A stretch of DNA of 64,000 nucleotides from Williamsia sp. DF01-3 (GTDB lineage Bacteria > Actinomycetota > Actinomycetes > Mycobacteriales > Mycobacteriaceae). Positions 1 through 64,000 of the stretch are shown here, in pieces; position 1 is the stretch's first letter; each line of letters opens with the position of its first letter. Made by a program: the position numbers and the translations under genes. The notes beneath the pieces are model-generated. The model was not told the DNA's origin and ran no database searches. It was given only the letters and a program-made list of their open reading frames with translations. The stretch lies in assembly GCF_023051145.1 (NCBI RefSeq), contig NZ_JALKFS010000005.1, positions 3,241,733-3,305,732 of the forward strand. The letters run 5' to 3'.

Positions 1-581
1 CAGGTTCGGATGTGGTGTTGGGGAAGAGCTCTCTCGCCGGGGTACCACAAGCTGACCTTTTTCTCCGGCCACCTGCCTGCCACGTTGGCCGCACTGCTGA
101 CAGCTGCCGCGCCGCCTCCGATCACCATCACAGATGGTGCCGCAGCGAGCCGTTCATGCGCTGCGAGCAGACCGGCCCTGACCTCGTCGGGCGACTGCAT
201 CACGGGTGTACGCCAGAATCCGTTGCTGACTCCTGTCGAGATGACCAGAGCGTCATACGATTCGATCGACGTCGAGTCGTCCGCACTCCTCACGGCCAGG
301 TTTCGTGCCACCAGGTCGACGTCGGTGATCGTGCCGTGGACCGTGCGAACGCCATCGAGGCCCCGAAAGCGGTCGAAGGAGACCCAGTAGTCACGAGACC
401 AGTCGTCCGGTCGGCTCAACCGCGTTCCCAATTCCTGCCCGCTGACGAGACCAGGTTTGACCGAGATACCCACGACATCGACGTGCCCCGCCAGGTGAAT
501 CGCCGTCAGCACCCCGCTGTCGCCGAGGCCGGCCACGACAACTCGCTTGCGTGTCACACGGTCACCCGTCGCGGACGCCAT
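1..581 (-). CDS. NAD(P)/FAD-dependent oxidoreductase, FSP1/AIF-like (3' end cut by window edge)
   Basis: Pyridine-nucleotide-disulphide-type flavoprotein reading leftward off the window; 193 codons are visible without a stop. Starting at ATG 581, the protein shows an N-terminal Rossmann FAD motif, VVVAGLGDSG (about residues 14-23), then a second dinucleotide motif, VMVIGGGAAA (about 150-160), followed by LWYPGERALPQHH. That order is typical of AIF/FSP1-like NADH:quinone oxidoreductases. The start lies 28 bp inside the end of the DUF1295 gene, so the two are probably cotranscribed and translationally coupled. The C-terminal half is missing, so substrate cannot be judged; a membrane quinone is a family-based guess. 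Confidence 0.8.
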   Translation of the reverse strand, partial: MASATGDRVTRKRVVVAGLGDSGVLTAIHLAGHVDVVGISVKPGLVSGQELGTRLSRPDDWSRDYWVSFDRFRGLDGVRTVHGTITDVDLVARNLAVRSADDSTSIESYDALVISTGVSNGFWRTPVMQSPDEVRAGLLAAHERLAAAPSVMVIGGGAAAVSSAANVAGRWPEKKVSLWYPGERALPQHHIRT

Positions 582-1465
582 GGGACAAATCTCGGTACGC
601 GGTCGATCACATCCTGGTATCCCGCCCGGCGTTCCAGACTGCGCTTCTCCATCATCGGAATGCTGGCTCCCAAGAACATCCCGAGCATTGCGGCGGCGCC
701 CAGGAACAACCACCACGCATCAGACGGCGACACAGCGACCCCGAACAGCGCCAAGGCAAACCAGAAACCGAACTCCCCGAAGTAGTTCGGGTGTCTCGAC
801 CAGCCCCACAGACCCCGGTCCATCACCTCTCCGGGTCTTCCGTCCCGAACGAATCGATGTAGCTGAGCGTCGGCGACGAGCTCGAGCCCCACCGCGGCCA
901 GTCCCACGACGAACGCGATCGCGGTGAGCCAGCTGATGTCGTCACCCGGACGGGTGACGGCGATGTAGACCGGGAGCATTCCCGCGAAGACCTGCAAGGT
1001 GGGGATCACGTGGATGGCAAGAAGATCGGTGACGAACTCGAATCGGCCGGCCTGACCGCGCAGCATCCCGTACCGCCAGTCCTCGTGGTGCAGGCCGGGA
1101 AAACCGTGAATCCAGTTCGCCGTCAGCCGTACTGCCCAGAGCGTCACCACGATCGCGATCAACCAGCAATGCACCTCGTCGACGCCGAGATCGCCGCCGG
1201 CCCACCAATAGATCATCAGGAGAGGCGGAACGACACTCCAATAGGCGTCGTAAAAACTGGAGTTGCGATAGAACCGGCTGAACCCGAAGATGACCACGGT
1301 CGCCAGAACGTCGGCAATCAACGTGTCCAGCCACAGCCATGCCGTCTTCGGGCCCCATCCCAACCAGAGGACCGCCACGAGGATGGCGATGGAGTAGGCC
1401 GCTGCGATGCGTACGAGTGATGCTGTCTTCGTCACGAGGTCTGATGATGCCAGTACCGATCCCAC
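554..1465 (-). CDS. DUF1295 / steroid 5-alpha-reductase-like integral membrane enzyme
   Basis: 303-aa polytopic membrane protein with about seven hydrophobic segments. Near the C-terminus is LWGWSRHPNYFGEF, the signature of the DUF1295/steroid 5-alpha-reductase C-terminal/isoprenylcysteine methyltransferase-like superfamily, which reduces or methylates lipid substrates in the membrane. The start used is GTG 1465; a second GTG at 1435 is also possible, since neither has a clear Shine-Dalgarno. It lies between a UbiA-type prenyltransferase (52 bp upstream) and an FSP1-like flavoprotein (28-bp overlap), which suggests a shared isoprenoid or quinone substrate. The actual reaction cannot be read from the sequence. 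Confidence 0.85.
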   Translation of the reverse strand: MGSVLASSDLVTKTASLVRIAAAYSIAILVAVLWLGWGPKTAWLWLDTLIADVLATVVIFGFSRFYRNSSFYDAYWSVVPPLLMIYWWAGGDLGVDEVHCWLIAIVVTLWAVRLTANWIHGFPGLHHEDWRYGMLRGQAGRFEFVTDLLAIHVIPTLQVFAGMLPVYIAVTRPGDDISWLTAIAFVVGLAAVGLELVADAQLHRFVRDGRPGEVMDRGLWGWSRHPNYFGEFGFWFALALFGVAVSPSDAWWLFLGAAAMLGMFLGASIPMMEKRSLERRAGYQDVIDRVPRFVPWRPRRVTV

Positions 1466-1517
1466 CGGTGCCGTAAATCGACCATCATGGCCTCCTGCCG
1501 ATCCCGCCGAAGCGGGC

Positions 1518-2456
1518 TCAGGCCAGAACGATCACCGCGCACATCGTGAGCGCCACGTGGACGAGGCTGTACAACTTGTAGGCCAGACGGTTCCGTGACC
1601 GAGTGTTGCGGATCGCGGTGAGAACGGCCGTTGGCCAACACAACAGCGCCATGAGGCCTGAGGCGATCGCGACTGCGACATCGGATCCTCCGCTGGTGCG
1701 GAACAGGACCAGGTAACCGACCGCCGGCCAGATCACCATCATCACCACGAACCAGGTGCGCACAGCGGTGGCTCCGAAGAGCAGCGGCTGGGTCACCCGT
1801 CCGATGATCCGGTCACCACCCATGTCCCGGACATCTTCGATCGAGAGAGGGATGATGAACATCGTGGCCAACGCGACTATCCAGAACCAGGCTGTGGCGT
1901 CCAGTGAATGCGCTATCGCCCACGAACCCCCGAGCTGAGCGATCACACCTACCCACGTCGTGACCGGCTTCCACAAGATGTAGAACCGGGGCTTGAGGAA
2001 ACGGTGTGTGATCTGCACCGTCGCTATCCAGACGACGGCGGCAACAAAGGTGGTGAGACCGAGCGTTGCCGAGAGGCCGACAAAGATGGCCGAGCCGGCG
2101 TAGTTCCTGCGCCACATCCCCGCCGGCGTGACCAGGCCTGACGGAATCGGGCGGTAGGGCTTGTTCGCATGGTCTTCTTCGGAGCCGCCCGCTTGATTGG
2201 CGGTGTCGAAGACATAGATGAAGAGCATCGACCACAGCACACTCGCGACTATCGCGACGGCCAGATCGATCGCATCGAGATCGAATCGCAGCGCGGCAGT
2301 CAACGTGAAGAGCACCGGCGGCAGGCTTGCGACCCAGACGTTGTCGGCGTTGAGCCTGGCGGTGACAACAAGCTCACGGCGCAAACTCCACCGCGGTGTC
2401 ACAGCTCGTGGAGACTTCTCCTCGACGTGCACGACTTCCCCGTCTTCCTCAACCAT
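1518..2456 (-). CDS. UbiA-family prenyltransferase
   Basis: 312-aa membrane protein with 7-9 hydrophobic segments and both Asp-rich motifs of UbiA prenyltransferases in altered form: FDTANQAGGSEEDHANKPYR (about residues 82-101, matching the usual NDxxDxxxD...NKPxRPIPSG block, followed by PIPSG) and EDVRDMGGD (about 204-212, the second DxxxD). UbiA enzymes attach isoprenyl diphosphates to aromatic or other acceptors in the membrane. ATG 2456 was chosen; an in-frame GTG at 2504 would add 16 residues. It is the first gene of a probable three-gene minus-strand operon with the DUF1295 enzyme and the FSP1-like flavoprotein. No menaquinone partner genes are visible, so its acceptor is unknown. Confidence 0.85.
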   Translation of the reverse strand: MVEEDGEVVHVEEKSPRAVTPRWSLRRELVVTARLNADNVWVASLPPVLFTLTAALRFDLDAIDLAVAIVASVLWSMLFIYVFDTANQAGGSEEDHANKPYRPIPSGLVTPAGMWRRNYAGSAIFVGLSATLGLTTFVAAVVWIATVQITHRFLKPRFYILWKPVTTWVGVIAQLGGSWAIAHSLDATAWFWIVALATMFIIPLSIEDVRDMGGDRIIGRVTQPLLFGATAVRTWFVVMMVIWPAVGYLVLFRTSGGSDVAVAIASGLMALLCWPTAVLTAIRNTRSRNRLAYKLYSLVHVALTMCAVIVLA

Positions 2457-2615
2457 CGGTCGGCAAATTGCCGAATGCCAATACGCTACTGAACACGCGT
2501 TCACAGTTCGAACCGAACCTCGGTCAACCGCTCATCGCCAGAATCCGCCTCGGGGCGGAACAATCGTTTGTACCGCCCGGCCGGCGTCGGCAATGACTTG
2601 AAAGGAGCCCACCAA

Positions 2616-3289
2616 TTGAATCAGCTCCTGCTCGGCGAGGGATTTCCCCACCGGCCTCGCCGGGAGCTCGCACCCGGCGCGGTCCATATCCCGGCCTGGT
2701 TGACGCTCGAGCAGCAGCGGTGGCTCGTGGCGCAGTTCAACGAGTGGGCGACCGGACCGGTACCCATCCGCGCGGCGCGGGTGCGTGGTCGTGAGATGTC
2801 GGTGCAGATGGTGTGTCTCGGGTGGCATTGGCAGCCGTATCGGTACAGTCGGACGGCCACCGATGTCAACGGTGCGCGAGTCCTCGACTTCCCGGACTGG
2901 ATGGCCCGACTCGGCCGCAAGGCAGTCGCAGACGCTGCCGAGCACACGCCGTCCGGGGAGGCCTATGAGCCGGACGTCGCCCTCGTCAATTACTACGACG
3001 ACTCTGCTCGCATGGGAATGCACCAGGACAAGGACGAGCTCTCCAGAGCGCCTGTTGTCTCCCTGTCGATCGGTGACACATGCCGATTCCGATTCGGGAA
3101 CACCGAGAGCCGGACTCGCCCGTACACCGACATCGACCTCGAATCCGGCGATCTGTTCGTCTTCGGGGGCCTTCGCGGCTGGCCTACCACGGGGTCACGA
3201 AGATATACCCGCAAACCGCACCATCCGGTTGCGGTCTGACCCAGGGCCGGATCAACATCACCATTCGGATGACAGGGATGGAGGGCTGA
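2616..3289 (+). CDS. alkB: AlkB-type alkylated-DNA repair dioxygenase, frameshifted near the 3' end
   Basis: Fe(II)/2-oxoglutarate dioxygenase that removes alkyl groups from DNA bases. The start is TTG 2616, preceded by AAAGGAG at 8-nt spacing. The first frame gives NYYDDSARMGMHQDKDE with metal ligands His136 and Asp138, then RFRFGNTE. After the five-G run at 3165-3169 this frame loses the family sequence and stops at 3239. The neighbouring frame continues with PSRLAYHGV (third metal ligand His) and RINITIR (2-oxoglutarate-binding RxNxTxR), ending at TGA 3289. One extra G in the run restores a 224-aa protein of normal length. As written, the product would lack essential residues. It converges on the acyl-CoA reductase gene. 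Confidence 0.9.
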
Positions 3290-3293
3290 CCGC

Positions 3294-5303
3294 CTACCAG
3301 TAGATTCCGGGGACGAGACGCGCAATCCGTTTCGCGGACTTGGGGATCGGCGGGGTGACCGGCAGGCTCGACCGCGCCTGACGATCTGCCGACGGCTCCG
3401 CCGAAGCGGCTCCGTCATCCGCCGGTGCACCCTTGGCTGCGGCGGAGTCCGGGAACAGGCGGTAGGCCTGATGCAACAAGAGATGTTTGAAGCGGGGCGC
3501 GAACAACCCGGTGAACTCGGCAGCGGTACCGACCGGGGTGTCGATCCTGTCGGGACGTTTCTCGAGCGCGCGGACCACCATCTTCGCCGCGTCGTCGGGT
3601 GAGGCCACAGGAAGCGATTGATAGATCGTCGTGGGCGCGATCATCGGAGTCCGCACCAACGGCATCCGGATCGAGGTGAACGTGATCCCGTCGTCCAGGG
3701 TTTCCGACGCGATCACGTCGCTGAACGCATCAAGCGCCGCTTTGCTCGCGACGTAAGCCGAGAACCGCGGCACCTTGCTCTGCACCCCGATGGACGAGAT
3801 GTTCACGATGTGGCCGAAACGACGTTCGCGCATCGATGGCAGCAGCGCGAGGACCAACCGAACGGCCCCGAAGTAGTTGACCGCCATGGTTCGTTCGAAA
3901 TCATGCATCCGGTCCGTCGACTGCGCGATGCTCCGCCGAATGGAACGACCGGCATTGTTGACGAGGTAGTCGACGTGGTCGTGTTCGTCGAGGGCCGTCT
4001 TGACCATGGTCTCCACCGATTCGTGATCGGTGATGTCGCACGGGTAGCCGAACGCCGAACCTCCCTCTGCTCGAATGTCTTCCACTGCCGCCTGTAGGTC
4101 CTCTGCGCCGCGAGCGATGAGCAGGACCGTCGCTCCGCGTTGGGCGATCTTGTGCGCGGAGGCCAGACCGATTCCCGACGATGCACCCGTGATCATCACG
4201 ACCCGGTCTGTGAGTTCTCCTGCGGGACTGGGCCTTCGGGCCAGATCCGGATCCAGGTGGTCGTACCAGTACCGCCAGAGCTTGTCGGCATACGATCCGA
4301 ACTTCGGTACTGTCAGACCACTGTCGGCCAGAGCAGCTCTTGTGGTCGCCGAGGCGAACAGAGAGGGGAACGTGAGATGTTCGATGACCACGGGCGGTAT
4401 CCCGATCTGGTCGAGCACGAGATCGCGCGCGATCTTCACGCCCGGTAGATCGCCGAGCCCGAGAAGCGGACGTGCGATCGGCGCCGGTACAGAGCCCACC
4501 GCCATCGGCGCACCTGCGGCACGCGCCAGTGCTCCGTAGACCTCGCGGACCGACTGGGGCTTCGGGTTGACCAGATGGAAGGCCCGCCCGTCGAGGCCGG
4601 GCTGCAACATGAGCTCCACGAGCGCCGCGGCTACGTAGTCGACAGGCACCATGTTGGTGGTGCCGATGTCAGGTACCGCGGTGGGCAGAAACGACGGCAG
4701 TCGGCTGAGCATTCTCAGTGCGGTGAAGAAGTAGTACGGACCGTCGATCTTGTCCATCTCGCCGGTCTCCGAGTTACCGACGACGATTGCAGGCCGGTAC
4801 ACCCGCCACTTCAGTCCCGGTGATTGACGAACCAACTGCTCGGCGATGAACTTCGTCTCGTGGTACGGCGAGGGAAGCCCTTGCCCCAGGTCGAAATCGT
4901 CCTCGGTGAAGACTCCGGCATGGTCGCCCGCCACCGCCACCGAGGACACGTGGTGGAACGTGGCGTCGAGTTCGTGAGCCAGGTCGATCATCGATCGGGT
5001 GCCGTCGACATTGGCCGCCTTCGATTCCTCGGCGCTTGCGGTCATGTCGTACACCGCACCGAGATGCAGGACGTGATCTGCTGCCGGCGGCGGCTTCTCG
5101 AGGCCCAGTCCCGGCGCGGTGAGGTCCCCGACGATCGGAACCACCCGATCGCCGCCCACCCAGGTGGCTGCCAGCCGCTCCATCCGCTCGACGGAAGCTT
5201 TGCGCACCAGCACATAGACCTGAGACTTGGGATCTCGTTCGAGAAGTTTTGGCAATACGTTCCGACCAAGGAAGCCGGTTCCACCGCTCACCATGTATGC
5301 CAT
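3294..5303 (-). CDS. acrA1: Two-domain fatty acyl-CoA reductase (extended SDR + classical SDR), AcrA1-like
   Basis: 669-aa fusion. The N-terminal extended SDR/NAD-binding-4 domain has GGTGFLG at 7-13 and YHETK at 147-151, as in fatty acyl-CoA reductases; the C-terminal classical SDR has GASSGIG at 373-379, NNAG at 449-452 and Tyr517/Lys521 of YVASK. This domain order is that of mycobacterial AcrA1-type fatty acyl-CoA reductases, which make fatty aldehyde or alcohol for wax esters and cell-envelope lipids. The start is ATG 5303 with GGAGG upstream; a longer frame to 5441 has no domain support. A TTAC-N6-GTAA dyad at 5351-5368 lies about 50 bp upstream and could be a TetR/FadR-type operator. 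Orthology to AcrA1 rests on domain architecture only. Confidence 0.88.
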   Translation of the reverse strand: MAYMVSGGTGFLGRNVLPKLLERDPKSQVYVLVRKASVERMERLAATWVGGDRVVPIVGDLTAPGLGLEKPPPAADHVLHLGAVYDMTASAEESKAANVDGTRSMIDLAHELDATFHHVSSVAVAGDHAGVFTEDDFDLGQGLPSPYHETKFIAEQLVRQSPGLKWRVYRPAIVVGNSETGEMDKIDGPYYFFTALRMLSRLPSFLPTAVPDIGTTNMVPVDYVAAALVELMLQPGLDGRAFHLVNPKPQSVREVYGALARAAGAPMAVGSVPAPIARPLLGLGDLPGVKIARDLVLDQIGIPPVVIEHLTFPSLFASATTRAALADSGLTVPKFGSYADKLWRYWYDHLDPDLARRPSPAGELTDRVVMITGASSGIGLASAHKIAQRGATVLLIARGAEDLQAAVEDIRAEGGSAFGYPCDITDHESVETMVKTALDEHDHVDYLVNNAGRSIRRSIAQSTDRMHDFERTMAVNYFGAVRLVLALLPSMRERRFGHIVNISSIGVQSKVPRFSAYVASKAALDAFSDVIASETLDDGITFTSIRMPLVRTPMIAPTTIYQSLPVASPDDAAKMVVRALEKRPDRIDTPVGTAAEFTGLFAPRFKHLLLHQAYRLFPDSAAAKGAPADDGAASAEPSADRQARSSLPVTPPIPKSAKRIARLVPGIYW

Positions 5304-5350
5304 CAGACCTCGACCTCCACGCTCATCGTTCACACTCGGCTGTCGGCGCG

Positions 5351-5368
5351 CGTTACTCGTCGGTAACG
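5351..5368. promoter_or_regulatory. Candidate operator upstream of the fatty acyl-CoA reductase
   Basis: Perfect inverted repeat CGTTAC-TCGTCG-GTAACG (6-bp arms, 6-bp spacer) about 48 bp upstream of ATG 5303. The TTAC-N6-GTAA core resembles operators of actinobacterial lipid-metabolism TetR/GntR regulators. No regulator gene lies next to it, so the cognate protein is unknown. Confidence 0.4.
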
Positions 5369-5448
5369 AGGGTAGGTCAACAGATCGCCCAGCAACTCCC
5401 GGTTCTGTATATTCCCGGCGACCTACCCGCCGGGCGATCACCAGCGAG

Positions 5449-6599
5449 TCACATGTTCGTACCGACGATCCGACCGCCGCCTGCGTTCTTGGCCCGGTAC
5501 ATCGCCGCGTCGGCGTTACCGACCATCACATCGACGATGTCGCCGTTCGGCGGGGGCCACGAGGGCACAAACGTCGTGACCGTCCCGATGCTGACGGAGA
5601 CGAAATCGGTGCCTTCTCCCCCGCAAGACTCTGCCGGATCCGTTCGGCGAAGGCCTGGGCCTGCTTGGCATCGAGGTGCGCGAAGATCGCGAACTCGTCG
5701 CCTCCGATTCTCGCGAGAGCGTCAGCTCCCCGGCACAAATCGGCAAGGCAGTTCGCTGTGCGCGTCAGAACGGCATCCCCGGTGATGTGGCCGTGCGCGT
5801 CGTTGATCGATTTGAACTTGTCGATGTCGACCACAAACGCGGTGAGTGGTGACCACGGCGGATAGACAGCATGCGACTGCTGCAACGCCTCGGCCAGACC
5901 ACGCCTGTTCAACACGCCGGTGAGTGCGTCCGTGAACGACTCCTTCGCGTCGCGACGCAGGAATGTGAGCGCGATCTGCGCGAGGATGTTCGTCGAGAGT
6001 CCGGCGCACATTGCGGTGAGTGCGAGCGCGGAGGCCACCAGGACGGACGTGCCAGGCGACATCACCGAGTACGTGTACGTGGCAACGATGACAACAAAAA
6101 GGTAGGCCAGCTGCGCGGACATCAATCGGGGCCCGTGAACAAAAGTCACGTACATCCCCGGGACCACAAACAGATTCAGCAGGGCAAGGGCCACGAGTGG
6201 CTCCCCGACGAACAAATAGGTGGTGATGGCCGCGTCGACGAAAACGACGAACCATGCCGAGGTCTTCTCGCGGGGCCACGGACCAAACCACCATGCGACC
6301 GAACAGACCGCGAAGCCCATCGCTGCCGCCAGCACAAGACCGTTGGTCAACAAGCACCCGCAGGGGTTGATCAAGATGACGAGTGCCCCGAACAACGCGT
6401 ACACGAGGCAGCAGATCATCGCGCAGACACGGGTGACCAACAGCCACGTGCGCGACTCACCGTAGGTGTGCGCCCATTCGTAGTCGTAGGGCTGGGTGTA
6501 CCACCAGCGCACAAGGCGAAAAACAACAGCCCAACGGTGTTTGCGAGATGGCTGTGGCAGACGAGGCTGTCCACGCTCGGTCCCGCGGAGAAGCCTCAT
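5449..6599 (-). CDS. Membrane-anchored diguanylate cyclase (GGDEF), frameshifted near the 3' end
   Basis: Synthesises cyclic di-GMP. About 200 residues form roughly six transmembrane helices, followed by a GGDEF domain starting at DALTGVLNRRG (about 224). GGDEF itself is at 299-303, and RGAD at 290-293 with a five-residue gap to GGDEF is a good inhibitory I-site, so product feedback is likely. The frame then diverges after the five-C run at 5618-5622 (plus strand) and stops at 5526. The adjacent frame carries DFVSVSIGT and the family ending DAAMYRAKNAGGGRIV, stopping at 5449. One extra base restores about 383 aa. There is no N-terminal PAS or response-regulator domain, so the membrane segment is the likely sensor. 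Confidence 0.88.
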
Positions 6600-6868
6600 T
6601 CACCTTCTATCGTGACGGATGGTCAAAGCGTTAGATCCTGTTCGCAGTCGAGCACGGACTGGTTCGGGTGTCGACACTGGACACCTACCTCAGACGACAG
6701 AACCCAGGCCGCGGTTTCATCTCGAAGAGATGGCGCAACAGACTGATTCCGTAGAAGTTGCCTTTCGGACAGATGATTGACGCTCGCAAATCTGGGTACA
6801 TCGATCCTTAGGTTGGAGCCGACGGCCTATCTCTGCATCTACTTACTAGAGAGAACGCGAGACACACA
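6600..6868. other. Divergent intergenic region, 269 bp
   Basis: Non-coding spacer between the diguanylate cyclase (leftward) and the stress-protein operon (rightward). It must hold both promoters. A GGGTAC hexamer at 6794-6799 resembles a SigB/SigF-type -10 element, which would fit the stress-type genes downstream, but I see no convincing matching -35. No RNA gene or repeat was seen. Confidence 0.35.
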
Positions 6869-7680
6869 ATGACATCTTCAAGTGGTATTCCCATCCACGA
6901 TCAGATGACGCCGAGTTCTGGGCCATCGCCGACTTCTGGTGAGACGTCAACCGCGGACGTCGCCAAGCAGCAAGCAGGCGATGTTGCAAGTGGCGCGACA
7001 GATGCCGGTAAGCATGTTGCATCGGTCGCAGGCGATCAGGCGTCGCAGGTCGCCGGCGAGGCCAAGACCCAGGCGAAAGACCTGCTGCACCAGACCAAGG
7101 GCGAACTGACAACGCAGGCTTCCGAGCAGCAGAAGCGTGTTGCCGGTGGTCTGCGGGCACTCTCCGACGAGTTCGGATCGATGGCCGACAAGTCCGAGAA
7201 TCAGGGTATGGCAACCGATCTCACGCGTCAGGCCGCCCAGCACGCGCAGACGGTCGCATCGTGGCTCGACGACAGGGAGCCCGGCCAGATCCTGGACGAG
7301 GTGACCCGATTTGCCCGGCGCAAGCCCGGCATGTTCTTGGCTTTGGCTGCAGGTGCCGGTCTCGTGGCCGGGAGGCTCGGTCGAGGACTGACCGCAGCCA
7401 ACAGTGACAGCGGCTCCAATGCGGGCGGAACGCCCAGTGCGGCGAACCTCCCCGACAACACGCAAACCGCGCCCATCCCGCCGATCCAGGCAGCTCCCCC
7501 GGTCGCCGGCTACGGCAGCGGACAGCATGCAGCGCCGCCTGCGCAGCCCGGTTACGTACCCGAGCCTCCCCGTACACCGTCGCGCCGGGATATCAAACGC
7601 AGCCCGGTTACCAGGCACAGCCGGGTTACCAGCAGCAGCCCGGCTACCAGCAGCCGCCGGCCCCGGGCGTGAACCCATGA
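6869..7680 (+). CDS. Repeat-tailed stress/envelope-associated protein, frameshifted in the C-terminal tail
   Basis: Product not recognised by name. From ATG 6869, residues 1-110 are Ala/Gln/Lys-rich amphipathic sequence (LEA/CsbD-like in composition), and residues about 140-160 form one hydrophobic Ala/Gly helix after RKPGMF; this layout is common in actinobacterial proteins beside holin-X and DUF3618 genes. After the four-C run at 7568-7571 the frame becomes Arg/Ser-rich and ends at 7672. The other frame gives four PGYQ-type repeats and ends at TGA 7680, overlapping the next ATG by 4 nt (ATGA). One missing C explains this and restores about 270 aa. Confidence 0.75.
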
Positions 7681-8105
7681 GCGCCCCGTACGGCGCACAC
7701 GCCGGAGAGGGAGCCGAGACAAACCCGCCATCGATAGGCGAACTGCTCTCGAATGTGAGCGAAGACCTGTCCATTCTCGTCCGTCAGGAACTCGCACTCG
7801 CGAAAGCCGAAGCCACTCAGACCGCCAGCCGGGTGGGCAAGGGTTCAGGAATGCTGGCAGGCGCTGCGGTGGCCGGCTACTTCGTACTCCTGTTCCTGTC
7901 CATCGCCCTGTGGTGGGGGCTCGGCAACGCGATCGGGCACGCATGGTCGGCCCTTGTGGTCATGTTGATCTGGGCCATCATCGCCGGTGTTCTGGCCGTC
8001 CTCGGTCGGACAGCACTGCGCAAGGCCAAAGGACTCCCGCAAACCACCGACACAGTCAAGAACATTCCCGGCGCACTGACGCCCCATCCCCAGGAGAGAT
8101 CATGA
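7677..8105 (+). CDS. Phage-holin-like (holin-X, superfamily III) membrane protein
   Basis: 142 aa. An amphipathic N-terminal half, SIGELLSNVSEDLSILVRQE, is followed by two transmembrane helices (about 62-85 and 90-113) and a charged tail. This matches the actinobacterial holin-X family (PF07332-like), chromosomal proteins normally paired with DUF3618 genes and not part of a lysis cassette. ATG 7677 overlaps the restored upstream stop by 4 nt, and its own stop overlaps the next ATG by 4 nt, so the three genes are translationally coupled. A role in membrane or envelope stress is inference from context. Confidence 0.85.
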   Translation: MSAPYGAHAGEGAETNPPSIGELLSNVSEDLSILVRQELALAKAEATQTASRVGKGSGMLAGAAVAGYFVLLFLSIALWWGLGNAIGHAWSALVVMLIWAIIAGVLAVLGRTALRKAKGLPQTTDTVKNIPGALTPHPQERS

Positions 8106-8734
8106 CCAGCAGTTCAGACCCCGATCAGATTCGTGCCGAGATCGAGCGCACCCGCGCGGCGCTCAGTTCAGACGTGGATACCCTTGCGTACGAGGCCAAT
8201 CCGGCCACCATGGCCAAGCGAAAGGTCGGTCGCGTGACCGGTCGGCTCAGCGGCGTCCGTGAGCGCGTCATGGGTTCGGCTCAGGACTCCGCCCAGAATG
8301 CCTCGGCCACAACCAGTTCGGCAGCATCGTCGGTGACGGGTGCGGTTCAGTCCGCGTCCGGCACCGTTCAGGATGCCGTGCAGTCGGCACCCGGTGCGGC
8401 AAAGGCCCAGACCCAGGGCAACCCGTTGGCCGCCGGCTTGATTGCCTTCGGCGCGGGCTTGCTGGTGTCTGCGCTCATCCCCGCCAGCGAGAAAGAGCAG
8501 CAGGCGGCAGTGGCCCTCCAAGAGAAGGCTCAGCCCCTCACAGACGAGGTCACCGAGGTGGCCAAGCAGGCCGCACAGAATCTGCAGGGCCCGGCACAGG
8601 ACGCGGCCGCAGCGGTCAAGGAGACAGCAACCGACGCTGCTGACACCGTCAAGCAGGAGGGCACATCTGCGGCCCAAGGCGTGCAGGAGCATGCGAAGGA
8701 CGCGACAAACAAGGTTGCCGACCAACAGAAGTGA
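8102..8734 (+). CDS. DUF3618 domain protein
   Basis: 210 aa. The N-terminal DUF3618 motif, DPDQIRAEIERTRAALSSDV (about 6-25), is followed by a low-complexity Ala/Ser/Gln region, one hydrophobic helix around residues 103-122 (LAAGLIAFGAGLLVSALIP) and a long Ala/Lys/Glu-rich amphipathic tail likely to be helical. It is the third gene of the ATGA-coupled trio. The function of DUF3618 is unknown; the helix suggests one membrane anchor with the tail lying along the membrane. No catalytic residues are visible. Confidence 0.85.
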   Translation: MTSSSDPDQIRAEIERTRAALSSDVDTLAYEANPATMAKRKVGRVTGRLSGVRERVMGSAQDSAQNASATTSSAASSVTGAVQSASGTVQDAVQSAPGAAKAQTQGNPLAAGLIAFGAGLLVSALIPASEKEQQAAVALQEKAQPLTDEVTEVAKQAAQNLQGPAQDAAAAVKETATDAADTVKQEGTSAAQGVQEHAKDATNKVADQQK

Positions 8735-8862
8735 CGTGGGGTGCCGCGCGGTGGGTCTCCTATCGCGCGGCCACGCGTGCGGCCGCGAACCGTTCGGGAT
8801 CGATCCCGCCCCGCGATCCTTTATCGTTCTTGCACCACCCACAAAGGAAAAATGAGGCAGAC

Positions 8863-9252
8863 ATGAAGAAGTTCGCGGCACTGGTGGCATTCATCGGTTG
8901 CATGTTGTTCGCCGGCGCATGCAGCAGCGATGATGTGCAGGAAGCCACCGATCGAGCTACGGACAGCGCGAAGCAGGTGGCCGGTGACGTCTCGGACGCC
9001 ACGGGGGATCTACGGGACGACGGCTACATCGAAGCTCTGAAGACTCAGGATGTGACGTTCGGTGATCGCACCAAGCAGATCGAGACCGGCAAACTGGCCT
9101 GCACGGAACTGTCCAACGGGTCGAGCATCGCCGACACCACAAAGAAGGTGGCCGAGGATGCCGGCATCAGCGAAGACAAGGCTCGAACGTTGATCAACAT
9201 CGCCGTTCCCGCGTACTGCACGCAGAACTCGGCGAAACTCGCCGGCAACTGA
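8863..9252 (+). CDS. DUF732-domain lipoprotein
   Basis: 129 aa. The start is ATG 8863 (AAAGGAAA upstream); a longer reading frame begins upstream but lacks a signal peptide. MKKFAALVAFIGCMLFAGAC is a lipoprotein signal with lipobox AGAC, so Cys20 would be lipidated. The mature part has a short coiled Ala/Asp/Thr region and then a DUF732-like domain (about 65-125: YIEALKTQDVTFGD, Cys-Thr-Glu-Leu, ending AVPAYC) with two conserved cysteines. DUF732 proteins are small exported proteins of mycolic-acid bacteria with no proven function. It follows the DUF3618 trio by 128 bp and precedes a strong terminator. Confidence 0.85.
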   Translation: MKKFAALVAFIGCMLFAGACSSDDVQEATDRATDSAKQVAGDVSDATGDLRDDGYIEALKTQDVTFGDRTKQIETGKLACTELSNGSSIADTTKKVAEDAGISEDKARTLINIAVPAYCTQNSAKLAGN

Positions 9253-9269
9253 CCGTCTTTCACACCCCA

Positions 9270-9300
9270 CTTCCGGCCCTGACCCAGTCAGGGCCGGAAG
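9270..9300 (+). terminator. Strong hairpin after the DUF732 lipoprotein
   Basis: Perfect 14-bp stem, CTTCCGGCCCTGAC / GTCAGGGCCGGAAG, with a CCA loop, 17 bp after the stop codon. There is no U tract, as is common for actinobacterial terminators. It separates the stress block from the HxlR gene. Confidence 0.8.
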
Positions 9301-9316
9301 TTCATCTCCAGCTGGG

Positions 9317-9336
9317 TTCATAGTCTAGACTGTGAA
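9317..9336. promoter_or_regulatory. HxlR operator overlapping a candidate leaderless promoter
   Basis: TTCATAGTCTAGACTGTGAA is a 20-bp dyad with one mismatched pair, ending 2 bp before the ATG of the HxlR gene. TAGACT (9326-9331) could be the -10, placing transcription start at the ATG itself, so the mRNA may be leaderless and autorepressed. No Shine-Dalgarno is visible. Confidence 0.5.
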
Positions 9337-9338
9337 CC

Positions 9339-9767
9339 ATGATCGACAGCGTGGCAGCAGTCCTCGGAACCGTGGGTGATCGCTGGGCTCTGCTCATCGT
9401 CCGGGAGGTGTCCCTGGGTCTGCGACGTTTTGACGAGATCCAGCGCGCCACCACCGCACCCCGGCAGGTGGTCTCCGATCGCCTTCGCCGTTTGACCGAA
9501 GCCGGCATCCTCGCAACCCGCCCCTACTCGGTACCGCGGCGGCGATCTCGCGATGAGTACGTGCTGACGGAGGCGGGGCTCGATCTGCTGCCCGTCCTGT
9601 CCGCACTGTCCGATTGGGGCGAGCGTCACCTCGGGTCCGGCGCGCTCCCCGACGTCGTCTACCGGCACAGCGGCTGCGGTGGCCGGATCACCGCAGTCCT
9701 GCGATGTGAATGTGGCGACCACGCCGATCCGCGCCACCGCCTCGTAGCCGAGGTCAATCGACTGTGA
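9339..9767 (+). CDS. HxlR-family transcriptional regulator
   Basis: 142 aa winged-helix regulator with the HxlR signature: VGDRWALLIVREVSLGLRRF at the N-terminus, recognition-helix region APRQVVSDRLRRLTEAGIL (about 45-63), and a C-terminal His/Cys cluster (HSGCGG...CECGDH) that could bind metal or sense redox state. It lies directly behind a 20-bp dyad and 43 bp ahead of a thioredoxin gene on the same strand, so a redox- or electrophile-responsive operon is a reasonable inference. Confidence 0.88.
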   Translation: MIDSVAAVLGTVGDRWALLIVREVSLGLRRFDEIQRATTAPRQVVSDRLRRLTEAGILATRPYSVPRRRSRDEYVLTEAGLDLLPVLSALSDWGERHLGSGALPDVVYRHSGCGGRITAVLRCECGDHADPRHRLVAEVNRL

Positions 9768-9810
9768 CCACAGCCCTGCATCAACCGTCTGCACCTTTGG
9801 AGGACTGATC

Positions 9811-10155
9811 ATGCCCCTCGTCCACGTATCGGATTCGTCGTTCGACAGCGACGTCCTGGGTGGTGACCGCCCTGTGCTCGTCGAATTCACCGCCCACTGG
9901 TGCCCACCCTGTCGGATGATCGCGCCGGTACTCGACCACATCGCCGTCGACGAAGCGGACGTCGTGGATGTGGTGGCGATGGATGTCGACGAAAATCCCG
10001 TCACGACAGCGCGTTACCGGGTCATGAGTATGCCAACGCTCGTGTTGTTCCACAACGGCCAAGAGCGGGCGCGCATCGTGGGTGCAAAGTCGCGGCAGGC
10101 AATCATGCGTGAGCTCCGGCCACACCTGCCGCAAGCTGCACCTGCACATCAATAA
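9811..10155 (+). CDS. trxA: Thioredoxin
   Basis: 114 aa single thioredoxin domain: FTAHWCPPCRM holds the redox pair as WCPPC (Cys31/Cys34, with Pro in place of the usual Gly), and the cis-proline loop is MSMPTLVLF. There is no signal peptide, so it is cytoplasmic. GGAGG-like TTTGGAGGA lies about 10 bp before ATG 9811. It follows the HxlR gene with short spacing and is probably cotranscribed. Confidence 0.9.
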   Translation: MPLVHVSDSSFDSDVLGGDRPVLVEFTAHWCPPCRMIAPVLDHIAVDEADVVDVVAMDVDENPVTTARYRVMSMPTLVLFHNGQERARIVGAKSRQAIMRELRPHLPQAAPAHQ

Positions 10156-10226
10156 GTTGCGACCCACCCATCGCCGGGCTGAGGCATTTACGCTTTTCAG
10201 GTGCCGAAGCCTGATGGGAACGCCCG

Positions 10227-11450
10227 ATGACGCCGTCGATTCTCATCGCGATGGTGGTCATCATCGGCTGGTCGCTTCTCGCCGGACGGCTCGAACGGTG
10301 GCGGATACCCGGTCCCCTGCTGATGGTCATCGCCGGCATCGCCATCGGTTTCAGCACTCGCAACGAGATCGGCAACACACTCAACACCGTGATCGCCGAA
10401 CGAGCCGTGGAACTCATCCTGGCTCTGCTCCTGTTCGTCGATGCCACTGAGGTCAAAGGCGGTTACTTCGGAGGTGAGCGTGCCATCACCGCACGACTGC
10501 TCTGTATTGCCCTGCCTCTCTCGCTCATTCTCGCCACGGTGCTGGGAGTCCTTCTCCTGCCAGATCTATCGGTCGCCGTGGTGCTCATCGTGGCCTGCGT
10601 GGTGGTACCCACAGACTTCTCGCCGGCGTCCTCGATCTTGCGTGACAAACGCCTTCCGACGCGCGTTCGCCACGTGATCAATGTGGAGAGCGGATACAAC
10701 GACGGCATCGTCGCACCGATCTTCGTCTTCGCTCTCACGCTCGCCGGCGACCACGAGCACGCCGCCACGCCCATCGAAGCGCTCGAGTCGGCGTTTCCTG
10801 CGGCAGCATTCGCCATCCTGGCCGGCGCCGCCGTGGGCCTGATCAGCGCGTGGCTGACCAATTCGGCTGTGCGCCTACACCTCACCACAGCTCAGTCACT
10901 CAGGATCGGGATCGTGATGATCCCACTGCTCGCCTATGGGTGCTCGGTCACCCTGGGCGGCAATGGTTTTGTGGCCGCATTCATCAGCGGCATCGCCTAC
11001 CGGGCGGCCCGAAATCACCAAGAGCTGGGCGACGAACAATTGGGCCTGCTCGACGAAGTGGGCATTCTGGCCGGCCTGGTGATGTGGTTTGTCTTCGGGA
11101 GCACGTCGGTGCTGTTGCTGTCGCTCGGGATCGAGTGGTTGATCGTGCTGTACGTGCTGCTCGCCTTGACCGTCGTACGAATCGTGCCCGTCTACATCGC
11201 ACTCACCGGGTCCGACCTCTCGCGGCCGGACCGATTACTCGTCGGCGCAATCGGCCCCCGCGGGACAGCGTCGATCGTGTTCGGGCTTCTCGCCTTCAAC
11301 GCTCTCGACGACGACTTCGCCGGGGAGACCCTCTACGCGATGACCATCACCATCATCGGCAGTCTGGTCATCCACGGTGTGGGGTCGTCGCTGATCGCTC
11401 AGCGAATGGCCTCGGATGCACGTCCAGCGACCGCAAAGTCGGTGCGCTGA
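10227..11450 (+). CDS. Cation/proton antiporter (CPA1/NhaP-type)
   Basis: 407 aa, 11-12 transmembrane segments. Family residues include VVPTDFSPASSI (about 124-135), ESGYNDGIVAPIF with the conserved NDG (about 150-162), and a C-terminal GPRGTASIVFGL segment typical of CPA1/NhaP exchangers. It probably exports Na+ or K+ in exchange for H+ across the plasma membrane. There is no cytosolic nucleotide-binding tail. It stands alone, 71 bp after thioredoxin, and converges on the next gene. Confidence 0.85.
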   Translation: MTPSILIAMVVIIGWSLLAGRLERWRIPGPLLMVIAGIAIGFSTRNEIGNTLNTVIAERAVELILALLLFVDATEVKGGYFGGERAITARLLCIALPLSLILATVLGVLLLPDLSVAVVLIVACVVVPTDFSPASSILRDKRLPTRVRHVINVESGYNDGIVAPIFVFALTLAGDHEHAATPIEALESAFPAAAFAILAGAAVGLISAWLTNSAVRLHLTTAQSLRIGIVMIPLLAYGCSVTLGGNGFVAAFISGIAYRAARNHQELGDEQLGLLDEVGILAGLVMWFVFGSTSVLLLSLGIEWLIVLYVLLALTVVRIVPVYIALTGSDLSRPDRLLVGAIGPRGTASIVFGLLAFNALDDDFAGETLYAMTITIIGSLVIHGVGSSLIAQRMASDARPATAKSVR

Positions 11451-11457
11451 CAACCGA

Positions 11458-12288
11458 TCAGATGTCGGCGAGTTTCTTGCGGGCGGTCTCCAGTCGCGCT
11501 TGCGCTTGTTCGGCCTTGTGTTCTGCCGCAGTCACATTCGACGCGGCGGTACGTTCGGACTTGTGCGCGAACTGCCGTTCCTGCTCCGCCTGTGCCAGCT
11601 GGCTGCGCAGGTCTTCGATTCGCGAATCCAATTCGGCAACCCGATCGGCGGCTTCTTGCGCGTCGGCCTGGGCCGTGCCGACGGCTTCTCGAGCTTCGAG
11701 CTCAGCACGTTCGGCTGCGTCCACTTCGGTTTGCGCGTCGGCTTTCAGCTTCGTGGTGTCCGGCTTCCTCCCAGAAGTCGGCGGCTTCGATCTACCGCCC
11801 ACCACCGTCATGCCCGCAGGACCCATACCGCTGTAGCTCGCTGCGGTGACGAGGCGTCCGGCCCGTACCAGATCGGCGATCTCCGGGTCGGCCAGTGCGG
11901 CGTGCAGCGATTGCCCGACCTCACGGGCCGCCGTCTCACTCACCTGCTGCCCCCGTGTTGCCGCCAACTCACCCGCTCGGCGCGCCATCGCCCGGATCAC
12001 GCGCTGTCGTTGAGTGGTCAGTGCGCGTAGGTCGTCGCCCGACAGATGACGTTGTGCGTCGCGGAGGGCCTCGCCCAGTTCGAGTAGTTCTTCCACTTGC
12101 TCGGGTTCTTCTCGAGCGAAGTTGTTCACCACCCAGGCGACCAGAGTCGGCTTGCGCATCTTGCCTATCGCGGTCGCGAGTTCGCGATCACCTTCTTTGC
12201 GCGCCTGTGTGACACGAGCCTTGCGCGCTTCCACGAACTCGGCCGGGTCGAGCCCGTACAGCTCGTCGGCGACCTCGTCGATGTCCAC
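11458..12288 (-). CDS. Conserved coiled-coil protein, function unknown
   Basis: 276 aa, no signal peptide or transmembrane helix. Residues 1-130 are a conserved helical region (DELYGLDPAEFVEARKARV near the start, then KPTLVAWVVNNF). Residues about 180-276 are a long Ala/Glu/Arg coiled coil with heptad character (EVDAAERAELEAREAV onward). This two-part layout is seen in many actinobacterial hypothetical proteins; I do not recognise a named family. It ends 7 bp from the convergent antiporter gene and lies 23 bp downstream of the Ddn-like gene's end, so the order suggests separate promoters. Confidence 0.7.
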   Translation of the reverse strand: MDIDEVADELYGLDPAEFVEARKARVTQARKEGDRELATAIGKMRKPTLVAWVVNNFAREEPEQVEELLELGEALRDAQRHLSGDDLRALTTQRQRVIRAMARRAGELAATRGQQVSETAAREVGQSLHAALADPEIADLVRAGRLVTAASYSGMGPAGMTVVGGRSKPPTSGRKPDTTKLKADAQTEVDAAERAELEAREAVGTAQADAQEAADRVAELDSRIEDLRSQLAQAEQERQFAHKSERTAASNVTAAEHKAEQAQARLETARKKLADI

Positions 12289-12311
12289 CGGTCGACTTCC
12301 TGTGCCCCGCC

Positions 12312-12809
12312 CTACGAGCCGGAGGCGAGCGGCGAGAGGAAGAATACGGGAATCGTCCGCTCCGTGCGCTTCTCATAGACGGCGAAGTTCGGCCACACCG
12401 CGAGCATCCTCTGCCAGGCCTGGTCCCGTTCGGCTCCGGTCACCTCGCGCCACGAGACCTGGATGGTCTCGCGGCGATAGACGATCTCGGCTTTCTCGCA
12501 GGCACGGAGATTCAGAACCCATACCGGCATTTGTTTGGCCCCGAAGTACGAGCCCGCGATCAGCCAGCCGCCGTCCTGGGGCACACAGAGAAGCGGTGTG
12601 GATCGCGGGACTCCCGACTTCCGGCCCGGCACGGTCAACGTGATGTTCGGTAGACCGGCGATGTCGAGCGCACTGAGCCGCCCATTGCTGACCCGCTGCA
12701 GCCGGGTGTCCCACTTCTCGATCTGCGGCAGCAATTTCGGCATCCACGAGACCGCACCTATTTTAATCGCCACCGGCGTCAGAATCCCCACCGGAACAAG
12801 GCTACTCAC
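12312..12809 (-). CDS. Deazaflavin (F420)-dependent nitroreductase/quinone reductase, Ddn family
   Basis: 165 aa with the split beta-barrel Ddn pattern: ITLTVPGRKSGVPRSTPLL (about 55-73), which forms the F420 phosphate-binding strand-turn, then GWLIAGSYFG and VWVLNLRA. Family members use reduced F420 to reduce quinones or nitro compounds and are typical of F420-producing actinobacteria. The N-terminal 25 residues are hydrophobic, consistent with loose membrane association as in Mycobacterium Ddn. It lies 38 bp downstream of ltrA-like on the same strand. Confidence 0.85.
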   Translation of the reverse strand: MSSLVPVGILTPVAIKIGAVSWMPKLLPQIEKWDTRLQRVSNGRLSALDIAGLPNITLTVPGRKSGVPRSTPLLCVPQDGGWLIAGSYFGAKQMPVWVLNLRACEKAEIVYRRETIQVSWREVTGAERDQAWQRMLAVWPNFAVYEKRTERTIPVFFLSPLASGS

Positions 12810-12847
12810 AACAGCTTCACCTCACGGGAGAAGCGGCATCGCAGCCG

Positions 12848-14089
12848 TCATGTCTCGGTTGTGTCCATGGTGCTTCTGCGCCGCCGGACGGTCCCGGTGA
12901 CCACCGCAACGATCGCGCCGACGGCCAGGACGATGGCCGACGCGAAGGGAAGGGCATTGTCGACGAACCCGACGATGATGACGGCAGGGATGGCCAGTGC
13001 CGGCCACGGGAAGATGGATTTCCAGTTGCTCGAACTCCAGCCGACGATGCAGCAGACACCGCTGATGAACAGCGCCAGGCCACCGCACAGCACCCACCGC
13101 CCGGTTGCCGTCAGTTCACCTACAGGGTGCAAGACGTACTGTTCGATGCCGACCCCGAGAAGTGCAGCACCGAGGGTGAGCGGCAGATGCCCGTAGATGT
13201 ACCCATCGGCGCGGCCGCTTCCGACCGCACTCTCGTCGTCCTGCAGCAGGGTCTTCGCCTCTGCGCCACCGATGTCGAAGTACATCCACCACACGGCAGC
13301 CGCGATGGTGAAGCCGAGAGCAGCAACACTGAGCGACGACCACGCCCAATGGGTCTCGTGCATTCCGAGCACGATGGCCGAGATCGATTCACCGAGAACC
13401 AGGATCACGAACAAACCGAAGCGTTCCGGCAGATGTTCGAGGTGCAGTGGGACGTCAGGACCCCACCGGGTGGCTGCGAACGGCGCCATCGCTTCGATCG
13501 CGATCCCCAACGCCCAGAGCCAGTAGGTGATCGGCGACGGGGTCAGCAATGAGACCGTCCAGATCAGAGCGCTGACAACCGTCGCGGCGAAATACAGGTT
13601 GATCGTGACGCGGACTTCGCTGATGTGTCGCCATGCCCGCAGGTAGAGGCCGGCGAGGATCACTCGGGTGGCGATGTACCCGACTGCGAAAGCCACTGTG
13701 CCGTCGCCACCGACGGCCGCGGACGCGCTCGCCGCCATGACCGCGACCGCGAACGTGGCAGCCAGCTTCAGCACTCGGTAGAGGACGTCGTTCGTGTCGA
13801 ATCTGTTCGCATACAGGGTGGTGGTGACCCACGACCACCAGGTGACCGCGAACAGACCGGCGAAGACCCCCACACCGTGCCACCCGAGATCGTCCTTCAG
13901 CGCCAGCGCGAGCTGGTGGATGACCAAAACGTACGCGAGGTCGAAGAACAGCTCGAGTCTTGTCGCAGCTCGATCATCTTCGGTACGCAGCCTAGGCGGC
14001 GCAATGAGCGGGGTGCGCTGGTCTCCCCCGCTGTCCGCACTGTCACCGTCGGATCGATCGCCCCCGAGCTCAGATGTGCGGTCAGCCAT
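12848..14089 (-). CDS. ltrA: Low-temperature-requirement A (LtrA) family membrane protein
   Basis: 413 aa with about ten to twelve transmembrane helices. The N-terminal LFFDLAYVLVIHQLALAL segment (about 46-63) and downstream TWWSWVTTTLYANRFDTND are the LtrA family signature. The biochemical role of LtrA proteins is not established; the name comes from cold growth of Listeria. The N-terminal 35 residues are hydrophilic. ATG 14089 is used; there is no clear Shine-Dalgarno. Confidence 0.88.
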   Translation of the reverse strand: MADRTSELGGDRSDGDSADSGGDQRTPLIAPPRLRTEDDRAATRLELFFDLAYVLVIHQLALALKDDLGWHGVGVFAGLFAVTWWSWVTTTLYANRFDTNDVLYRVLKLAATFAVAVMAASASAAVGGDGTVAFAVGYIATRVILAGLYLRAWRHISEVRVTINLYFAATVVSALIWTVSLLTPSPITYWLWALGIAIEAMAPFAATRWGPDVPLHLEHLPERFGLFVILVLGESISAIVLGMHETHWAWSSLSVAALGFTIAAAVWWMYFDIGGAEAKTLLQDDESAVGSGRADGYIYGHLPLTLGAALLGVGIEQYVLHPVGELTATGRWVLCGGLALFISGVCCIVGWSSSNWKSIFPWPALAIPAVIIVGFVDNALPFASAIVLAVGAIVAVVTGTVRRRRSTMDTTET

Positions 14090-14224
14090 TACGTGGAAGG
14101 TCCTAACTGTTGGCCCCGACTAGGGGACGCGCGGCCTGAGCCGGCACGACGCATCCTCCGTCAGTACCCCGTGCAACGTAAACGCAAACCGGACATGTCA
14201 CCACCCGTGTGGCGTGTACCGCGA

Positions 14225-14689
14225 TCAGTTCGACGCGGCCACGGGGTTGCGTGGTTGTGTCGAACCTGCAGCCAGCCATCGAACACGCGGAGCCAGCAGG
14301 GCATCCACGCTGAGACGACCCGCGCCGACCACCGCCAAGAGCAGCGATCCCATCCCCAGCGACAACACCAGTTCATACCCGCCGTCGACCACCCAGAGGC
14401 CCATGTCGATGTGCGCGAAGAAGTAGGTGCCGAGCATGTCGAGCGCGAACAGGGCACCGACGATCGGGGTGAGCACACCGATGATGAGGGCGATTCCGCC
14501 GAGGATCTCGAGCCACGTGACCACAAATGCTGACACCGACGCCATGGGCACATCCATACCCTGGAAGCTGGCCTTGGTGCCGGCATACCCATAGGTGTTC
14601 AGTTTCTGGAGTCCATGCGCCAGGAACACCGACCCAATACCGATGCGCGCCAGCAGAATTCCGACACTCCGCACGATGGAATAGTTCAT
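14225..14689 (-). CDS. DoxX-family membrane protein
   Basis: 154 aa, four transmembrane helices with the DoxX motif RIGIGSVFLAHGLQKL (about 14-29). ATG 14689 was preferred over an upstream in-frame ATG because GAGGGTGAT lies directly ahead. DoxX proteins act in redox or sulfur-related membrane complexes (for example with SodA/SseA in mycobacteria). It is transcribed divergently from a MarR regulator, and the space between them holds three copies of a TTGA-N4-TCAA site, so it is probably the regulator's main target. Confidence 0.88.
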   Translation of the reverse strand: MNYSIVRSVGILLARIGIGSVFLAHGLQKLNTYGYAGTKASFQGMDVPMASVSAFVVTWLEILGGIALIIGVLTPIVGALFALDMLGTYFFAHIDMGLWVVDGGYELVLSLGMGSLLLAVVGAGRLSVDALLAPRVRWLAAGSTQPRNPVAASN

Positions 14690-14713
14690 ATCACCCTCGA
14701 TCGACTCGTGAAT

Positions 14714-14774
14714 CACTTGATGTTTCAAGTGAACCTTAGAGGGGCGATAATTGAAGCGTCAACTGAAGCATCAA
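14714..14774. promoter_or_regulatory. Triple TTGA-N4-TCAA operator between doxX-like and marR genes
   Basis: Three dyads: TTGATGTTTCAA (14717-14728, extended to CACTTGA...TCAAGTG at 14714-14731), TTGAAGCGTCAA (14751-14762) and CTGAAGCATCAA (14763-14774, one mismatch). The last two are head-to-tail with no gap. The position between divergent starts fits a MarR operator controlling both genes. Confidence 0.6.
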
Positions 14775-14802
14775 GTACGCAGCGCGGGTTTACACTCGTT
14801 CC

Positions 14803-15273
14803 ATGACTGGCCGACCGCCGACACGATGGCTCGACGAGCAGGAGATGGAGGCCTGGCTGCAGGTGGCTGTTCTGCTGTCCAGACTCCCGCATGCACTCGA
14901 CGCCCAGCTGTTACGCGATGCCCAGTTGACCCACTTCGAGTACGAGGTCCTGGCCGCACTGTCAGAAGCACCCGGACGAACACTCCGGATGAGCGCCCTG
15001 GCCGAGTTGGCGAACGGATCCCTTTCTCGCCTGTCCCATGTCGTCAAACGGCTTGAACAACGCCAGTGGGTGTACCGCTCCGCCTGCCCCGAAGACGGTC
15101 GGTTCACCAACGCCGTCCTCACCGACGCCGGGTGGGAAAAAGTGGTGCAGACAGCACCGGGCTACGCCGAGAACGTCCGCAGACTGGTCATCGACCCGCT
15201 CACTCGCGCCCAGCTACGACAACTCGCCGCCATCGGACGGCGGATCAACGACGGCGGCCCACCGTCCCGATGA
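14803..15273 (+). CDS. MarR-family transcriptional regulator
   Basis: 156 aa winged-helix protein. The DNA-binding region is RTLRMSALAELANGSLSRLS (about 64-83), the helix-turn-helix, followed by the wing SACPEDGRFTNAVLTDAG. The ATG is 29 bp from the nearest TTGA-N4-TCAA site, consistent with autoregulation. It is divergent from the DoxX gene and convergent with the lipocalin-like gene. Confidence 0.9.
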   Translation: MTGRPPTRWLDEQEMEAWLQVAVLLSRLPHALDAQLLRDAQLTHFEYEVLAALSEAPGRTLRMSALAELANGSLSRLSHVVKRLEQRQWVYRSACPEDGRFTNAVLTDAGWEKVVQTAPGYAENVRRLVIDPLTRAQLRQLAAIGRRINDGGPPSR

Positions 15274-15300
15274 GGCCCGACAATCGCCACGGCCAACGGG

Positions 15301-18267
<2,967 letters not shown>

Positions 18268-18278
<11 letters not shown>

Positions 18279-19290
18279 GGGCGAACCACTCCACAAGATG
18301 GGTTTTCTGACCATCGGGCGGTTTGATCCGGCTGATCCCGGAACCGGCCACGAGGAATTGCTGCGAACCATCGAAGTCGCGGAAGAACTCGGCTTCGACA
18401 GCGTGTGGCTTCGACACCGGCACCTGCAGTTCGGCATCTCCTCCCCCGTCGCGGTACTGGCTGCGGCAAGCCAGCGCACGAGCCGGATCGAACTCGGTAC
18501 GGCGGTGATCCCACTCGGACTCGAGAATCCCTTGCGACTCGCCGAAGACCTGGCGACGGTGGATCTGCTGTCCGGGGGCCGGTTGAATCCTGGGGTCTCG
18601 GTGGGAACCCCGATGCGGTACGAGGACTTCAAACACAAGCTCTATCCCGAAACCCATGCGCAGGAGAACTTCAGCAAAGACCGGGTGATCCGGCTGATGG
18701 ACAACATCCGCGGAGTACCGGTGAGTGACTTCGAGGGCACGGTTGGCATCGAGCAGTACTCGAGAATCGTCCAGCCACATTCACCCGGGCTGATCGACCG
18801 CCTGTGGTACGGCGGAATGATGTCCTCGGCGATCTGGGCCGGACAGCAAGGATTGAACTACCTGACCAGCTCGGTGGTGACCACCGAGGGCACATCCTCC
18901 ACCGACTTCGCCGCGATACAGGCTGAGCACATCGACGCCTACCGCGCGCATCACCCGAACCCCGAAAAGGCCCGGGTGTCACAGGGATTGGTTGTCATCC
19001 CGACCGATTCGGCGACCCCGGAGCAGCGACGCAGATACCGCGACTACGCCGATGCCCGGTTCGACCGGACTCTCTCGCCTCAGGGCCCGCGCCGAATGCT
19101 CTTCGCCCCTGACATCGTCGGGACCTCGGATGAAATAGCGGAACGGTTGTTCGCCCACGCCGGCTTCCAGAGAGCCGGCGAGGTGGCGTTCGCGTTGCCC
19201 TTCTCGTTCGACGAGACCGACTATCTACAGATCATCACCGACATGGCCACCCACCTCGGCCCGAAGATCGGCTGGTCACCTAAAGCCTGA
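18268..19290 (+). CDS. LLM-class (luciferase-like) flavin-dependent oxidoreductase
   Basis: 340 aa bacterial luciferase/LLM fold: KMGFLTIGRFD, then EELGFDSVWLRHRHLQFG and RIELGTAVIPLGLENPLRLA are conserved FMN/F420-binding segments. GTG 18268 is chosen, overlapping the tetR stop, with AAGGTGG upstream; ATG 18298 is the alternative. Such enzymes oxygenate or dehydrogenate hydrophobic substrates using FMNH2 or F420. Cotranscription with TetR places it in the same inferred pathway as the divergent kinase/DUF7064 pair. Confidence 0.85.
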
Positions 19291-19452
19291 ACGGCAGAGT
19301 TTGAACGGCCATCTGAGAACGTCGGCAGGCCTTCCATCCAGACGAACCCGACAACGAGAGTCCTCGGCGGCCCACCACAACGTCAGGTGTCCTTCGTGTC
19401 GGCGTCACCTCGGGGACCTCGGACAGACAGTTGATCCTGGTCGAGTACTCCT

Positions 19453-21066
19453 GTGGCGTCACCCGAGCTGTCGATCGACCGGAACAAGGTTCTGCGGGCT
19501 GGGACCACCCGTCGCAGGTTCTTGACCTGGGCAGGCGTGGCCGGTGCCCTTGCCTTCACTCCCGGTTTGGTCAGTTCCCCCACCGCATTCCCCTCGCCCG
19601 CTGCTCGCGGCGATCACGTGTTCGCCCTCGGCGTCGCTTCTGGCGATCCACTCTCCGACGCGGTGATCCTGTGGACCAGGTTGGCTCCAGAACCCCTGGC
19701 CCCGCGGGGAGGGATGTCCGAGTCCGATGTGCCGGTCGACTGGGAGATCGCCCTGGACAACAAGTTCGCAAACGTGGTTCGACGCGGCACCGTGAACGCA
19801 ACTGCACGCGACGCGCACAGCGTGCACGTGGATGTTCGTGGCCTCGAGCCATCCACCGAGTACTACTACCGTTTCCGGTCCGGCGGCCACATCTCCGACG
19901 TGGGAAGGACACGGACCGCACCGGCGGCGAGTGCCGATGTGGCCGGCATGACGTTTGCCTGGGCATCCTGCCAGGCCTGGGCCGATGGATTCTTCAACGC
20001 CTATGGGGACATGGCCTCGGCTGCACCAGATGTCGTCTTCCACCTCGGGGACTACATCTACGAGAAGCCGATACCGGCGGACGGTGGGCGACGCGGATCG
20101 TCTGCCATGCCGAGCTCGTGCCATTCCGAGGCACACAGCCTCGATGACTATCGCGATCGATACGCTCTGTACAAACTCGACCCTCATCTGCAAGCGGCAC
20201 ACCGCACGTCCCCGTTCATCGTCACGTTCGACGACCACGAGATCGAGAACAACTGGGCCGCAGACATTTCTGAGGACAGCGCACCTCTGCCGGAGTTCTT
20301 GACACGGCGGGCGGGCGCACTCAAGGCGTGGTGGGAGAACACACCCGTCCGGGCGACCGTTCATCCCACGCGCGGTGACATCCGAATCTATCGCCGATTC
20401 ACGTTCGGCAACCTCGCCGAGTTCAGCGTGCTCGACACCCGCCAATACCGAAGCGATCAGGTCAACGGGGACACCGACGGCCCGCTGAACAGACTGACCG
20501 CAGATCCCGCTCGCACCATCACCGGCGATGTCCAGGAGCGCTGGATACTCGACGGTCTCGGCTCCAGCACAGCGCGATGGAACGTACTGGCCCACCAGAC
20601 ACCCATGGCAGACCTCGCCCGCTCGCGGCGGGGATCCCGTGCTGTGAGCATGGACGCCTGGAGCGGATACGAGGCATCGCGCAAGCGCGTCCTCGACGGC
20701 GTGAGAGCCCGGGGCGTCGAGAATCTCGTGTCGATCGTCGGCGACATCCATCGGTCCGTGGTGTCCGAACTCAAGACCACCTATACAAGGCCCGCGCCCG
20801 CAGTCGGCGTCGAGATCGCCGGCACGTCAATCGCATCCGGAGCCGACGGCTCTGATAGTGACGAGGGGGATCGCGAGCTGAAGGCGGCATCCCCGCACGT
20901 CAAGTTCGGCAACTCTCAACGGGGATATGTTCTGAACACACTGTCGAGGTCGAGTTGGGAAGCCACGTTCCGGGTGGCCGAATCGATCGCCGATCCCGGC
21001 AACACCCTGCATACGCGGGCTACGATCACCATTCCGTCCGCCAGGCCAGAGGTCTTGGTGACCTGA
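19453..21066 (+). CDS. phoD: Tat-exported alkaline phosphatase D (PhoD-like)
   Basis: 537 aa, GTG start at 19453. TTRRRFLTWAGVAGALAFTP is a twin-arginine signal. The PhoD metallophosphatase domain has FHLGDYIYE (about 196-204), FDDHEIENNW (about 258-267) and SIVGDIHRS (about 427-435), the metal ligands of the Ca/Fe phosphodiesterase/phosphatase family. It releases phosphate from phosphodiesters or phosphomonoesters outside the membrane. No Pho box was identified in the 162-bp upstream spacer. Confidence 0.9.
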   Translation: MASPELSIDRNKVLRAGTTRRRFLTWAGVAGALAFTPGLVSSPTAFPSPAARGDHVFALGVASGDPLSDAVILWTRLAPEPLAPRGGMSESDVPVDWEIALDNKFANVVRRGTVNATARDAHSVHVDVRGLEPSTEYYYRFRSGGHISDVGRTRTAPAASADVAGMTFAWASCQAWADGFFNAYGDMASAAPDVVFHLGDYIYEKPIPADGGRRGSSAMPSSCHSEAHSLDDYRDRYALYKLDPHLQAAHRTSPFIVTFDDHEIENNWAADISEDSAPLPEFLTRRAGALKAWWENTPVRATVHPTRGDIRIYRRFTFGNLAEFSVLDTRQYRSDQVNGDTDGPLNRLTADPARTITGDVQERWILDGLGSSTARWNVLAHQTPMADLARSRRGSRAVSMDAWSGYEASRKRVLDGVRARGVENLVSIVGDIHRSVVSELKTTYTRPAPAVGVEIAGTSIASGADGSDSDEGDRELKAASPHVKFGNSQRGYVLNTLSRSSWEATFRVAESIADPGNTLHTRATITIPSARPEVLVT

Positions 21067-21657
21067 TCACATCGGGGTGATGGATTCAGCCAGCTCGCGG
21101 GCTTCATCCACGTCCACAGCATTCTTGTTGCTCAACCAGGTCATCCACCAACGCTCGCCCGCCTTTTCGACGACGGCTGAGAACACTTCGGCATCTGATC
21201 GAGACCGGTCATCGAACTCGACGCGGTAGAACTCGAAGGCCCCGGTGGTCTGGGCACCGCTCAGCGTTCCGCCCTCGCGGTCCACACGAGTACCCGAATC
21301 TGGGAAGAAGAACTCCCCCATGCCCGAACCGAGTTCTTGTGCGGCAACGCGATTGTCGGACCGAGCGGACGCAAAGATGGACCCGTCGAGCACTCCGATG
21401 AGAATCATCGACGCATCGTCGCCCTTCTTCGTGAGCGCGACATCCCCATAGATGAGTTCGTCGGAATCGTCTCGGACCGTCCAGCCCGGAGGCGCGGTGA
21501 TGCTGAACCCGGCGTCCGCGAACTCGATGAAACCGACCGGTCTGGGATCAGCGACTGGCACCGCTCGACCATCAACACCCCTGGCACATCCGCCGACCAT
21601 CATCATGCATATCCACGCCGCGACAACAGTTGCGGTCACCATCCCCCGAGTGGTCAC
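21067..21657 (-). CDS. Putative lipoprotein, LpqN-like size
   Basis: 196 aa. Signal peptide with lipobox VGGC (Cys24) after a hydrophobic Met-rich core. The mature domain (GFSITAPPGWTVRDDSD...) is an alpha/beta fold of the size of mycobacterial LpqN/LpqT-type lipoproteins, but the assignment is by general pattern only. It abuts the convergent phoD stop and is not obviously in an operon. Confidence 0.7.
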   Translation of the reverse strand: MTTRGMVTATVVAAWICMMMVGGCARGVDGRAVPVADPRPVGFIEFADAGFSITAPPGWTVRDDSDELIYGDVALTKKGDDASMILIGVLDGSIFASARSDNRVAAQELGSGMGEFFFPDSGTRVDREGGTLSGAQTTGAFEFYRVEFDDRSRSDAEVFSAVVEKAGERWWMTWLSNKNAVDVDEARELAESITPM

Positions 21658-21782
21658 GTCCGCGACTCTAGTACATCCTCGGCCGGGCCGATCCGCCCCG
21701 GAAGTCCCGTTCAGGCGGAAGTCTCTCGGGCACTCGCACGCAGGACAGGTCGGAACACCGAGCCCCCTGTCTGATTCGTCGA

Positions 21783-23741
21783 TCAGCTCTTGGACATCTG
21801 CGGACTGTCGATGTCGTCGGCATCCATGGGCCCGACGAACTGACTGTTGTACAGCCGGTAGTACGCCCCCTGCGCCGCGAGGAGTTGGTCGTGCGAGCCC
21901 TGTTCGACGATCTGTCCCTCCTCCATCACCAGGATGGTGTCGGCATCGCGGACCGTGGAAAGTCGGTGGGCGATCACGAAACTGGTGCGATCGGAGCGCA
22001 ACGCGGCCATCGCCTTCTGGATCAGCAATTCGGTCCTGGTGTCCACCGAACTGGTCGCCTCGTCGAGGATGAGCAGAGTCGGCCGCGCCAGGAACGCCCG
22101 CGCAATGGTGATCAGCTGCTTTTCGCCTGCGCTGACACCGCCACCCTCCTCATCGATGACCGTGTCGTATCCGTCCGGCAAGATCCGCACGAAATGGTCG
22201 ACGTGGCTGACCCGCGCCGCCTCCATGATCGCCTCGTCGTCGGCTTCGGGATCGCCGTACGCGATGTTGTCGCGAATCGTTCCGCCGAACAACCAGGAAT
22301 CCTGCAGCACCATCCCGGTGCGTTCGCGAAGGTCATCCCGGGTCATCAACGAGGTGTCCACGCCGTCGAGACTGATCGTTCCCGAATCGACGTCATAGAA
22401 CCGCATGATCAGATTCACCAGGGTGGTCTTGCCCGCTCCCGTCGGCCCCACGATCGCGACCATGTGCCCGGGTTCGGCCACCAGCGACAGTTGCTCGATC
22501 AGCGGCCGATCCGGGGCGTAGCGGAACGAGACGTCGTCGAACGTGATGCGACCCTTGCTCGTTCCGGGGCTGATCGGGTCGGAGGGATCGGGTACCTGCT
22601 CGTCCGCGTCGAGGATGTCGAAGATGCGTTCGGCAGACGCGACACCGCTCTGCATGAGGTTGAACATCGACCCGATCTGGGTCAGTGGCTGGGTGAACTG
22701 TCGCGAGTACTGGATGAAGGCCTGGACGTCACCAAGGCTCAGCGAACCCGAGGCCACCCGCAGGCCGCCGACCACAGCGACTGCCACGTAGTTCAGATTT
22801 CCCAGGAACATAATCGCCGGCATGATGATCCCGGAGATGAACTGGGCCCGCCAGCTCGACTCGTAGAGCTTCTCGTTCCGGTCGTCGAATCTTGCCTCGA
22901 CGTCGTCCTGCATGCCGAAGGCCTTGATCACCTCGTGTCCGGTGAACGCTTCCTCGACCTGACCGTTGAGGCGTCCGGTGCTCGACCACTGCGCCAAGAA
23001 GTGCGGTTTGGAGCGTTTTGCCACAAGGGTTGTCACCATCACCGCGGCGGGGATCGTGACGATGGCGATCAGCGACAGCAGCGGTGAGATCCACAGCATC
23101 ATCACGAGGATGGCGAGCACCATCAACACCGAGTTGAGCAACTGGGCGATTGTCTGCTGGAGACTTTGCGAGACGTTGTCGAGGTCGTTGGTCACCCGGC
23201 TCAGTAGGTCACCCCGCTGATTGCCGTCGAAGTAGCTCAGCGGCAGACGGTGGATCTTGTTCTCGACATCCGAGCGCATCCCCTGCACGGTGCGCTGGGT
23301 GACGACGTTGAGCAGACGCCCCATCAGCCAGCTGAGCAACGATGACCCCGCATAGAGCACCAGAACCAGTATCAGCACGCGGCCGACGGCGTCGAAATCG
23401 ATTCCGACGCCCGGCGTCAGGTCCATCGCTGCGACCATGTCGGCGAATGTCCCGTCGCCGTCTTGTCGTAGCGCCTCCACGGCCTCGGCCTTCGTTTCGC
23501 CTGCGGGCAGGCGGTCGGCGATCACCCCGGAGAAGATCAGATCTGTTGCATGGCCGAGCAACAACGGGCCCACGGCGTTGAGGACCACCGACGCCACAGC
23601 GCAGAGGAGCACGGCCCACAACGCGATGCGATGGGCGGACAGCACGGCGATCAGCCGCTTCACCGACGGACCGAAATCGCGTGCCTTCTCAGCGGGCATC
23701 GCACCCATCGACGGTCCGCCTCCGCCACCGGGGCGGGTCAT
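21783..23741 (-). CDS. ABC exporter half-transporter, catalytic-site partner (Rv1272c-like)
   Basis: 652 aa: six transmembrane helices (about 35-330) fused to an ATPase domain. Walker A is GPTGAGKTTL, the Q-loop LQDSW, Walker B LLILDEATSSVDT with the catalytic Glu, and the H-loop IAHRLST; the signature is the variant VSAGEKQL instead of LSGGQ. The start overlaps the upstream exporter gene by 4 nt (ATGA). Together they form a heterodimeric exporter like the mycobacterial Rv1273c/Rv1272c pair, by architecture only. Substrate unknown; lipids and drugs are typical of the family. Confidence 0.9.
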   Translation of the reverse strand: MTRPGGGGGPSMGAMPAEKARDFGPSVKRLIAVLSAHRIALWAVLLCAVASVVLNAVGPLLLGHATDLIFSGVIADRLPAGETKAEAVEALRQDGDGTFADMVAAMDLTPGVGIDFDAVGRVLILVLVLYAGSSLLSWLMGRLLNVVTQRTVQGMRSDVENKIHRLPLSYFDGNQRGDLLSRVTNDLDNVSQSLQQTIAQLLNSVLMVLAILVMMLWISPLLSLIAIVTIPAAVMVTTLVAKRSKPHFLAQWSSTGRLNGQVEEAFTGHEVIKAFGMQDDVEARFDDRNEKLYESSWRAQFISGIIMPAIMFLGNLNYVAVAVVGGLRVASGSLSLGDVQAFIQYSRQFTQPLTQIGSMFNLMQSGVASAERIFDILDADEQVPDPSDPISPGTSKGRITFDDVSFRYAPDRPLIEQLSLVAEPGHMVAIVGPTGAGKTTLVNLIMRFYDVDSGTISLDGVDTSLMTRDDLRERTGMVLQDSWLFGGTIRDNIAYGDPEADDEAIMEAARVSHVDHFVRILPDGYDTVIDEEGGGVSAGEKQLITIARAFLARPTLLILDEATSSVDTRTELLIQKAMAALRSDRTSFVIAHRLSTVRDADTILVMEEGQIVEQGSHDQLLAAQGAYYRLYNSQFVGPMDADDIDSPQMSKS

Positions 23742-25471
23742 CTCCGTCCCTCCACGGAGAGCTGGGACTCGGCGATCTCGATGTACGTGGGGCAGTCGGC
23801 GAGCAATTGCTCGTGTGTGCCGATGCCGGCGACGGTTCCGCGGTCGAGTACCACGATCTGGTCTGCGTCGGCGATGGTGGTGATCCGCTGGGCCACGATG
23901 ATGACACAGGCGTCGCCGGTGGCAGGTTTGAGCGCTGCTCTCAGGCGTGCGTCCGTGCTCAGGTCCAACGCCGAGAACGAGTCGTCGAACAGATAGATGC
24001 TCGGTTTACGGATGAGGGCGCGCGCGATCGCCAGCCGCTGACGCTGCCCTCCCGAGACCGTCGTCCCGCCCTGCGCAACCTTGGTCTCGAGCTGATCTGG
24101 CATGTCCCGCACGAAGTCTGCGGCCTGCGCGACGGTCAGCGCCTCCCACATCTCGGCTTCGGTCGCGTCCTTCTTGCCGTACCGCAGGTTGGACGCGATC
24201 GTTCCCGAGAACAGATAGGGCTTCTGGGGAACGAGGCCGATTGATTCGCGCAAGACGGCGGGGTCGAGCTCACGTATGTCGGTGCCCCCGATGAGCACGG
24301 CGCCATCGGTGACGTCGATCAGACGAGGCAGCAGCGCCACCAACGTGGTCTTACCCGAGCCGGTCGACCCGACAACAGCCGTGGTGGTGCCCGGCGCGGT
24401 TCGGAAGCTGATGTCGCGCAACACCGATTCGTCTGCCCCTGGGTACCTGAAGCACGCGGAGCGCAACTCCACGATGCCCGCCGAGGTACGGAGCGGCTTC
24501 GGATCGGTGGGCGGGACCACCGACGTCTCGGTGTCGAGAACCTCGTAGATGCGCTCGGCGCACACCGATGCCCGCGGCGCCATCATCGCGAGGAACGAGG
24601 CCATCATGACCGCCATCAGGATCTGCATCACGTAGGCGATCATCGCGGTGAGTGCGCCGATCTGGACGTCACCGTCTTCGATGAGGTGACCGCCGAACCA
24701 GATGATGAAGACGATGGTGACGTTGCTGATGAGCATCACCGACGGGAACATCAGTGCCATCAGACGCCCGACCCGCAGTGCGGCATCGGTCAGGTCGTCG
24801 TTCGCGGCGGCGAATCGCCTGCGTTCGTGGGTTTCCCGCACGAAGGCACGAACCACCCGGATCCCAGTGATCTGCTCGCGCAGGACGCGATTGACCGTGT
24901 CGATGCGCTCCTGCATGGCCCGGAAACCAGGCATCATCCGATAGATGATCACCGCCATGGTCACCCCGAGTATGGGGACCGCAACCACGAGAACCCACGC
25001 GAGTTGGCCCCCGACCCCGATGCCGAGGACGATGCCGCCGATACACATGATGGGCGCTGTGACCAAGATGGTGCAGGCCATCACGCCGAGCATCTGGACC
25101 TGCTGAACATCGTTGGTTGTCCTCGTGATCAACGACGGCGCCCCGAATGCGCCGACCTCGCGCGCGGAGAAGGCGTTGACGCGGTGCAGCAGGTCGTGCC
25201 GGATGTCGCGGCCGGCACCGAGTGACGCGCGTGCACCGAAGTACATCGACACGATCGATCCCAGGATCTGAATCAGCGAGACGACCACCATCACGGCCCC
25301 CACCCGCAGGATGTAGCCGGTATCGCCTTGTGCCACACCGTTGTCGATGATGTCGGCATTGAGAGTCGGCAGGTAGAGCATTGCCGCGGTGGCCACGAAT
25401 TGGAGGATCACCACCGCACTCAGTTCGCGACGGTAGGCGCCCATGTAGGTACGCAGAAGGCGGGTCAGCAT
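23738..25471 (-). CDS. ABC exporter half-transporter with a degenerate ATPase site (Rv1273c-like)
   Basis: 577 aa: six transmembrane helices then an ATPase domain. Walker A is GSTGSGKTTL and the signature VSGGQRQRL is canonical, but Walker B IYLFDDSFSALD has Asp in place of the catalytic Glu, and the H-loop is IVAQRITT with Gln instead of His. Those losses fall in the same composite site as the partner's degenerate signature, so one site is catalytic and one degenerate, the known logic of heterodimeric exporters. First gene of the two-gene exporter operon. Confidence 0.9.
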   Translation of the reverse strand: MLTRLLRTYMGAYRRELSAVVILQFVATAAMLYLPTLNADIIDNGVAQGDTGYILRVGAVMVVVSLIQILGSIVSMYFGARASLGAGRDIRHDLLHRVNAFSAREVGAFGAPSLITRTTNDVQQVQMLGVMACTILVTAPIMCIGGIVLGIGVGGQLAWVLVVAVPILGVTMAVIIYRMMPGFRAMQERIDTVNRVLREQITGIRVVRAFVRETHERRRFAAANDDLTDAALRVGRLMALMFPSVMLISNVTIVFIIWFGGHLIEDGDVQIGALTAMIAYVMQILMAVMMASFLAMMAPRASVCAERIYEVLDTETSVVPPTDPKPLRTSAGIVELRSACFRYPGADESVLRDISFRTAPGTTTAVVGSTGSGKTTLVALLPRLIDVTDGAVLIGGTDIRELDPAVLRESIGLVPQKPYLFSGTIASNLRYGKKDATEAEMWEALTVAQAADFVRDMPDQLETKVAQGGTTVSGGQRQRLAIARALIRKPSIYLFDDSFSALDLSTDARLRAALKPATGDACVIIVAQRITTIADADQIVVLDRGTVAGIGTHEQLLADCPTYIEIAESQLSVEGRR

Positions 25472-25573
25472 GGGGCAGTCACAGGTTCGACGGTATCAAC
25501 TCCAGCTCAGCCCGGTCACACCATTAATCAGCGGTGTAGGTCCGAGTCCGATTTGCGAACTCTGCTCAACTCG

Positions 25574-27046
25574 TCAGATGTCGAGGCCCGAGTACATCGT
25601 GCGCGCGGGGTCATATTTGGTACGGACAGAGCGCAGGCGCGGCAGATTGGCACCGAAGTAACGCGACGGTGCGACCCCGGATTCGATGTAGTTGACATAG
25701 GCACCCGAGGACGCCACGCCAATCGTGCTGTGTGCACTTTTCACCCACGACGTCGGCGACAGATACGAAGCACCGGGGGCGACGTCGGTGAACCACTGCA
25801 GGCTCGCCGCGTGCGTGCGCCACGGGAAGGCTGTGGCACCGGTAGCGACCCCGCTGATCGCGCCGTCGAGCGGGTCGATGATCACCAGCCCGGGACCGCC
25901 GGACCTGGAACGGTTCCGCACCGCGGTGACGATCGCTGCAGCGATGGGGTCGGTGATCTGGGCGAGGATGTCGGACCCGGCGACAAATCCATGTCGCGGC
26001 GCGGTCGCGCCGCCCGACAGCCGCAGGAACGTCGCCATCGGATCAAGCGTCGAGTAGTCGCTTCCACTCGGCACCACCCCGACGGCCGCCGAGATGTCGG
26101 CCGCGATGCGGCGACCCGCGCCGGACGCGCAGACGAGCAACACCGAACAGGTGACGCCACCCCGTCGATCGGAACCGATGTTGACGTTCGCCCACGCCGA
26201 CGGTTCAGCGACCGAAAGCCAGCGCCGCCACCCCGTTATCACCGTGGCCGACGACGCGGGTGGAAAGTTCATGGTCACAACGTCTTTGCCAACCGATGGC
26301 GTGGTGCGGAAGGTCAGCGACGTGACGATCCCGAAGTTCCCGCCACCTCCGCCGCGCAGCGCCCAGTAGAGGTCGTCCCGTTCTCCTGGCGCAACGGTGA
26401 CGGCTTCCCCGTTCGGCAACACCATCGTCGCGGCCGCGAGGGAGTCACAGGTGAGCCCGTGTAGCCGCGAGTCGACACCGAGCCCTCCGCCGAGCGTGAG
26501 GCCGGCGACACCGACCGTTGCGCATGTTCCGACAGGAACCGACCTGCCTTGCTGGGCAAGACCGCCGGCCACTGCATACAGCGTGCTCGCCGGCGTGACG
26601 GTGGCCAGGCCGCTTCCACCGTCATAGCCGATTCCTCCGTCGAGCCTGCGCAGATCCACCACCAACAACCCACTCGCTGCTGACGCACCGGTGTAGGAAT
26701 GCCCGCCGCTGCGAGTGGCCACCCGCAGCCTGTGCTTCACGGCAAAAGCCATACACCGCTGAACATCGGCGACAGTTTTCGGCGCCACGACGGCCACCGG
26801 AGTCGATCCGTCGTAACGCGTGTTGAAGATCTGTTTGGCCTGCGTGAATGCGGCGCGTTGCGCGGGCAAGATCACCTGGCCACTGATCGATGCCGCGAGC
26901 GCCGCCCAGTCCGACGACCGTGGGGCGGCCCAGGCTGTTCCGGTGCCACCCGCGACGGCAACTGCCAGACCGCCGGCCAGAGTTCCCTGCAGCAGCCGCC
27001 GACGTGTGAGGTGCGAGGGGGTTGAGGATGGTTCGTCGAACGTCAT
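25574..27046 (-). CDS. Tat-exported berberine-bridge-type FAD oxidoreductase
   Basis: 490 aa. LTRRRLLQGTLAGGLAVAVA is a twin-arginine signal, so the enzyme is exported. The FAD_binding_4 domain has RSGGHSYTG (His for 8-alpha-N1-histidyl FAD) and GTCATVGVAGLTLGGG with the Cys used for 6-S-cysteinyl linkage, which indicates bicovalent FAD. The C-terminal BBE segment ends RLRSVRTKYDPARTMYSGLDI-like. Such enzymes oxidise sugars or oligosaccharides, or cyclise metabolites. ATG 27046 was preferred; GTG 27085 is possible. It lies 102 bp upstream of the ABC exporter genes on the same strand. Confidence 0.88.
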   Translation of the reverse strand: MTFDEPSSTPSHLTRRRLLQGTLAGGLAVAVAGGTGTAWAAPRSSDWAALAASISGQVILPAQRAAFTQAKQIFNTRYDGSTPVAVVAPKTVADVQRCMAFAVKHRLRVATRSGGHSYTGASAASGLLVVDLRRLDGGIGYDGGSGLATVTPASTLYAVAGGLAQQGRSVPVGTCATVGVAGLTLGGGLGVDSRLHGLTCDSLAAATMVLPNGEAVTVAPGERDDLYWALRGGGGGNFGIVTSLTFRTTPSVGKDVVTMNFPPASSATVITGWRRWLSVAEPSAWANVNIGSDRRGGVTCSVLLVCASGAGRRIAADISAAVGVVPSGSDYSTLDPMATFLRLSGGATAPRHGFVAGSDILAQITDPIAAAIVTAVRNRSRSGGPGLVIIDPLDGAISGVATGATAFPWRTHAASLQWFTDVAPGASYLSPTSWVKSAHSTIGVASSGAYVNYIESGVAPSRYFGANLPRLRSVRTKYDPARTMYSGLDI

Positions 27047-27178
27047 GACAGGTAGTGCCTCTCGATCGCCCGACGACTGCGCCACAGACTATCCGCGATC
27101 GTGGGTCCACGTCACAGAACCATCAATCGGCAGGCACGGCGGAGCTGGACCACAACGACCGTCGAGCAATTCGACGTC

Positions 27179-27550
27179 TCATTGAGCCCAGGGGGGCGTG
27201 ATGACCGCACCGTCGGCAGTGGTCGCCTGCAGACCGGGGGTGGTCGTCACCCATGCTGTTGATTCGGTGGCGCCACCATCGATCCGCACCTCGGTCCCGG
27301 CCGGAACCACGATGACCGTGTCGTCGCCGGCCAACTCCTGCACGCCGCCCAAACCGACCATCAGTTCCCCGTCGAGCACGAGAAGGACCTCTTCCCGACT
27401 GGGTCTGTGCGCCACTCCGATCTGGCCGGCGGGAACCGTCAGCCTCCAGGCGCAGAGCTCTTCGCTCCCTCGCCGCGAACTGACATACGAGTGGAAGGTG
27501 CTCCCGTGGGCCGGGAACACCTCGGCGTCGTCGGGTTGGATGATCGGCAT
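27179..27550 (-). CDS. Cupin-domain protein
   Basis: 123 aa single cupin barrel: AGQIGVAHRPSREEVLLVLD and VIVVPAGTEV are the two cupin motifs, with few of the usual metal His, so catalysis is uncertain. ATG 27550 is preceded by AGGAGG; the longer frame to 27850 runs into the divergent regulator and is spurious. A tandem dyad operator lies directly upstream, and it is almost certainly controlled by the adjacent MarR protein. Confidence 0.85.
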   Translation of the reverse strand: MPIIQPDDAEVFPAHGSTFHSYVSSRRGSEELCAWRLTVPAGQIGVAHRPSREEVLLVLDGELMVGLGGVQELAGDDTVIVVPAGTEVRIDGGATESTAWVTTTPGLQATTADGAVITPPWAQ

Positions 27551-27571
27551 GCTCTCCTCCTGAATATTAAT

Positions 27572-27609
27572 AGACAAGCCACTTGACCATATAGACAAGC
27601 GTCTTGTCT
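27572..27609. promoter_or_regulatory. Tandem MarR operators between cupin and marR genes
   Basis: AGACAAG-CGT-CTTGTCT (27593-27609) is a perfect dyad, and AGACAAG-CCA-CTTGACC (27572-27588) is the same site with two mismatches in the right arm. They are exactly 21 bp apart, two helical turns, so two dimers would bind on one face of the DNA. Confidence 0.65.
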
Positions 27610-27643
27610 GTCCATCCTCGACGCACTGGGTCATACTTCGACT

Positions 27644-28087
27644 GTGACCGATTCCGACTGGGCAACTGCGACGGCCGTGCTGCGAGTGTCCGCACAATTG
27701 GTGGATGACATCTCGGCCGGACTGGCCGAGCGGGGCTACCCCGACGTACGACCCGTTCATGGGTTCGTGTTCGCGGAGTTGTCCGACAACGCCTCTACCG
27801 CAGCCGATCTCGCCACCGCGTTGCAGATCACCAAGCAGGCCGCGGCCCAATTGATCGTCTATCTGGTCGAGCGTGGTTATCTAGACAAACACCCGGACCC
27901 GAACGACCGTCGCGCCCAACTGGTGACACTGACTCACCGCGGTCGCGAGTGCATGGTCGCAGCCCGCGAATCCGCGGAGCGATGCGTTCAGGTATGGCGA
28001 GATGAGCTGTCGGACAGGGACTTCAAGGCACTGGCCCGAGCCTTGGAGGTCATTGCGGTACCGGGCAGACTCAAACCGAGCTGGTGA
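27644..28087 (+). CDS. MarR-family transcriptional regulator
   Basis: 147 aa, GTG start at 27644. The winged helix-turn-helix is STAADLATALQITKQAAAQL (about 50-69) with wing DKHPDPNDRRAQLVTLT. It is divergent from the cupin gene across a tandem AGACAAG dyad, the likely operator for both, and abuts the convergent hydrolase gene. Confidence 0.9.
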   Translation: MTDSDWATATAVLRVSAQLVDDISAGLAERGYPDVRPVHGFVFAELSDNASTAADLATALQITKQAAAQLIVYLVERGYLDKHPDPNDRRAQLVTLTHRGRECMVAARESAERCVQVWRDELSDRDFKALARALEVIAVPGRLKPSW

Positions 28088-28951
28088 TCAGCTCGTCGTG
28101 CGCGTTCGGGCCTCCGGTACGGCGAGGAAGTCTTCGACGATAGCGACGACCTGATCGGGGCTTTCTGCGTGGGGATAGTGGCCGACGCCGCTGAGAACCT
28201 CGAGTCGACTGCCCGGAATCGCTTCGTGGGCCGCGTAGCCGTGCGCCACCGGAATGATCTTGTCTGCATCGCCCCAGATGAGGAGTGTGGGCAGGGCTGA
28301 GTTCAGGTACAACCGGTTCAGGGCGCTCACAGCCTGACCGCGGTAGTCCACCACCGACCGCAGAGTCCTCAGGAACGCCTGCCGCGTCTCGCGATCGCCG
28401 AGCGAAGAGTATGCGCGCCACGTCTCGTCCGCCCGCGGCGAGTGCACTCCGGCGGACGCGAACCACGAGCGAATCTTGTTGCCTGCCCGAAGAACTGGTT
28501 GCGGCGCAATCACCGGGAGCACGAACTCGGCCCCAGGAGCCGAGAGCACCCGCAGGGTCCAGTTGACGTCGGGCCCGAGTCCACCGCTGCCGATCAAGAT
28601 CAGGCGCTCGCAATACTCCGGATGTTGATAGGTGAACTGCATGGCCACCCCACCACCGAGAGACTGCCCGACCACCGTCACCCGATCGATCCCCAATTCC
28701 CGCAGCAAGTCACGGAGGAACGCGGCGAACGCACCCAGCGAATAGTCGCCACGCGGTTTCGACGATTGCCCATGACCGGGCAGATCCGGTGCGATGACCC
28801 GGTGTCTCGCGGCAAGGGACGGAAGTACCGCATTCCACGTCTCCGAACTCCCTGCCATCCCGTGGATCAGCAGGAGAACCTCCGAACCGCTCCCCTCGTC
28901 CCGATATGCGACATGGTCGCCGTGCAGATCCACGTATTTCAGTGCAGTCAT
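28088..28951 (-). CDS. Alpha/beta hydrolase
   Basis: 287 aa. Oxyanion strand LLLIHGMAGS, nucleophile elbow VVGQSLGGG (Ser about 97), acid residue in LLIWGDADKIIP and catalytic His in GVGHYPH. Resembles meta-cleavage-product, haloperoxidase or epoxide hydrolases; substrate not defined. ATG 28951 has AGGAAA upstream. The 197-bp gap to the next gene carries no supported ORF, only a short GC hairpin near 29069-29083. Confidence 0.87.
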   Translation of the reverse strand: MTALKYVDLHGDHVAYRDEGSGSEVLLLIHGMAGSSETWNAVLPSLAARHRVIAPDLPGHGQSSKPRGDYSLGAFAAFLRDLLRELGIDRVTVVGQSLGGGVAMQFTYQHPEYCERLILIGSGGLGPDVNWTLRVLSAPGAEFVLPVIAPQPVLRAGNKIRSWFASAGVHSPRADETWRAYSSLGDRETRQAFLRTLRSVVDYRGQAVSALNRLYLNSALPTLLIWGDADKIIPVAHGYAAHEAIPGSRLEVLSGVGHYPHAESPDQVVAIVEDFLAVPEARTRTTS

Positions 28952-29148
28952 TGAAGGATTTCCTGTCGCGATAGAGCCAGGGACTCGACGCGGTCGGCGT
29001 CGATCGACGTGCCGATACCGTTCGGCAGTACGCGCGGCATCGTGCCGCAACCCATCACCACGATGATGCCCCCTGACAGGGGCCCAATCTACGCGCCGGG
29101 GGTTCACTTCCGCTTGTGATCACCGATCACGAACGCATACTGCGGCCG

Positions 29149-30216
29149 TCACCGATCGCGCCTGCCGACACCCTGAGAGAGTTCTGCGATCCTGCGGGCA
29201 GGCCCGTCCGGTGCCAACGGTTCGGTATCCATCCCCGAACCCTCCCGGACCCCCTCGATGAACTCCTCCAGCGCGTCTTTCGCGGTGTAGCGCGGGGACC
29301 AGCCGAGCTCTCGTCGAGCGCGAGTGATGTCCATCAGGGGCAGTCGTAAGACGGTGTCGAACAGGCCAGGTGAGGCGGGGATGACATGGGCGTGCCACGC
29401 TGCCCATACCCCCGCACGCAGCAACGGCGCCGGCGCCGGGATCGAACGCGCCCCGAGCATCTTTGCCAGGTACTTGGCGTCCACCTTCTCCTCGGTGGCG
29501 AGGTTGAATGCCCCGCGGACCGGCCGGACGGTCGCCTCGGCAAATGCCTCGCCCACATCCGCGCTGTGCAACGCCTGGAACGACAGCCCCGGCGTCCTCG
29601 GAACCACTGGGATCAAGGCGCTGCGGACCAGCTGCCGCGGGAGGAACGGCCCGACGAAGAGACGCCGTTGCGCCGTGGATGCCTCCCGTTTGAAGATGAA
29701 ACCAGGCCGCATCCTCACGACTCGCATCTCGGGGTTGTTGTGCTCGTAGCCGTCCAGCCATCGCTCGAGATACGCCTTCTCGCGCGGGTAGGCAGCACCC
29801 GGCCAGCCGTTGGTCGGCCAGCTCTCATCGACGGGGGTGTCTTTCGGACCAGGCGAGTAGGCGGCGACCGAGGATGAGTACACAACAGCCGACACATCCT
29901 CGGCCGCAGCGGCCTCGAACACCCGGATCGCGCCGCCGACGTTGTTCTCCCATGTCGAAACGGGATCATGGGTGGGTTGAAAGATCCACGCGAGATGGAT
30001 GACAACGTCTGCGCCACGAAAGAGGGGCCGCAGATCGTCCTGTCCCGTATCGGCAACGAGGAACTCTGTTTTCGGGTACGTGAGGTCGGTCGGACGGCGC
30101 GCGATCGCGCGGATGGACCTCACCTCGGACCGGGAACCGAGGGCTTCGATGACGCTCGTGCCCACATTTCCCGTCGCTCCGGTGACCACCACGGTCAGTG
30201 GTTGTGTCTCGCTCAT
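29149..30216 (-). CDS. NAD-dependent epimerase/dehydratase (extended SDR)
   Basis: 355 aa. The N-terminal NAD motif is VVTGATGNVG (about 9-18), with YSSSVAAYSPG and the catalytic AYPREKAYLE (YxxxK) further on. Members of this family act on nucleotide sugars, sterols or other hydroxyl/keto substrates. ATG 30216 was chosen (CGGAGC upstream) over a long Arg/Pro-rich extension. It is downstream of the MFS gene on the same strand by 103 bp. Confidence 0.85.
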   Translation of the reverse strand: MSETQPLTVVVTGATGNVGTSVIEALGSRSEVRSIRAIARRPTDLTYPKTEFLVADTGQDDLRPLFRGADVVIHLAWIFQPTHDPVSTWENNVGGAIRVFEAAAAEDVSAVVYSSSVAAYSPGPKDTPVDESWPTNGWPGAAYPREKAYLERWLDGYEHNNPEMRVVRMRPGFIFKREASTAQRRLFVGPFLPRQLVRSALIPVVPRTPGLSFQALHSADVGEAFAEATVRPVRGAFNLATEEKVDAKYLAKMLGARSIPAPAPLLRAGVWAAWHAHVIPASPGLFDTVLRLPLMDITRARRELGWSPRYTAKDALEEFIEGVREGSGMDTEPLAPDGPARRIAELSQGVGRRDR

Positions 30217-30319
30217 CTGCTCCGGGTACCCAGGGCTCCACCGCTCGACACCATCAGACAGCGGAACCCCGCGCACGGCATCGTGCACGGGATCCCTCGG
30301 CCCAGATCGGGACGGTGTG

Positions 30320-31948
30320 TCAGACCTTGACGGCGGCCCGGGTGTTGTCGTCCCGATCGGCCGACTCGGAGTCGCCGAGCGTTTCGGATTCGGTCCCGTC
30401 GGGTGTCGAGTCGAGATCGATCGTCCGGCGCAGCGGCCGATTGGGCAGGAGCGACACCGCAATCAGCGCAACCACCGCTGCCGCAGCTGCGATCAGGAAG
30501 ATCCGCCCTGTTGCGTCACCGTAGGCAGCGCGGATGATCGATGCGACCGGGCCCGGCAGGGAGTCGATGTCGAGGCTGCCGCCGGAGGAGCCACCTGAGA
30601 CCCCGAGCCGAGCAAGGCCGCCCGACGAGAGGTCCGCCACGCGAGTGGCCAGGACCGACCCGAGGACCGAGACGCCGATTGCGCCGCCGAAGGTCCGGAA
30701 GAACGCCACGTTGCTCGAGGCAGCCCCGATGTTGTGAACGCTGACCGTGTTCTGGACCACCAGCACGAGGTTCTGCATCAGCATGCCCGTGCCGAGCCCG
30801 ACGATCAGGGTGAAGATACTCACCCACCAGAGGTTGGTCGCGTGGTCGATCGTCCCCAGCAGAGCGAAGCCGACGATGAGCAGAACCGAACCGGTCACCA
30901 TGAACACCTTCCACTTGCCGAACCGGCTGATCAGTTGACCCGATCCCACCGAGGCGATCAGCATCCCGATGACAAGCGGAATCGAGAGCATGCCGGCGAT
31001 GGTCGGAGAGAAACCGCGCGCGGTCTGGAAGTACTGGCCCAGGAACGTCGTCGAACCGAACATCCCCAGTCCCACTGCGATGGACGCGATGATGGCGAGT
31101 CCGGTGGTGCGCTCGGTCACGATCTTGAGCGGGATGATCGGCGCTTTGACACGCGATTCCACCAGCACGGTGGCCACCAGCAGAAGCAGTCCGCCACCGA
31201 CATACATCGCGGACTCTCGGGAGATCCAGTCGTAGTACCCGGCTTTACCCGCGAACGAGACCCAGATCAACAGCACGGAAACGCCTGCGGTCAGCAAGGT
31301 GGCTCCCAGCCAGTCGATGGAGATGTTCTCGGCGCGCTCGGTCTTGATCCGGAGGGTCTTCTGCAGCAGGAACAGGGCGATCACTGCCAGTGGCACGCAG
31401 ACGAAGAAGCACCAGCGCCAGCCGAGCGGGCTGTCGACGATGACGCCGCCCAGGATGGGCCCGCCGGACATCGAGACGGCCATGGTGGCGCCCATGTATC
31501 CGGAGTACCGGCCGCGCTCACGGGGAGACACGATGCTGCCGATGATTGCGACGACGAGCGCGGTGAGACCACCCATTCCGATTCCCTGCACAACGCGGGC
31601 CGCGAGGAGAATCGGCACATTGTGCGCCAAGCCGGCGATGATCGAGCCGACCACGAAGATGATGATCGCGCTCTGGACAAGCATCTTCTTGCTGAAGATG
31701 TCGGCCAGCTTGCCCCAGATCGGCGTCGACGCCGCGTTGGCGAGCAGGGCGGTGGTGATCACCCAGGCGTAGGCCGTCTGCGACCCCTTCAGATCGCCGA
31801 TGATCGTCGGCAGGGCGGTGGCGACGATCGTTGTGCTCAGCAAAGCGGTGAACAACGCTGCGAGCAGCCCGATCATCGCCTCGAGGATTTCGCGGTGGGA
31901 CATCGCGTATGGATCGTGCTTCGCCACCGCCTCGGTTGAACTTGACAT
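30320..31948 (-). CDS. MFS drug-efflux transporter, DHA2 (14-TMS) family
   Basis: 542 aa with about 14 transmembrane helices. Motif A-like GKLADIFSKKMLVQ is in loop 2-3, and the motif C region MGATMAVSMSGGPILGGVIV is typical of EmrB/QacA exporters. The C-terminal 40 residues are acidic and cytosolic. The start directly follows the stop of the upstream MarR gene (SD AGGAAG inside the marR end), so it is cotranscribed with its probable repressor. Substrates are likely hydrophobic toxicants. Confidence 0.9.
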   Translation of the reverse strand: MSSSTEAVAKHDPYAMSHREILEAMIGLLAALFTALLSTTIVATALPTIIGDLKGSQTAYAWVITTALLANAASTPIWGKLADIFSKKMLVQSAIIIFVVGSIIAGLAHNVPILLAARVVQGIGMGGLTALVVAIIGSIVSPRERGRYSGYMGATMAVSMSGGPILGGVIVDSPLGWRWCFFVCVPLAVIALFLLQKTLRIKTERAENISIDWLGATLLTAGVSVLLIWVSFAGKAGYYDWISRESAMYVGGGLLLLVATVLVESRVKAPIIPLKIVTERTTGLAIIASIAVGLGMFGSTTFLGQYFQTARGFSPTIAGMLSIPLVIGMLIASVGSGQLISRFGKWKVFMVTGSVLLIVGFALLGTIDHATNLWWVSIFTLIVGLGTGMLMQNLVLVVQNTVSVHNIGAASSNVAFFRTFGGAIGVSVLGSVLATRVADLSSGGLARLGVSGGSSGGSLDIDSLPGPVASIIRAAYGDATGRIFLIAAAAAVVALIAVSLLPNRPLRRTIDLDSTPDGTESETLGDSESADRDDNTRAAVKV

Positions 31949-32437
31949 CTACTTCCTGTCTTTCCCTGTGATCGTTTTTTGCGCCGGCCGATCGGCCCGG
32001 TGCGCGTGTCTGGTCAATGAACCTCTGAGTTTGCGAAAGGCGCTGCCGGCCGCTTGCGCGTCTGCTTCGTCCCAGTCGTCGAGTGCGGTCTGCAACGACT
32101 CAGCACGCGCAGCCCTCGTTCGACCGAGGAGCTCGCTACCTGCACTCCTCGTCAGCAACTGCGTGGCCCGCCCGTCACCTGGGTCCGGACGGCGAGCGAC
32201 GTATCCCTCGGCGACCAACTCGGCCACGTGCCGACTCAAGGCGGACTGACTGATGCACAGATCCGATGCCAACTCGTTCTGGCGGCACTGCCCTCGTGCC
32301 TCCAAGGCCATGAGCACACCGAGACCACCTGGCAATGTCGGCCCTTCGTCCGTGGACACGACGGCTCCGCGAAAAGCGCGACCCATCAGGTACAGCTCCT
32401 CGATCAATTCGCTCGCTGTTCCTGATGACACCGGCAC
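31949..32437 (-). CDS. MarR-family regulator of the adjacent MFS exporter
   Basis: 162 aa, GTG start at 32437 with AGGGGA ahead. The helix-turn-helix is QNELASDLCISQSALSRHVA (about 60-79) with wing ARRPDPGDGRATQLLT. First gene of a two-gene operon with the exporter. Just upstream is a 44-bp concentric dyad, a strong candidate autoregulatory operator, so the pump should be induced when a ligand releases the repressor. Confidence 0.9.
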   Translation of the reverse strand: MPVSSGTASELIEELYLMGRAFRGAVVSTDEGPTLPGGLGVLMALEARGQCRQNELASDLCISQSALSRHVAELVAEGYVARRPDPGDGRATQLLTRSAGSELLGRTRAARAESLQTALDDWDEADAQAAGSAFRKLRGSLTRHAHRADRPAQKTITGKDRK

Positions 32438-32457
32438 GACGACTTCCCCTCATATAA

Positions 32458-32501
32458 TTGATTGCACTACACAACTTATATAAGTTACATGCGGCAATCA
32501 A
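32458..32501. promoter_or_regulatory. Concentric 44-bp dyad, MarR operator
   Basis: Outer arms TTGATTGC (32458-32465) and GCAATCAA (32494-32501) share an exact centre with the inner perfect palindrome AACTTATATAAGTT (32473-32486). It lies 20 bp upstream of the MarR start and covers an AT-rich patch likely to hold the -10, so it probably is the repressor site. Confidence 0.65.
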
Positions 32502-32567
32502 CTATTCCCGGGGCGCGGGGTACATCCGCGGACCGGACGGAAGCCTTGTCGGAGTCGGGCCGTACGA

Positions 32568-32750
32568 CTAGCGCGTCAAGCGCGTATCTGGCGAGGCCAG
32601 CGGGTACCCGCGCCGTACAGTTCGGTCGAGGATGCCGAGGGTACTGCGAAGCGCAGTGGCAGAGATCACCGGAAAGATCCCTTTGGCTCGCCACTCCGGA
32701 TGGATGTTCGACCAGTCGTAGAACGACACCACGCGCGTACCTGCCGCGCG
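32568..32750 (-). other. Open in-phase extension past the glycoside hydrolase stop
   Basis: After the hydrolase TGA the same frame stays open for 60 codons to TAG 32568 and reads like protein: FYDWSNIHPEWRAKGIFP then ALRSTLGILDRTVRRGYP. A GTG at 32732 could start a 54-aa peptide. It may be a small gene, a remnant of another gene, or chance; I cannot name it. Confidence 0.25.
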
Positions 32751-33878
32751 TCAGGGCCCAACAGTGTTGAGCTCGGCAACGAGATCGAAAGCAGGATCGT
32801 CCGGGCCGATGTCGAACGTGCATTGCTGCTCGCGCGGATCCGGCACGAAGGCCCAGAACAGCGCACCCGCAGTACCGGCGGCGCGCTGACCGTCGATTTT
32901 GGTCTCGAAGTCGTCCACCCGATCCTCACGGGTGCCGCACGACCCGGCGTTCTGCCCGATCTCGGCGACCACCAGTGGCTTCCCGACCGCCTGGGCCTGC
33001 ACGATGTGGGTGGCGAGGCCATTCCACACGTCGCCGGGCAACGGCACACCATCAGCGCCGTAGTCGTGGTACTCGAGCACGTCGACGTGGGGTGAAGCCC
33101 CGAGCAGCTGATAGTCACCGCCGGCCGACCCACATTGCCCGCCACCGAGCAGGCCCGCCCAGATCGGGGTGGACGGGTCCGCTGCCCGAACCTTGGCTCC
33201 GGCTTGGTCGAAGAAGTTCCGCAGGATCTGACCCGAGTCGGACGGGCACGTGCGGTTCTGCCAACTGCACGCAGAATCGCCGCACAGACTCGTCTCGGGT
33301 TCGCCGACCAATTCCCAACCGGCCAGCGCAGGCGACGACTTCCACCGGTTGACCGCCGTGGTCACCCATTGATCGAACCGTAGGGGCGCCCCCGCCGGGA
33401 CCAAGGTCTTCCAACCGGACGTGTACCAGCTCCGACCCTTGAACAACTCGTCTTCGCAGGCACCGTCGCCACCGGTGAAGACCGGCACGAGCATTTGGTC
33501 ATGAGCTTCGGCCGCGGCGAACACCGCGTCCATCGGACCGAAATCGAGCTCGCCCGTGAACTTGTTGACGGCCAGACGCTGGAAAGCGTTGAAGCGCGTG
33601 AGCGAGTTGGGCTCGAGCGACGAGAAGTAGGAGTCGAGGTCGACCATCGCGCCGCAACCCTGGTTCACCGACCAATCGGTCGCGAGCTGGTAGGCGTTGA
33701 ACCCGCTCGGCCACCATGGCGTTCCATCGAGCTCGAGACCGTCCGCCGTCGCCTCCACCCTGTTCGGCCCGGCCGCTTCTGCGGGCCCGGCTTGGGCCCA
33801 CTGGGTCGACCCGACACCAACCAGCAGGATCATGGCCAATGCGAAGAAGTAGTACGTACGATGCGTGGTGCGTTGCAT
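32751..33878 (-). CDS. Secreted glycoside hydrolase, cellulase/GH5-like
   Basis: 375 aa with a Sec signal (TYYFFALAMILLVGVGSTQW, cleavage near AQA-GP) followed by a TIM-barrel-like domain. WELVGEPETS (about 189-198) fits the strand-4 acid/base Glu (usually NEP, here GEP), and LVVAEIGQNAG (about 304-314) fits the strand-7 nucleophile Glu. Eight cysteines suggest disulphides outside the cell. Acts on beta-linked polysaccharide, exact substrate unknown. Divergent from the Baeyer-Villiger monooxygenase. Confidence 0.75.
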   Translation of the reverse strand: MQRTTHRTYYFFALAMILLVGVGSTQWAQAGPAEAAGPNRVEATADGLELDGTPWWPSGFNAYQLATDWSVNQGCGAMVDLDSYFSSLEPNSLTRFNAFQRLAVNKFTGELDFGPMDAVFAAAEAHDQMLVPVFTGGDGACEDELFKGRSWYTSGWKTLVPAGAPLRFDQWVTTAVNRWKSSPALAGWELVGEPETSLCGDSACSWQNRTCPSDSGQILRNFFDQAGAKVRAADPSTPIWAGLLGGGQCGSAGGDYQLLGASPHVDVLEYHDYGADGVPLPGDVWNGLATHIVQAQAVGKPLVVAEIGQNAGSCGTREDRVDDFETKIDGQRAAGTAGALFWAFVPDPREQQCTFDIGPDDPAFDLVAELNTVGP

Positions 33879-34037
33879 GTGATGGAGAGCCTGTCCTCGT
33901 TTTGACCGTGACGCTCATAGTTGCACAGCTTCGTGAACGAGGAAACTGCTTCGCAAAGGAAAACAGCGAGAACGCGACCGTCCGTCAAAAGACACGGTGA
34001 CCTGCGCGATCGCCGCCGGCACGACCGAAGAGGACCG

Positions 34038-35525
34038 ATGACCCTGTCAGATCGCGTAGATGTGTTGATCATCGGAGCAGGACTCTCAGGAGTCGGCGCC
34101 GCCTGCCACGTGCGGGAGAAGTTCCCCGACCGCAGCATCGCGATCCTGGAGAGCCGGCCCCGCATCGGCGGTACATGGGACCTGTTCAAGTACCCAGGGA
34201 TCCGGTCCGATTCGGACATGTTCACCCTCGGATACAAGTTCCGGCCCTGGGTGGGTGACAACGCGATCGCAGACGGCTCCTCCATCCTGGAATACGTCCG
34301 GGCAACAGCCGCCGACTACGGGATCGATGAGACGATCCGGTTCAACCGCCGGGCCGTGCGTGCGGAATGGTCGAGCAGCGAACAGCTCTGGCGGGTTCAC
34401 ATCGAGCGCACCGACGTGGGCGCCGAAACCCAGACCGAGACCATCGCCGCCAACTTCCTGATGTCCTGTAGCGGCTACTACCGCTACGACGAGGGCTACA
34501 CACCCGACTTCCCCGCGATCGAGAGGTTCGCCGGGACCATCGTGCATCCGCAGCATTGGCCGACCGACCTCGACTACACCGACAAGCGGGTGGTGATCAT
34601 CGGCAGCGGGGCCACCGCCGTCACCTTGGCGCCGTCGATGGCCCCCGAAGCCGCACACGTCACCATGCTCCAGCGTTCGCCGTCCTACGTCATCTCCATT
34701 CCCAAGCAGGATGCCATTGCGAACAGACTGCGCAAACTACTTCCCGCGAAATGGGCCTACGCTGCCGCGCGCGGCAAGGGAATCGCCGTCTCCACCGCCA
34801 TCTATCAACTGTGTCAACGTCATCCACAGTTCATGAAGAAGCAGATCCGGTCATGGCAAGAGCGTCAACTGCCAGATTTCGACATCGACACCCACTTCGC
34901 CCCGCGCTACAACCCCTGGGATCAGCGCTTGTGCCTCGTGCCCGACAGCGACCTGTTCCGCGCCATCAGAAAAGGGTCGGTGTCCATGGCCACCGACCGG
35001 ATCGCCACGTTCACCGAAAACGGCGTCGAGCTGGAATCCGGCGACCATCTCGACGCCGACATCATCGTCACAGCCACCGGCCTCAATCTGCTCGCCCTGG
35101 GCGGGCTCACGTTCGTAGTCGACGGGGAGGAAGTCGACCTCACCGACACGATGACCTACAAGGGCATGATGCTCAGCGGCATCCCCAATTTCTTCTACGT
35201 TGTCGGGTACACGAACGCATCGTGGACCTTGAAGGCAGACCTGGTGTGCGAGTACATGTGTCGCCTGCTCGAACACATGGACGCCAACGGATACGGCGAA
35301 AGTGTCCCGGTGAAGGACCCGTCCGTACAGGAGGAACCGTTCCTCGATTTCGCTGCCGGATACGTTCTGCGTTCGGTCGACTCGTTTCCGCACCAGGGTT
35401 CACGTGCTCCCTGGAGGCTGCGGATGAACTACTACCGCGATGTCCTCACCTTGCGCCACGGCACGGTTGCGGACGCCCCGATGAGGTTCAGGGAGCGCAG
35501 CGCTTCCCTGACGTCGGCCGGCTGA
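34038..35525 (+). CDS. Flavin-containing (Baeyer-Villiger type) monooxygenase, EthA-like
   Basis: 495 aa with two Rossmann motifs, VLIIGAGLSGVG (about 9-20) and VVIIGSGATAV (about 190-200), and the Baeyer-Villiger fingerprint FAGTIVHPQHWP (about 165-176) between them. Such enzymes insert oxygen into ketones or oxidise S/N centres; the family includes mycobacterial EthA. ATG 34038 has AGAGGA upstream. The 159-bp divergent gap shared with the glycoside hydrolase holds the promoters. Confidence 0.88.
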   Translation: MTLSDRVDVLIIGAGLSGVGAACHVREKFPDRSIAILESRPRIGGTWDLFKYPGIRSDSDMFTLGYKFRPWVGDNAIADGSSILEYVRATAADYGIDETIRFNRRAVRAEWSSSEQLWRVHIERTDVGAETQTETIAANFLMSCSGYYRYDEGYTPDFPAIERFAGTIVHPQHWPTDLDYTDKRVVIIGSGATAVTLAPSMAPEAAHVTMLQRSPSYVISIPKQDAIANRLRKLLPAKWAYAAARGKGIAVSTAIYQLCQRHPQFMKKQIRSWQERQLPDFDIDTHFAPRYNPWDQRLCLVPDSDLFRAIRKGSVSMATDRIATFTENGVELESGDHLDADIIVTATGLNLLALGGLTFVVDGEEVDLTDTMTYKGMMLSGIPNFFYVVGYTNASWTLKADLVCEYMCRLLEHMDANGYGESVPVKDPSVQEEPFLDFAAGYVLRSVDSFPHQGSRAPWRLRMNYYRDVLTLRHGTVADAPMRFRERSASLTSAG

Positions 35526-36767
35526 TCAGCCGACCGGTGTCGACTTCTCCCGCAGCCGCGTAGCCAGCCACTCGTAGACGGCTTCGTTGTTGAGCAGGGT
35601 GAAGTGGTGGGCCGACCCGAGATGCATCCCGTCGTCGTCACGAAAACCGATGTCGCGCAGCTTGTCTCGGCCACGGGCACTGACATGCAGTACCAAACCG
35701 TCACCGAGGTAACGACCGAGCAGGTGTTCCGGGTCTCGGGTGATCGAGGCCGACACAAAACTGTGCTCGGCATCGGCGAGCAACGGGACCTCCGCGATGG
35801 CGGCCTGGCGCAAGGCATCGAGGTCTCGACCCGTCCAGTCTTCGTCCACCAGCGAACCGGCATACAGGTCCCGGATCCCGGCGCTGCGCCTGTGCAGTAG
35901 CCGGCCGATCGGACGGGACTCGGGCAGCATCTGCAACAGCGCGGTGGCGGTGTGTACTGTCCGCGCCAACGGGGCCCCCAGATGCGGAGATCCGAGACAG
36001 ACGATGTGGCGGACCTTTCCGGCCCACCCAGCCCCCACGAGGGAGGCCCCGTGACAGGCACTACGTGCCACGAGACCACCCATCGAGTGCCCGACCAGCA
36101 CGATCTCCTCCACGGGTACAGGCCAGTTCCTCACCACGTCCTCGATGAGCACGGCGAGATCACGGCCGTTCTCGGAGATGTGCCTACCCGTGTTGTAACG
36201 CACCTGCAGTTCGCTGAAGCCGAGCTCCGCGGACAATCTGGCCCCATACGTCGGCCTGCCGCCGATACCCCAGGCGACTTCGGTCTCCATCAACCCATGC
36301 GTGAAGAAGACCAGCTTGGGCGTCGCGTGAGGATACGCTTTCGCCAGGGATTTGCTGTCCGCGTGTTGGATACGCCCGTCGACCCGAAGCGACATCGGCG
36401 TGGCCAGTGGCGAATCCTGTTCGGCGAGCGCGTCACCGATCAAACCGGTCAACGCACCGAGCGCAATCGCACCGCGTTTGGTCTCCGAGGGCACCCGCCC
36501 ACGTCCGTCGACCGTCCGTGATGCCACCTGCGCTGCCACCTCACAGGCAACCGCGATGGATCGATACGTTCCATCGGCGATCGCGTTGTGAATGATCCGC
36601 GACGGTGCCGCCCAGGGGCCGACACCGAGCTGCACCCCCGAGAACACGCGGTCGGATATCGCCCTGTGTACGGTGCCGACCCCGGTCACCGCCTTCCCGA
36701 CCTCCTCGAAGGCCAGTTCCGCCAGCGCGCGAACTTCGTCCTGCCGCGAGCCATCCACATCGATCAT
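35526..36767 (-). CDS. Lipase/esterase-like alpha/beta hydrolase (PGAP1-type)
   Basis: 413 aa. A 135-residue helical N-terminal region precedes an alpha/beta hydrolase domain with FFTHGLMETE (oxyanion), VLVGHSMGGLVARSA (nucleophile Ser), and late HHFTLLNNEAVYEWL with the His. This layout is found in actinobacterial esterases/PGAP1-like proteins of unknown substrate. No signal peptide. Its stop directly abuts the convergent monooxygenase stop. ATG 36767 is used. Confidence 0.82.
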   Translation of the reverse strand: MIDVDGSRQDEVRALAELAFEEVGKAVTGVGTVHRAISDRVFSGVQLGVGPWAAPSRIIHNAIADGTYRSIAVACEVAAQVASRTVDGRGRVPSETKRGAIALGALTGLIGDALAEQDSPLATPMSLRVDGRIQHADSKSLAKAYPHATPKLVFFTHGLMETEVAWGIGGRPTYGARLSAELGFSELQVRYNTGRHISENGRDLAVLIEDVVRNWPVPVEEIVLVGHSMGGLVARSACHGASLVGAGWAGKVRHIVCLGSPHLGAPLARTVHTATALLQMLPESRPIGRLLHRRSAGIRDLYAGSLVDEDWTGRDLDALRQAAIAEVPLLADAEHSFVSASITRDPEHLLGRYLGDGLVLHVSARGRDKLRDIGFRDDDGMHLGSAHHFTLLNNEAVYEWLATRLREKSTPVG

Positions 36768-36772
36768 GCATT

Positions 36773-36792
36773 CAGTGTACAACCGTGCACTG
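36773..36792. promoter_or_regulatory. Dyad next to the lipase-like gene start
   Basis: CAGTGTAC-AACC-GTGCACTG, 8-bp arms with one mismatch, 6 bp upstream of ATG 36767. A repressor-type site is possible, but no regulator gene adjoins it; the GTGCAC element recurs at 36829-36834. Confidence 0.35.
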
Positions 36793-36884
36793 ACGAGGGT
36801 CTCCGGCGACCGCTTTCCTGACAGCACAGTGCACACCGGCTACCGTCCGACCATGGGATTGCACCGCTCCGCACCGACTCGAGG

Positions 36885-38378
36885 GTGGCGATGGAGGTGA
36901 GCGCCGCCACGCCCACCTCCAGGCCCACGCCCGGTCCCGTCCTGGTTGTCGCGATCCTCGCGTCTTTTGTCGCGTTCCTCGACGGATCGGTGGTGAACCT
37001 CGCCCTTCCCGCCATCTCAGACGACCTGGGAGGTGGGCTGAGTACACAGCAGTGGGTGGTCGATTCATACCTCCTCACCCTGGGCGCACTGATTCTGGTG
37101 GCCGGCGCGATCTCTGATGCGTTCGGGCGCTTGCCGATGCTCCGGATCGGGCTCGTGATCTTCGGCCTGGCATCCGTCGCGTGCGCGGCAGCGCCGACCG
37201 ACCTCGTCCTGATCATCGCCCGCGGGCTGCAGGGTGTGGGTGCGGCCCTGCTGGTGCCCAGTTCGCTCGCATTGATCAACTCGGCCTTCACCCCGGACGA
37301 CCAGCCCAAAGCGATCGGTACGTGGACCGCATGGACGGGCACGGCCTTTGTGATCGGTCCACTACTCGGTGGTGTACTCGTCGACACGTTGAACTGGCGG
37401 TGGATCTTTGCCGTCAACGTCGTGCCGGTGGCGATCACCCTGGTGCTGTCGATGCGACTCGTCGAACCGGCTCGGACGACACCGCGCGAACGCATCGACG
37501 TACCAGGCGCAGTGCTGACGGCCGGGGGTCTCGCCGGAACCGTCTACGCCCTCATCGAGCAGCAACGTCTCGGTGTCGGCAACCCTGCGGTGGCTGCAGC
37601 TTTGGCACTCGGACTGTTGTGCCTGGCCGGGCTGGGCTGGCGCGAAACGCACACCGACCATCCGATGATCCCAGCGAAGATGTTCGCGGTCAGGAACTTT
37701 GGTGTCGGCAATCTCTCGACGACGTTCATCTACGCCGGATTGTCGATGGGCACGCTGGTGACGGCTCTGTTCCTGCAAGAGGTCGCGGGCTTCTCGGCGC
37801 TGATGGCCGGGCTCGCGACGTTGCCGGTCCCGCTGCTCTCGTTCTTCATCGCTCGACCGGTGGGGGCGCTCTCGGCACGATACGGGCCCCGCGTGTTCAT
37901 GGCGTCCGGGCCGATCATCGCCGGATGCGGTTACCTGCTCATGCTCACCACTGTCGACGGTTTCGATTTCTGGACACAGATGCTCCCCGGGCTCGTGCTC
38001 TTCGGGCTCGGCCTGTCGATCACCGTCACGCCGCTGACCTCGGCCGTCCTTGCATCGATCGATCGGCAACACAGCGGGATCGGCTCGGCGTTGAACAACG
38101 CGATCTCACGTATCGCCGGCCTGATCGCTGTTGCCTGCACCGGGATCATCGTGGGCGGCACGCTGGACACCGCGTCATTCCACCGTGTTCTGGTGGTGAC
38201 CGCGGCCCTGTTCATAATCGGCGGCGTGGTGGCGGCCTTCGGTATCCGCAACCACGGCCACCATCCCGAACAGGTCGCGGTGACAGCGGCCGCACAGTGC
38301 TGTGATCGCTCGACCACTCCCCTGACGTCCGGCCGGTCGTCGGCCAGTGACGGCGTGCATCCACCGATGCCCCGATGA
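36885..38378 (+). CDS. MFS transporter, DHA2-type
   Basis: 497 aa, about 14 transmembrane helices: FVAFLDGSVVNLALPAISDD opens the first helix, loop 2-3 has SDAFGRLPML (motif A), and TAFVIGPLLGGVLVDTLNWR is motif C. Typical proton-driven multidrug exporter. The start is GTG 36885 or ATG 36891. A 40-residue hydrophilic C-terminal tail is low complexity. Divergent from the lipase-like gene. Confidence 0.88.
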   Translation: MAMEVSAATPTSRPTPGPVLVVAILASFVAFLDGSVVNLALPAISDDLGGGLSTQQWVVDSYLLTLGALILVAGAISDAFGRLPMLRIGLVIFGLASVACAAAPTDLVLIIARGLQGVGAALLVPSSLALINSAFTPDDQPKAIGTWTAWTGTAFVIGPLLGGVLVDTLNWRWIFAVNVVPVAITLVLSMRLVEPARTTPRERIDVPGAVLTAGGLAGTVYALIEQQRLGVGNPAVAAALALGLLCLAGLGWRETHTDHPMIPAKMFAVRNFGVGNLSTTFIYAGLSMGTLVTALFLQEVAGFSALMAGLATLPVPLLSFFIARPVGALSARYGPRVFMASGPIIAGCGYLLMLTTVDGFDFWTQMLPGLVLFGLGLSITVTPLTSAVLASIDRQHSGIGSALNNAISRIAGLIAVACTGIIVGGTLDTASFHRVLVVTAALFIIGGVVAAFGIRNHGHHPEQVAVTAAAQCCDRSTTPLTSGRSSASDGVHPPMPR

Positions 38379-38417
38379 CGATTGAAGCGAAGGCCTGGTG
38401 GTGGAAACATCGGGACG

Positions 38418-38702
38418 ATGACCGCACTGCTGACCGAATCCGACATCACCGCCGCACTCGCCGATCTACCCAAATGGCAACGTGAGGGCCAATCGTTGAC
38501 TCAGACGATCGATTGCCCGGACTTTCCGGCGGCGATCGCATTGGTGAATCGGGTGGCCGAGGCCGCGGAAGAGGCCAACCATCACCCCGATATGGATATC
38601 CGTTGGCGCACAGTGACTTTTACCCTCAGCACGCATTCGGCGGGCGGAATCACAAGCCTCGACGTGATGTTGGCGCAGCGAATAGACAACCTTGCTCCCT
38701 GA
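38418..38702 (+). CDS. Pterin-4a-carbinolamine dehydratase
   Basis: 94 aa, the full length of the family. ANHHPDMDIRW (about 54-64) has the active-site His-His and Asp; dehydrates 4a-hydroxytetrahydrobiopterin to recycle pterin cofactor. No aromatic-amino-acid hydroxylase is nearby, so its partner is not evident. ATG 38418 was selected over a 12-codon upstream extension. Confidence 0.9.
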   Translation: MTALLTESDITAALADLPKWQREGQSLTQTIDCPDFPAAIALVNRVAEAAEEANHHPDMDIRWRTVTFTLSTHSAGGITSLDVMLAQRIDNLAP

Positions 38703-38743
38703 CCCGGTCGGCGGTCCCGACGAGCGAGTCCGTATCGAAGACA

Positions 38744-38776
38744 CCGCCGGGCGAGCCTGCGCGGCCCGCCCGGCGG
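38744..38776. terminator. Bidirectional hairpin between convergent genes
   Basis: CCGCCGGGCG / CGCCCGGCGG, a 10-bp perfect GC stem with a 13-nt loop, between the dehydratase stop (38702) and the convergent acyl-CoA dehydrogenase stop (38816). No U tract is present. Confidence 0.6.
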
Positions 38777-38815
38777 GTGTTGCGCCCCCGTGCGGATGAG
38801 AACAGTGATGCGGTG

Positions 38816-39964
38816 TCAGGCCTTGGTGAGCGCCGCGTATCGCGCTATGTGCATGTCCGCAGAACCGAACTCGTACTCAATGGCCGTGAGCCGTTTGAAG
38901 TAATGACCGATCGCGAGTTCCTCGGTCATGCCCATCCCACCGTGCAACTGAACGGCATTCTGCCCGATGAATCGCGCCGCCCGACCGATGGTCGCCTTTG
39001 CCGCCGACACCGCCAGCGCGCGTTCGGTAGGCTCGGCCTCCAGATTCAAGATGGCGAGGTACACCGCGGCAATCGACTGTTCGAGCTCCATGTACATGTC
39101 GACCATCCGATGCTGCAACGCCTGAAAACTGCCGATCGTCTGACCGAACTGCTGACGCTGCTTGGCGTATTCGACAGTGTCTCCCAACACTTTTCGCATC
39201 AGTCCGACAGCCTCTGATGCCACCGCCGCCGTGGCCTCGTCCACTGCACGGTCGATCGACGCCCACGCATCGCCTTCGCCACCCAGAAGGGCATCGGCGG
39301 GTAGGCGCATCCCGGAGAACACGAGATCCGCCGCACGCCGGTCATCGATGGTGCGGTAGGCGTGAACGGCCAGACCTTCAGGAGGGTTGTCGGCATCAAC
39401 ATCAACAAGGAACAACGAGATCCCCGAGGTGTCGCGTCGCCCGCCCGCAGTCCGGGCCGTGACAAGCAGATGGCCGGCGAGGGGTGCACTGCTGACAACC
39501 ACTTTCGTGCCGTCGAGCACCCACTCGTCGCCGTGTCTACGGGCGATCGTCGACACGTCATTGAAGTCAGGACCCGATGTGGGTTCGGTGGCAGCGAACG
39601 CCGTGACCGCATCCCCCGCGATGAGTTTCTCGAGAACGGCCGTGGCGCGGTCCCCGCCCGCCCGTTGCAACAGACCGCCGCCGAAGACAACTGTGTCCAC
39701 GAAGGGCTCGACAACAAGCGCCTGGCCGAGTGCTTCGGTGACGATCATCAATTCGACCGGCCCACCACCGATTCCACCGGCTTCCTCTGGAAGGGTCGCA
39801 CCCAGGATCCCGAGTTCGTCGGCGAAGGCTCGCCAGATCGACGGCTGCCATCCTGCCCCGGTCTTGGCGGCCGCCCGACTCTTCTCCAGGTCGTAACGGT
39901 TGGCCAAGAACTTGGCGAGGCCATCGCGGAGCAGTTCTTGCTCTTTGGTCAAGTTGAAGTCCAT
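38816..39964 (-). CDS. Acyl-CoA dehydrogenase, PimD-like small subunit
   Basis: 382 aa with the acyl-CoA dehydrogenase fold; FAATEPTSGPDFND (about 124-137) is the FAD/substrate loop and ending HYFKRLTAIEYEFGSADMH resembles the small subunit of pimeloyl-CoA dehydrogenase (PimD). It starts at ATG 39964, overlapping the upstream dehydrogenase stop as TGATG. In heterodimeric actinobacterial dehydrogenases the two chains share one FAD-binding active site, so both genes are needed. Confidence 0.88.
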   Translation of the reverse strand: MDFNLTKEQELLRDGLAKFLANRYDLEKSRAAAKTGAGWQPSIWRAFADELGILGATLPEEAGGIGGGPVELMIVTEALGQALVVEPFVDTVVFGGGLLQRAGGDRATAVLEKLIAGDAVTAFAATEPTSGPDFNDVSTIARRHGDEWVLDGTKVVVSSAPLAGHLLVTARTAGGRRDTSGISLFLVDVDADNPPEGLAVHAYRTIDDRRAADLVFSGMRLPADALLGGEGDAWASIDRAVDEATAAVASEAVGLMRKVLGDTVEYAKQRQQFGQTIGSFQALQHRMVDMYMELEQSIAAVYLAILNLEAEPTERALAVSAAKATIGRAARFIGQNAVQLHGGMGMTEELAIGHYFKRLTAIEYEFGSADMHIARYAALTKA

Positions 39965-41195
39965 CAGAGCCCCAATGCTGCTTTTGCGAGAATGTTCCGC
40001 TGAATTTCGTTGCTACCGGCGTAGATCGAGCCCGCCCGGTCATTGAAGTAACGCAGTGGCGCGACTGCCTCCCACGGTTCACCGCTGACGTAACCGTCCG
40101 CGGGCTCGGTGAACTCGGAGATCGGACCACCAGGCTTGGTCGCGTGCGGTTGGTAGACCCGTCCGCGTGTACCGGCGGCCTCCAGGGTGAGTTCGGTGAG
40201 CTTCTGGCTGAGCTCGGTCGCGAGCACTTTGAGCATCGACGAGGCAGGACCCGGATCTATGCCCGACGCCATCGCCGACAGCGTTCGGTATTCCAGGATC
40301 TCGAGAACCTTTGTGCGAATGCGGGCTTCGGCCAGCTTGGCAGAGAACGCGGGATCGTCGATGAGCGGGCGTCCACCAGGCCCCGGCTGCGACGCCGCCG
40401 AGGTGGCCAGTGACTCCGCCATCACCTGCAACGCCGGGGCGGCCGCGCCCCCGCCTCGCTCGAACACGAGGAGATACTTCGCCACGGTCCAGCCGTCATC
40501 GATCTTTCCGAGCACGTTTGCCTTGGGCACCCGCACATTGTCGAAGAACACCTGGTTCTGGACCTGCTCGCCCGATGTCATCACCAATGGCCGTACTTCG
40601 ATGCCCGGCGAGTTCATGTCGATCAACACGAAGGTGATGCCCTGCTGCTTCTTCTGCTGCCGGGATGTGCGAACGAGGCAGAACATCCAGTTCGCCTCGG
40701 TGGCATGGGTTGTCCAGATCTTGCTGCCGGTGCAGACCAGGTCATCGCCGTCGTCCTTCGCCGCCATCGAGAGGGACGCAAGATCCGAACCGGCCTCGGG
40801 TTCGGAATATCCCTGGCAGAAAAAACCTCGCCGGTGAGGATCCCGGGCAGATAGTAGTCCTTCTGTTCCTGGGTGCCAAAGGCGATGATGGCGTGGGCAA
40901 CCATCCGAATCCCCATGGGAGACAACGACGGTGCCCCGGCGATGATGGACTCGCGACTGAAGATGTAGTGCTGGGTGAGGGTCCAGTCGCAACCGCCGTA
41001 CTCGACCGGCCACGCAGGCGCTGCCCAGCCCCGCTCGTGCAAGATGCGCTGCCACTCCATGCTCGCCTCGTGGTCGGAGTAGACGCTGGTCATCAGACGG
41101 CCCGCCCGGCGCAGGTCCGGGGTCAACTTCTCGTCGAGGAAAGCGCGCACCTCGTCTCGAAACTCCGAATCGGCGGCCGACCATTGCAAGTCCAT
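39964..41195 (-). pseudogene. Acyl-CoA dehydrogenase, PimC-like large subunit, frameshifted
   Basis: The N-terminal frame starts at ATG 41195 (AGGAG upstream) and reads MDLQWSAADSEFRDEVRAF...YYLPGILTGEVF. At the six-A run 40820-40825 (plus strand) it loses phase; the other frame continues FCQGYSEPEAGSDLASL and runs to the family ending SIYAGSNEIQRNILAKAALG. One extra base in the run gives an uninterrupted protein of about 410 aa, normal for PimC/FadE large subunits. Likely an artefact, because partner and regulator are intact. It oxidises a CoA thioester with the PimD-like subunit. Confidence 0.88.
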
Positions 41196-41222
41196 GTGCG
41201 CTCCTGAAGCGGTGTGCTGATT

Positions 41223-41238
41223 GACCGGAGGGCCGGTC
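41223..41238. promoter_or_regulatory. Dyad between dehydrogenase operon and TetR gene
   Basis: GACCGG-AGGG-CCGGTC, a perfect 6-bp inverted repeat in the 60-bp divergent spacer between ATG 41195 (leftward) and ATG 41256 (rightward). It is a likely operator for the TetR protein. Confidence 0.5.
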
Positions 41239-41255
41239 GGAGACAAAATCTACTT

Positions 41256-41855
41256 ATGTCTCACGAGACCGTCAACAGCCGGTCACACCCTCGCGTGCAC
41301 CGTGACGACGTGATCGACCTCGCTCACGACTGGTTCCTCGCCGGCAGGCGGGTCGACATACAGGCGCTGTCCCGCGAACTGAAGATCGGCCGCGCGACGA
41401 TCTACCGATGGTTCGCGGGCCGGGAAGTGGTTCTCGGCGAAGTCGTGTGGCGAATACTCATCGACGCCATCGAACGAGTCGAGGCGCGTGGTGGAGAGCT
41501 CGACGCCGACAAGTTCGTCAGCAACTTCGGTTTCCTCGCCGAGACCGTTCGAAATTACCAACCGCTCGAACGGTTCGTCGCAGATGACCCCGAATATGCG
41601 CTGCGGGTCCTCACCTCGCGGTACAGCGTGGTGCAGGGCAGGTTGATCGAGTGGACTGTGGGCAAATTGGCGGCCATGCCCGAGCTCTCGCGGTACCCGG
41701 ACACCTCCGGTCTCGCGTATGCAGTCGTCCGCCTGGGCGAATCGTTCATCTGGAGCGACATGATCACCGGCGACCCTCCGCAACCCGACAAGGCAACCGC
41801 GATGGTGGGCATGTTGATCGCGGGCGCATGCGCGAACTCGTCTGGTCGAGCCTGA
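41256..41855 (+). CDS. TetR-family regulator, QsdR-like
   Basis: 199 aa. The helix-turn-helix, DIQALSRELKIGRATIYRWF (about 31-50), and the following GREVVLGEVVWRILI region with no classical TetR_C domain match the QsdR-type TetR subfamily common beside lipid and lactone catabolic genes. It is divergent from the paired acyl-CoA dehydrogenase operon across a 60-bp spacer holding a GACCGG dyad, so it is probably the operon's repressor. Confidence 0.87.
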   Translation: MSHETVNSRSHPRVHRDDVIDLAHDWFLAGRRVDIQALSRELKIGRATIYRWFAGREVVLGEVVWRILIDAIERVEARGGELDADKFVSNFGFLAETVRNYQPLERFVADDPEYALRVLTSRYSVVQGRLIEWTVGKLAAMPELSRYPDTSGLAYAVVRLGESFIWSDMITGDPPQPDKATAMVGMLIAGACANSSGRA

Positions 41856-41973
41856 TCTGCGCCGTGGCCGTACAGCATCCACGGGTCCCGGTCCGGCTGC
41901 ACCCGGGCCAGGAAGGCGACCCGCGGATAGCATTCACTCATGGCGTCGCGACCACACCATCGAGCTGCCTGCC

Positions 41974-42684
41974 ATGACTGACATCCGCTGGGCAACGTTC
42001 GACTGTTACGGCACGTTGATCGACTGGCGTCACGGTCTCTCGACCGGGATGGAGCTTGTCTTCCCGGGCCGCGGCGCGGGCCTCCTCGACGCGTTCAACC
42101 GGCACGAACCGCAGGTCCAGGCCCAGTACCCGGAGATGCGCTACCGCGATGTGTTGACCGAGGCGTTTCGGCGCACCGCCGACGAAGCCGGACTTGTCCT
42201 CAGACTCGACGACGCGGACGTGCTGGCCGCAGGTATCGCCTACTGGCCGGCCTTTCACGACACAGCTGCGGAGCTGGCCCGCCTGCGGGCGTCAGGGTGG
42301 CGTCTCGCCCTGCTGACCAATTGCGACCGCGACATCATCGGCGCAGCGCAGCGCCGCCTCGGGACTCCTGTCGATGCGGTGATCACCGCTGAGGACGTGG
42401 GCTCGTACAAGCCGGCCCATCCGCACTTCGAAAGGTTCGCCCAGACCTTCGAGCCCGGACCCGGTCAGTGGGTCCACGTCGCGCAGGGCTACTTCCACGA
42501 CATCATCCCGGCTCATGCTCTCGACATCCCCCGGGTGTGGGTCAACAGACTCGGCCAGAGCGACGACCCGTCCATCGCCGATGCGGTGGTCCCCGACCTG
42601 AGCAGGCTGACCGAGGTGGTCGCCGCGGTCGGTACCGCCGCCGCACGCCGCGAGGAGTCGAACGTCACGCACCGCGATGTGTAG
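41974..42684 (+). CDS. Haloacid dehalogenase-type HAD hydrolase
   Basis: 236 aa. Motif I WATFDCYGTLIDWRHG with nucleophile Asp10, motif II ALLTNCDRD, motif III Lys in DVGSYKPAHPHFERF, motif IV region HVAQGYFHDIIPAHAL. This pattern is that of type-II 2-haloacid dehalogenases, though many relatives are phosphatases. The GTLIDW cap loop supports the dehalogenase-like subgroup. The last 20 residues are variable. Confidence 0.87.
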   Translation: MTDIRWATFDCYGTLIDWRHGLSTGMELVFPGRGAGLLDAFNRHEPQVQAQYPEMRYRDVLTEAFRRTADEAGLVLRLDDADVLAAGIAYWPAFHDTAAELARLRASGWRLALLTNCDRDIIGAAQRRLGTPVDAVITAEDVGSYKPAHPHFERFAQTFEPGPGQWVHVAQGYFHDIIPAHALDIPRVWVNRLGQSDDPSIADAVVPDLSRLTEVVAAVGTAAARREESNVTHRDV

Positions 42685-42758
42685 CGCTGCGAACTGGCGG
42701 GTATCCGCCTGACGGCCCGGGCAGCAGCCTCGGGCGAGTACGGCGACGAGAGGGAGAC

Positions 42759-42953
42759 ATGGCGGAGTATCGAGTTCTCAATCCAGACGAGGATGTTGTC
42801 GACAAGGTCGAATTCAACAACGCCGAAGACGCCTACGAGTGGTTCAAGAATCGCGAGGTGCCTTCAGGACAGCTCGGTTTCCGTATGGAGGTCAACGTCG
42901 ACGGAGACTGGCGATTCTTCGACCAGACAGACGGAACCAGGTCACGCGACTGA
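42759..42953 (+). CDS. Small acidic conserved protein, 64 aa
   Basis: 64 aa from ATG 42759 with AGGGAG upstream. It is acidic (EYRVLNPDEDVVDKVEFNNA) with EDAYEWFKNREVPSGQLGFR and WRFFDQTDG, apparently a compact alpha/beta domain without cysteines or signal. I do not recognise it. The strong Shine-Dalgarno and an excellent intrinsic terminator 34 bp downstream argue that it is really expressed, not a chance frame. Confidence 0.78.
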   Translation: MAEYRVLNPDEDVVDKVEFNNAEDAYEWFKNREVPSGQLGFRMEVNVDGDWRFFDQTDGTRSRD

Positions 42954-42986
42954 CCTCGCGCACACGGCCGCAAGGCCGGCGGACTT

Positions 42987-43024
42987 GCTGCATCCAACGG
43001 ACACACCGTTGGATGCAGCTTTTT
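42987..43024 (+). terminator. Intrinsic terminator after the 64-aa gene
   Basis: Perfect 14-bp stem GCTGCATCCAACGG / CCGTTGGATGCAGC, ACACA loop, then TTTTT. This is the only textbook U-tract terminator I see in the window, 34 bp after the stop codon at 42953. Confidence 0.92.
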
Positions 43025-43027
43025 CTG

Positions 43028-43468
43028 CTACTCCGCCGTTCGGGACCGCTCGGCGAGCAACGCCAGACGCCGCAGAGCTTCCGAGTTCCTCGGATGAACC
43101 GCCAGGTGCTGGATCTGGTCGGGCATCAGTGACCATGGTGCGTTCGCCGCGTGCTCGATCATCTCGATGCGGCACCCTTGCGGGATCTCGTGCAGGCGCA
43201 GGATGATCTCGGCCTTGCCGAAGGGCAGAGCCCGGGCGATCAATCGCAGCTCGCGACCTTCCTCCATGCCCACCGACTCCGTCCGGTCGTTGAGCAGGGC
43301 AGGCCACAGCCCAACCGAATGCGCGATGTTGCTTCCCGGTTGCGGCCAGTTCGCATCGACCGCACGTATCCGTGACGAGCCGACTACCCAATTGGCATAT
43401 GACCAGCCGTCTGCGAGTACACGCCACACATCTTCAGTCGACGCGGTTGTTTCATGCGTTGTAGCCAC
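43028..43468 (-). CDS. SRPBCC (START/polyketide-cyclase-like) ligand-binding protein
   Basis: 146 aa, GTG start at 43468 with GGAGGGG at short spacing. STEDVWRVLADGWSYANWV (about 10-28) is the opening of a SRPBCC helix-grip fold, with FGKAEIILRLHEIPQGCRIEMIEHA as the later sheet. These proteins bind lipids or polyketide-like ligands or act as dimeric cyclases; nothing shows which. The longer upstream frame is Arg-rich and unlikely. It is convergent with the small acidic gene. Confidence 0.82.
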   Translation of the reverse strand: MATTHETTASTEDVWRVLADGWSYANWVVGSSRIRAVDANWPQPGSNIAHSVGLWPALLNDRTESVGMEEGRELRLIARALPFGKAEIILRLHEIPQGCRIEMIEHAANAPWSLMPDQIQHLAVHPRNSEALRRLALLAERSRTAE

Positions 43469-43705
43469 GAACCCCTCCAGTGCTCTCGGCAGGCCTGCGG
43501 GTCGGGACTCGACCCGCGCGAAGCGGCAGTGCCGCTGTCTCACCCGTTTGTCGATCTTACGGTCCGATGTACCCACCGGCGGCGATCTCACACGTGACCA
43601 CGCTTCCGGGGAGCGGACGCCACTGCGGCCGACGGCGATTCGTCCGGCCGTTCACCTGCCGAACTGTTAAGCTCCGCGCGAGTCAAGGCGGCGCTCGGGC
43701 GGCCG

Positions 43706-44917
43706 ATGGCCGCGCGAAAGGTGAATACGTTGCAGTTGCGACGCATAGAGCATCACGTCCGTCGATCGCTCTCGCTGGCCGTGGCCGCTGTGATCCTGGC
43801 CGCCTGTGGAACCGCCGGTGATGGGGACGGGCCCGGAAGTGTCGCAGTGCGACCAGTCGATGCCACGTCCGAACCGGTCGAGACGCCTCCGCCCGCACCG
43901 GCTCGGCGTGAAAGCAACGTCGTGATGGAACGTCTTTCGCCGAACGCGAAACCACCCCAATTCGTGTTGTTTTCCTTCGACGGTGTCGGCGTATCAGAAA
44001 ATTGGGATCTGTTCCTGGACACCGCGAGCGAGGTCGATGCACGCTTCACGGCCTTGATGACCGGCTTGTACTTCCTCACCGACAAGAACAAGAAGAAGTA
44101 CACCGGCCCCGGCTACGCACCCGGAGAGTCGCCGTTGGCTTTCGGAGGTACCGATAAGGAAGTCATCGAACAGGTCGATTACCTCAATCGCACGTGGTTC
44201 GCCGGTCATGAGATGGGCACTCATTACGTCGGCCATTTCTGTGTCGGCACAAAGAACCCCGGCCGCGACTGGACCACCGCCGAATGGAACCACGAACTCG
44301 ATCAGTTCTTCCGGCTGATGACCGAGTGGAAGTCGCTCAACAACATCCGGAACACACCCGATCTGGCTTTCGGACCCGAAGCCGTCAAAGGTGGGCGTAC
44401 GCCCTGTCTCGAAGGCGGTATGGGGCAACTGTTCCCGGCCTTGGGAGCGCACGACATGACGTGGGATTCGTCGAAGGCGGCCCGGCAACCGGGCATCTAC
44501 TGGCCGACGAAGGTCGGCAGCATCTGGGAGTTCCCCATCCCGTACACGTGGTCACCTCCGCTCAATCACAGGCAGACCGCCCTCGACTACAACTACTGGT
44601 TCACGTTCAACCAAGCCAAGGACAGCCCCGCCAGCGCACCGAAGATCCGCCGTATCGTCAAGGAGTCCTACGACTACATGTTCCGGCGCGCCTATGAGGG
44701 CAACCGGGCCCCGCTGGTCATCGCCAATCACTTCAATGATTGGAGCGGGAACGCGTTCAACCCCGCCACAGCTGATTTCATGCGCGAGGCATGTGTGAAA
44801 CCCGAAACGATCTGTGCCACCTATCAAGACGTGATCGCGTGGATGGAACTGCAGGATCCGGCAGTGTTGGCGCCATGGCGAAAGATGGCACCGGTTGCCG
44901 TCGACGCCGACAGTTGA
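43706..44917 (+). CDS. Polysaccharide deacetylase-like lipoprotein
   Basis: 403 aa (ATG 43706; TTG 43730 has a better Shine-Dalgarno, AAAGGTG). Lipobox LAAC follows VRRSLSLAVAAVI. After a Pro-rich linker the NodB-type region has FSFDGVGVSENW (one metal-Asp instead of the usual DD pair) and HEMGTHYVGHFC (His residues of motif 2). Probably deacetylates or hydrolyses a cell-wall polymer at the outer face of the membrane. Activity uncertain because the catalytic Asp arrangement is altered. Confidence 0.75.
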   Translation: MAARKVNTLQLRRIEHHVRRSLSLAVAAVILAACGTAGDGDGPGSVAVRPVDATSEPVETPPPAPARRESNVVMERLSPNAKPPQFVLFSFDGVGVSENWDLFLDTASEVDARFTALMTGLYFLTDKNKKKYTGPGYAPGESPLAFGGTDKEVIEQVDYLNRTWFAGHEMGTHYVGHFCVGTKNPGRDWTTAEWNHELDQFFRLMTEWKSLNNIRNTPDLAFGPEAVKGGRTPCLEGGMGQLFPALGAHDMTWDSSKAARQPGIYWPTKVGSIWEFPIPYTWSPPLNHRQTALDYNYWFTFNQAKDSPASAPKIRRIVKESYDYMFRRAYEGNRAPLVIANHFNDWSGNAFNPATADFMREACVKPETICATYQDVIAWMELQDPAVLAPWRKMAPVAVDADS

Positions 44918-45047
44918 CCCGCATGCCCGATGTGCCCCGTATGCCCTGCGTGCCCATGTGGGCGCGACGCTCGTTGCCCGGAGTCCGGCCATCCGTCGAG
45001 CGATGAACCCGCGCCCCACTGCCTGAAAACCATGGAAGGTCTCCCTG

Positions 45048-46007
45048 ATGCGACAACACCGCATTCTTGCCCTGCTCGGTTCACTGGCCGCCGCGGCCGG
45101 CCTGATCGCCGGCTGTTCCGACGATGGGGGCGACGCCGGACCAGTGGGTGCCCAGTCGTCCGCCGCGAGCGCCGGGCCCTCGGTCTCAGACGAGGTCACG
45201 GTGACCCGGATCGACTACCCGACTCTGGATGGAACGGACCCGGAGCAGAACTGGGGTGATCTCTATCTGCCTGCCGGACCGCAGGCGGTGGATTCGACCC
45301 GGCTGGTCGTCTTGATCCATGGCGGCGCATGGCAGTCCCAACTGGGTGCTGATCTCTTTGATCCCTTCGCCCGTGACCTCGCTGCGCGGGGAATGGCGGT
45401 GTACAACATCGAATATCGCCGGCTGGGTTCAGGCGGGGGTTGGCCGACCACATTCGAGGACGTTTCGCAGGCCCTCGACAATGTCATCGCGATCGACAAG
45501 AGGTTCCCCCAATTGGAGACCACCGACGCACTGGTGGTCGGACACAGCGCCGGAGCCCAGCTGGCGGTCTGGGGCGGGACACGACACAAACTGGATCCCA
45601 CCGAGGTCGGTGGCAATCCGAAGTTCCGGCCTACCAGAGTGGTCTCCTTGGCCGGTCCGCTGGACATGGTGCAGGCAGTTCGCAACGGCGATGACCGGAT
45701 CGTCGCGGCCCTCGGCGGAACGCCCGGGCAGGTACCGGAGCGTTACGCGTCGGTGGACCCGATCCAGAATCTCGACCCCGGAACTCCGGTGATCGCCGTC
45801 CACGGAACCCGGGACACCGTGGTACTCCCCTCGTTGTCGCAGCGGTACGTCACTGCGCTGAAGAACGAGAACGGCAGTGGTCGTGTGGTGTTGATCGACG
45901 GCGAGGATCACGGTTCGATCGTGAGCTCGAACTCCGTCGCCTATCGGCAGATACTCGACATCATCACCGAGGGATCGACCAAGACTGTCGACCAACTGAG
46001 CGAGTGA
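45048..46007 (+). CDS. Alpha/beta hydrolase lipoprotein, carboxylesterase-like
   Basis: 319 aa. Lipobox IAGC (Cys23) after GSLAAAAGL. The hydrolase domain has LIHGGAWQ (HGG oxyanion, hormone-sensitive-lipase/BD-FAE type), VVGHSAGAQLAVW (nucleophile Ser) and the His in GEDHGSIV. ATG 45048 has GGAAGG ahead. Tethered esterase acting outside the membrane. It follows the deacetylase-like lipoprotein gene after 130 bp of unusual short GC-rich repeats. Confidence 0.85.
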   Translation: MRQHRILALLGSLAAAAGLIAGCSDDGGDAGPVGAQSSAASAGPSVSDEVTVTRIDYPTLDGTDPEQNWGDLYLPAGPQAVDSTRLVVLIHGGAWQSQLGADLFDPFARDLAARGMAVYNIEYRRLGSGGGWPTTFEDVSQALDNVIAIDKRFPQLETTDALVVGHSAGAQLAVWGGTRHKLDPTEVGGNPKFRPTRVVSLAGPLDMVQAVRNGDDRIVAALGGTPGQVPERYASVDPIQNLDPGTPVIAVHGTRDTVVLPSLSQRYVTALKNENGSGRVVLIDGEDHGSIVSSNSVAYRQILDIITEGSTKTVDQLSE

Positions 46008-46014
46008 CGAACGG

Positions 46015-46851
46015 TCATCTCACCGTTGCTGTGACCAGCAGGTATTCCCACTCCATCACGCCGTCGTGGTTCATCGCATCGCGGGCAAGATCGTCCAGAC
46101 CGTCGTCGAGTGCTGCGACTGCCGCGGGGTCCGCCGCATTCGCTTTGTAGACCGCGATGGTGGGTCCGTACGTCGCCTTGAAGAAGCGGCGGAACTCTTC
46201 AGGAGTCTGAAAGCGGTCGACGGTGAGTGTCCGCCGCTCGGCAGTGATGTCGGCATGGTCGCCGAACAGTTCGCGGACGTGGGTTTCGTCGCCCCACAGC
46301 GGTGGAGGCTGCGCCCCCGGCGGTGGCGCGGGTGCGTACGGCTTCATGGTCGCGAACATCCGGCCGACGAACCCGCCGGGCGTCCAGCTGATCAATCCGA
46401 TACGCCCTCCCGGGCGGCAGACCCGGACCAGTTCAGCGGCAGATCGCTGGTGATCAGGAGCGAACATCACGCCCACGCACGACATCACCACGTCAAAACT
46501 GTTGTCGGCAAAGGGAAGAGCCTCGGCATCGGCCTCCTGCCAGGTCAGCTGTACGCCCTGCTCGGCGGCAAACACACGACCGGCTTCGAACAGCTCGGGG
46601 GCAAGGTCCGCCGCGACCACCTCGGCTCCGACCCGGGCTGCCGGTACGGACGCGTTGCCCGAGCCGGCTGCTACGTCGAGCACGCGGTCACCGCGCTGCA
46701 GGTCGAGCTCGGCCACCAGGGTCTCGCCGAGAGCGGAGATCACCTCCGTGGCGACCGCCGGGTAGTCACCCGAGGCCCACATGGCGCGATGCCGCATCTT
46801 GAGTTCATTCGTCTGGTGACCTGCTGTGGTGGTTGTGGTGTCGGTGGCCAT
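46015..46851 (-). CDS. Class I SAM-dependent methyltransferase
   Basis: 278 aa. SAM-binding motif I VLDVAAGSGNASV (about 58-70), motif II AEVVAADLAPE, and the post-motif DNSFDVVMSCVGVMF; Methyltransf_11 type. It acts on an unknown small molecule. It is divergent from a HxlR regulator; a perfect 8-bp dyad, CCAGTACA-N5-TGTACTGG, lies between them, so it is probably induced when that regulator binds a ligand. Confidence 0.87.
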   Translation of the reverse strand: MATDTTTTTAGHQTNELKMRHRAMWASGDYPAVATEVISALGETLVAELDLQRGDRVLDVAAGSGNASVPAARVGAEVVAADLAPELFEAGRVFAAEQGVQLTWQEADAEALPFADNSFDVVMSCVGVMFAPDHQRSAAELVRVCRPGGRIGLISWTPGGFVGRMFATMKPYAPAPPPGAQPPPLWGDETHVRELFGDHADITAERRTLTVDRFQTPEEFRRFFKATYGPTIAVYKANAADPAAVAALDDGLDDLARDAMNHDGVMEWEYLLVTATVR

Positions 46852-46937
46852 GGCATGTTCCTCATCTCGTGCGTGATCGGTTCATCTCAGAATCCGACCG
46901 TGGCCCGCCCGCAGTCCAGTGCTGGATCTGAACCGAT

Positions 46938-46958
46938 CCAGTACAGAGTTTGTACTGG
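46938..46958. promoter_or_regulatory. Perfect dyad operator between methyltransferase and HxlR genes
   Basis: CCAGTACA-GAGTT-TGTACTGG, 8-bp arms and 5-bp spacer. A partial copy, TGTACTG, follows at 46979-46985. It is the obvious HxlR site controlling both divergent genes. Confidence 0.65.
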
Positions 46959-47010
46959 TCCGCGCTCGCGACGAGGTGTGTACTGACTGGAGTGGTCCAA
47001 AGGAGGGTTG

Positions 47011-47700
47011 ATGTCCGGATACGGCCAGTTCTGTCCTGTCGCGAAGGCGATGGAAGTACTCGACGAACGATGGACTCTGCTCGTAGTTCGTGAGTTACTA
47101 GCCGGCAGTACGCATTTCAATGAACTGCGGCGCGGTGTACCGCGGATGTCACCTGCGCTGCTGTCCAAGAGGTTGAGGACTCTCGAGCACGCGGGCGTCG
47201 TCGAACGCCACGTCGCGGGCGGACGGACGAGCTACGCGATGACTGCAAGCGGCCGAGAGCTGTCGTCGGTGGTCGAGGCCCTCAACGCCTGGGGCATCCG
47301 CTGGATCGGCGAGCTCGGAGACGAAGACCTCGACCCCCACCTGCTGATGTGGGACATGCGCCGGACAGTACCCACAGACGTGTGGCCGACGAGCCGCACG
47401 GTGATAGCCTTCCGGCTCGGCGGCGTGGCTGCCAACGCCGACCGCTGGTGGCTGGTCGTGACGCAAGGCCAGGTGGACATCTGCGACTACGACCCCGGCT
47501 TCGAAACCACCGCCACGGTTGTGGCCGAGCTCCGTGACCTCGTCGCCGTCTGGCGGGGCGACCGCTCCTGGGACACAGCGTGTTCCATCGGCGCCGTCCA
47601 GATCGTCGGCCCCTCCGACATTCGCCGTCGTGTGCCCGGATGGATCGGGCAGGGTCAGATGGCGGCGATCCCCAGGCCTGTCACCGCACGGCAGACATGA
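47011..47700 (+). CDS. HxlR-family regulator with C-terminal SCP2-like domain
   Basis: 229 aa, longer than the usual HxlR (about 110-150). The N-terminal winged helix has FCPVAKAMEVLDERWTLLVV and HFNELRRGVPRMSPALLSKR; residues about 120-229 resemble the SCP2/sterol-carrier-like C-terminal domain found in a HxlR subgroup and may bind the inducer. ATG 47011 follows AAAGGAGGG. Its stop abuts the convergent SDR stop. Confidence 0.85.
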   Translation: MSGYGQFCPVAKAMEVLDERWTLLVVRELLAGSTHFNELRRGVPRMSPALLSKRLRTLEHAGVVERHVAGGRTSYAMTASGRELSSVVEALNAWGIRWIGELGDEDLDPHLLMWDMRRTVPTDVWPTSRTVIAFRLGGVAANADRWWLVVTQGQVDICDYDPGFETTATVVAELRDLVAVWRGDRSWDTACSIGAVQIVGPSDIRRRVPGWIGQGQMAAIPRPVTARQT

Positions 47701-48591
47701 TCACCGCGTGCCGCAGATGAGTCTTTCGGTGGCGTCCCACAGCCGGGCCGCCAGCTCGGTGTCCTGAGCCTCCTTGCTGGGCTCGATCTGCTTGCCGCCT
47801 TTGACGTAGCGGCCGGTGAAGGTGCCCGCCTCGGGTGCGGATGCCGCCCACACCGCTGACCGAGCACCTTTGTCGACCGTGGCCATGAACGGCGTGAGCA
47901 ATACGCCGATCACCTGATAGCCGAAGGGCAGATCACGCCCGAGAGTGGTGCCTTTGACGAATCCCGGATCGGCACAATTCGCCACCAACCGAGTTGGGTC
48001 GTTGCGGCGCGCGAGTTCTGTGGTGAACAGCGTCAGCGCCAACTTCGAATTGTTGTACACACGTTGGCCGCTGAACTTACGGCCCCTCTCCTGCAAATCC
48101 TGGATGTCGATGTGGCCGCCGCGGTGCCCCGACGAACTGATGTTCACTATCCGCGACGGTTCGCCGGCAGCGGCTGCTTCCGCCATGACGGGCGCCAGCG
48201 ACGTACTGAGTACAAAGGGCGCCAGGTAGTTGACCGCAAGGGTGAGTTCGAACCCGTCCTTGGACTCACGTGGCTCACCGATGTCGATGCCGGCGTTGTT
48301 GATCAGCACATCGATACGCTCGAATCGCTGTTGCAGATCGATCGCCAGCGCACGCACATCCGCCAGATCGGACAGATCTGCCAGCGCTGTATTGACACTG
48401 CCGGTCGGCGATCGACCCGGTGATCCTGAACCGAGCTCGCCGGCCACTTCTGCAGCCTTCACCTCGTCTCGGGCCACGAGGACTACGTCGGCGCCCTGTG
48501 CGTACAACCGCCGCGCGGTTTCCTTGCCCAACCCCGATGTGGCCCCCGTGACGACGACAGTCTTACCCGCGAGCTCATAGCTCTGCGTCAT
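47701..48591 (-). CDS. Short-chain dehydrogenase/reductase
   Basis: 296 aa. TGATSGLGKE (about 14-23, NAD(P) motif), NNAG in INNAGIDIGEP, and YNNSK with catalytic Tyr/Lys; retinol-dehydrogenase-like classical SDR. ATG 48591 is preceded by GGAGGAAAC. Last gene of a same-strand group with the APH-like kinase (43-bp gap) and acyl-CoA dehydrogenase, so it may act on the same hydroxy-acyl substrate. Confidence 0.88.
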   Translation of the reverse strand: MTQSYELAGKTVVVTGATSGLGKETARRLYAQGADVVLVARDEVKAAEVAGELGSGSPGRSPTGSVNTALADLSDLADVRALAIDLQQRFERIDVLINNAGIDIGEPRESKDGFELTLAVNYLAPFVLSTSLAPVMAEAAAAGEPSRIVNISSSGHRGGHIDIQDLQERGRKFSGQRVYNNSKLALTLFTTELARRNDPTRLVANCADPGFVKGTTLGRDLPFGYQVIGVLLTPFMATVDKGARSAVWAASAPEAGTFTGRYVKGGKQIEPSKEAQDTELAARLWDATERLICGTR

Positions 48592-48633
48592 GGTTTCCTC
48601 CCTGTCGGCCGGTGGCCGGGTTCGTCTCTGCCA

Positions 48634-49665
48634 TCACAGAATTCCGGATTCGCGCCCTACCTGCACGGTGCGGACGACAAGATCGTCGATGACCTTGTTC
48701 GTGGGTCCGCCGTCGCGCGAAGCATTGCGCGGATCGTTGATCAATCGTCGTCGAACGCCCTCGGCGATGATGGTCAACCGCCACAGGGCAAGGGTGTGCC
48801 AGTAGCCCACATCGGTCACGTCCCGACCCGTCGCCTCGGCATAGCCGGCGATCAACTCGGCCCGCCGCGGGAACCCCGGCAGTGTCGGCGCGGTGAAGTG
48901 CCCGGCCACCCCGTCTCCGGCTTCCGGCCAGAACGCCAACAGGTTGCCCAGGTCGGCGAGCGGTTCACCGAGCGTGCACAGCTCCCAGTCCACGATGCCG
49001 ATCACTTCACCGTTGTCGACCCCGGTGATCACGTTGCTCATGTAGTAGTCGCCGTGCACCAGTGTCACCTCGGACTGATCAGGGGCGTGCGCGGCAAGCG
49101 CCTGGGCGACCTCGGTGATCTCGGCGATGTCCTGGGTCTTGGAGTGTTCCCATTGCGCCGACCAGCGCTTGAGCTGTCGGGCCGCAAACGGCTTGTTGCT
49201 CGCCAGATCGTCGAGACCGACCTTGGCGAGGTCGACCGAATGAACGGTGCCCAGTGCCCGCGGCAGACTCAACCCGATGGCTCGCCGCCGCTCGGGCGAC
49301 AGTTCCGAAGCCACCGCCACATCGTCGACCACAACCCCGTCGACATAACCCATCAACACAAGCGGGGCGTCTGTGACAGCCGGATCACTGGTGGTGGCGA
49401 TCATCTTCGGCACCGGCACCGGGGTGTTCTGCAGTGCAGACATGATCCGGTGTTCGCGCAGCACATCATGTGCCGATGCCAGCAACGCTCCCAGTGGCGG
49501 GCGACGGAGTACCCAGTGCCGGCCACCGGCGTCCCCGACTCGATACGTCAGATTGGACTGACCATTGCCGATACGCGAAAACGTCAGCGGGGCAACAGCT
49601 CCGATGTCGAGACCGACGATCCATTCGGTGACGAGATCAGTGTCTATCCCGACGGCCGAACTCAT
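48634..49665 (-). CDS. APH-family kinase, LvaA/ACAD11-kinase-like
   Basis: 343 aa protein-kinase-like phosphotransferase: [13 protein letters not shown] nucleotide loop, [12 protein letters not shown] (HGDxxxxN catalytic loop) and [19 protein letters not shown] (DxD/DFG-equivalent). Its start overlaps the upstream acyl-CoA dehydrogenase stop by 4 nt (ATGA). The kinase plus acyl-CoA dehydrogenase pairing is the separated form of human ACAD10/11 and of Pseudomonas LvaA/LvaC, where the kinase phosphorylates a 4-hydroxyacyl-CoA. The substrate here is inferred. Confidence 0.85.
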
Positions 49666-50886
49666 GCCTTCGCCTCTGTCTTACGGTAGGGCCCGAGCTC
49701 CTGGCGCGCGATGGTCCGCTTGTGCACCTCGTCGGGACCGTCGGCCAGACGAAGTGCGCGCAGGTGCGCGTACATGCTGGCGAGTGGGAAGTCGTCGGAC
49801 ACCCCTCCCCCTCCGTGGACCTGTATCGCCCGGTCGACGATCTTGAGCGCCATGTTGGGTGCGGCGACCTTGATGGCAGCGATCTCGGTGCGCGCTTGTT
49901 TGTTCCCCACCGTGTCCATCAACCACGCCGCCTTGAGGGTGAGCAGTCGATTCATCTCGATGTCGATGCGCGCCTCGGCGATCCAATCCTGGATGTTCGC
50001 CTGGGCGGCGAGCGGCTTACCGAATGCGATGCGCGAGGAAGCGCGCTCACACATCAGCTCCAGAGCGCGCTCGGCCATCCCGATTGCTCGCATGCAGTGG
50101 TGTATCCGCCCCGGACCGAGGCGGGCCTGCCCGATCATGAAACCTGCGCCGGCCCCGGCCAGGACTATCGCTGTCGGGCACGCGTACGTCCTCGAAGAGA
50201 ACCTCGGCGTGTCCCTCCCTGTCCTGGTACCCGAACACCGGCAGGTTGCGGATCACCCTGACACCTGGAGCGTCGATCGGGACCACCATCATCGATTGCT
50301 GCGCGTGAGCGGCCGCGTCGGGATCGGTCTTTCCCATCACGATCAATACTTTGCAGTTGGGGTGTAAAGCGTTCGACGTCCACCACTTTCGGCCGTTGAG
50401 GACCCACTCGTCCCCCGACCGGGTCATGCTCATCTGGATGTTTGTGGCGTCGGAGCTGGCGACCGCCGGTTCGGTCATCGCAAACGCGGACCGGATCGTG
50501 CCCTCGAGGAGTGGTGTCAGCCAGCGCTCCTTGTGTTCATCACTGCCGAACAATGACAGCACTTCAATGTTCCCGGTGTCCGGAGCCGAACAGTTGGTCG
50601 CCTCCGGTGCCAGTGCAGCACTTCGACCCATGATCTCGGCGAGTGGCGCGTACTCCGAGTTGGTCAGACCTGCGCCGTAGCGGGGATCGGGATGGAAGAG
50701 ATTCCACAGCCCGCGCTCTTTCGCCTCGGTTTTGAGTTCTTCGATGATCGGCGGGTCGAAATGCGGATCGCCGGATTCGGCCATTTGCCTGGCGTAGATC
50801 TCCTCCGCCGGATACACGTGCCCCGTCATGAAATCGAGAAGGCGATCTCGGTATTCGAGGCATCGGTCGGAATAAGCGAAATCCAT
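49662..50886 (-). pseudogene. Acyl-CoA dehydrogenase, LvaC/ACAD11-like, frameshifted
   Basis: The N-terminal frame starts at ATG 50886 ([19 protein letters not shown]) and runs to VLFEDVRVP near 50180. The C-terminal frame begins about 50175, [20 protein letters not shown], and reaches the normal end, [14 protein letters not shown]. Removing one C of the run at 50176-50178 (minus-strand CCC; or restoring two lost bases) gives a full-length protein of about 407 aa with the usual VP-x6-GxGxGF spacing. Catalytic-end signature [12 protein letters not shown] is in the second frame. It overlaps the kinase gene by 4 nt. Confidence 0.87.
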
Positions 50887-50963
50887 GTGATGAGTCCTGT
50901 ATCGAGTGGAGATGTCTCGGGCAGACCTGATTGCCCGAGTCGAAGGCCGGCTGGTTCGGATCG

Positions 50964-51782
50964 TCAGGAATCCGCGAGCAGATGACGCTGATAACGACGC
51001 ATCCCGGAAATCCAACGGTCGTAATCCGACCCCTTGTTACGGTAGAAGTCCAGCACTTCAGGATGCGGGAGAATCAGGAATTTCTCCTGCTCGACCGCGG
51101 CGAGAACCTGGACCGCCACGTCTGCCGGCTGAAGCACCGCACCCGCGCCGGTCACTGCGCTGGCGGCGACTGAGGCGCCCGGCTGATCGGTCTCGAACCC
51201 GGAGCGAAGCAACTCGGTGTCCACACCCATGGGGCACAGACAACTCACTTTCACACCCTGGTCGCCGTAGGTGACCGAGAGCCACTCGGCGAAGCCCACT
51301 GCAGCGTGCTTGGAGACCGAGTAAGTGGCCGAACCGATCTGTGTCAGCAGACCTGCCGCAGACGCCGTCGACACGAAATATCCGCCGCCACGCTCGATCC
51401 ATCGCGGAACGAGCATCCGCGCGGCACGGACGTGGGCCATCACGTTCACCTCGAGGGCGACGTCCCACAGGTCGTCGGGAGTGTCCAGGCCCAGTCCGGC
51501 GGTGGTGCCGGCGTTCGCGAAGAAGATGTCCACCGGCCCGAACTCACTCTCGGCGCGGTCGACAATCCGCTGGAGCACACCTTCATCCGCGACATCACCG
51601 CCCTCCGCGACAGCACGACCATCATGCGAAGCGTTGATCTCGTCGGCGACGGCCTCTGCCTTGCCCGCGTTCAGGTCTGCAACCACAATCCGGCTGCCGG
51701 CCTCTGCCAGAGCACGACTGAGGGCCGCGCCGATTCCGGCTCCACCGCCGGTTACAACAGCAACTTTCTGGGCTACGTCCAT
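50964..51782 (-). CDS. Short-chain dehydrogenase/reductase
   Basis: 272 aa. [13 protein letters not shown] (about 9-21), [19 protein letters not shown] with catalytic Ser, and YSVSKHAAV with Tyr/Lys; classical SDR. ATG 51782 was chosen over an Arg-rich extension. Likely the first gene of the kinase/acyl-CoA dehydrogenase operon (77-bp gap), acting on a hydroxyl/keto intermediate. Confidence 0.88.
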
Positions 51783-51801
51783 CTCTGCGATCGTAGGCGA
51801 G

Positions 51802-52266
51802 TCACCCGGCGGCGACGTCACACGCCGGGGCGGGCGCGTCCTCGAAGAGCGGATCACCCAAGGGCTCCAGATAGGCGACGTACAGAACCACGGGGACAGT
51901 GCCGAGGTTGCGTCCGACGTGGGTGTTGGCGACCCCGCTCGGTTCGTTGATGAAATCGCCCGTACGGAAGATCTGGGGAACGCAGTCGGGCCCCGGATGG
52001 GTCAGGGTGCCCGCACCGACGAATCCGACCACCGGTCCATCGTGGTAGTGCCACCCGGTGGTCCCGCCCGGAGCGATGGTGATCTCGCGCGCCACGACGT
52101 GGACACCGGCCGGGATGAATGGGATCAACTCGGCGGGAATCTCGAAATCCGCGAGAGTCTTGGCCGAAATGTCTTTGCTGGGCGTCGCCGTGGCACTGGC
52201 CGCACCGACGAACAATGCCGCCGTCACCAGCAAAACTGCGGTCACAGACCGGATGAGTTGTTTCAT
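51802..52266 (-). CDS. Secreted cupin protein
   Basis: 154 aa with a Sec signal peptide (AVLLVTAALFVGAASATA-TP), cleaved near residue 28. The mature cupin has GGTTGWHYHDGPVVGFV, with the HxH metal pair, and RTGDFINEPSGVANTH, with later His; such secreted cupins bind metal and may act as dioxygenases or sugar-binding proteins. No neighbouring enzyme reveals its substrate. ATG 52266 was selected. Confidence 0.85.
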   Translation of the reverse strand: MKQLIRSVTAVLLVTAALFVGAASATATPSKDISAKTLADFEIPAELIPFIPAGVHVVAREITIAPGGTTGWHYHDGPVVGFVGAGTLTHPGPDCVPQIFRTGDFINEPSGVANTHVGRNLGTVPVVLYVAYLEPLGDPLFEDAPAPACDVAAG

Positions 52267-52379
52267 TTGCTGAGCGTAACGGCGATCGAGCCGCCTCACG
52301 CAGTGTTCGATACGAACCCGATCCTTCGACAACCGGCCGCCGTACAATTCTTGCGCACAGCCGGATTGCCGGTTTCACC

Positions 52380-53495
52380 ATGAGGAGCGACGTGACACGT
52401 TCATCCAACCGATCGTCCCGCCTCGGCTTCTTCACTAGGAACGCCGTGGGTTTCAGTTCGGCAGAGGCGTTCATGATCATCGCGATCACCACCATTCTCG
52501 TCACCCGGGGCTACTTGTGGATCACCGACTATCCGCAAGTCGGGGGCGGAAACCTACACATCGCCCACGCGCTCTACGGCGGAGCGTTCATGATGCTGTC
52601 GCTGCTGATCAGTTGGTGGCTGCTGGGGTTCGGCGCCCGCTTGTTCTGTGTTGTCCTCGGCGGTATCGGTTTCGGTCTGTTCCTCGACGAGGTGGGCAAG
52701 TTCGTCACCAAGGACAACGACTACTTCTACGGACCTTCCGCCGAAATCATGTATGTATTGGTCGTTTTCGTTCTGATCGTCGGTCGGGTCCTACGAGAGG
52801 TACGGCCTCTGAGCGCTCACGAGAAGGTCTCGTCGGCAGCCTCCATCGCGGCCGACGGGGTTGCCCGAGGCCTCGCCCCGCACCGGCGCGAGCTCGCGCT
52901 GCGCCTGGTGGAGGAAGCCGAGGAGATGGGCTATGACAAGGTCGCGGCGGAACACATTCGCAGCCTTCTGCTGACATCGGGCATCGCATCTGCACGGTTG
53001 TACGCGCTGTCGCAGTGGGCTCCCCGCTTGATCCCATCGTGGTTCCGAAGTCCGCGATGGCTGCCGATCGTCGGTTGGCTGATGACCGTGACCGCGGCGT
53101 TGGCGTTCGGCTTCGGTCTTCTCGGCGTCGCGATGAACGGGGTCTACCTGGACGACGACAACGTGAAGTTCGAGTTGGCGGGCATGAGCATGGCCACCGC
53201 CATCCTTCTCCTGAGTTCGACCGTCACACTTGCTTTTTCGCTCCCGGCGATGGTGATGCTGCGTAGAACCGACAAGATGTGGCCGTTGCATTTCCTGCGG
53301 TACGGAGCGCTCACCTTCACCATGCTCAATGCGTTGGTCGATTTCGCAACCGAAGGATTCGCCGCTCTGGTGAACCTGTCTGTCGGGCTGTTCACCCTGG
53401 CCATCATCTCTTACCGGATCGATGTCCGTGCCAGGGTGGCCAGGCCTCGGGCACACGAGGAAGCGTTGGCGGCAAGCACTCCCGTCCGCGACTGA
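52380..53495 (+). CDS. Polytopic membrane protein, function unknown
   Basis: 371 aa. About eight transmembrane helices: a group of four in the first 140 residues, a cytosolic helical middle (about 150-210, LRLVEEAEEMGYDKVAAEHI), and another four (about 225-350). ATG 52380 has no Shine-Dalgarno; GTG 52392 has AGGAG four bases ahead and may be the true start. I do not recognise a named family. Confidence 0.75.
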   Translation: MRSDVTRSSNRSSRLGFFTRNAVGFSSAEAFMIIAITTILVTRGYLWITDYPQVGGGNLHIAHALYGGAFMMLSLLISWWLLGFGARLFCVVLGGIGFGLFLDEVGKFVTKDNDYFYGPSAEIMYVLVVFVLIVGRVLREVRPLSAHEKVSSAASIAADGVARGLAPHRRELALRLVEEAEEMGYDKVAAEHIRSLLLTSGIASARLYALSQWAPRLIPSWFRSPRWLPIVGWLMTVTAALAFGFGLLGVAMNGVYLDDDNVKFELAGMSMATAILLLSSTVTLAFSLPAMVMLRRTDKMWPLHFLRYGALTFTMLNALVDFATEGFAALVNLSVGLFTLAIISYRIDVRARVARPRAHEEALAASTPVRD

Positions 53496-53513
53496 GCCGC
53501 TCGGTACTCCGCC

Positions 53514-55175
53514 TCAACCGAGGTCGCGGGCGAGTGCGCGCCCGGCCGCCCGGCCGGAGAAGATGCAGCCACCGAGGAAAGTGCCCTCGAGTGCGTTGTA
53601 GCCGTGTACCCCGCCGCCACCGAAACCCGCGACCTCGCCGGCTGCATACAGACCTTCGAACGGCTCACCGGACGGCCGGATCACCTTCGCATCGAGATCG
53701 GTCTCCAGCCCACCCAGCGTCTTTCGGGTCACCAGATGCAGGCGGACGGCAATCATCGGGCCGTATTTCGGGTCTTGCAACTTGTGGGGCCGTGCCACCC
53801 GGATGATTTTGTCACTGAGGTAGTTTCGGGCATTGCGGATCGCCATGATCTGCATGTCCTTGGTGTATTTGTTGTCCAGTTCGCGGTCGCGGGCCACCAC
53901 TTCGGCTTCGATGCTCGCGAAGTCGAGCTGCGGGCCTGTGGTGATCTCGTTCATCCCGGCCACCAGATCGCGGAGATTGTCGCGAACGACAAAGTCGATG
54001 CCGTGCTCCTTGAAGGCCTCGACCGGACCCGTTGCGCCTTTGCGGACGCGCTGAAGGAGAAGCTTGATGTCTTTGCCTGTGAAGTCCGGGTTCTGCTCCG
54101 AACCCGACAGGGCGAACTCTTTTTCGATGATCGCCTGGGTCAGGATGAACCAGGTGAAGTCGTGGCCGCCACGAGTGATCGTTCCCAGTGTGCCCAACGA
54201 GTCGAAACCAGGGAAGTTCGGAACCGGTAGGCGTTTACCCGTGGCGTCGAGCCACAGTGACGACGGGCCCGGGATGATCCGGATGGCGTGGTTGGGCCAG
54301 ATCGGGTCCCAGTTCTTGATCCCCTCGGGGTAGTGCCACATGCGGTCGCTGTTGACGATGTTGCCGCCGGCGTTCTTGGTGATCTCGAGCATTCGCCCGT
54401 CCACGTGCGCGGGTACGCCGGTGATCATGTGTGCTGGGGCAGGCCCGAGACGGTCTACCGGCCAGTTCTTCTTCACGAGGTCGAAGTTGCCGCCGATGCC
54501 TCCTGAAGTCACGACCACAGCTTCGGCACGGAGTTCGAACTCAGCGGCGGTTTCACGACTCGACGACACACCTCGCCGCTGGGTCGAGGGCACCAGGACA
54601 GATCCCCGTACGCCGACTGCCGCCCCGTTCTCCACGATGAGCTCGTCCACCTGATGCCGGTATTTGATGGTGACCAGACCCTTGGCAGCACCGTCGAGAA
54701 CCGGCTCGCGGAACACCCGGACCACCTCCGGGCCCGTCCCCCAGGTGATGTGGAATCGCGGGACAGAGTTGCCGTGGCCGGCAGCGAGACCGGAGCCACG
54801 CTCGGCCCAACCTACGGTCGCCATCACCCGCAGGCCCAGATCTTGCAGATACGAACGCTTCTCGCCGGCGGCGAAGTTCACGTAGGCCTCGGCCCACTGC
54901 CGCGGCCAGTGGTCCTCACGGTCACGATCGAATCCGGCGGAACCGAACCAATCCTGCCGGGCCAGTTCGACCGAATCCTTGATGCCGAGTCTGCGCTGCT
55001 CGGGGGAATCGACGAAGAACAGACCACCCAGCGACCAGAAAGCCTGCCCACCCAGGTTCTGTTCGTTCTCCTGTTCCAGCACGGCCACACGCTTGCCGGC
55101 CTTCACCAGTTCATGGGTTGCGACCAGCCCGGCCAGCCCGCCCCCGACCACAATGACGTCAAACCTGTCGGCCAC
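53514..55175 (-). CDS. FAD-binding dehydrogenase, KstD/fumarate-reductase-like
   Basis: 553 aa. GTG 55175 has GGAGG ahead. N-terminal FAD motif VIVVGGGLAGLVA (about 8-20), mid-domain VVTSGGIGGNFDL, and C-terminal GLYAAGEVAGFGGGGVHG with ALEGTFLGGCIFSGRAAG are typical of FAD-binding dehydrogenases related to fumarate reductase flavoproteins and ketosteroid dehydrogenases. Soluble, cytosolic. Substrate unknown; steroid or fatty-acyl ring dehydrogenation is only a family possibility. Confidence 0.88.
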   Translation of the reverse strand: MADRFDVIVVGGGLAGLVATHELVKAGKRVAVLEQENEQNLGGQAFWSLGGLFFVDSPEQRRLGIKDSVELARQDWFGSAGFDRDREDHWPRQWAEAYVNFAAGEKRSYLQDLGLRVMATVGWAERGSGLAAGHGNSVPRFHITWGTGPEVVRVFREPVLDGAAKGLVTIKYRHQVDELIVENGAAVGVRGSVLVPSTQRRGVSSSRETAAEFELRAEAVVVTSGGIGGNFDLVKKNWPVDRLGPAPAHMITGVPAHVDGRMLEITKNAGGNIVNSDRMWHYPEGIKNWDPIWPNHAIRIIPGPSSLWLDATGKRLPVPNFPGFDSLGTLGTITRGGHDFTWFILTQAIIEKEFALSGSEQNPDFTGKDIKLLLQRVRKGATGPVEAFKEHGIDFVVRDNLRDLVAGMNEITTGPQLDFASIEAEVVARDRELDNKYTKDMQIMAIRNARNYLSDKIIRVARPHKLQDPKYGPMIAVRLHLVTRKTLGGLETDLDAKVIRPSGEPFEGLYAAGEVAGFGGGGVHGYNALEGTFLGGCIFSGRAAGRALARDLG

Positions 55176-55323
55176 CACGGCGCCTCCTCGCGTCCAATAC
55201 CCGGCATGACGTTCACCCGGCGCATCCGAACAGAGCATAAAGAACGACGCGGGCGGCAGTCCGCGCTACGGCGGCTTTGCGAATTGCCCGGCACAGCCGA
55301 GGCGCGGAGAAGATACTTGGGGC

Positions 55324-55707
55324 GTGGTGACAACGGACAGTGGAGAAGACGGCCACGAACGGCAGCGTTTCCGGAAGCTGGCGCAAGCGGCGATGAACGC
55401 AGACGTCACTGTCGGGGAACTGGACACGATCATCGGCGACCTCGGCGGGGCCCTCACCGACTTCGACAGGGCGATGGGCGAGTTCGACAGGACCCTCGGC
55501 AGTTTCGGCGCGGCCATGGACGACTTCTCGGCGACGCTGACGCGGGTGGACAGCACGGTCACGAAAATGGTCGCGGTGGTCGAACGGATCGAACGTGTTG
55601 TCGGACGGGTGGAGAACATCGTCGATGTCGCCGAAACACTGATTGCACCGGTGGCATCCGCCGAGGCGATGGTGCGTGGCCTGCTGGGAATCGGACGCCG
55701 GCGCTGA
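55324..55707 (+). CDS. Coiled-coil protein, function unknown
   Basis: 127 aa, GTG start at 55324. Almost entirely helical with heptad-like Val/Ile/Met spacing from residue 30 (MGEFDRTLGSFGAAMDDFSA, then VVERIERVVGRVENIVDVAE), no transmembrane segment. The phasing recalls small methyl-accepting-like or phasin-type coiled coils, but I assign no function. It lies between the FAD dehydrogenase and AraC genes. Confidence 0.7.
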   Translation: MVTTDSGEDGHERQRFRKLAQAAMNADVTVGELDTIIGDLGGALTDFDRAMGEFDRTLGSFGAAMDDFSATLTRVDSTVTKMVAVVERIERVVGRVENIVDVAETLIAPVASAEAMVRGLLGIGRRR

Positions 55708-55721
55708 CCGTCACCGCGACC

Positions 55722-56570
55722 TCAATCCCGCCGGGCGGCAGACCGCACGTAGTCACTGGGTGTCCGACCGACAACAGCCTTGAACTCGCGGGCCAGGTGC
55801 GCCTGATCGGAGTATCCAAGTGACGCTGCCACATCCGCTACCGACATCCGGCCTTCACGCAGGGCGAGCGCGGCGTCTTGCAACCGGCGACGCTGGATCA
55901 ACCACTTGGGGCTCAGGCCCGTTCGATGTACGCACAACCGCTGAAGGGCGCGCGTGGACATGTTCACCGCGTCTGCGAGTTCGGCGACGCGGCGCGGCCC
56001 GTCATCGTCTTCGACCACATCGACGACCCGGTTGATCAACTCGCCTTCGTCATCGATCTCCCACTCCGTGGCCCAGTCGAGGTATACGGACAGGACCGCC
56101 TCGTAGGCGCGCCGATCCGATTCCGAGTGTGAGCGCATCGCCGTCCGCACTGCTCCTGCGACATCGACCCGGCCGGGGATGGGCAGAGGCTCACCGATCG
56201 GCAACACCGGTCCGCCAACCGTCGCACCCGCCAGCGATCTGCCTGTCATCAGAGTGATCGCGGCCGGTCGCAGCAGAACTGCCGCGGCCCAGCTCTTCCC
56301 TTCGAGCTTCTGCTCACTCGTCCCCTGACTGACGCAGTACAGCGCAGCCTTCTCCGGCTCGACGACCACGTTCCCACCGGGGTGCTCGAGAACTGGTTGA
56401 ACGATTGGTGCCGGAAGGTTCCAGCATGCGATCCAGACATGCCGCAAGATGCTCCCGGCCTGGTGTCCGGGAGGGATCGCGAGGCGTGAGATCTGTACGC
56501 CACCGGCGCCCGGGCGCAGGTCGCCACGCGGCCCGACGGGCCCATGGTGGGAACTGTCGCGTTTTTTCAA
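55722..56570 (-). CDS. AraC-family transcriptional regulator
   Basis: 282 aa. The C-terminal AraC DNA-binding domain is RVAELADAVNMSTRALQRLC and MSVADVAASLGYSDQAHLAR (two helix-turn-helix units, about residues 198-275), ending FKAVVGRTPSDYVRS. The N-terminal 180 residues form a sensor of the AraC DUF6597-like class (HVWIACWNLPAP). Divergent from the VOC gene with only 35 bp between starts, so promoters overlap coding sequence and the two are likely coregulated. Confidence 0.88.
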   Translation of the reverse strand: MKKRDSSHHGPVGPRGDLRPGAGGVQISRLAIPPGHQAGSILRHVWIACWNLPAPIVQPVLEHPGGNVVVEPEKAALYCVSQGTSEQKLEGKSWAAAVLLRPAAITLMTGRSLAGATVGGPVLPIGEPLPIPGRVDVAGAVRTAMRSHSESDRRAYEAVLSVYLDWATEWEIDDEGELINRVVDVVEDDDGPRRVAELADAVNMSTRALQRLCVHRTGLSPKWLIQRRRLQDAALALREGRMSVADVAASLGYSDQAHLAREFKAVVGRTPSDYVRSAARRD

Positions 56571-56605
56571 GCGCTCACACCCTGCGTCAGTGGACCATCG
56601 CCTTC

Positions 56606-57111
56606 ATGAGTATCCACGCTGCCAACGGGCAATTCACCGATCACGGAATCCCCCACGGCTATACCTCCCTCACACCCTTCATCGTCGTCACGCCTGCTGC
56701 CGAGGCAATCGAGTTCTACAGCAACGTCTTCGGGGCACGCGTTGAACAGCGCACCGACTTCCCCGGTCCCGACGGTGAACCGATTGTCGCGCATGCCGAC
56801 CTCGACTTCGGGACGGGGCGTCTACAACTGGGCGACCCCAACCCTCAGTATGGACTGGTGCCGAGGCCAGACGGGGACTCCGACTGTTACTCGATGGCCA
56901 TCTACGTCACCGACGTGGATGCCGTGGTGCAGCGGGCCGTCGATGCGGGTGCGATCATCCGCGAGGAGGTACAGACATTCGTCTCCGGTGATCGGTTCGG
57001 CTCGGTGCGCGACCCTTTCGGGGTCCGATGGTCGGTGATGACCCGGATCGAAGACCTCTCCCCGCCGAGAGCGCCGCGAGAATCGAGGAGTGGGCCACGC
57101 AGCAGGGCTGA
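56606..57111 (+). CDS. VOC/PhnB-like glyoxalase-superfamily protein, frameshifted at the 3' end
   Basis: ATG 56606, GYTSLTPFIVVTPAAEAIEF (first beta-alpha-beta unit) and VRDPFGVRWSVMTRIEDLS (C-terminal unit). After the four-C run at 57060-57063 this frame changes to Arg-rich sequence ending at 57130; the adjacent frame ends in SAARIEEWATQQG at TGA 57111, the PhnB-family ending. One extra C restores about 168 aa. These vicinal-oxygen-chelate proteins bind metal and act on small ligands. No SD is visible. Confidence 0.85.
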
Positions 57112-57182
57112 CGAACCGTTGACCCGGTGATCGGCGATCAATTGCCTTGCCCGGTCTCGTGCCCGCCTGAGAGCATCGCTGA

Positions 57183-57929
57183 ATGCTTGATGACGTCTTC
57201 TTCGCCGCTCACCAGGGACTGCCCCGCGAGGCACCGGGGTCGGTCGCGACGACTCAATTGCTGTTCAGGTTGGCCGACGTGAAGACGCCCGTTCCTCACG
57301 TCCTCGATGTCGGCGCCGGAACAGGTCCTGCCGCAATCGTTTTGGCGAAGCTGGGGGCTCGCGTGACGGCCGTGGACACTCATCGGCCCTTTTTGGACGA
57401 CCTGCTGTCCAACGCAATCACCGCAGGGGTGGCGGATTCGATCTCCATCGATGAGGTCGCGATGGAGACACTCGACTATCCCGACCACCATTTCGACCTC
57501 ATCTGGTCGGAGGGTTCGGCGTACATCATGGGCGTCGACAACGCGCTCAGGCGGTGGCGGCGGCTGCTCGCACCCGGTGGTGCCGTTGTACTCACCGACG
57601 CCAACTGGCTGACCACCGATCCGAGTCGCGAAGCGGCCGACTTCTGGCGATCCGCCGCTCCCGGGATGCGAACCGTCGCCCAGAGCATCGATGCGGCCCA
57701 GGCTCTGGGCTGGGTGGTGGCAGCGACATACCTGTTACCCGACAGCGACTGGGACGAGCTGTACGGCCCGCTGGCGGCAAGCATCAACCGCCTGCGCCAT
57801 GAACAGCGCGCCGACGACGAAGCCCTCGACATCGTCGAGGAGGAAATACACATCCGTCGCCGGTTCGGTGCAGAGTACGGCTACGTCGGGTATGTGCTGC
57901 GTCCCGCACAGACGGACACCGATGCGTAG
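57183..57929 (+). CDS. Class I SAM-dependent methyltransferase
   Basis: 248 aa with motif I VLDVGAGTGPAAIVLAKLGA (about 40-59) and HFDLIWSEGSAYIMGVDNAL followed by LAPGGAVVLTDANWL. Methyltransf_25/11 family, substrate unknown. It runs into the next gene after 9 bp, so the two are probably one transcript. Confidence 0.87.
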   Translation: MLDDVFFAAHQGLPREAPGSVATTQLLFRLADVKTPVPHVLDVGAGTGPAAIVLAKLGARVTAVDTHRPFLDDLLSNAITAGVADSISIDEVAMETLDYPDHHFDLIWSEGSAYIMGVDNALRRWRRLLAPGGAVVLTDANWLTTDPSREAADFWRSAAPGMRTVAQSIDAAQALGWVVAATYLLPDSDWDELYGPLAASINRLRHEQRADDEALDIVEEEIHIRRRFGAEYGYVGYVLRPAQTDTDA

Positions 57930-57938
57930 CGTGGGCCC

Positions 57939-59285
57939 ATGGGCATCACGCATTCGAGTACCGTCCCCACTCCTGTAGACGAGGTGTTCGCCTGGCACGG
58001 ACGGCCGGGCGCCTTCACGCGGCTGGCGCCACCCTGGGGACCACCGTCGTTGATCAAAGAAGCCGAGTCGCTCAGTGACGGAACTGCGGTGTTGGGGTTC
58101 CCGGGTGGACTGAAATGGGTCGCGCGGCATCAGCCATCGAGGTACCACCCGCCCAATCAGTTCGTGGACAAGCTGGACTCGTGGCCACTCAAGTCCGTGC
58201 TGACGTGGACGCACCACCACGGATTCTCTGCCGTCGACGCGAACTCCACACTGGTCACCGACACTGTCGACACACCGGTCCCGACTGCGTTGCTACGGCC
58301 CATGTTTCGCTACCGGCATCGCCAGCTCGCCGACGACCTGGCGGCCCACGCATGGGCGAGCGAGTTCGGGCGCGGACCGATGACCATTGCGATGACCGGC
58401 TCATCCGGCCTGGTGGGTACCGCTCTCAAGGCCTTCTTGACCACCGGCGGGCACCGGGTGATCTCACTCGTGCGCCGCGATCCCTCACACGGAGACGAGC
58501 GACGCTGGGATCCCGACAATCCGGCACCAGACCTGGTGGACGGCGTCGACGCAGTGGTCCATCTGGCCGGCGAATCCATCGCGGGCCGATTCAGTGACAG
58601 CCACAAACGAGCGGTGCGCGACAGCCGCATCGACCCGACGGCGAAGTTGTCGTCGGTGATCGCGGCAACCACACCCCAGCCCGCGCTCATCTGCGCCTCG
58701 GCCGTGGGCTTCTACGGCTACGACCGCGGCGACGAGCTGCTCGACGAAAAGGCCTCGCGTGGTGAGGGATTCCTTGCCGACGTTGTCGCTGGCTGGGAGG
58801 CGGCGACCGAAGCCGCAGGCGACTCCGGCGTCCGGGTGGTCATCGTCCGCACCGGCATCGTGCAGGCCGCGGCCGGTGGCACCCTACGGTTGTTACGCCC
58901 TCTGTTCACAGTGGGGTTCGGCGGGCGGATCGGGGACGGCAAGCAGTGGCTGCCGTGGATCGCGATCGACGATCTGGTGGACATCTACCATCGCGCCATC
59001 GTCGACGAGACGTTGCAGGGACCGATCAATGCGGTGGCACCGAATGCCGTGCGGAACAGCGACTACACCGCAGCCTTGGCCGGGGCGGTGCACCGGCCGG
59101 CGATCGTGCCCGTACCCAGCCTGGGTCCACAACTGATCCTCGGCGCGCAAGGCGCTCGCGAACTCGCGTTGGCCAACCAGCATGTGGTGCCGTCCCGGCT
59201 CGCCGCGATCGGGCATCGCTTCCGGTGGCCGGAAGTATCCGACGCACTGCGCCATCAACTCGGCGGTGTCACCGGCCGGACGTAG
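57939..59285 (+). CDS. TIGR01777-family NAD-dependent epimerase with N-terminal SRPBCC domain
   Basis: 448 aa fusion. Residues about 1-140 are a SRPBCC-like helix-grip domain (VPTPVDEVFAWHGRPGAFTR); residues 150-448 are the TIGR01777 SDR with ITGSSGLVGTALKAFL-type (MTGSSGLVG) NAD motif, VVHLAGESIAGRF and the late IAIDDLVDIYHRAI. Related to cell-division inhibitor SulA-like/epimerase proteins found across bacteria, reaction unknown. It converges with the aldolase gene 18 bp downstream. Confidence 0.9.
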   Translation: MGITHSSTVPTPVDEVFAWHGRPGAFTRLAPPWGPPSLIKEAESLSDGTAVLGFPGGLKWVARHQPSRYHPPNQFVDKLDSWPLKSVLTWTHHHGFSAVDANSTLVTDTVDTPVPTALLRPMFRYRHRQLADDLAAHAWASEFGRGPMTIAMTGSSGLVGTALKAFLTTGGHRVISLVRRDPSHGDERRWDPDNPAPDLVDGVDAVVHLAGESIAGRFSDSHKRAVRDSRIDPTAKLSSVIAATTPQPALICASAVGFYGYDRGDELLDEKASRGEGFLADVVAGWEAATEAAGDSGVRVVIVRTGIVQAAAGGTLRLLRPLFTVGFGGRIGDGKQWLPWIAIDDLVDIYHRAIVDETLQGPINAVAPNAVRNSDYTAALAGAVHRPAIVPVPSLGPQLILGAQGARELALANQHVVPSRLAAIGHRFRWPEVSDALRHQLGGVTGRT

Positions 59286-59303
59286 GTCGGGAAGTGCACA
59301 CCT

Positions 59304-60349
59304 TTAGCGTGCGAGCTCTTTTCTGATGGTCTCGATGAAGCGGTCCACGTCGTCGTCGGTGGTGTCGAACGAACACATCCATCGCACCGTTCCCCCGACT
59401 CATCCCAGTCGTAGAAACGCCACGACTCACGGACCCGTTCGGCGGCTGCGCGATCGAGGACGGCGAACACGGCGTTCGACTCGGTGGACTGCGCGAAACG
59501 AAGCCCCGGAACACCTTCGAGACCGGCTCGTAGACGCGCAGCCATCGCGTTCGCGTGTGCGGCAGCGTGGATACCGTTGCCGTCCTCGAACAGTGCCAGC
59601 AGCTGCGCCGAGATGAATCGCATCTTGCTGGCCAGCTGCATGCTCAGTTTGCGTAGATAGATCAAGCCGTCGGCCCGGTCTGGGTCGATCACCACGATCG
59701 CTTCGGCGCCGAGCGCACCGACCTTGGTGGCGCCGAGGCTGACGATGTCCACACCGACGTCGGTGGTGAACCGCCCCATCGGCATCTGCAGGGCCGCAGC
59801 CGCATTCCACAACCTGGCTCCGTCGACATGCAACGCCATGTTGTTCCGGTGAGCGAAGTCGGCGTTGGCCGCGATCTCTGCGGGGGTGTAGAGCGTCCCG
59901 AGCTCGGTGACCTGGGTCAGGCTGACCACAGCAGGCTGTGCCCGGTGCTCGAATCCCCAGCCATAGGCCTCCGTCGCGATCAATTCCGGCGTCAGCTTGC
60001 CGTCCGGGGTGGGCACCGTCAGCAGTTTGATACCACTGACGCGTTCGGGCGCACCGCCTTCGTCGGTATGGACGTGCGCAGACTCCGTCACGATTGCCGC
60101 ACCCCAACGCGGCATCAGCGACGTCAGTGCCACCACATTGGCGCCGGTACCGTTGAAGACGGGGAAAACCTCGGCGCGAGAGCCGAATTCGTTACGGATG
60201 ACCGCCCGCAGCGCATCGGTGTAGTCGTCTTCGCCATAAGACACCTGATGGCCGCCGTTTGCCTCGGCGATGGCAGTCATCACCTCTGGCAACACTCCGG
60301 CGTAATTGTCGGACGCGAATGCACGCCACTCGGGGTCATGTCGTCTCAA
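59304..60349 (-). CDS. Low-specificity threonine aldolase family (PLP), frameshifted at the 3' end
   Basis: PLP-dependent beta-eliminating lyase. TTG start at 60349; SDNYAGVLPEV opening, NGTGANVVAL, HVDGARLWNAA with the PLP Asp, and SLGATKVGALGAEA with the PLP Lys. Splits L-threonine or related beta-hydroxy amino acids to glycine plus aldehyde. After the five-C run 59392-59396 (plus) the frame degenerates and stops at 59255; the alternative frame continues through DTTDDDVDRFIETIRKELAR, ending at 59304. One extra base restores about 348 aa. Confidence 0.87.
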
Positions 60350-60373
60350 GGATTCTGCTTTCCATGTGGGGTC

Positions 60374-61090
60374 TCACCCTCCGAAACGCTCGGTACGGAT
60401 GTTCGCGGCGGGATAACCCAGATCGAGAAGCCACTGCGCATACTGTTCAACGAAAGCCGTTGGCCCGCAGACTCGCACCTGCGGATCGAGGTCCACCGGG
60501 ATCAGTGCGGCCGCGAACTCGCCGATGTCCGGACGACCGGCCGGTCGCGTCGACAATTCAGGCGCCTGCCGGGTGTACACGTAGTCCACACGCAGTCGTT
60601 CAGAAGCGACCAGGCTTTCCAGTTCGTGCGCGTAGTAGCGACTTGCGGGTGTGCGCAGCGAATAGAAGAGCCGGAAAGGCGCCTGGGAGGACGTGTGTTC
60701 GTGTTCCCGGATCATCGACATGAGTGGCACCACGCCTGAACCACCTGCGATCAGCTGCACCGGGTTCTGTTCGTTCGCACGCCAGACGAACCAGCGACCG
60801 ATCGGTCCGCGGACCTCCACCTGGTCACCCACCTGCAGGTCGTACACCAGGTAGGGCGAGACCTCTCCGTCCTCGAGCTCCTCGACGGTGGTCTCGAGCA
60901 GGTCGTCACCGGTGGCCGCGGCAATCGAATAGGACCTCACCGCCTGATACCCATCCTCTGCGGTCAGGCGGATGTCGATGTGTTGACCCGGCAGCACCCT
61001 GCCGCGATCAGGCAGCCGTAGGCGCAGGGTGCGTGCGGTTTGCGTCTCCATTTCGGCCGCGACCACCGTCGCGGGCCGCCAGCCGTTCAC
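60374..61090 (-). CDS. Ferredoxin/flavodoxin-NADP-type reductase (FNR) partner protein
   Basis: 238 aa, GTG 61090 overlapping the upstream stop (GGTGA). RSYSIAAATGDD (about 59-70) binds FAD and GGSGVVPLMSMIR (about 113-125) binds NAD(P); C-terminal VRVCGPTAFVEQY. No ferredoxin domain. Encoded directly after a sulfite-oxidase-like molybdoenzyme, so it probably passes electrons to or from it; the same pairing is common in actinobacteria. Confidence 0.88.
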   Translation of the reverse strand: MNGWRPATVVAAEMETQTARTLRLRLPDRGRVLPGQHIDIRLTAEDGYQAVRSYSIAAATGDDLLETTVEELEDGEVSPYLVYDLQVGDQVEVRGPIGRWFVWRANEQNPVQLIAGGSGVVPLMSMIREHEHTSSQAPFRLFYSLRTPASRYYAHELESLVASERLRVDYVYTRQAPELSTRPAGRPDIGEFAAALIPVDLDPQVRVCGPTAFVEQYAQWLLDLGYPAANIRTERFGG

Positions 61091-61680
61091 CAATACCGCT
61101 CTTCTTTCCACGGATCTCCGTGGTTGTGGTATCCGTTGGTCTCCCAGAAGCCCGGCACGTCGTCGTCCATGATCGTCAGGCCGTTGACCCACTTGGCTGA
61201 TTTCCAGAAGTACAGGTGCGGGATCAACAGTCGTGCCGGCCCACCGTGTTCGGCCGCAAGTGGCTCACCGTCGTAGGTGTGCGCCACCCACGCCTTGCCG
61301 TCGAGGACATCTTCCAGCGGCACATTGGTGGTGTACCCGCCGTAACAGTGGGCCAAGATGAAACCGTCGGGATCGACGTCGTCGCCGAGGAGCACATCCA
61401 GCGAGACCCCCCGCCAGGTCGTGTCGAGCTTGGACCACGCCGTCACGCAATGGATGTCGACGGTGATGTCCTCCTGGGGCAGCGCCATGAACTCGTCCCA
61501 CGTCCAGCTCTGCAGCTCACCGTCTCGCCCTTTGACGTCGAAGCCCCACTGCTCTTGTCGGATCGCCGGGGTGGGTCCGGCGGTCAGGACGGGGAAGTCG
61601 CGGGTCAGGTATTGCCCTGGCGGTAGCCGATCGTCCTTCTGCCGGCGGCGGGCCCCGAAGCCCTTGTTGATGATGGCCAT
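61087..61680 (-). CDS. Sulfite-oxidase-like (molybdopterin) oxidoreductase
   Basis: 197 aa molybdopterin-dependent oxidoreductase: DIHCVTAWSKLDTTWRGV (about 75-92) has the Cys that ligands molybdenum, with HYGGYTTNVPLEDVL-like (CYGGYTTNVPLEDVL) and LIPHLYFWKSAKWVNGL downstream, as in MsrP/YedY and actinobacterial sulfite-oxidase-like proteins. There is no Tat signal, so it is cytosolic. Coupled to the FNR gene by overlap. Confidence 0.88.
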   Translation of the reverse strand: MAIINKGFGARRRQKDDRLPPGQYLTRDFPVLTAGPTPAIRQEQWGFDVKGRDGELQSWTWDEFMALPQEDITVDIHCVTAWSKLDTTWRGVSLDVLLGDDVDPDGFILAHCYGGYTTNVPLEDVLDGKAWVAHTYDGEPLAAEHGGPARLLIPHLYFWKSAKWVNGLTIMDDDVPGFWETNGYHNHGDPWKEERYW

Positions 61681-61701
61681 GGGTGCAATTGTGCGCTGTG
61701 C

Positions 61702-63405
61702 TCACCGATCATGCATCGACAGGCCCGAACTCACTCGCCGGCGTTCTGTGAGGAGTTCGCGTAACCGCAGGGTCTGGTCGGCGCTCCACTGAGTCGGCTG
61801 CAGGATCGCCGCCCACGAATCGGCGATGTCCGCGTGGAACGTGTGACCGTGCCCGTCGGGAACGTCGTTGGACACGGCCATGTCCGCCGACACCTGGAGG
61901 AAGGTGATGACCGGGATCCATTGCATGCTGTCGAGTACGTCTCGCCCGCGTGCTTCGCGTAGCCAATCGGGTTTGCGGAACGGAAGGTGGGGTGACCACC
62001 AGGTGATCGGATCGGACGGGTACTGCAGGTAGACCACCCGCGGTGATGGCCAGTCGGTATCAGGGCGGGAAAGATCGTCCGCGCCGGCGATGAAACGGGC
62101 GGTGCTGCCGTCTTTGTAGATGGGCAGCCACTGCGGAGAGCCGGGAGCACGGTCGGCGCTGGTCTTCTGCCACACCTCGTTGGTGTAGGTCGGACCGATG
62201 AACAGGGCGCCGTCCGCGCGGGCCGCGAGGTCTTCGATGCTCGTGAACGGCGCCTCGGCTCCGAAGGACCCCAGGCTCTCTCCGAAGACCACCAGTTTGG
62301 GGCGCGAGTCCTCGGGTAGGACATGCCACCGCGCATACACCGCTTCGAACAAAGCCTGACCGGCGGCGCGGGCCCGTTCCTTGTCGACCAAAAACGAGAT
62401 CGGACTGGGCAGGTACGAGTACTGCATGGAGGCCACTGCGGTGTCGCCGTTGTACATGTACTCCAGCGCGCTCACGGTGCTCTCGTTCACCCATCCGGTG
62501 CCCGTGGTGGTTCCCACCGCGATGACTGCGCGCTCGAAGGCGCCCGCCCGCTCGAGGTCGTCGACGACCAGGTCGGCCTCGGCGCCGTAGCCCCCGGCTG
62601 AGGCCAGTCCGGCGTATGCCCGGATCGGCTCCTGCGGCGATGCGTTGTTGAAGGCGCGCAGTTGCTGGGCCGACGGACCCGAGGACACAAACGATCGCCC
62701 TTGCTTGCCGAGTGAGGCCCACGTGACAACGGACTCCCGGCTTCCCGACCGCAACGGGCTCGTTGGTTGCGCTGTCTCCGGGTCGGTCTCGTCGTTGATC
62801 GCGGCAAACGATTCGTTCAGGCCTGACATCGTGGCGCGCACCACCACTCCGTTGAGAACCCCGATCGTCACGCCGATCACCAGAAGGACGGCGACAACCG
62901 CGGAGACCGCGGGCGGAACGATTCGGTTCAGCACGGCGGTCACCATCGCGGTCACGCGGCGCATGGTCCGGCCGAGGGCGATGAACAGCACAGCGAACAC
63001 CAGTGCCGACACGGGCACCAGCACATAGCCGTATCGCGGGAACGACGCGGCCCCCATCAATTCTCGTAGTTCCCGTTGCCACAAGCCGAACCAGGCCAGT
63101 ATCGCCACCGTCCCGATCAGCGCGACGACGACGAGCGTCCGCCAGGCCCACCGTTTGAAAGCAGGCGATGATTCCCTGGCAATGACACGACGCAGCGCCG
63201 CCGACAGCAGCACTCCCAGTCCGTAGCCGAGGGCCACCGATGCTCCACTGACAACACCTTGGAACAGCCAACCCCGTGGAAGGAGTGACGGCGTCAACGA
63301 CAACCACAAGCTCACCAACGCCCCGCAGAGCCCGCCGAAGACGTACCGACGGGGTACCAGGCGACGCAGCATCGCCGGCGCCCTGGTCCCCGCACCATCG
63401 GCCAT
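61702..63405 (-). CDS. Membrane-anchored alpha/beta hydrolase with N-terminal TM domain
   Basis: 567 aa. Five to six transmembrane helices in the first 230 residues, then a large hydrolase domain with VVFGESLGSFGAEAP (nucleophile Ser, GxSxG) and late HGHTFHADIADSWAAIL. This matches the actinobacterial alpha/beta-hydrolase family with separate N- and C-terminal domains (PF15420/PF10081 type). Substrate unknown; the location suggests lipid or envelope ester. Confidence 0.85.
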   Translation of the reverse strand: MADGAGTRAPAMLRRLVPRRYVFGGLCGALVSLWLSLTPSLLPRGWLFQGVVSGASVALGYGLGVLLSAALRRVIARESSPAFKRWAWRTLVVVALIGTVAILAWFGLWQRELRELMGAASFPRYGYVLVPVSALVFAVLFIALGRTMRRVTAMVTAVLNRIVPPAVSAVVAVLLVIGVTIGVLNGVVVRATMSGLNESFAAINDETDPETAQPTSPLRSGSRESVVTWASLGKQGRSFVSSGPSAQQLRAFNNASPQEPIRAYAGLASAGGYGAEADLVVDDLERAGAFERAVIAVGTTTGTGWVNESTVSALEYMYNGDTAVASMQYSYLPSPISFLVDKERARAAGQALFEAVYARWHVLPEDSRPKLVVFGESLGSFGAEAPFTSIEDLAARADGALFIGPTYTNEVWQKTSADRAPGSPQWLPIYKDGSTARFIAGADDLSRPDTDWPSPRVVYLQYPSDPITWWSPHLPFRKPDWLREARGRDVLDSMQWIPVITFLQVSADMAVSNDVPDGHGHTFHADIADSWAAILQPTQWSADQTLRLRELLTERRRVSSGLSMHDR

Positions 63406-63522
63406 GTGGTGACTTTAGCCTCGCGGCGCCTCGCAGCCTGCTCTCGGTCGAGATCGGCAGCTGCGCCGATCTCGACCACCATCTCGGGCCGCACCAGAGA
63501 TGGCGCGGACTAGGCTGAACCG

Positions 63523-64000
63523 GTGTCGCATCCGAGCCTGCTCTGCATCCACGCGCATCCCGATGACGAAGCGCTCTGGACAGGAGGTGTCCTCCTCCGG
63601 TGCGCAGAACTCGGCGGTCGCACGTCGGTTGTGACGTGTACGTGGCCCCCGGGCTCCGAACGGGCCGGCGAACTGCAGCGGTCCCTTCAGATATTGAATG
63701 CCGGTGCCCCGAGGCTGTTGGGTTACGCAGATCTCGGTGTCACCGACACCACAGAGGACTATCGCTCGTTCTGCGATGCCCCTTTTGATGAACTGGTCGA
63801 GTCGGTGGTCGCCCACATCCGCGCATTCCGGCCGGACACCGTGCTGACGTATGACCCGATGGGTGTGTACGGGCACCCCGACCACATTCAGACACATCGC
63901 GTTGCGGTAGCTGCGATCGGAGCATCCGGATATCCGCAGCTGTACCCCGAGGCGGGCCCACCCTGGCGGCCGAAACTCCTCTACCAGGCCACCATGCCGT
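63523..64000 (+). CDS. PIG-L family deacetylase, mycothiol-type (cut by window edge)
   Basis: GTG start at 63523, 159 codons to the right edge without a stop. LLCIHAHPDDEALWTGGVLL has the HPDDE zinc-binding motif near the N-terminus and GHPDHIQTHRVAVAA the second metal/substrate motif. This is the pattern of GlcNAc-Ins deacetylase MshB and mycothiol conjugate amidase Mca, both found in mycothiol-producing actinobacteria; the missing C-terminal part prevents choosing between them. Confidence 0.85.
   Translation, partial: MSHPSLLCIHAHPDDEALWTGGVLLRCAELGGRTSVVTCTWPPGSERAGELQRSLQILNAGAPRLLGYADLGVTDTTEDYRSFCDAPFDELVESVVAHIRAFRPDTVLTYDPMGVYGHPDHIQTHRVAVAAIGASGYPQLYPEAGPPWRPKLLYQATMP

Follow-up and report, generated by a model that had tools for sequence, protein, structure and literature searches.

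Bacterial genomes assembled from nanopore R9.4 reads and polished with Racon and Medaka are described, in the available text of PMC8011154, PMC6591954 and PMC12007338, as retaining errors in the length of homopolymer runs, and an excess of pseudogenes goes with them. A different class of nanopore error is bound to short motifs and stems from DNA modifications that the basecaller has not learned, as reported in the accessible parts of PMC6591954 (for Dcm sites) and PMC10687267.

The genome of Williamsia sp. DF01-3 (JALKFS000000000; 5,592,969 bp, 6 contigs, 442.9x coverage) was announced in PMC9670885. According to the available text of this announcement, reads were obtained on a MinION with R9.4.1 chemistry (SRR18733175), basecalled with Guppy 6.1.5 in high-accuracy mode, assembled with Flye and polished with Racon and Medaka, and short reads are not mentioned in that text. 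Five further genomes in the same announcement were produced by the identical method. The genome analyzed here consists of 5,592,969 bases in 6 contigs with a GC content of about 64%; its size and contig number agree exactly with Table 1 of PMC9670885 and, together with the genus, identify it as a nanopore assembly for which the text of that source gives no short-read polishing.

In the current study, frameshifted genes were analyzed in a stretch of 64,000 nucleotides of this genome (the window, C5:3241733-3305732) and, for comparison, in larger samples of the assembly. The shifts are almost certainly systematic consensus errors of the assembly. Between them and the R9.4 homopolymer errors described in the available text of PMC8011154, PMC6591954 and PMC12007338 there is essentially no difference: both consist of private one-base losses in runs that survived Racon and Medaka, moved the reading frame and produced false pseudogenes. 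In the present genome, with its GC content of about 64%, G/C runs held 41 of the 53 losses at runs of at least four bases.

Shifted genes in the window

The window was aligned with the syntenic region of its three closest congeners (G005, G006 and G008), which were 95-97% identical to it over the 5.7 kb that were tested first. These three alone were taken for alignment out of 60 hits to relatives and to the DF01-3 genome itself. The nearest matches of one window protein, at 99% identity, belonged to Williamsia muralis BULT 1.1, W. muralis NBRC 105860 and NRRL B-24581. The record of NRRL B-24581 carries the label Kitasatospora arboriphila.

A first-pass annotation, made from the window sequence alone, had listed seven frameshifted genes and attributed six of them to a single base missing from a homopolymer run. 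All six runs are present where they had been placed (Table 1), and at every one of them (6/6) the window lacks one base that all three relatives (3/3) have. The seventh gene, named LvaC-like, is shifted as well and has one base too many, but the extra base lies near 50165, outside any run; a GGG occupies 50176-50178, to which this shift had been assigned, and is identical in 3/3 relatives. The comparison with congeners, suggested at the same time as a check, revealed that none of the seven shifts is common to any of the three relatives (7/7 sites, 3/3 differing), and intact copies of the seven genes exist in the relatives. While the seven genes stand as shifted, the list was incomplete, as two more private shifts were detected near 38318 and 42640.

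Table 1. Shifted genes in the window. Positions are those of the window; gene ends and shift sites marked ~ are approximate.
Gene	Position	Strand	Site of the shift	Window compared with relatives	Protein
AlkB-type 2OG-Fe(II) oxygenase	~2568..3289	+	~3166, run of G at 3165-3169	1 base shorter than 3/3	intact relative 240 aa, PF13532
GGDEF diguanylate cyclase	~5450..6599	-	~5617-5622, run of C at 5618-5622	1 base shorter than 3/3	intact relative 383 aa, PF00990
Stress-protein-like (earlier name)	~6869..7680	+	~7567-7571, run of C at 7568-7571	1 base shorter than 3/3	relative 302 aa, no Pfam match
Acyl-CoA dehydrogenase-fold (earlier name PimC-like)	~39964..41246	-	~40820-40825, run of A at 40820-40825	1 base shorter than 3/3	relative PF00441, PF02770, PF02771
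Acyl-CoA dehydrogenase-fold (earlier name LvaC-like)	~49662..50886	-	extra base near 50165, off-run	1 base longer than 3/3	relative PF00441, PF02770, PF02771
VOC/glyoxalase-family	~56411..57114	+	~57059-57063, run of C at 57060-57063	1 base shorter than 3/3	relative PF00903
Beta-eliminating lyase family (earlier name threonine aldolase)	~59304..60349	-	~59391-59396, run of C at 59392-59396	1 base shorter than 3/3	relative PF01212
ORF absent from the earlier list	36885..38378	+	~38318, run of C, private	1 base shorter than 3/3	last residues altered; own 497 aa, G006 488 aa
HAD-family hydrolase absent from the earlier list	41974..42684	+	near 42640, private	4-base loss	C-terminal end altered; own 236 aa, G006 227 aa; relative PF00702

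The protein of the stress-protein-like gene has a C-terminus of low complexity.

At some of these sites the extra base of the relatives breaks up the run instead of lengthening it. This is the case in 3/3 relatives at 3166 and at 40821, in 2/3 at 59393 and in 1/3 at 5620. At such interrupted-run sites a substitution in the DF01-3 strain presumably lengthened the run, which would later have been under-called. Positions touching a run of at least four bases make up 3.8% of the window, and the probability that 6 of 7 sites would lie at runs by chance is about 2e-8, a value to be read with the caveat that the first-pass annotation had been looking for runs.

Conserved ORFs with a shifting indel were counted with each of the relatives as the reference, choosing ORFs that were intact in at least one other relative, a requirement that somewhat favours the relatives. 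With G006 as the reference, the automatic count gave 12/56 shifted ORFs in the window, 1/56 in G008 and 3/56 in G005. The corresponding numbers were 11/57 (window), 3/56 (G006) and 3/57 (G005) with G008 as the reference, and 12/54 (window), 2/53 (G006) and 2/53 (G008) with G005.

Among the 12 ORFs flagged with G006, three (near 14210, 36800 and 52368) represent no clear gene break. Another two, at the 38318 and VOC sites, are short ORFs antisense to a gene that had already been counted. For LtrA near 14210 and a PGAP1-like protein near 36800, the difference sits in a variable N-terminal stretch with several substitutions, and neither was accepted as a clear break. A split of a 741-aa ORF at 52368 was also rejected, since the substitutions private to DF01-3 before the site (4, 3 and 1 by codon position) formed no coding pattern in that frame. 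Substitutions before the site in the VOC gene (3, 5 and 3) showed no third-position excess either, and this gene was retained for the clear Pfam match of the intact relative.

Indel spectrum over about 1.08 Mb

Indels were also classified in two samples, each compared with one relative. G006 served for 800 kb of the contig that carries the window, the window itself being part of this sample, and G005 for 400 kb elsewhere. The aligned bases amounted to 748,610 and 327,380, respectively (1,075,990 in all). The run spectrum takes in events with at most three mismatches nearby, and the clean counts exclude any indel that exceeded a limit of two or three.

Non-coding one-base indels were nearly symmetric (losses vs gains 64 vs 63 in the G006 sample and 43 vs 52 in the G005 sample), as expected from natural differences. 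Among shifting one-base indels in genes, where the DF01-3 ORF was shorter or about equal in length, 66 losses were found vs 11 gains. Where the DF01-3 ORF was longer there were 22 losses and 13 gains, and these events are either natural differences or errors by which frames became fused.

Of the 66 losses, 42 were located at a run of at least four bases in either strain, and 28 left a run of exactly five in the DF01-3 genome. Some of these indels do not follow the pattern, since 15 losses (out of 66) and 8 gains (out of 11) were at neither a run nor the sequence GCCGGCC. The seventh site of the earlier list belongs to these off-pattern indels, as does a site in smc (a loss in AA). The earlier view that the errors always sit at runs holds for the six sites in the window, but errors also occur off runs, at the GCCGGCC hot spot described below, at the seventh site and in smc.

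The frequency of losses rose steeply as runs became longer. The share of G/C runs written one base short in the DF01-3 genome was 8 of 5,325 at a length of four, 11 of 1,138 at a length of five and 22 of 131 at a length of six. In the reverse direction, six G/C runs of three had become four, none had changed from four to five or from five to six, and one run of six was written as seven. A/T runs of at least four bases showed 12 losses and 4 gains. A bias towards losses that rises with run length is the pattern of systematic nanopore R9.4 errors. G/C runs of six were shortened to a similar extent inside (17/110) and outside coding sequence (5/21; Fisher P = 0.35), and runs of five somewhat less often in coding (6/916) than in non-coding sequence (5/222; P = 0.045).

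Distinct genes of the relative with a clean one-base loss in DF01-3 numbered 45 of 583 in the G006 sample and 15 of 270 in the G005 sample. Extrapolation of the 66 losses in 1.08 Mb leads to 343 one-base shifting losses in the whole genome, which is an order of magnitude only, because counts against a single relative take in natural differences and miss some errors.

In the single-relative count, the window contained 8 clean shifting losses against 3.6 expected from the rest (P = 0.03), which is too little to make it an exceptional region, since the window was picked because it had been noticed. Three of these 8 losses (near 6822, 21682 and 63469) also occur in one or more of the other relatives, which makes them natural differences. 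Two private losses (38318 and 57059) were missed by the single-relative classification.

Core genes and codon constraint

The clean sites (57) fell into 52 distinct genes, and 30 of these genes were scanned against NCBIfam. SMC, GlnD, UppP, HrpA, ZapE, CobN, RF3 and XerD were among the matches above cut-off in the 30 affected proteins of the relatives. The smc gene of DF01-3 is divided between one frame of 692 aa and another of 587 aa, the loss lying in AA, outside a long run, and no second full smc copy was found in the DF01-3 genome. The xerD orthologue is split over two frames, and the next match is 41% identical. The losses were blind to coding (P = 0.35 for the runs of six, P = 0.045 for the runs of five) and to the importance of the gene, as smc and xerD were split. 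A Clp ATPase-type gene (820 aa) was shifted as well; because other Clp copies exist, it was not used as an argument.

Of the 47 substitutions private to DF01-3 that follow the shifts, 31 affected the third position of a codon, compared with 438 of 622 in other conserved genes of the window (Fisher P = 0.51); the 47 substitutions include those of the 741-aa ORF that was later dropped, and without it the third-position share is 19 of 29. No relaxed constraint after the shifts was found in these window genes. The third-position share is alike in shifted and other genes and therefore no decay is visible, although very recent gene loss would leave no trace in this test either.

A gross defect of the assembly was detected at about C5:3164929-3165746, where 817 bases of long homopolymers replace 830 ordinary bases of G006. 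C accounts for 548 bases of the 816-base block. The replaced bases sit within an 806-aa ORF of G006, which we take, judging from its sequence, to be a 4-alpha-glucanotransferase. The 817-base stretch is a consensus failure and no biology, and it speaks independently for errors in the assembly.

A hot spot of losses at GCCGGCC

One base of CC or GG was lost at 14 of 1,424 GCCGGC sites vs 5 of 11,283 other NCCGGN sites (P = 3e-10). These losses occurred in both samples (9/981 and 5/443), and there was one gain in the first sample before filtering. In 13 of the 14 clean losses the outer flanking base extends the site to GCCGGCC or GGCCGGC.

Concentration of errors in a motif is characteristic of modification-mediated nanopore errors; in the available text of PMC10687267 and PMC6591954, as here, a short motif is miscalled far above similar sequences. 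Unlike in those cases, a base beyond the palindrome influences the signal, the NaeI and NgoMIV families are without a match, and the modification is hypothetical. The genome contains two C5-cytosine methyltransferase genes with no specificity assigned. A search of the DF01-3 genome for a GCCGGC restriction system with the Pfam families of the NaeI and NgoMIV endonucleases gave no match. An ORF adjoining one of the methyltransferases had no match in Pfam, NCBIfam, PADLOC or PDB at the thresholds used.

The losses at GCCGGCC and GGCCGGC might be the footprint of a Williamsia DNA modification not learned by the basecaller, possibly introduced by one of the two C5-methyltransferases, a reading that we consider rather unlikely. 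The need for a base outside the palindrome GCCGGC is also compatible with a plain bias of the basecaller. If the modification were real, a new modification motif would have come to light from miscalls in a public assembly.

Origin of the shifts

The first-pass annotation had proposed an error of run length in the underlying sequence. This proposal is supported by the nanopore-only assembly, the private nature of the shifts, the spectrum of losses, the shifted smc and xerD genes and the lack of visible decay. The same observations bear on the alternative that the genes are real, recent pseudogenes, lost by genuine frameshifts, for example through a repair defect that destabilises runs. The shifts are private to the strain, as recent mutations would be, and, to our knowledge, actinobacteria are largely without MutS/MutL mismatch repair, a system that limits run-length mutation. 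However, slippage is expected in both directions, and G/C runs of six had become five 22 times but five had never become six, with a single change from six to seven. Coding and non-coding runs of six were affected alike (17/110 and 5/21), smc and xerD are among the shifted genes, and codon constraint after the shifts is not relaxed, which together make genuine gene loss highly improbable.

Even less probable, to the point of being negligible, is programmed frameshifting or phase variation, in which the runs would serve as regulatory slippery sites. Six of the seven shifts do lie in runs, where phase variation usually arises, but at each site the length found in the window is not that of 3/3 relatives. 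A conserved slippery run was not found in the three relatives, an unbroken run being present in 0/3 of them at 3166 and 40821. Genes of many unrelated functions are affected across the sampled 1.08 Mb, and runs of four to six bases are short for such switching.

The shifts thus almost certainly arose as systematic consensus errors when Williamsia sp. DF01-3 was assembled from R9.4.1 nanopore reads alone, and the seven shifts most likely represent no biological feature. Each of the seven sites taken individually would, from the sequence comparison, be an error of this kind, the seventh, an insertion outside a run, being the least certain. The cause is probably that a homopolymer run moving through the pore leaves the signal nearly constant; a basecaller would for this reason under-count runs of about five or more bases. 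Most reads would then make the same mistake, and because they share it, the error could survive both deep coverage and polishing with Racon and Medaka.

Nanopore reads are prone to lose a base in runs; the shifts most likely point to errors of a public assembly and not to decay, and the real genes of the bacterium are very probably intact. By rough extrapolation the assembly carries about 300 one-base shifting losses, and smc and xerD are among the shifted genes. The finding is therefore a warning that gene content, pseudogene counts and gene loss in Williamsia would be misjudged from the DF01-3 assembly.

One-base losses and other anomalies in the assembly

One-base losses in the Williamsia sp. 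DF01-3 assembly (G000) were concentrated at GCCGGCC/GGCCGGC, away from any long run. In the two C5 samples counted (2640001-3440000 and 1940001-2340000), losses were found at 14 of 1,424 GCCGGC sites, compared with 5 of 11,283 other NCCGGN sites. A match to the NgoMIV endonuclease family lies close to a C5-methyltransferase in Williamsia muralis NBRC 105860 (G006), but a search for this family in G000 gave no match. In another genome, G004, a NaeI-family match is close to a methyltransferase.

At window positions 6822, 21682 and 63469, G000 differs from G006 by one base but agrees with at least one other relative, indicating natural variation and not errors.

Elsewhere on C5, a further Clp ATPase homologue is spread over several open frames (534, 577 and 226 aa), probably owing to further sequencing errors like those in the shifted window genes. 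Another stretch consists of about 817 bases of homopolymer gibberish, with C predominating, which stand in for 830 ordinary bases within an 806-aa ORF of the relative G006, presumably a 4-alpha-glucanotransferase (named from its own sequence).

Positions of the features outside the window
Feature	Genome and position	Sequence record or stretch
Clp ATPase homologue	G000:C5:1489683-1492283	
Homopolymer block	G000:C5:3164929-3165746	L179, about 4930-5746
NgoMIV-family match	G006:C6:68619-70828	L212, L269, L270

The record NZ_JNYV01000001.1 (L048), labelled Kitasatospora arboriphila NRRL B-24581, has about 95% identity to the window and, despite its label, is clearly a Williamsia.
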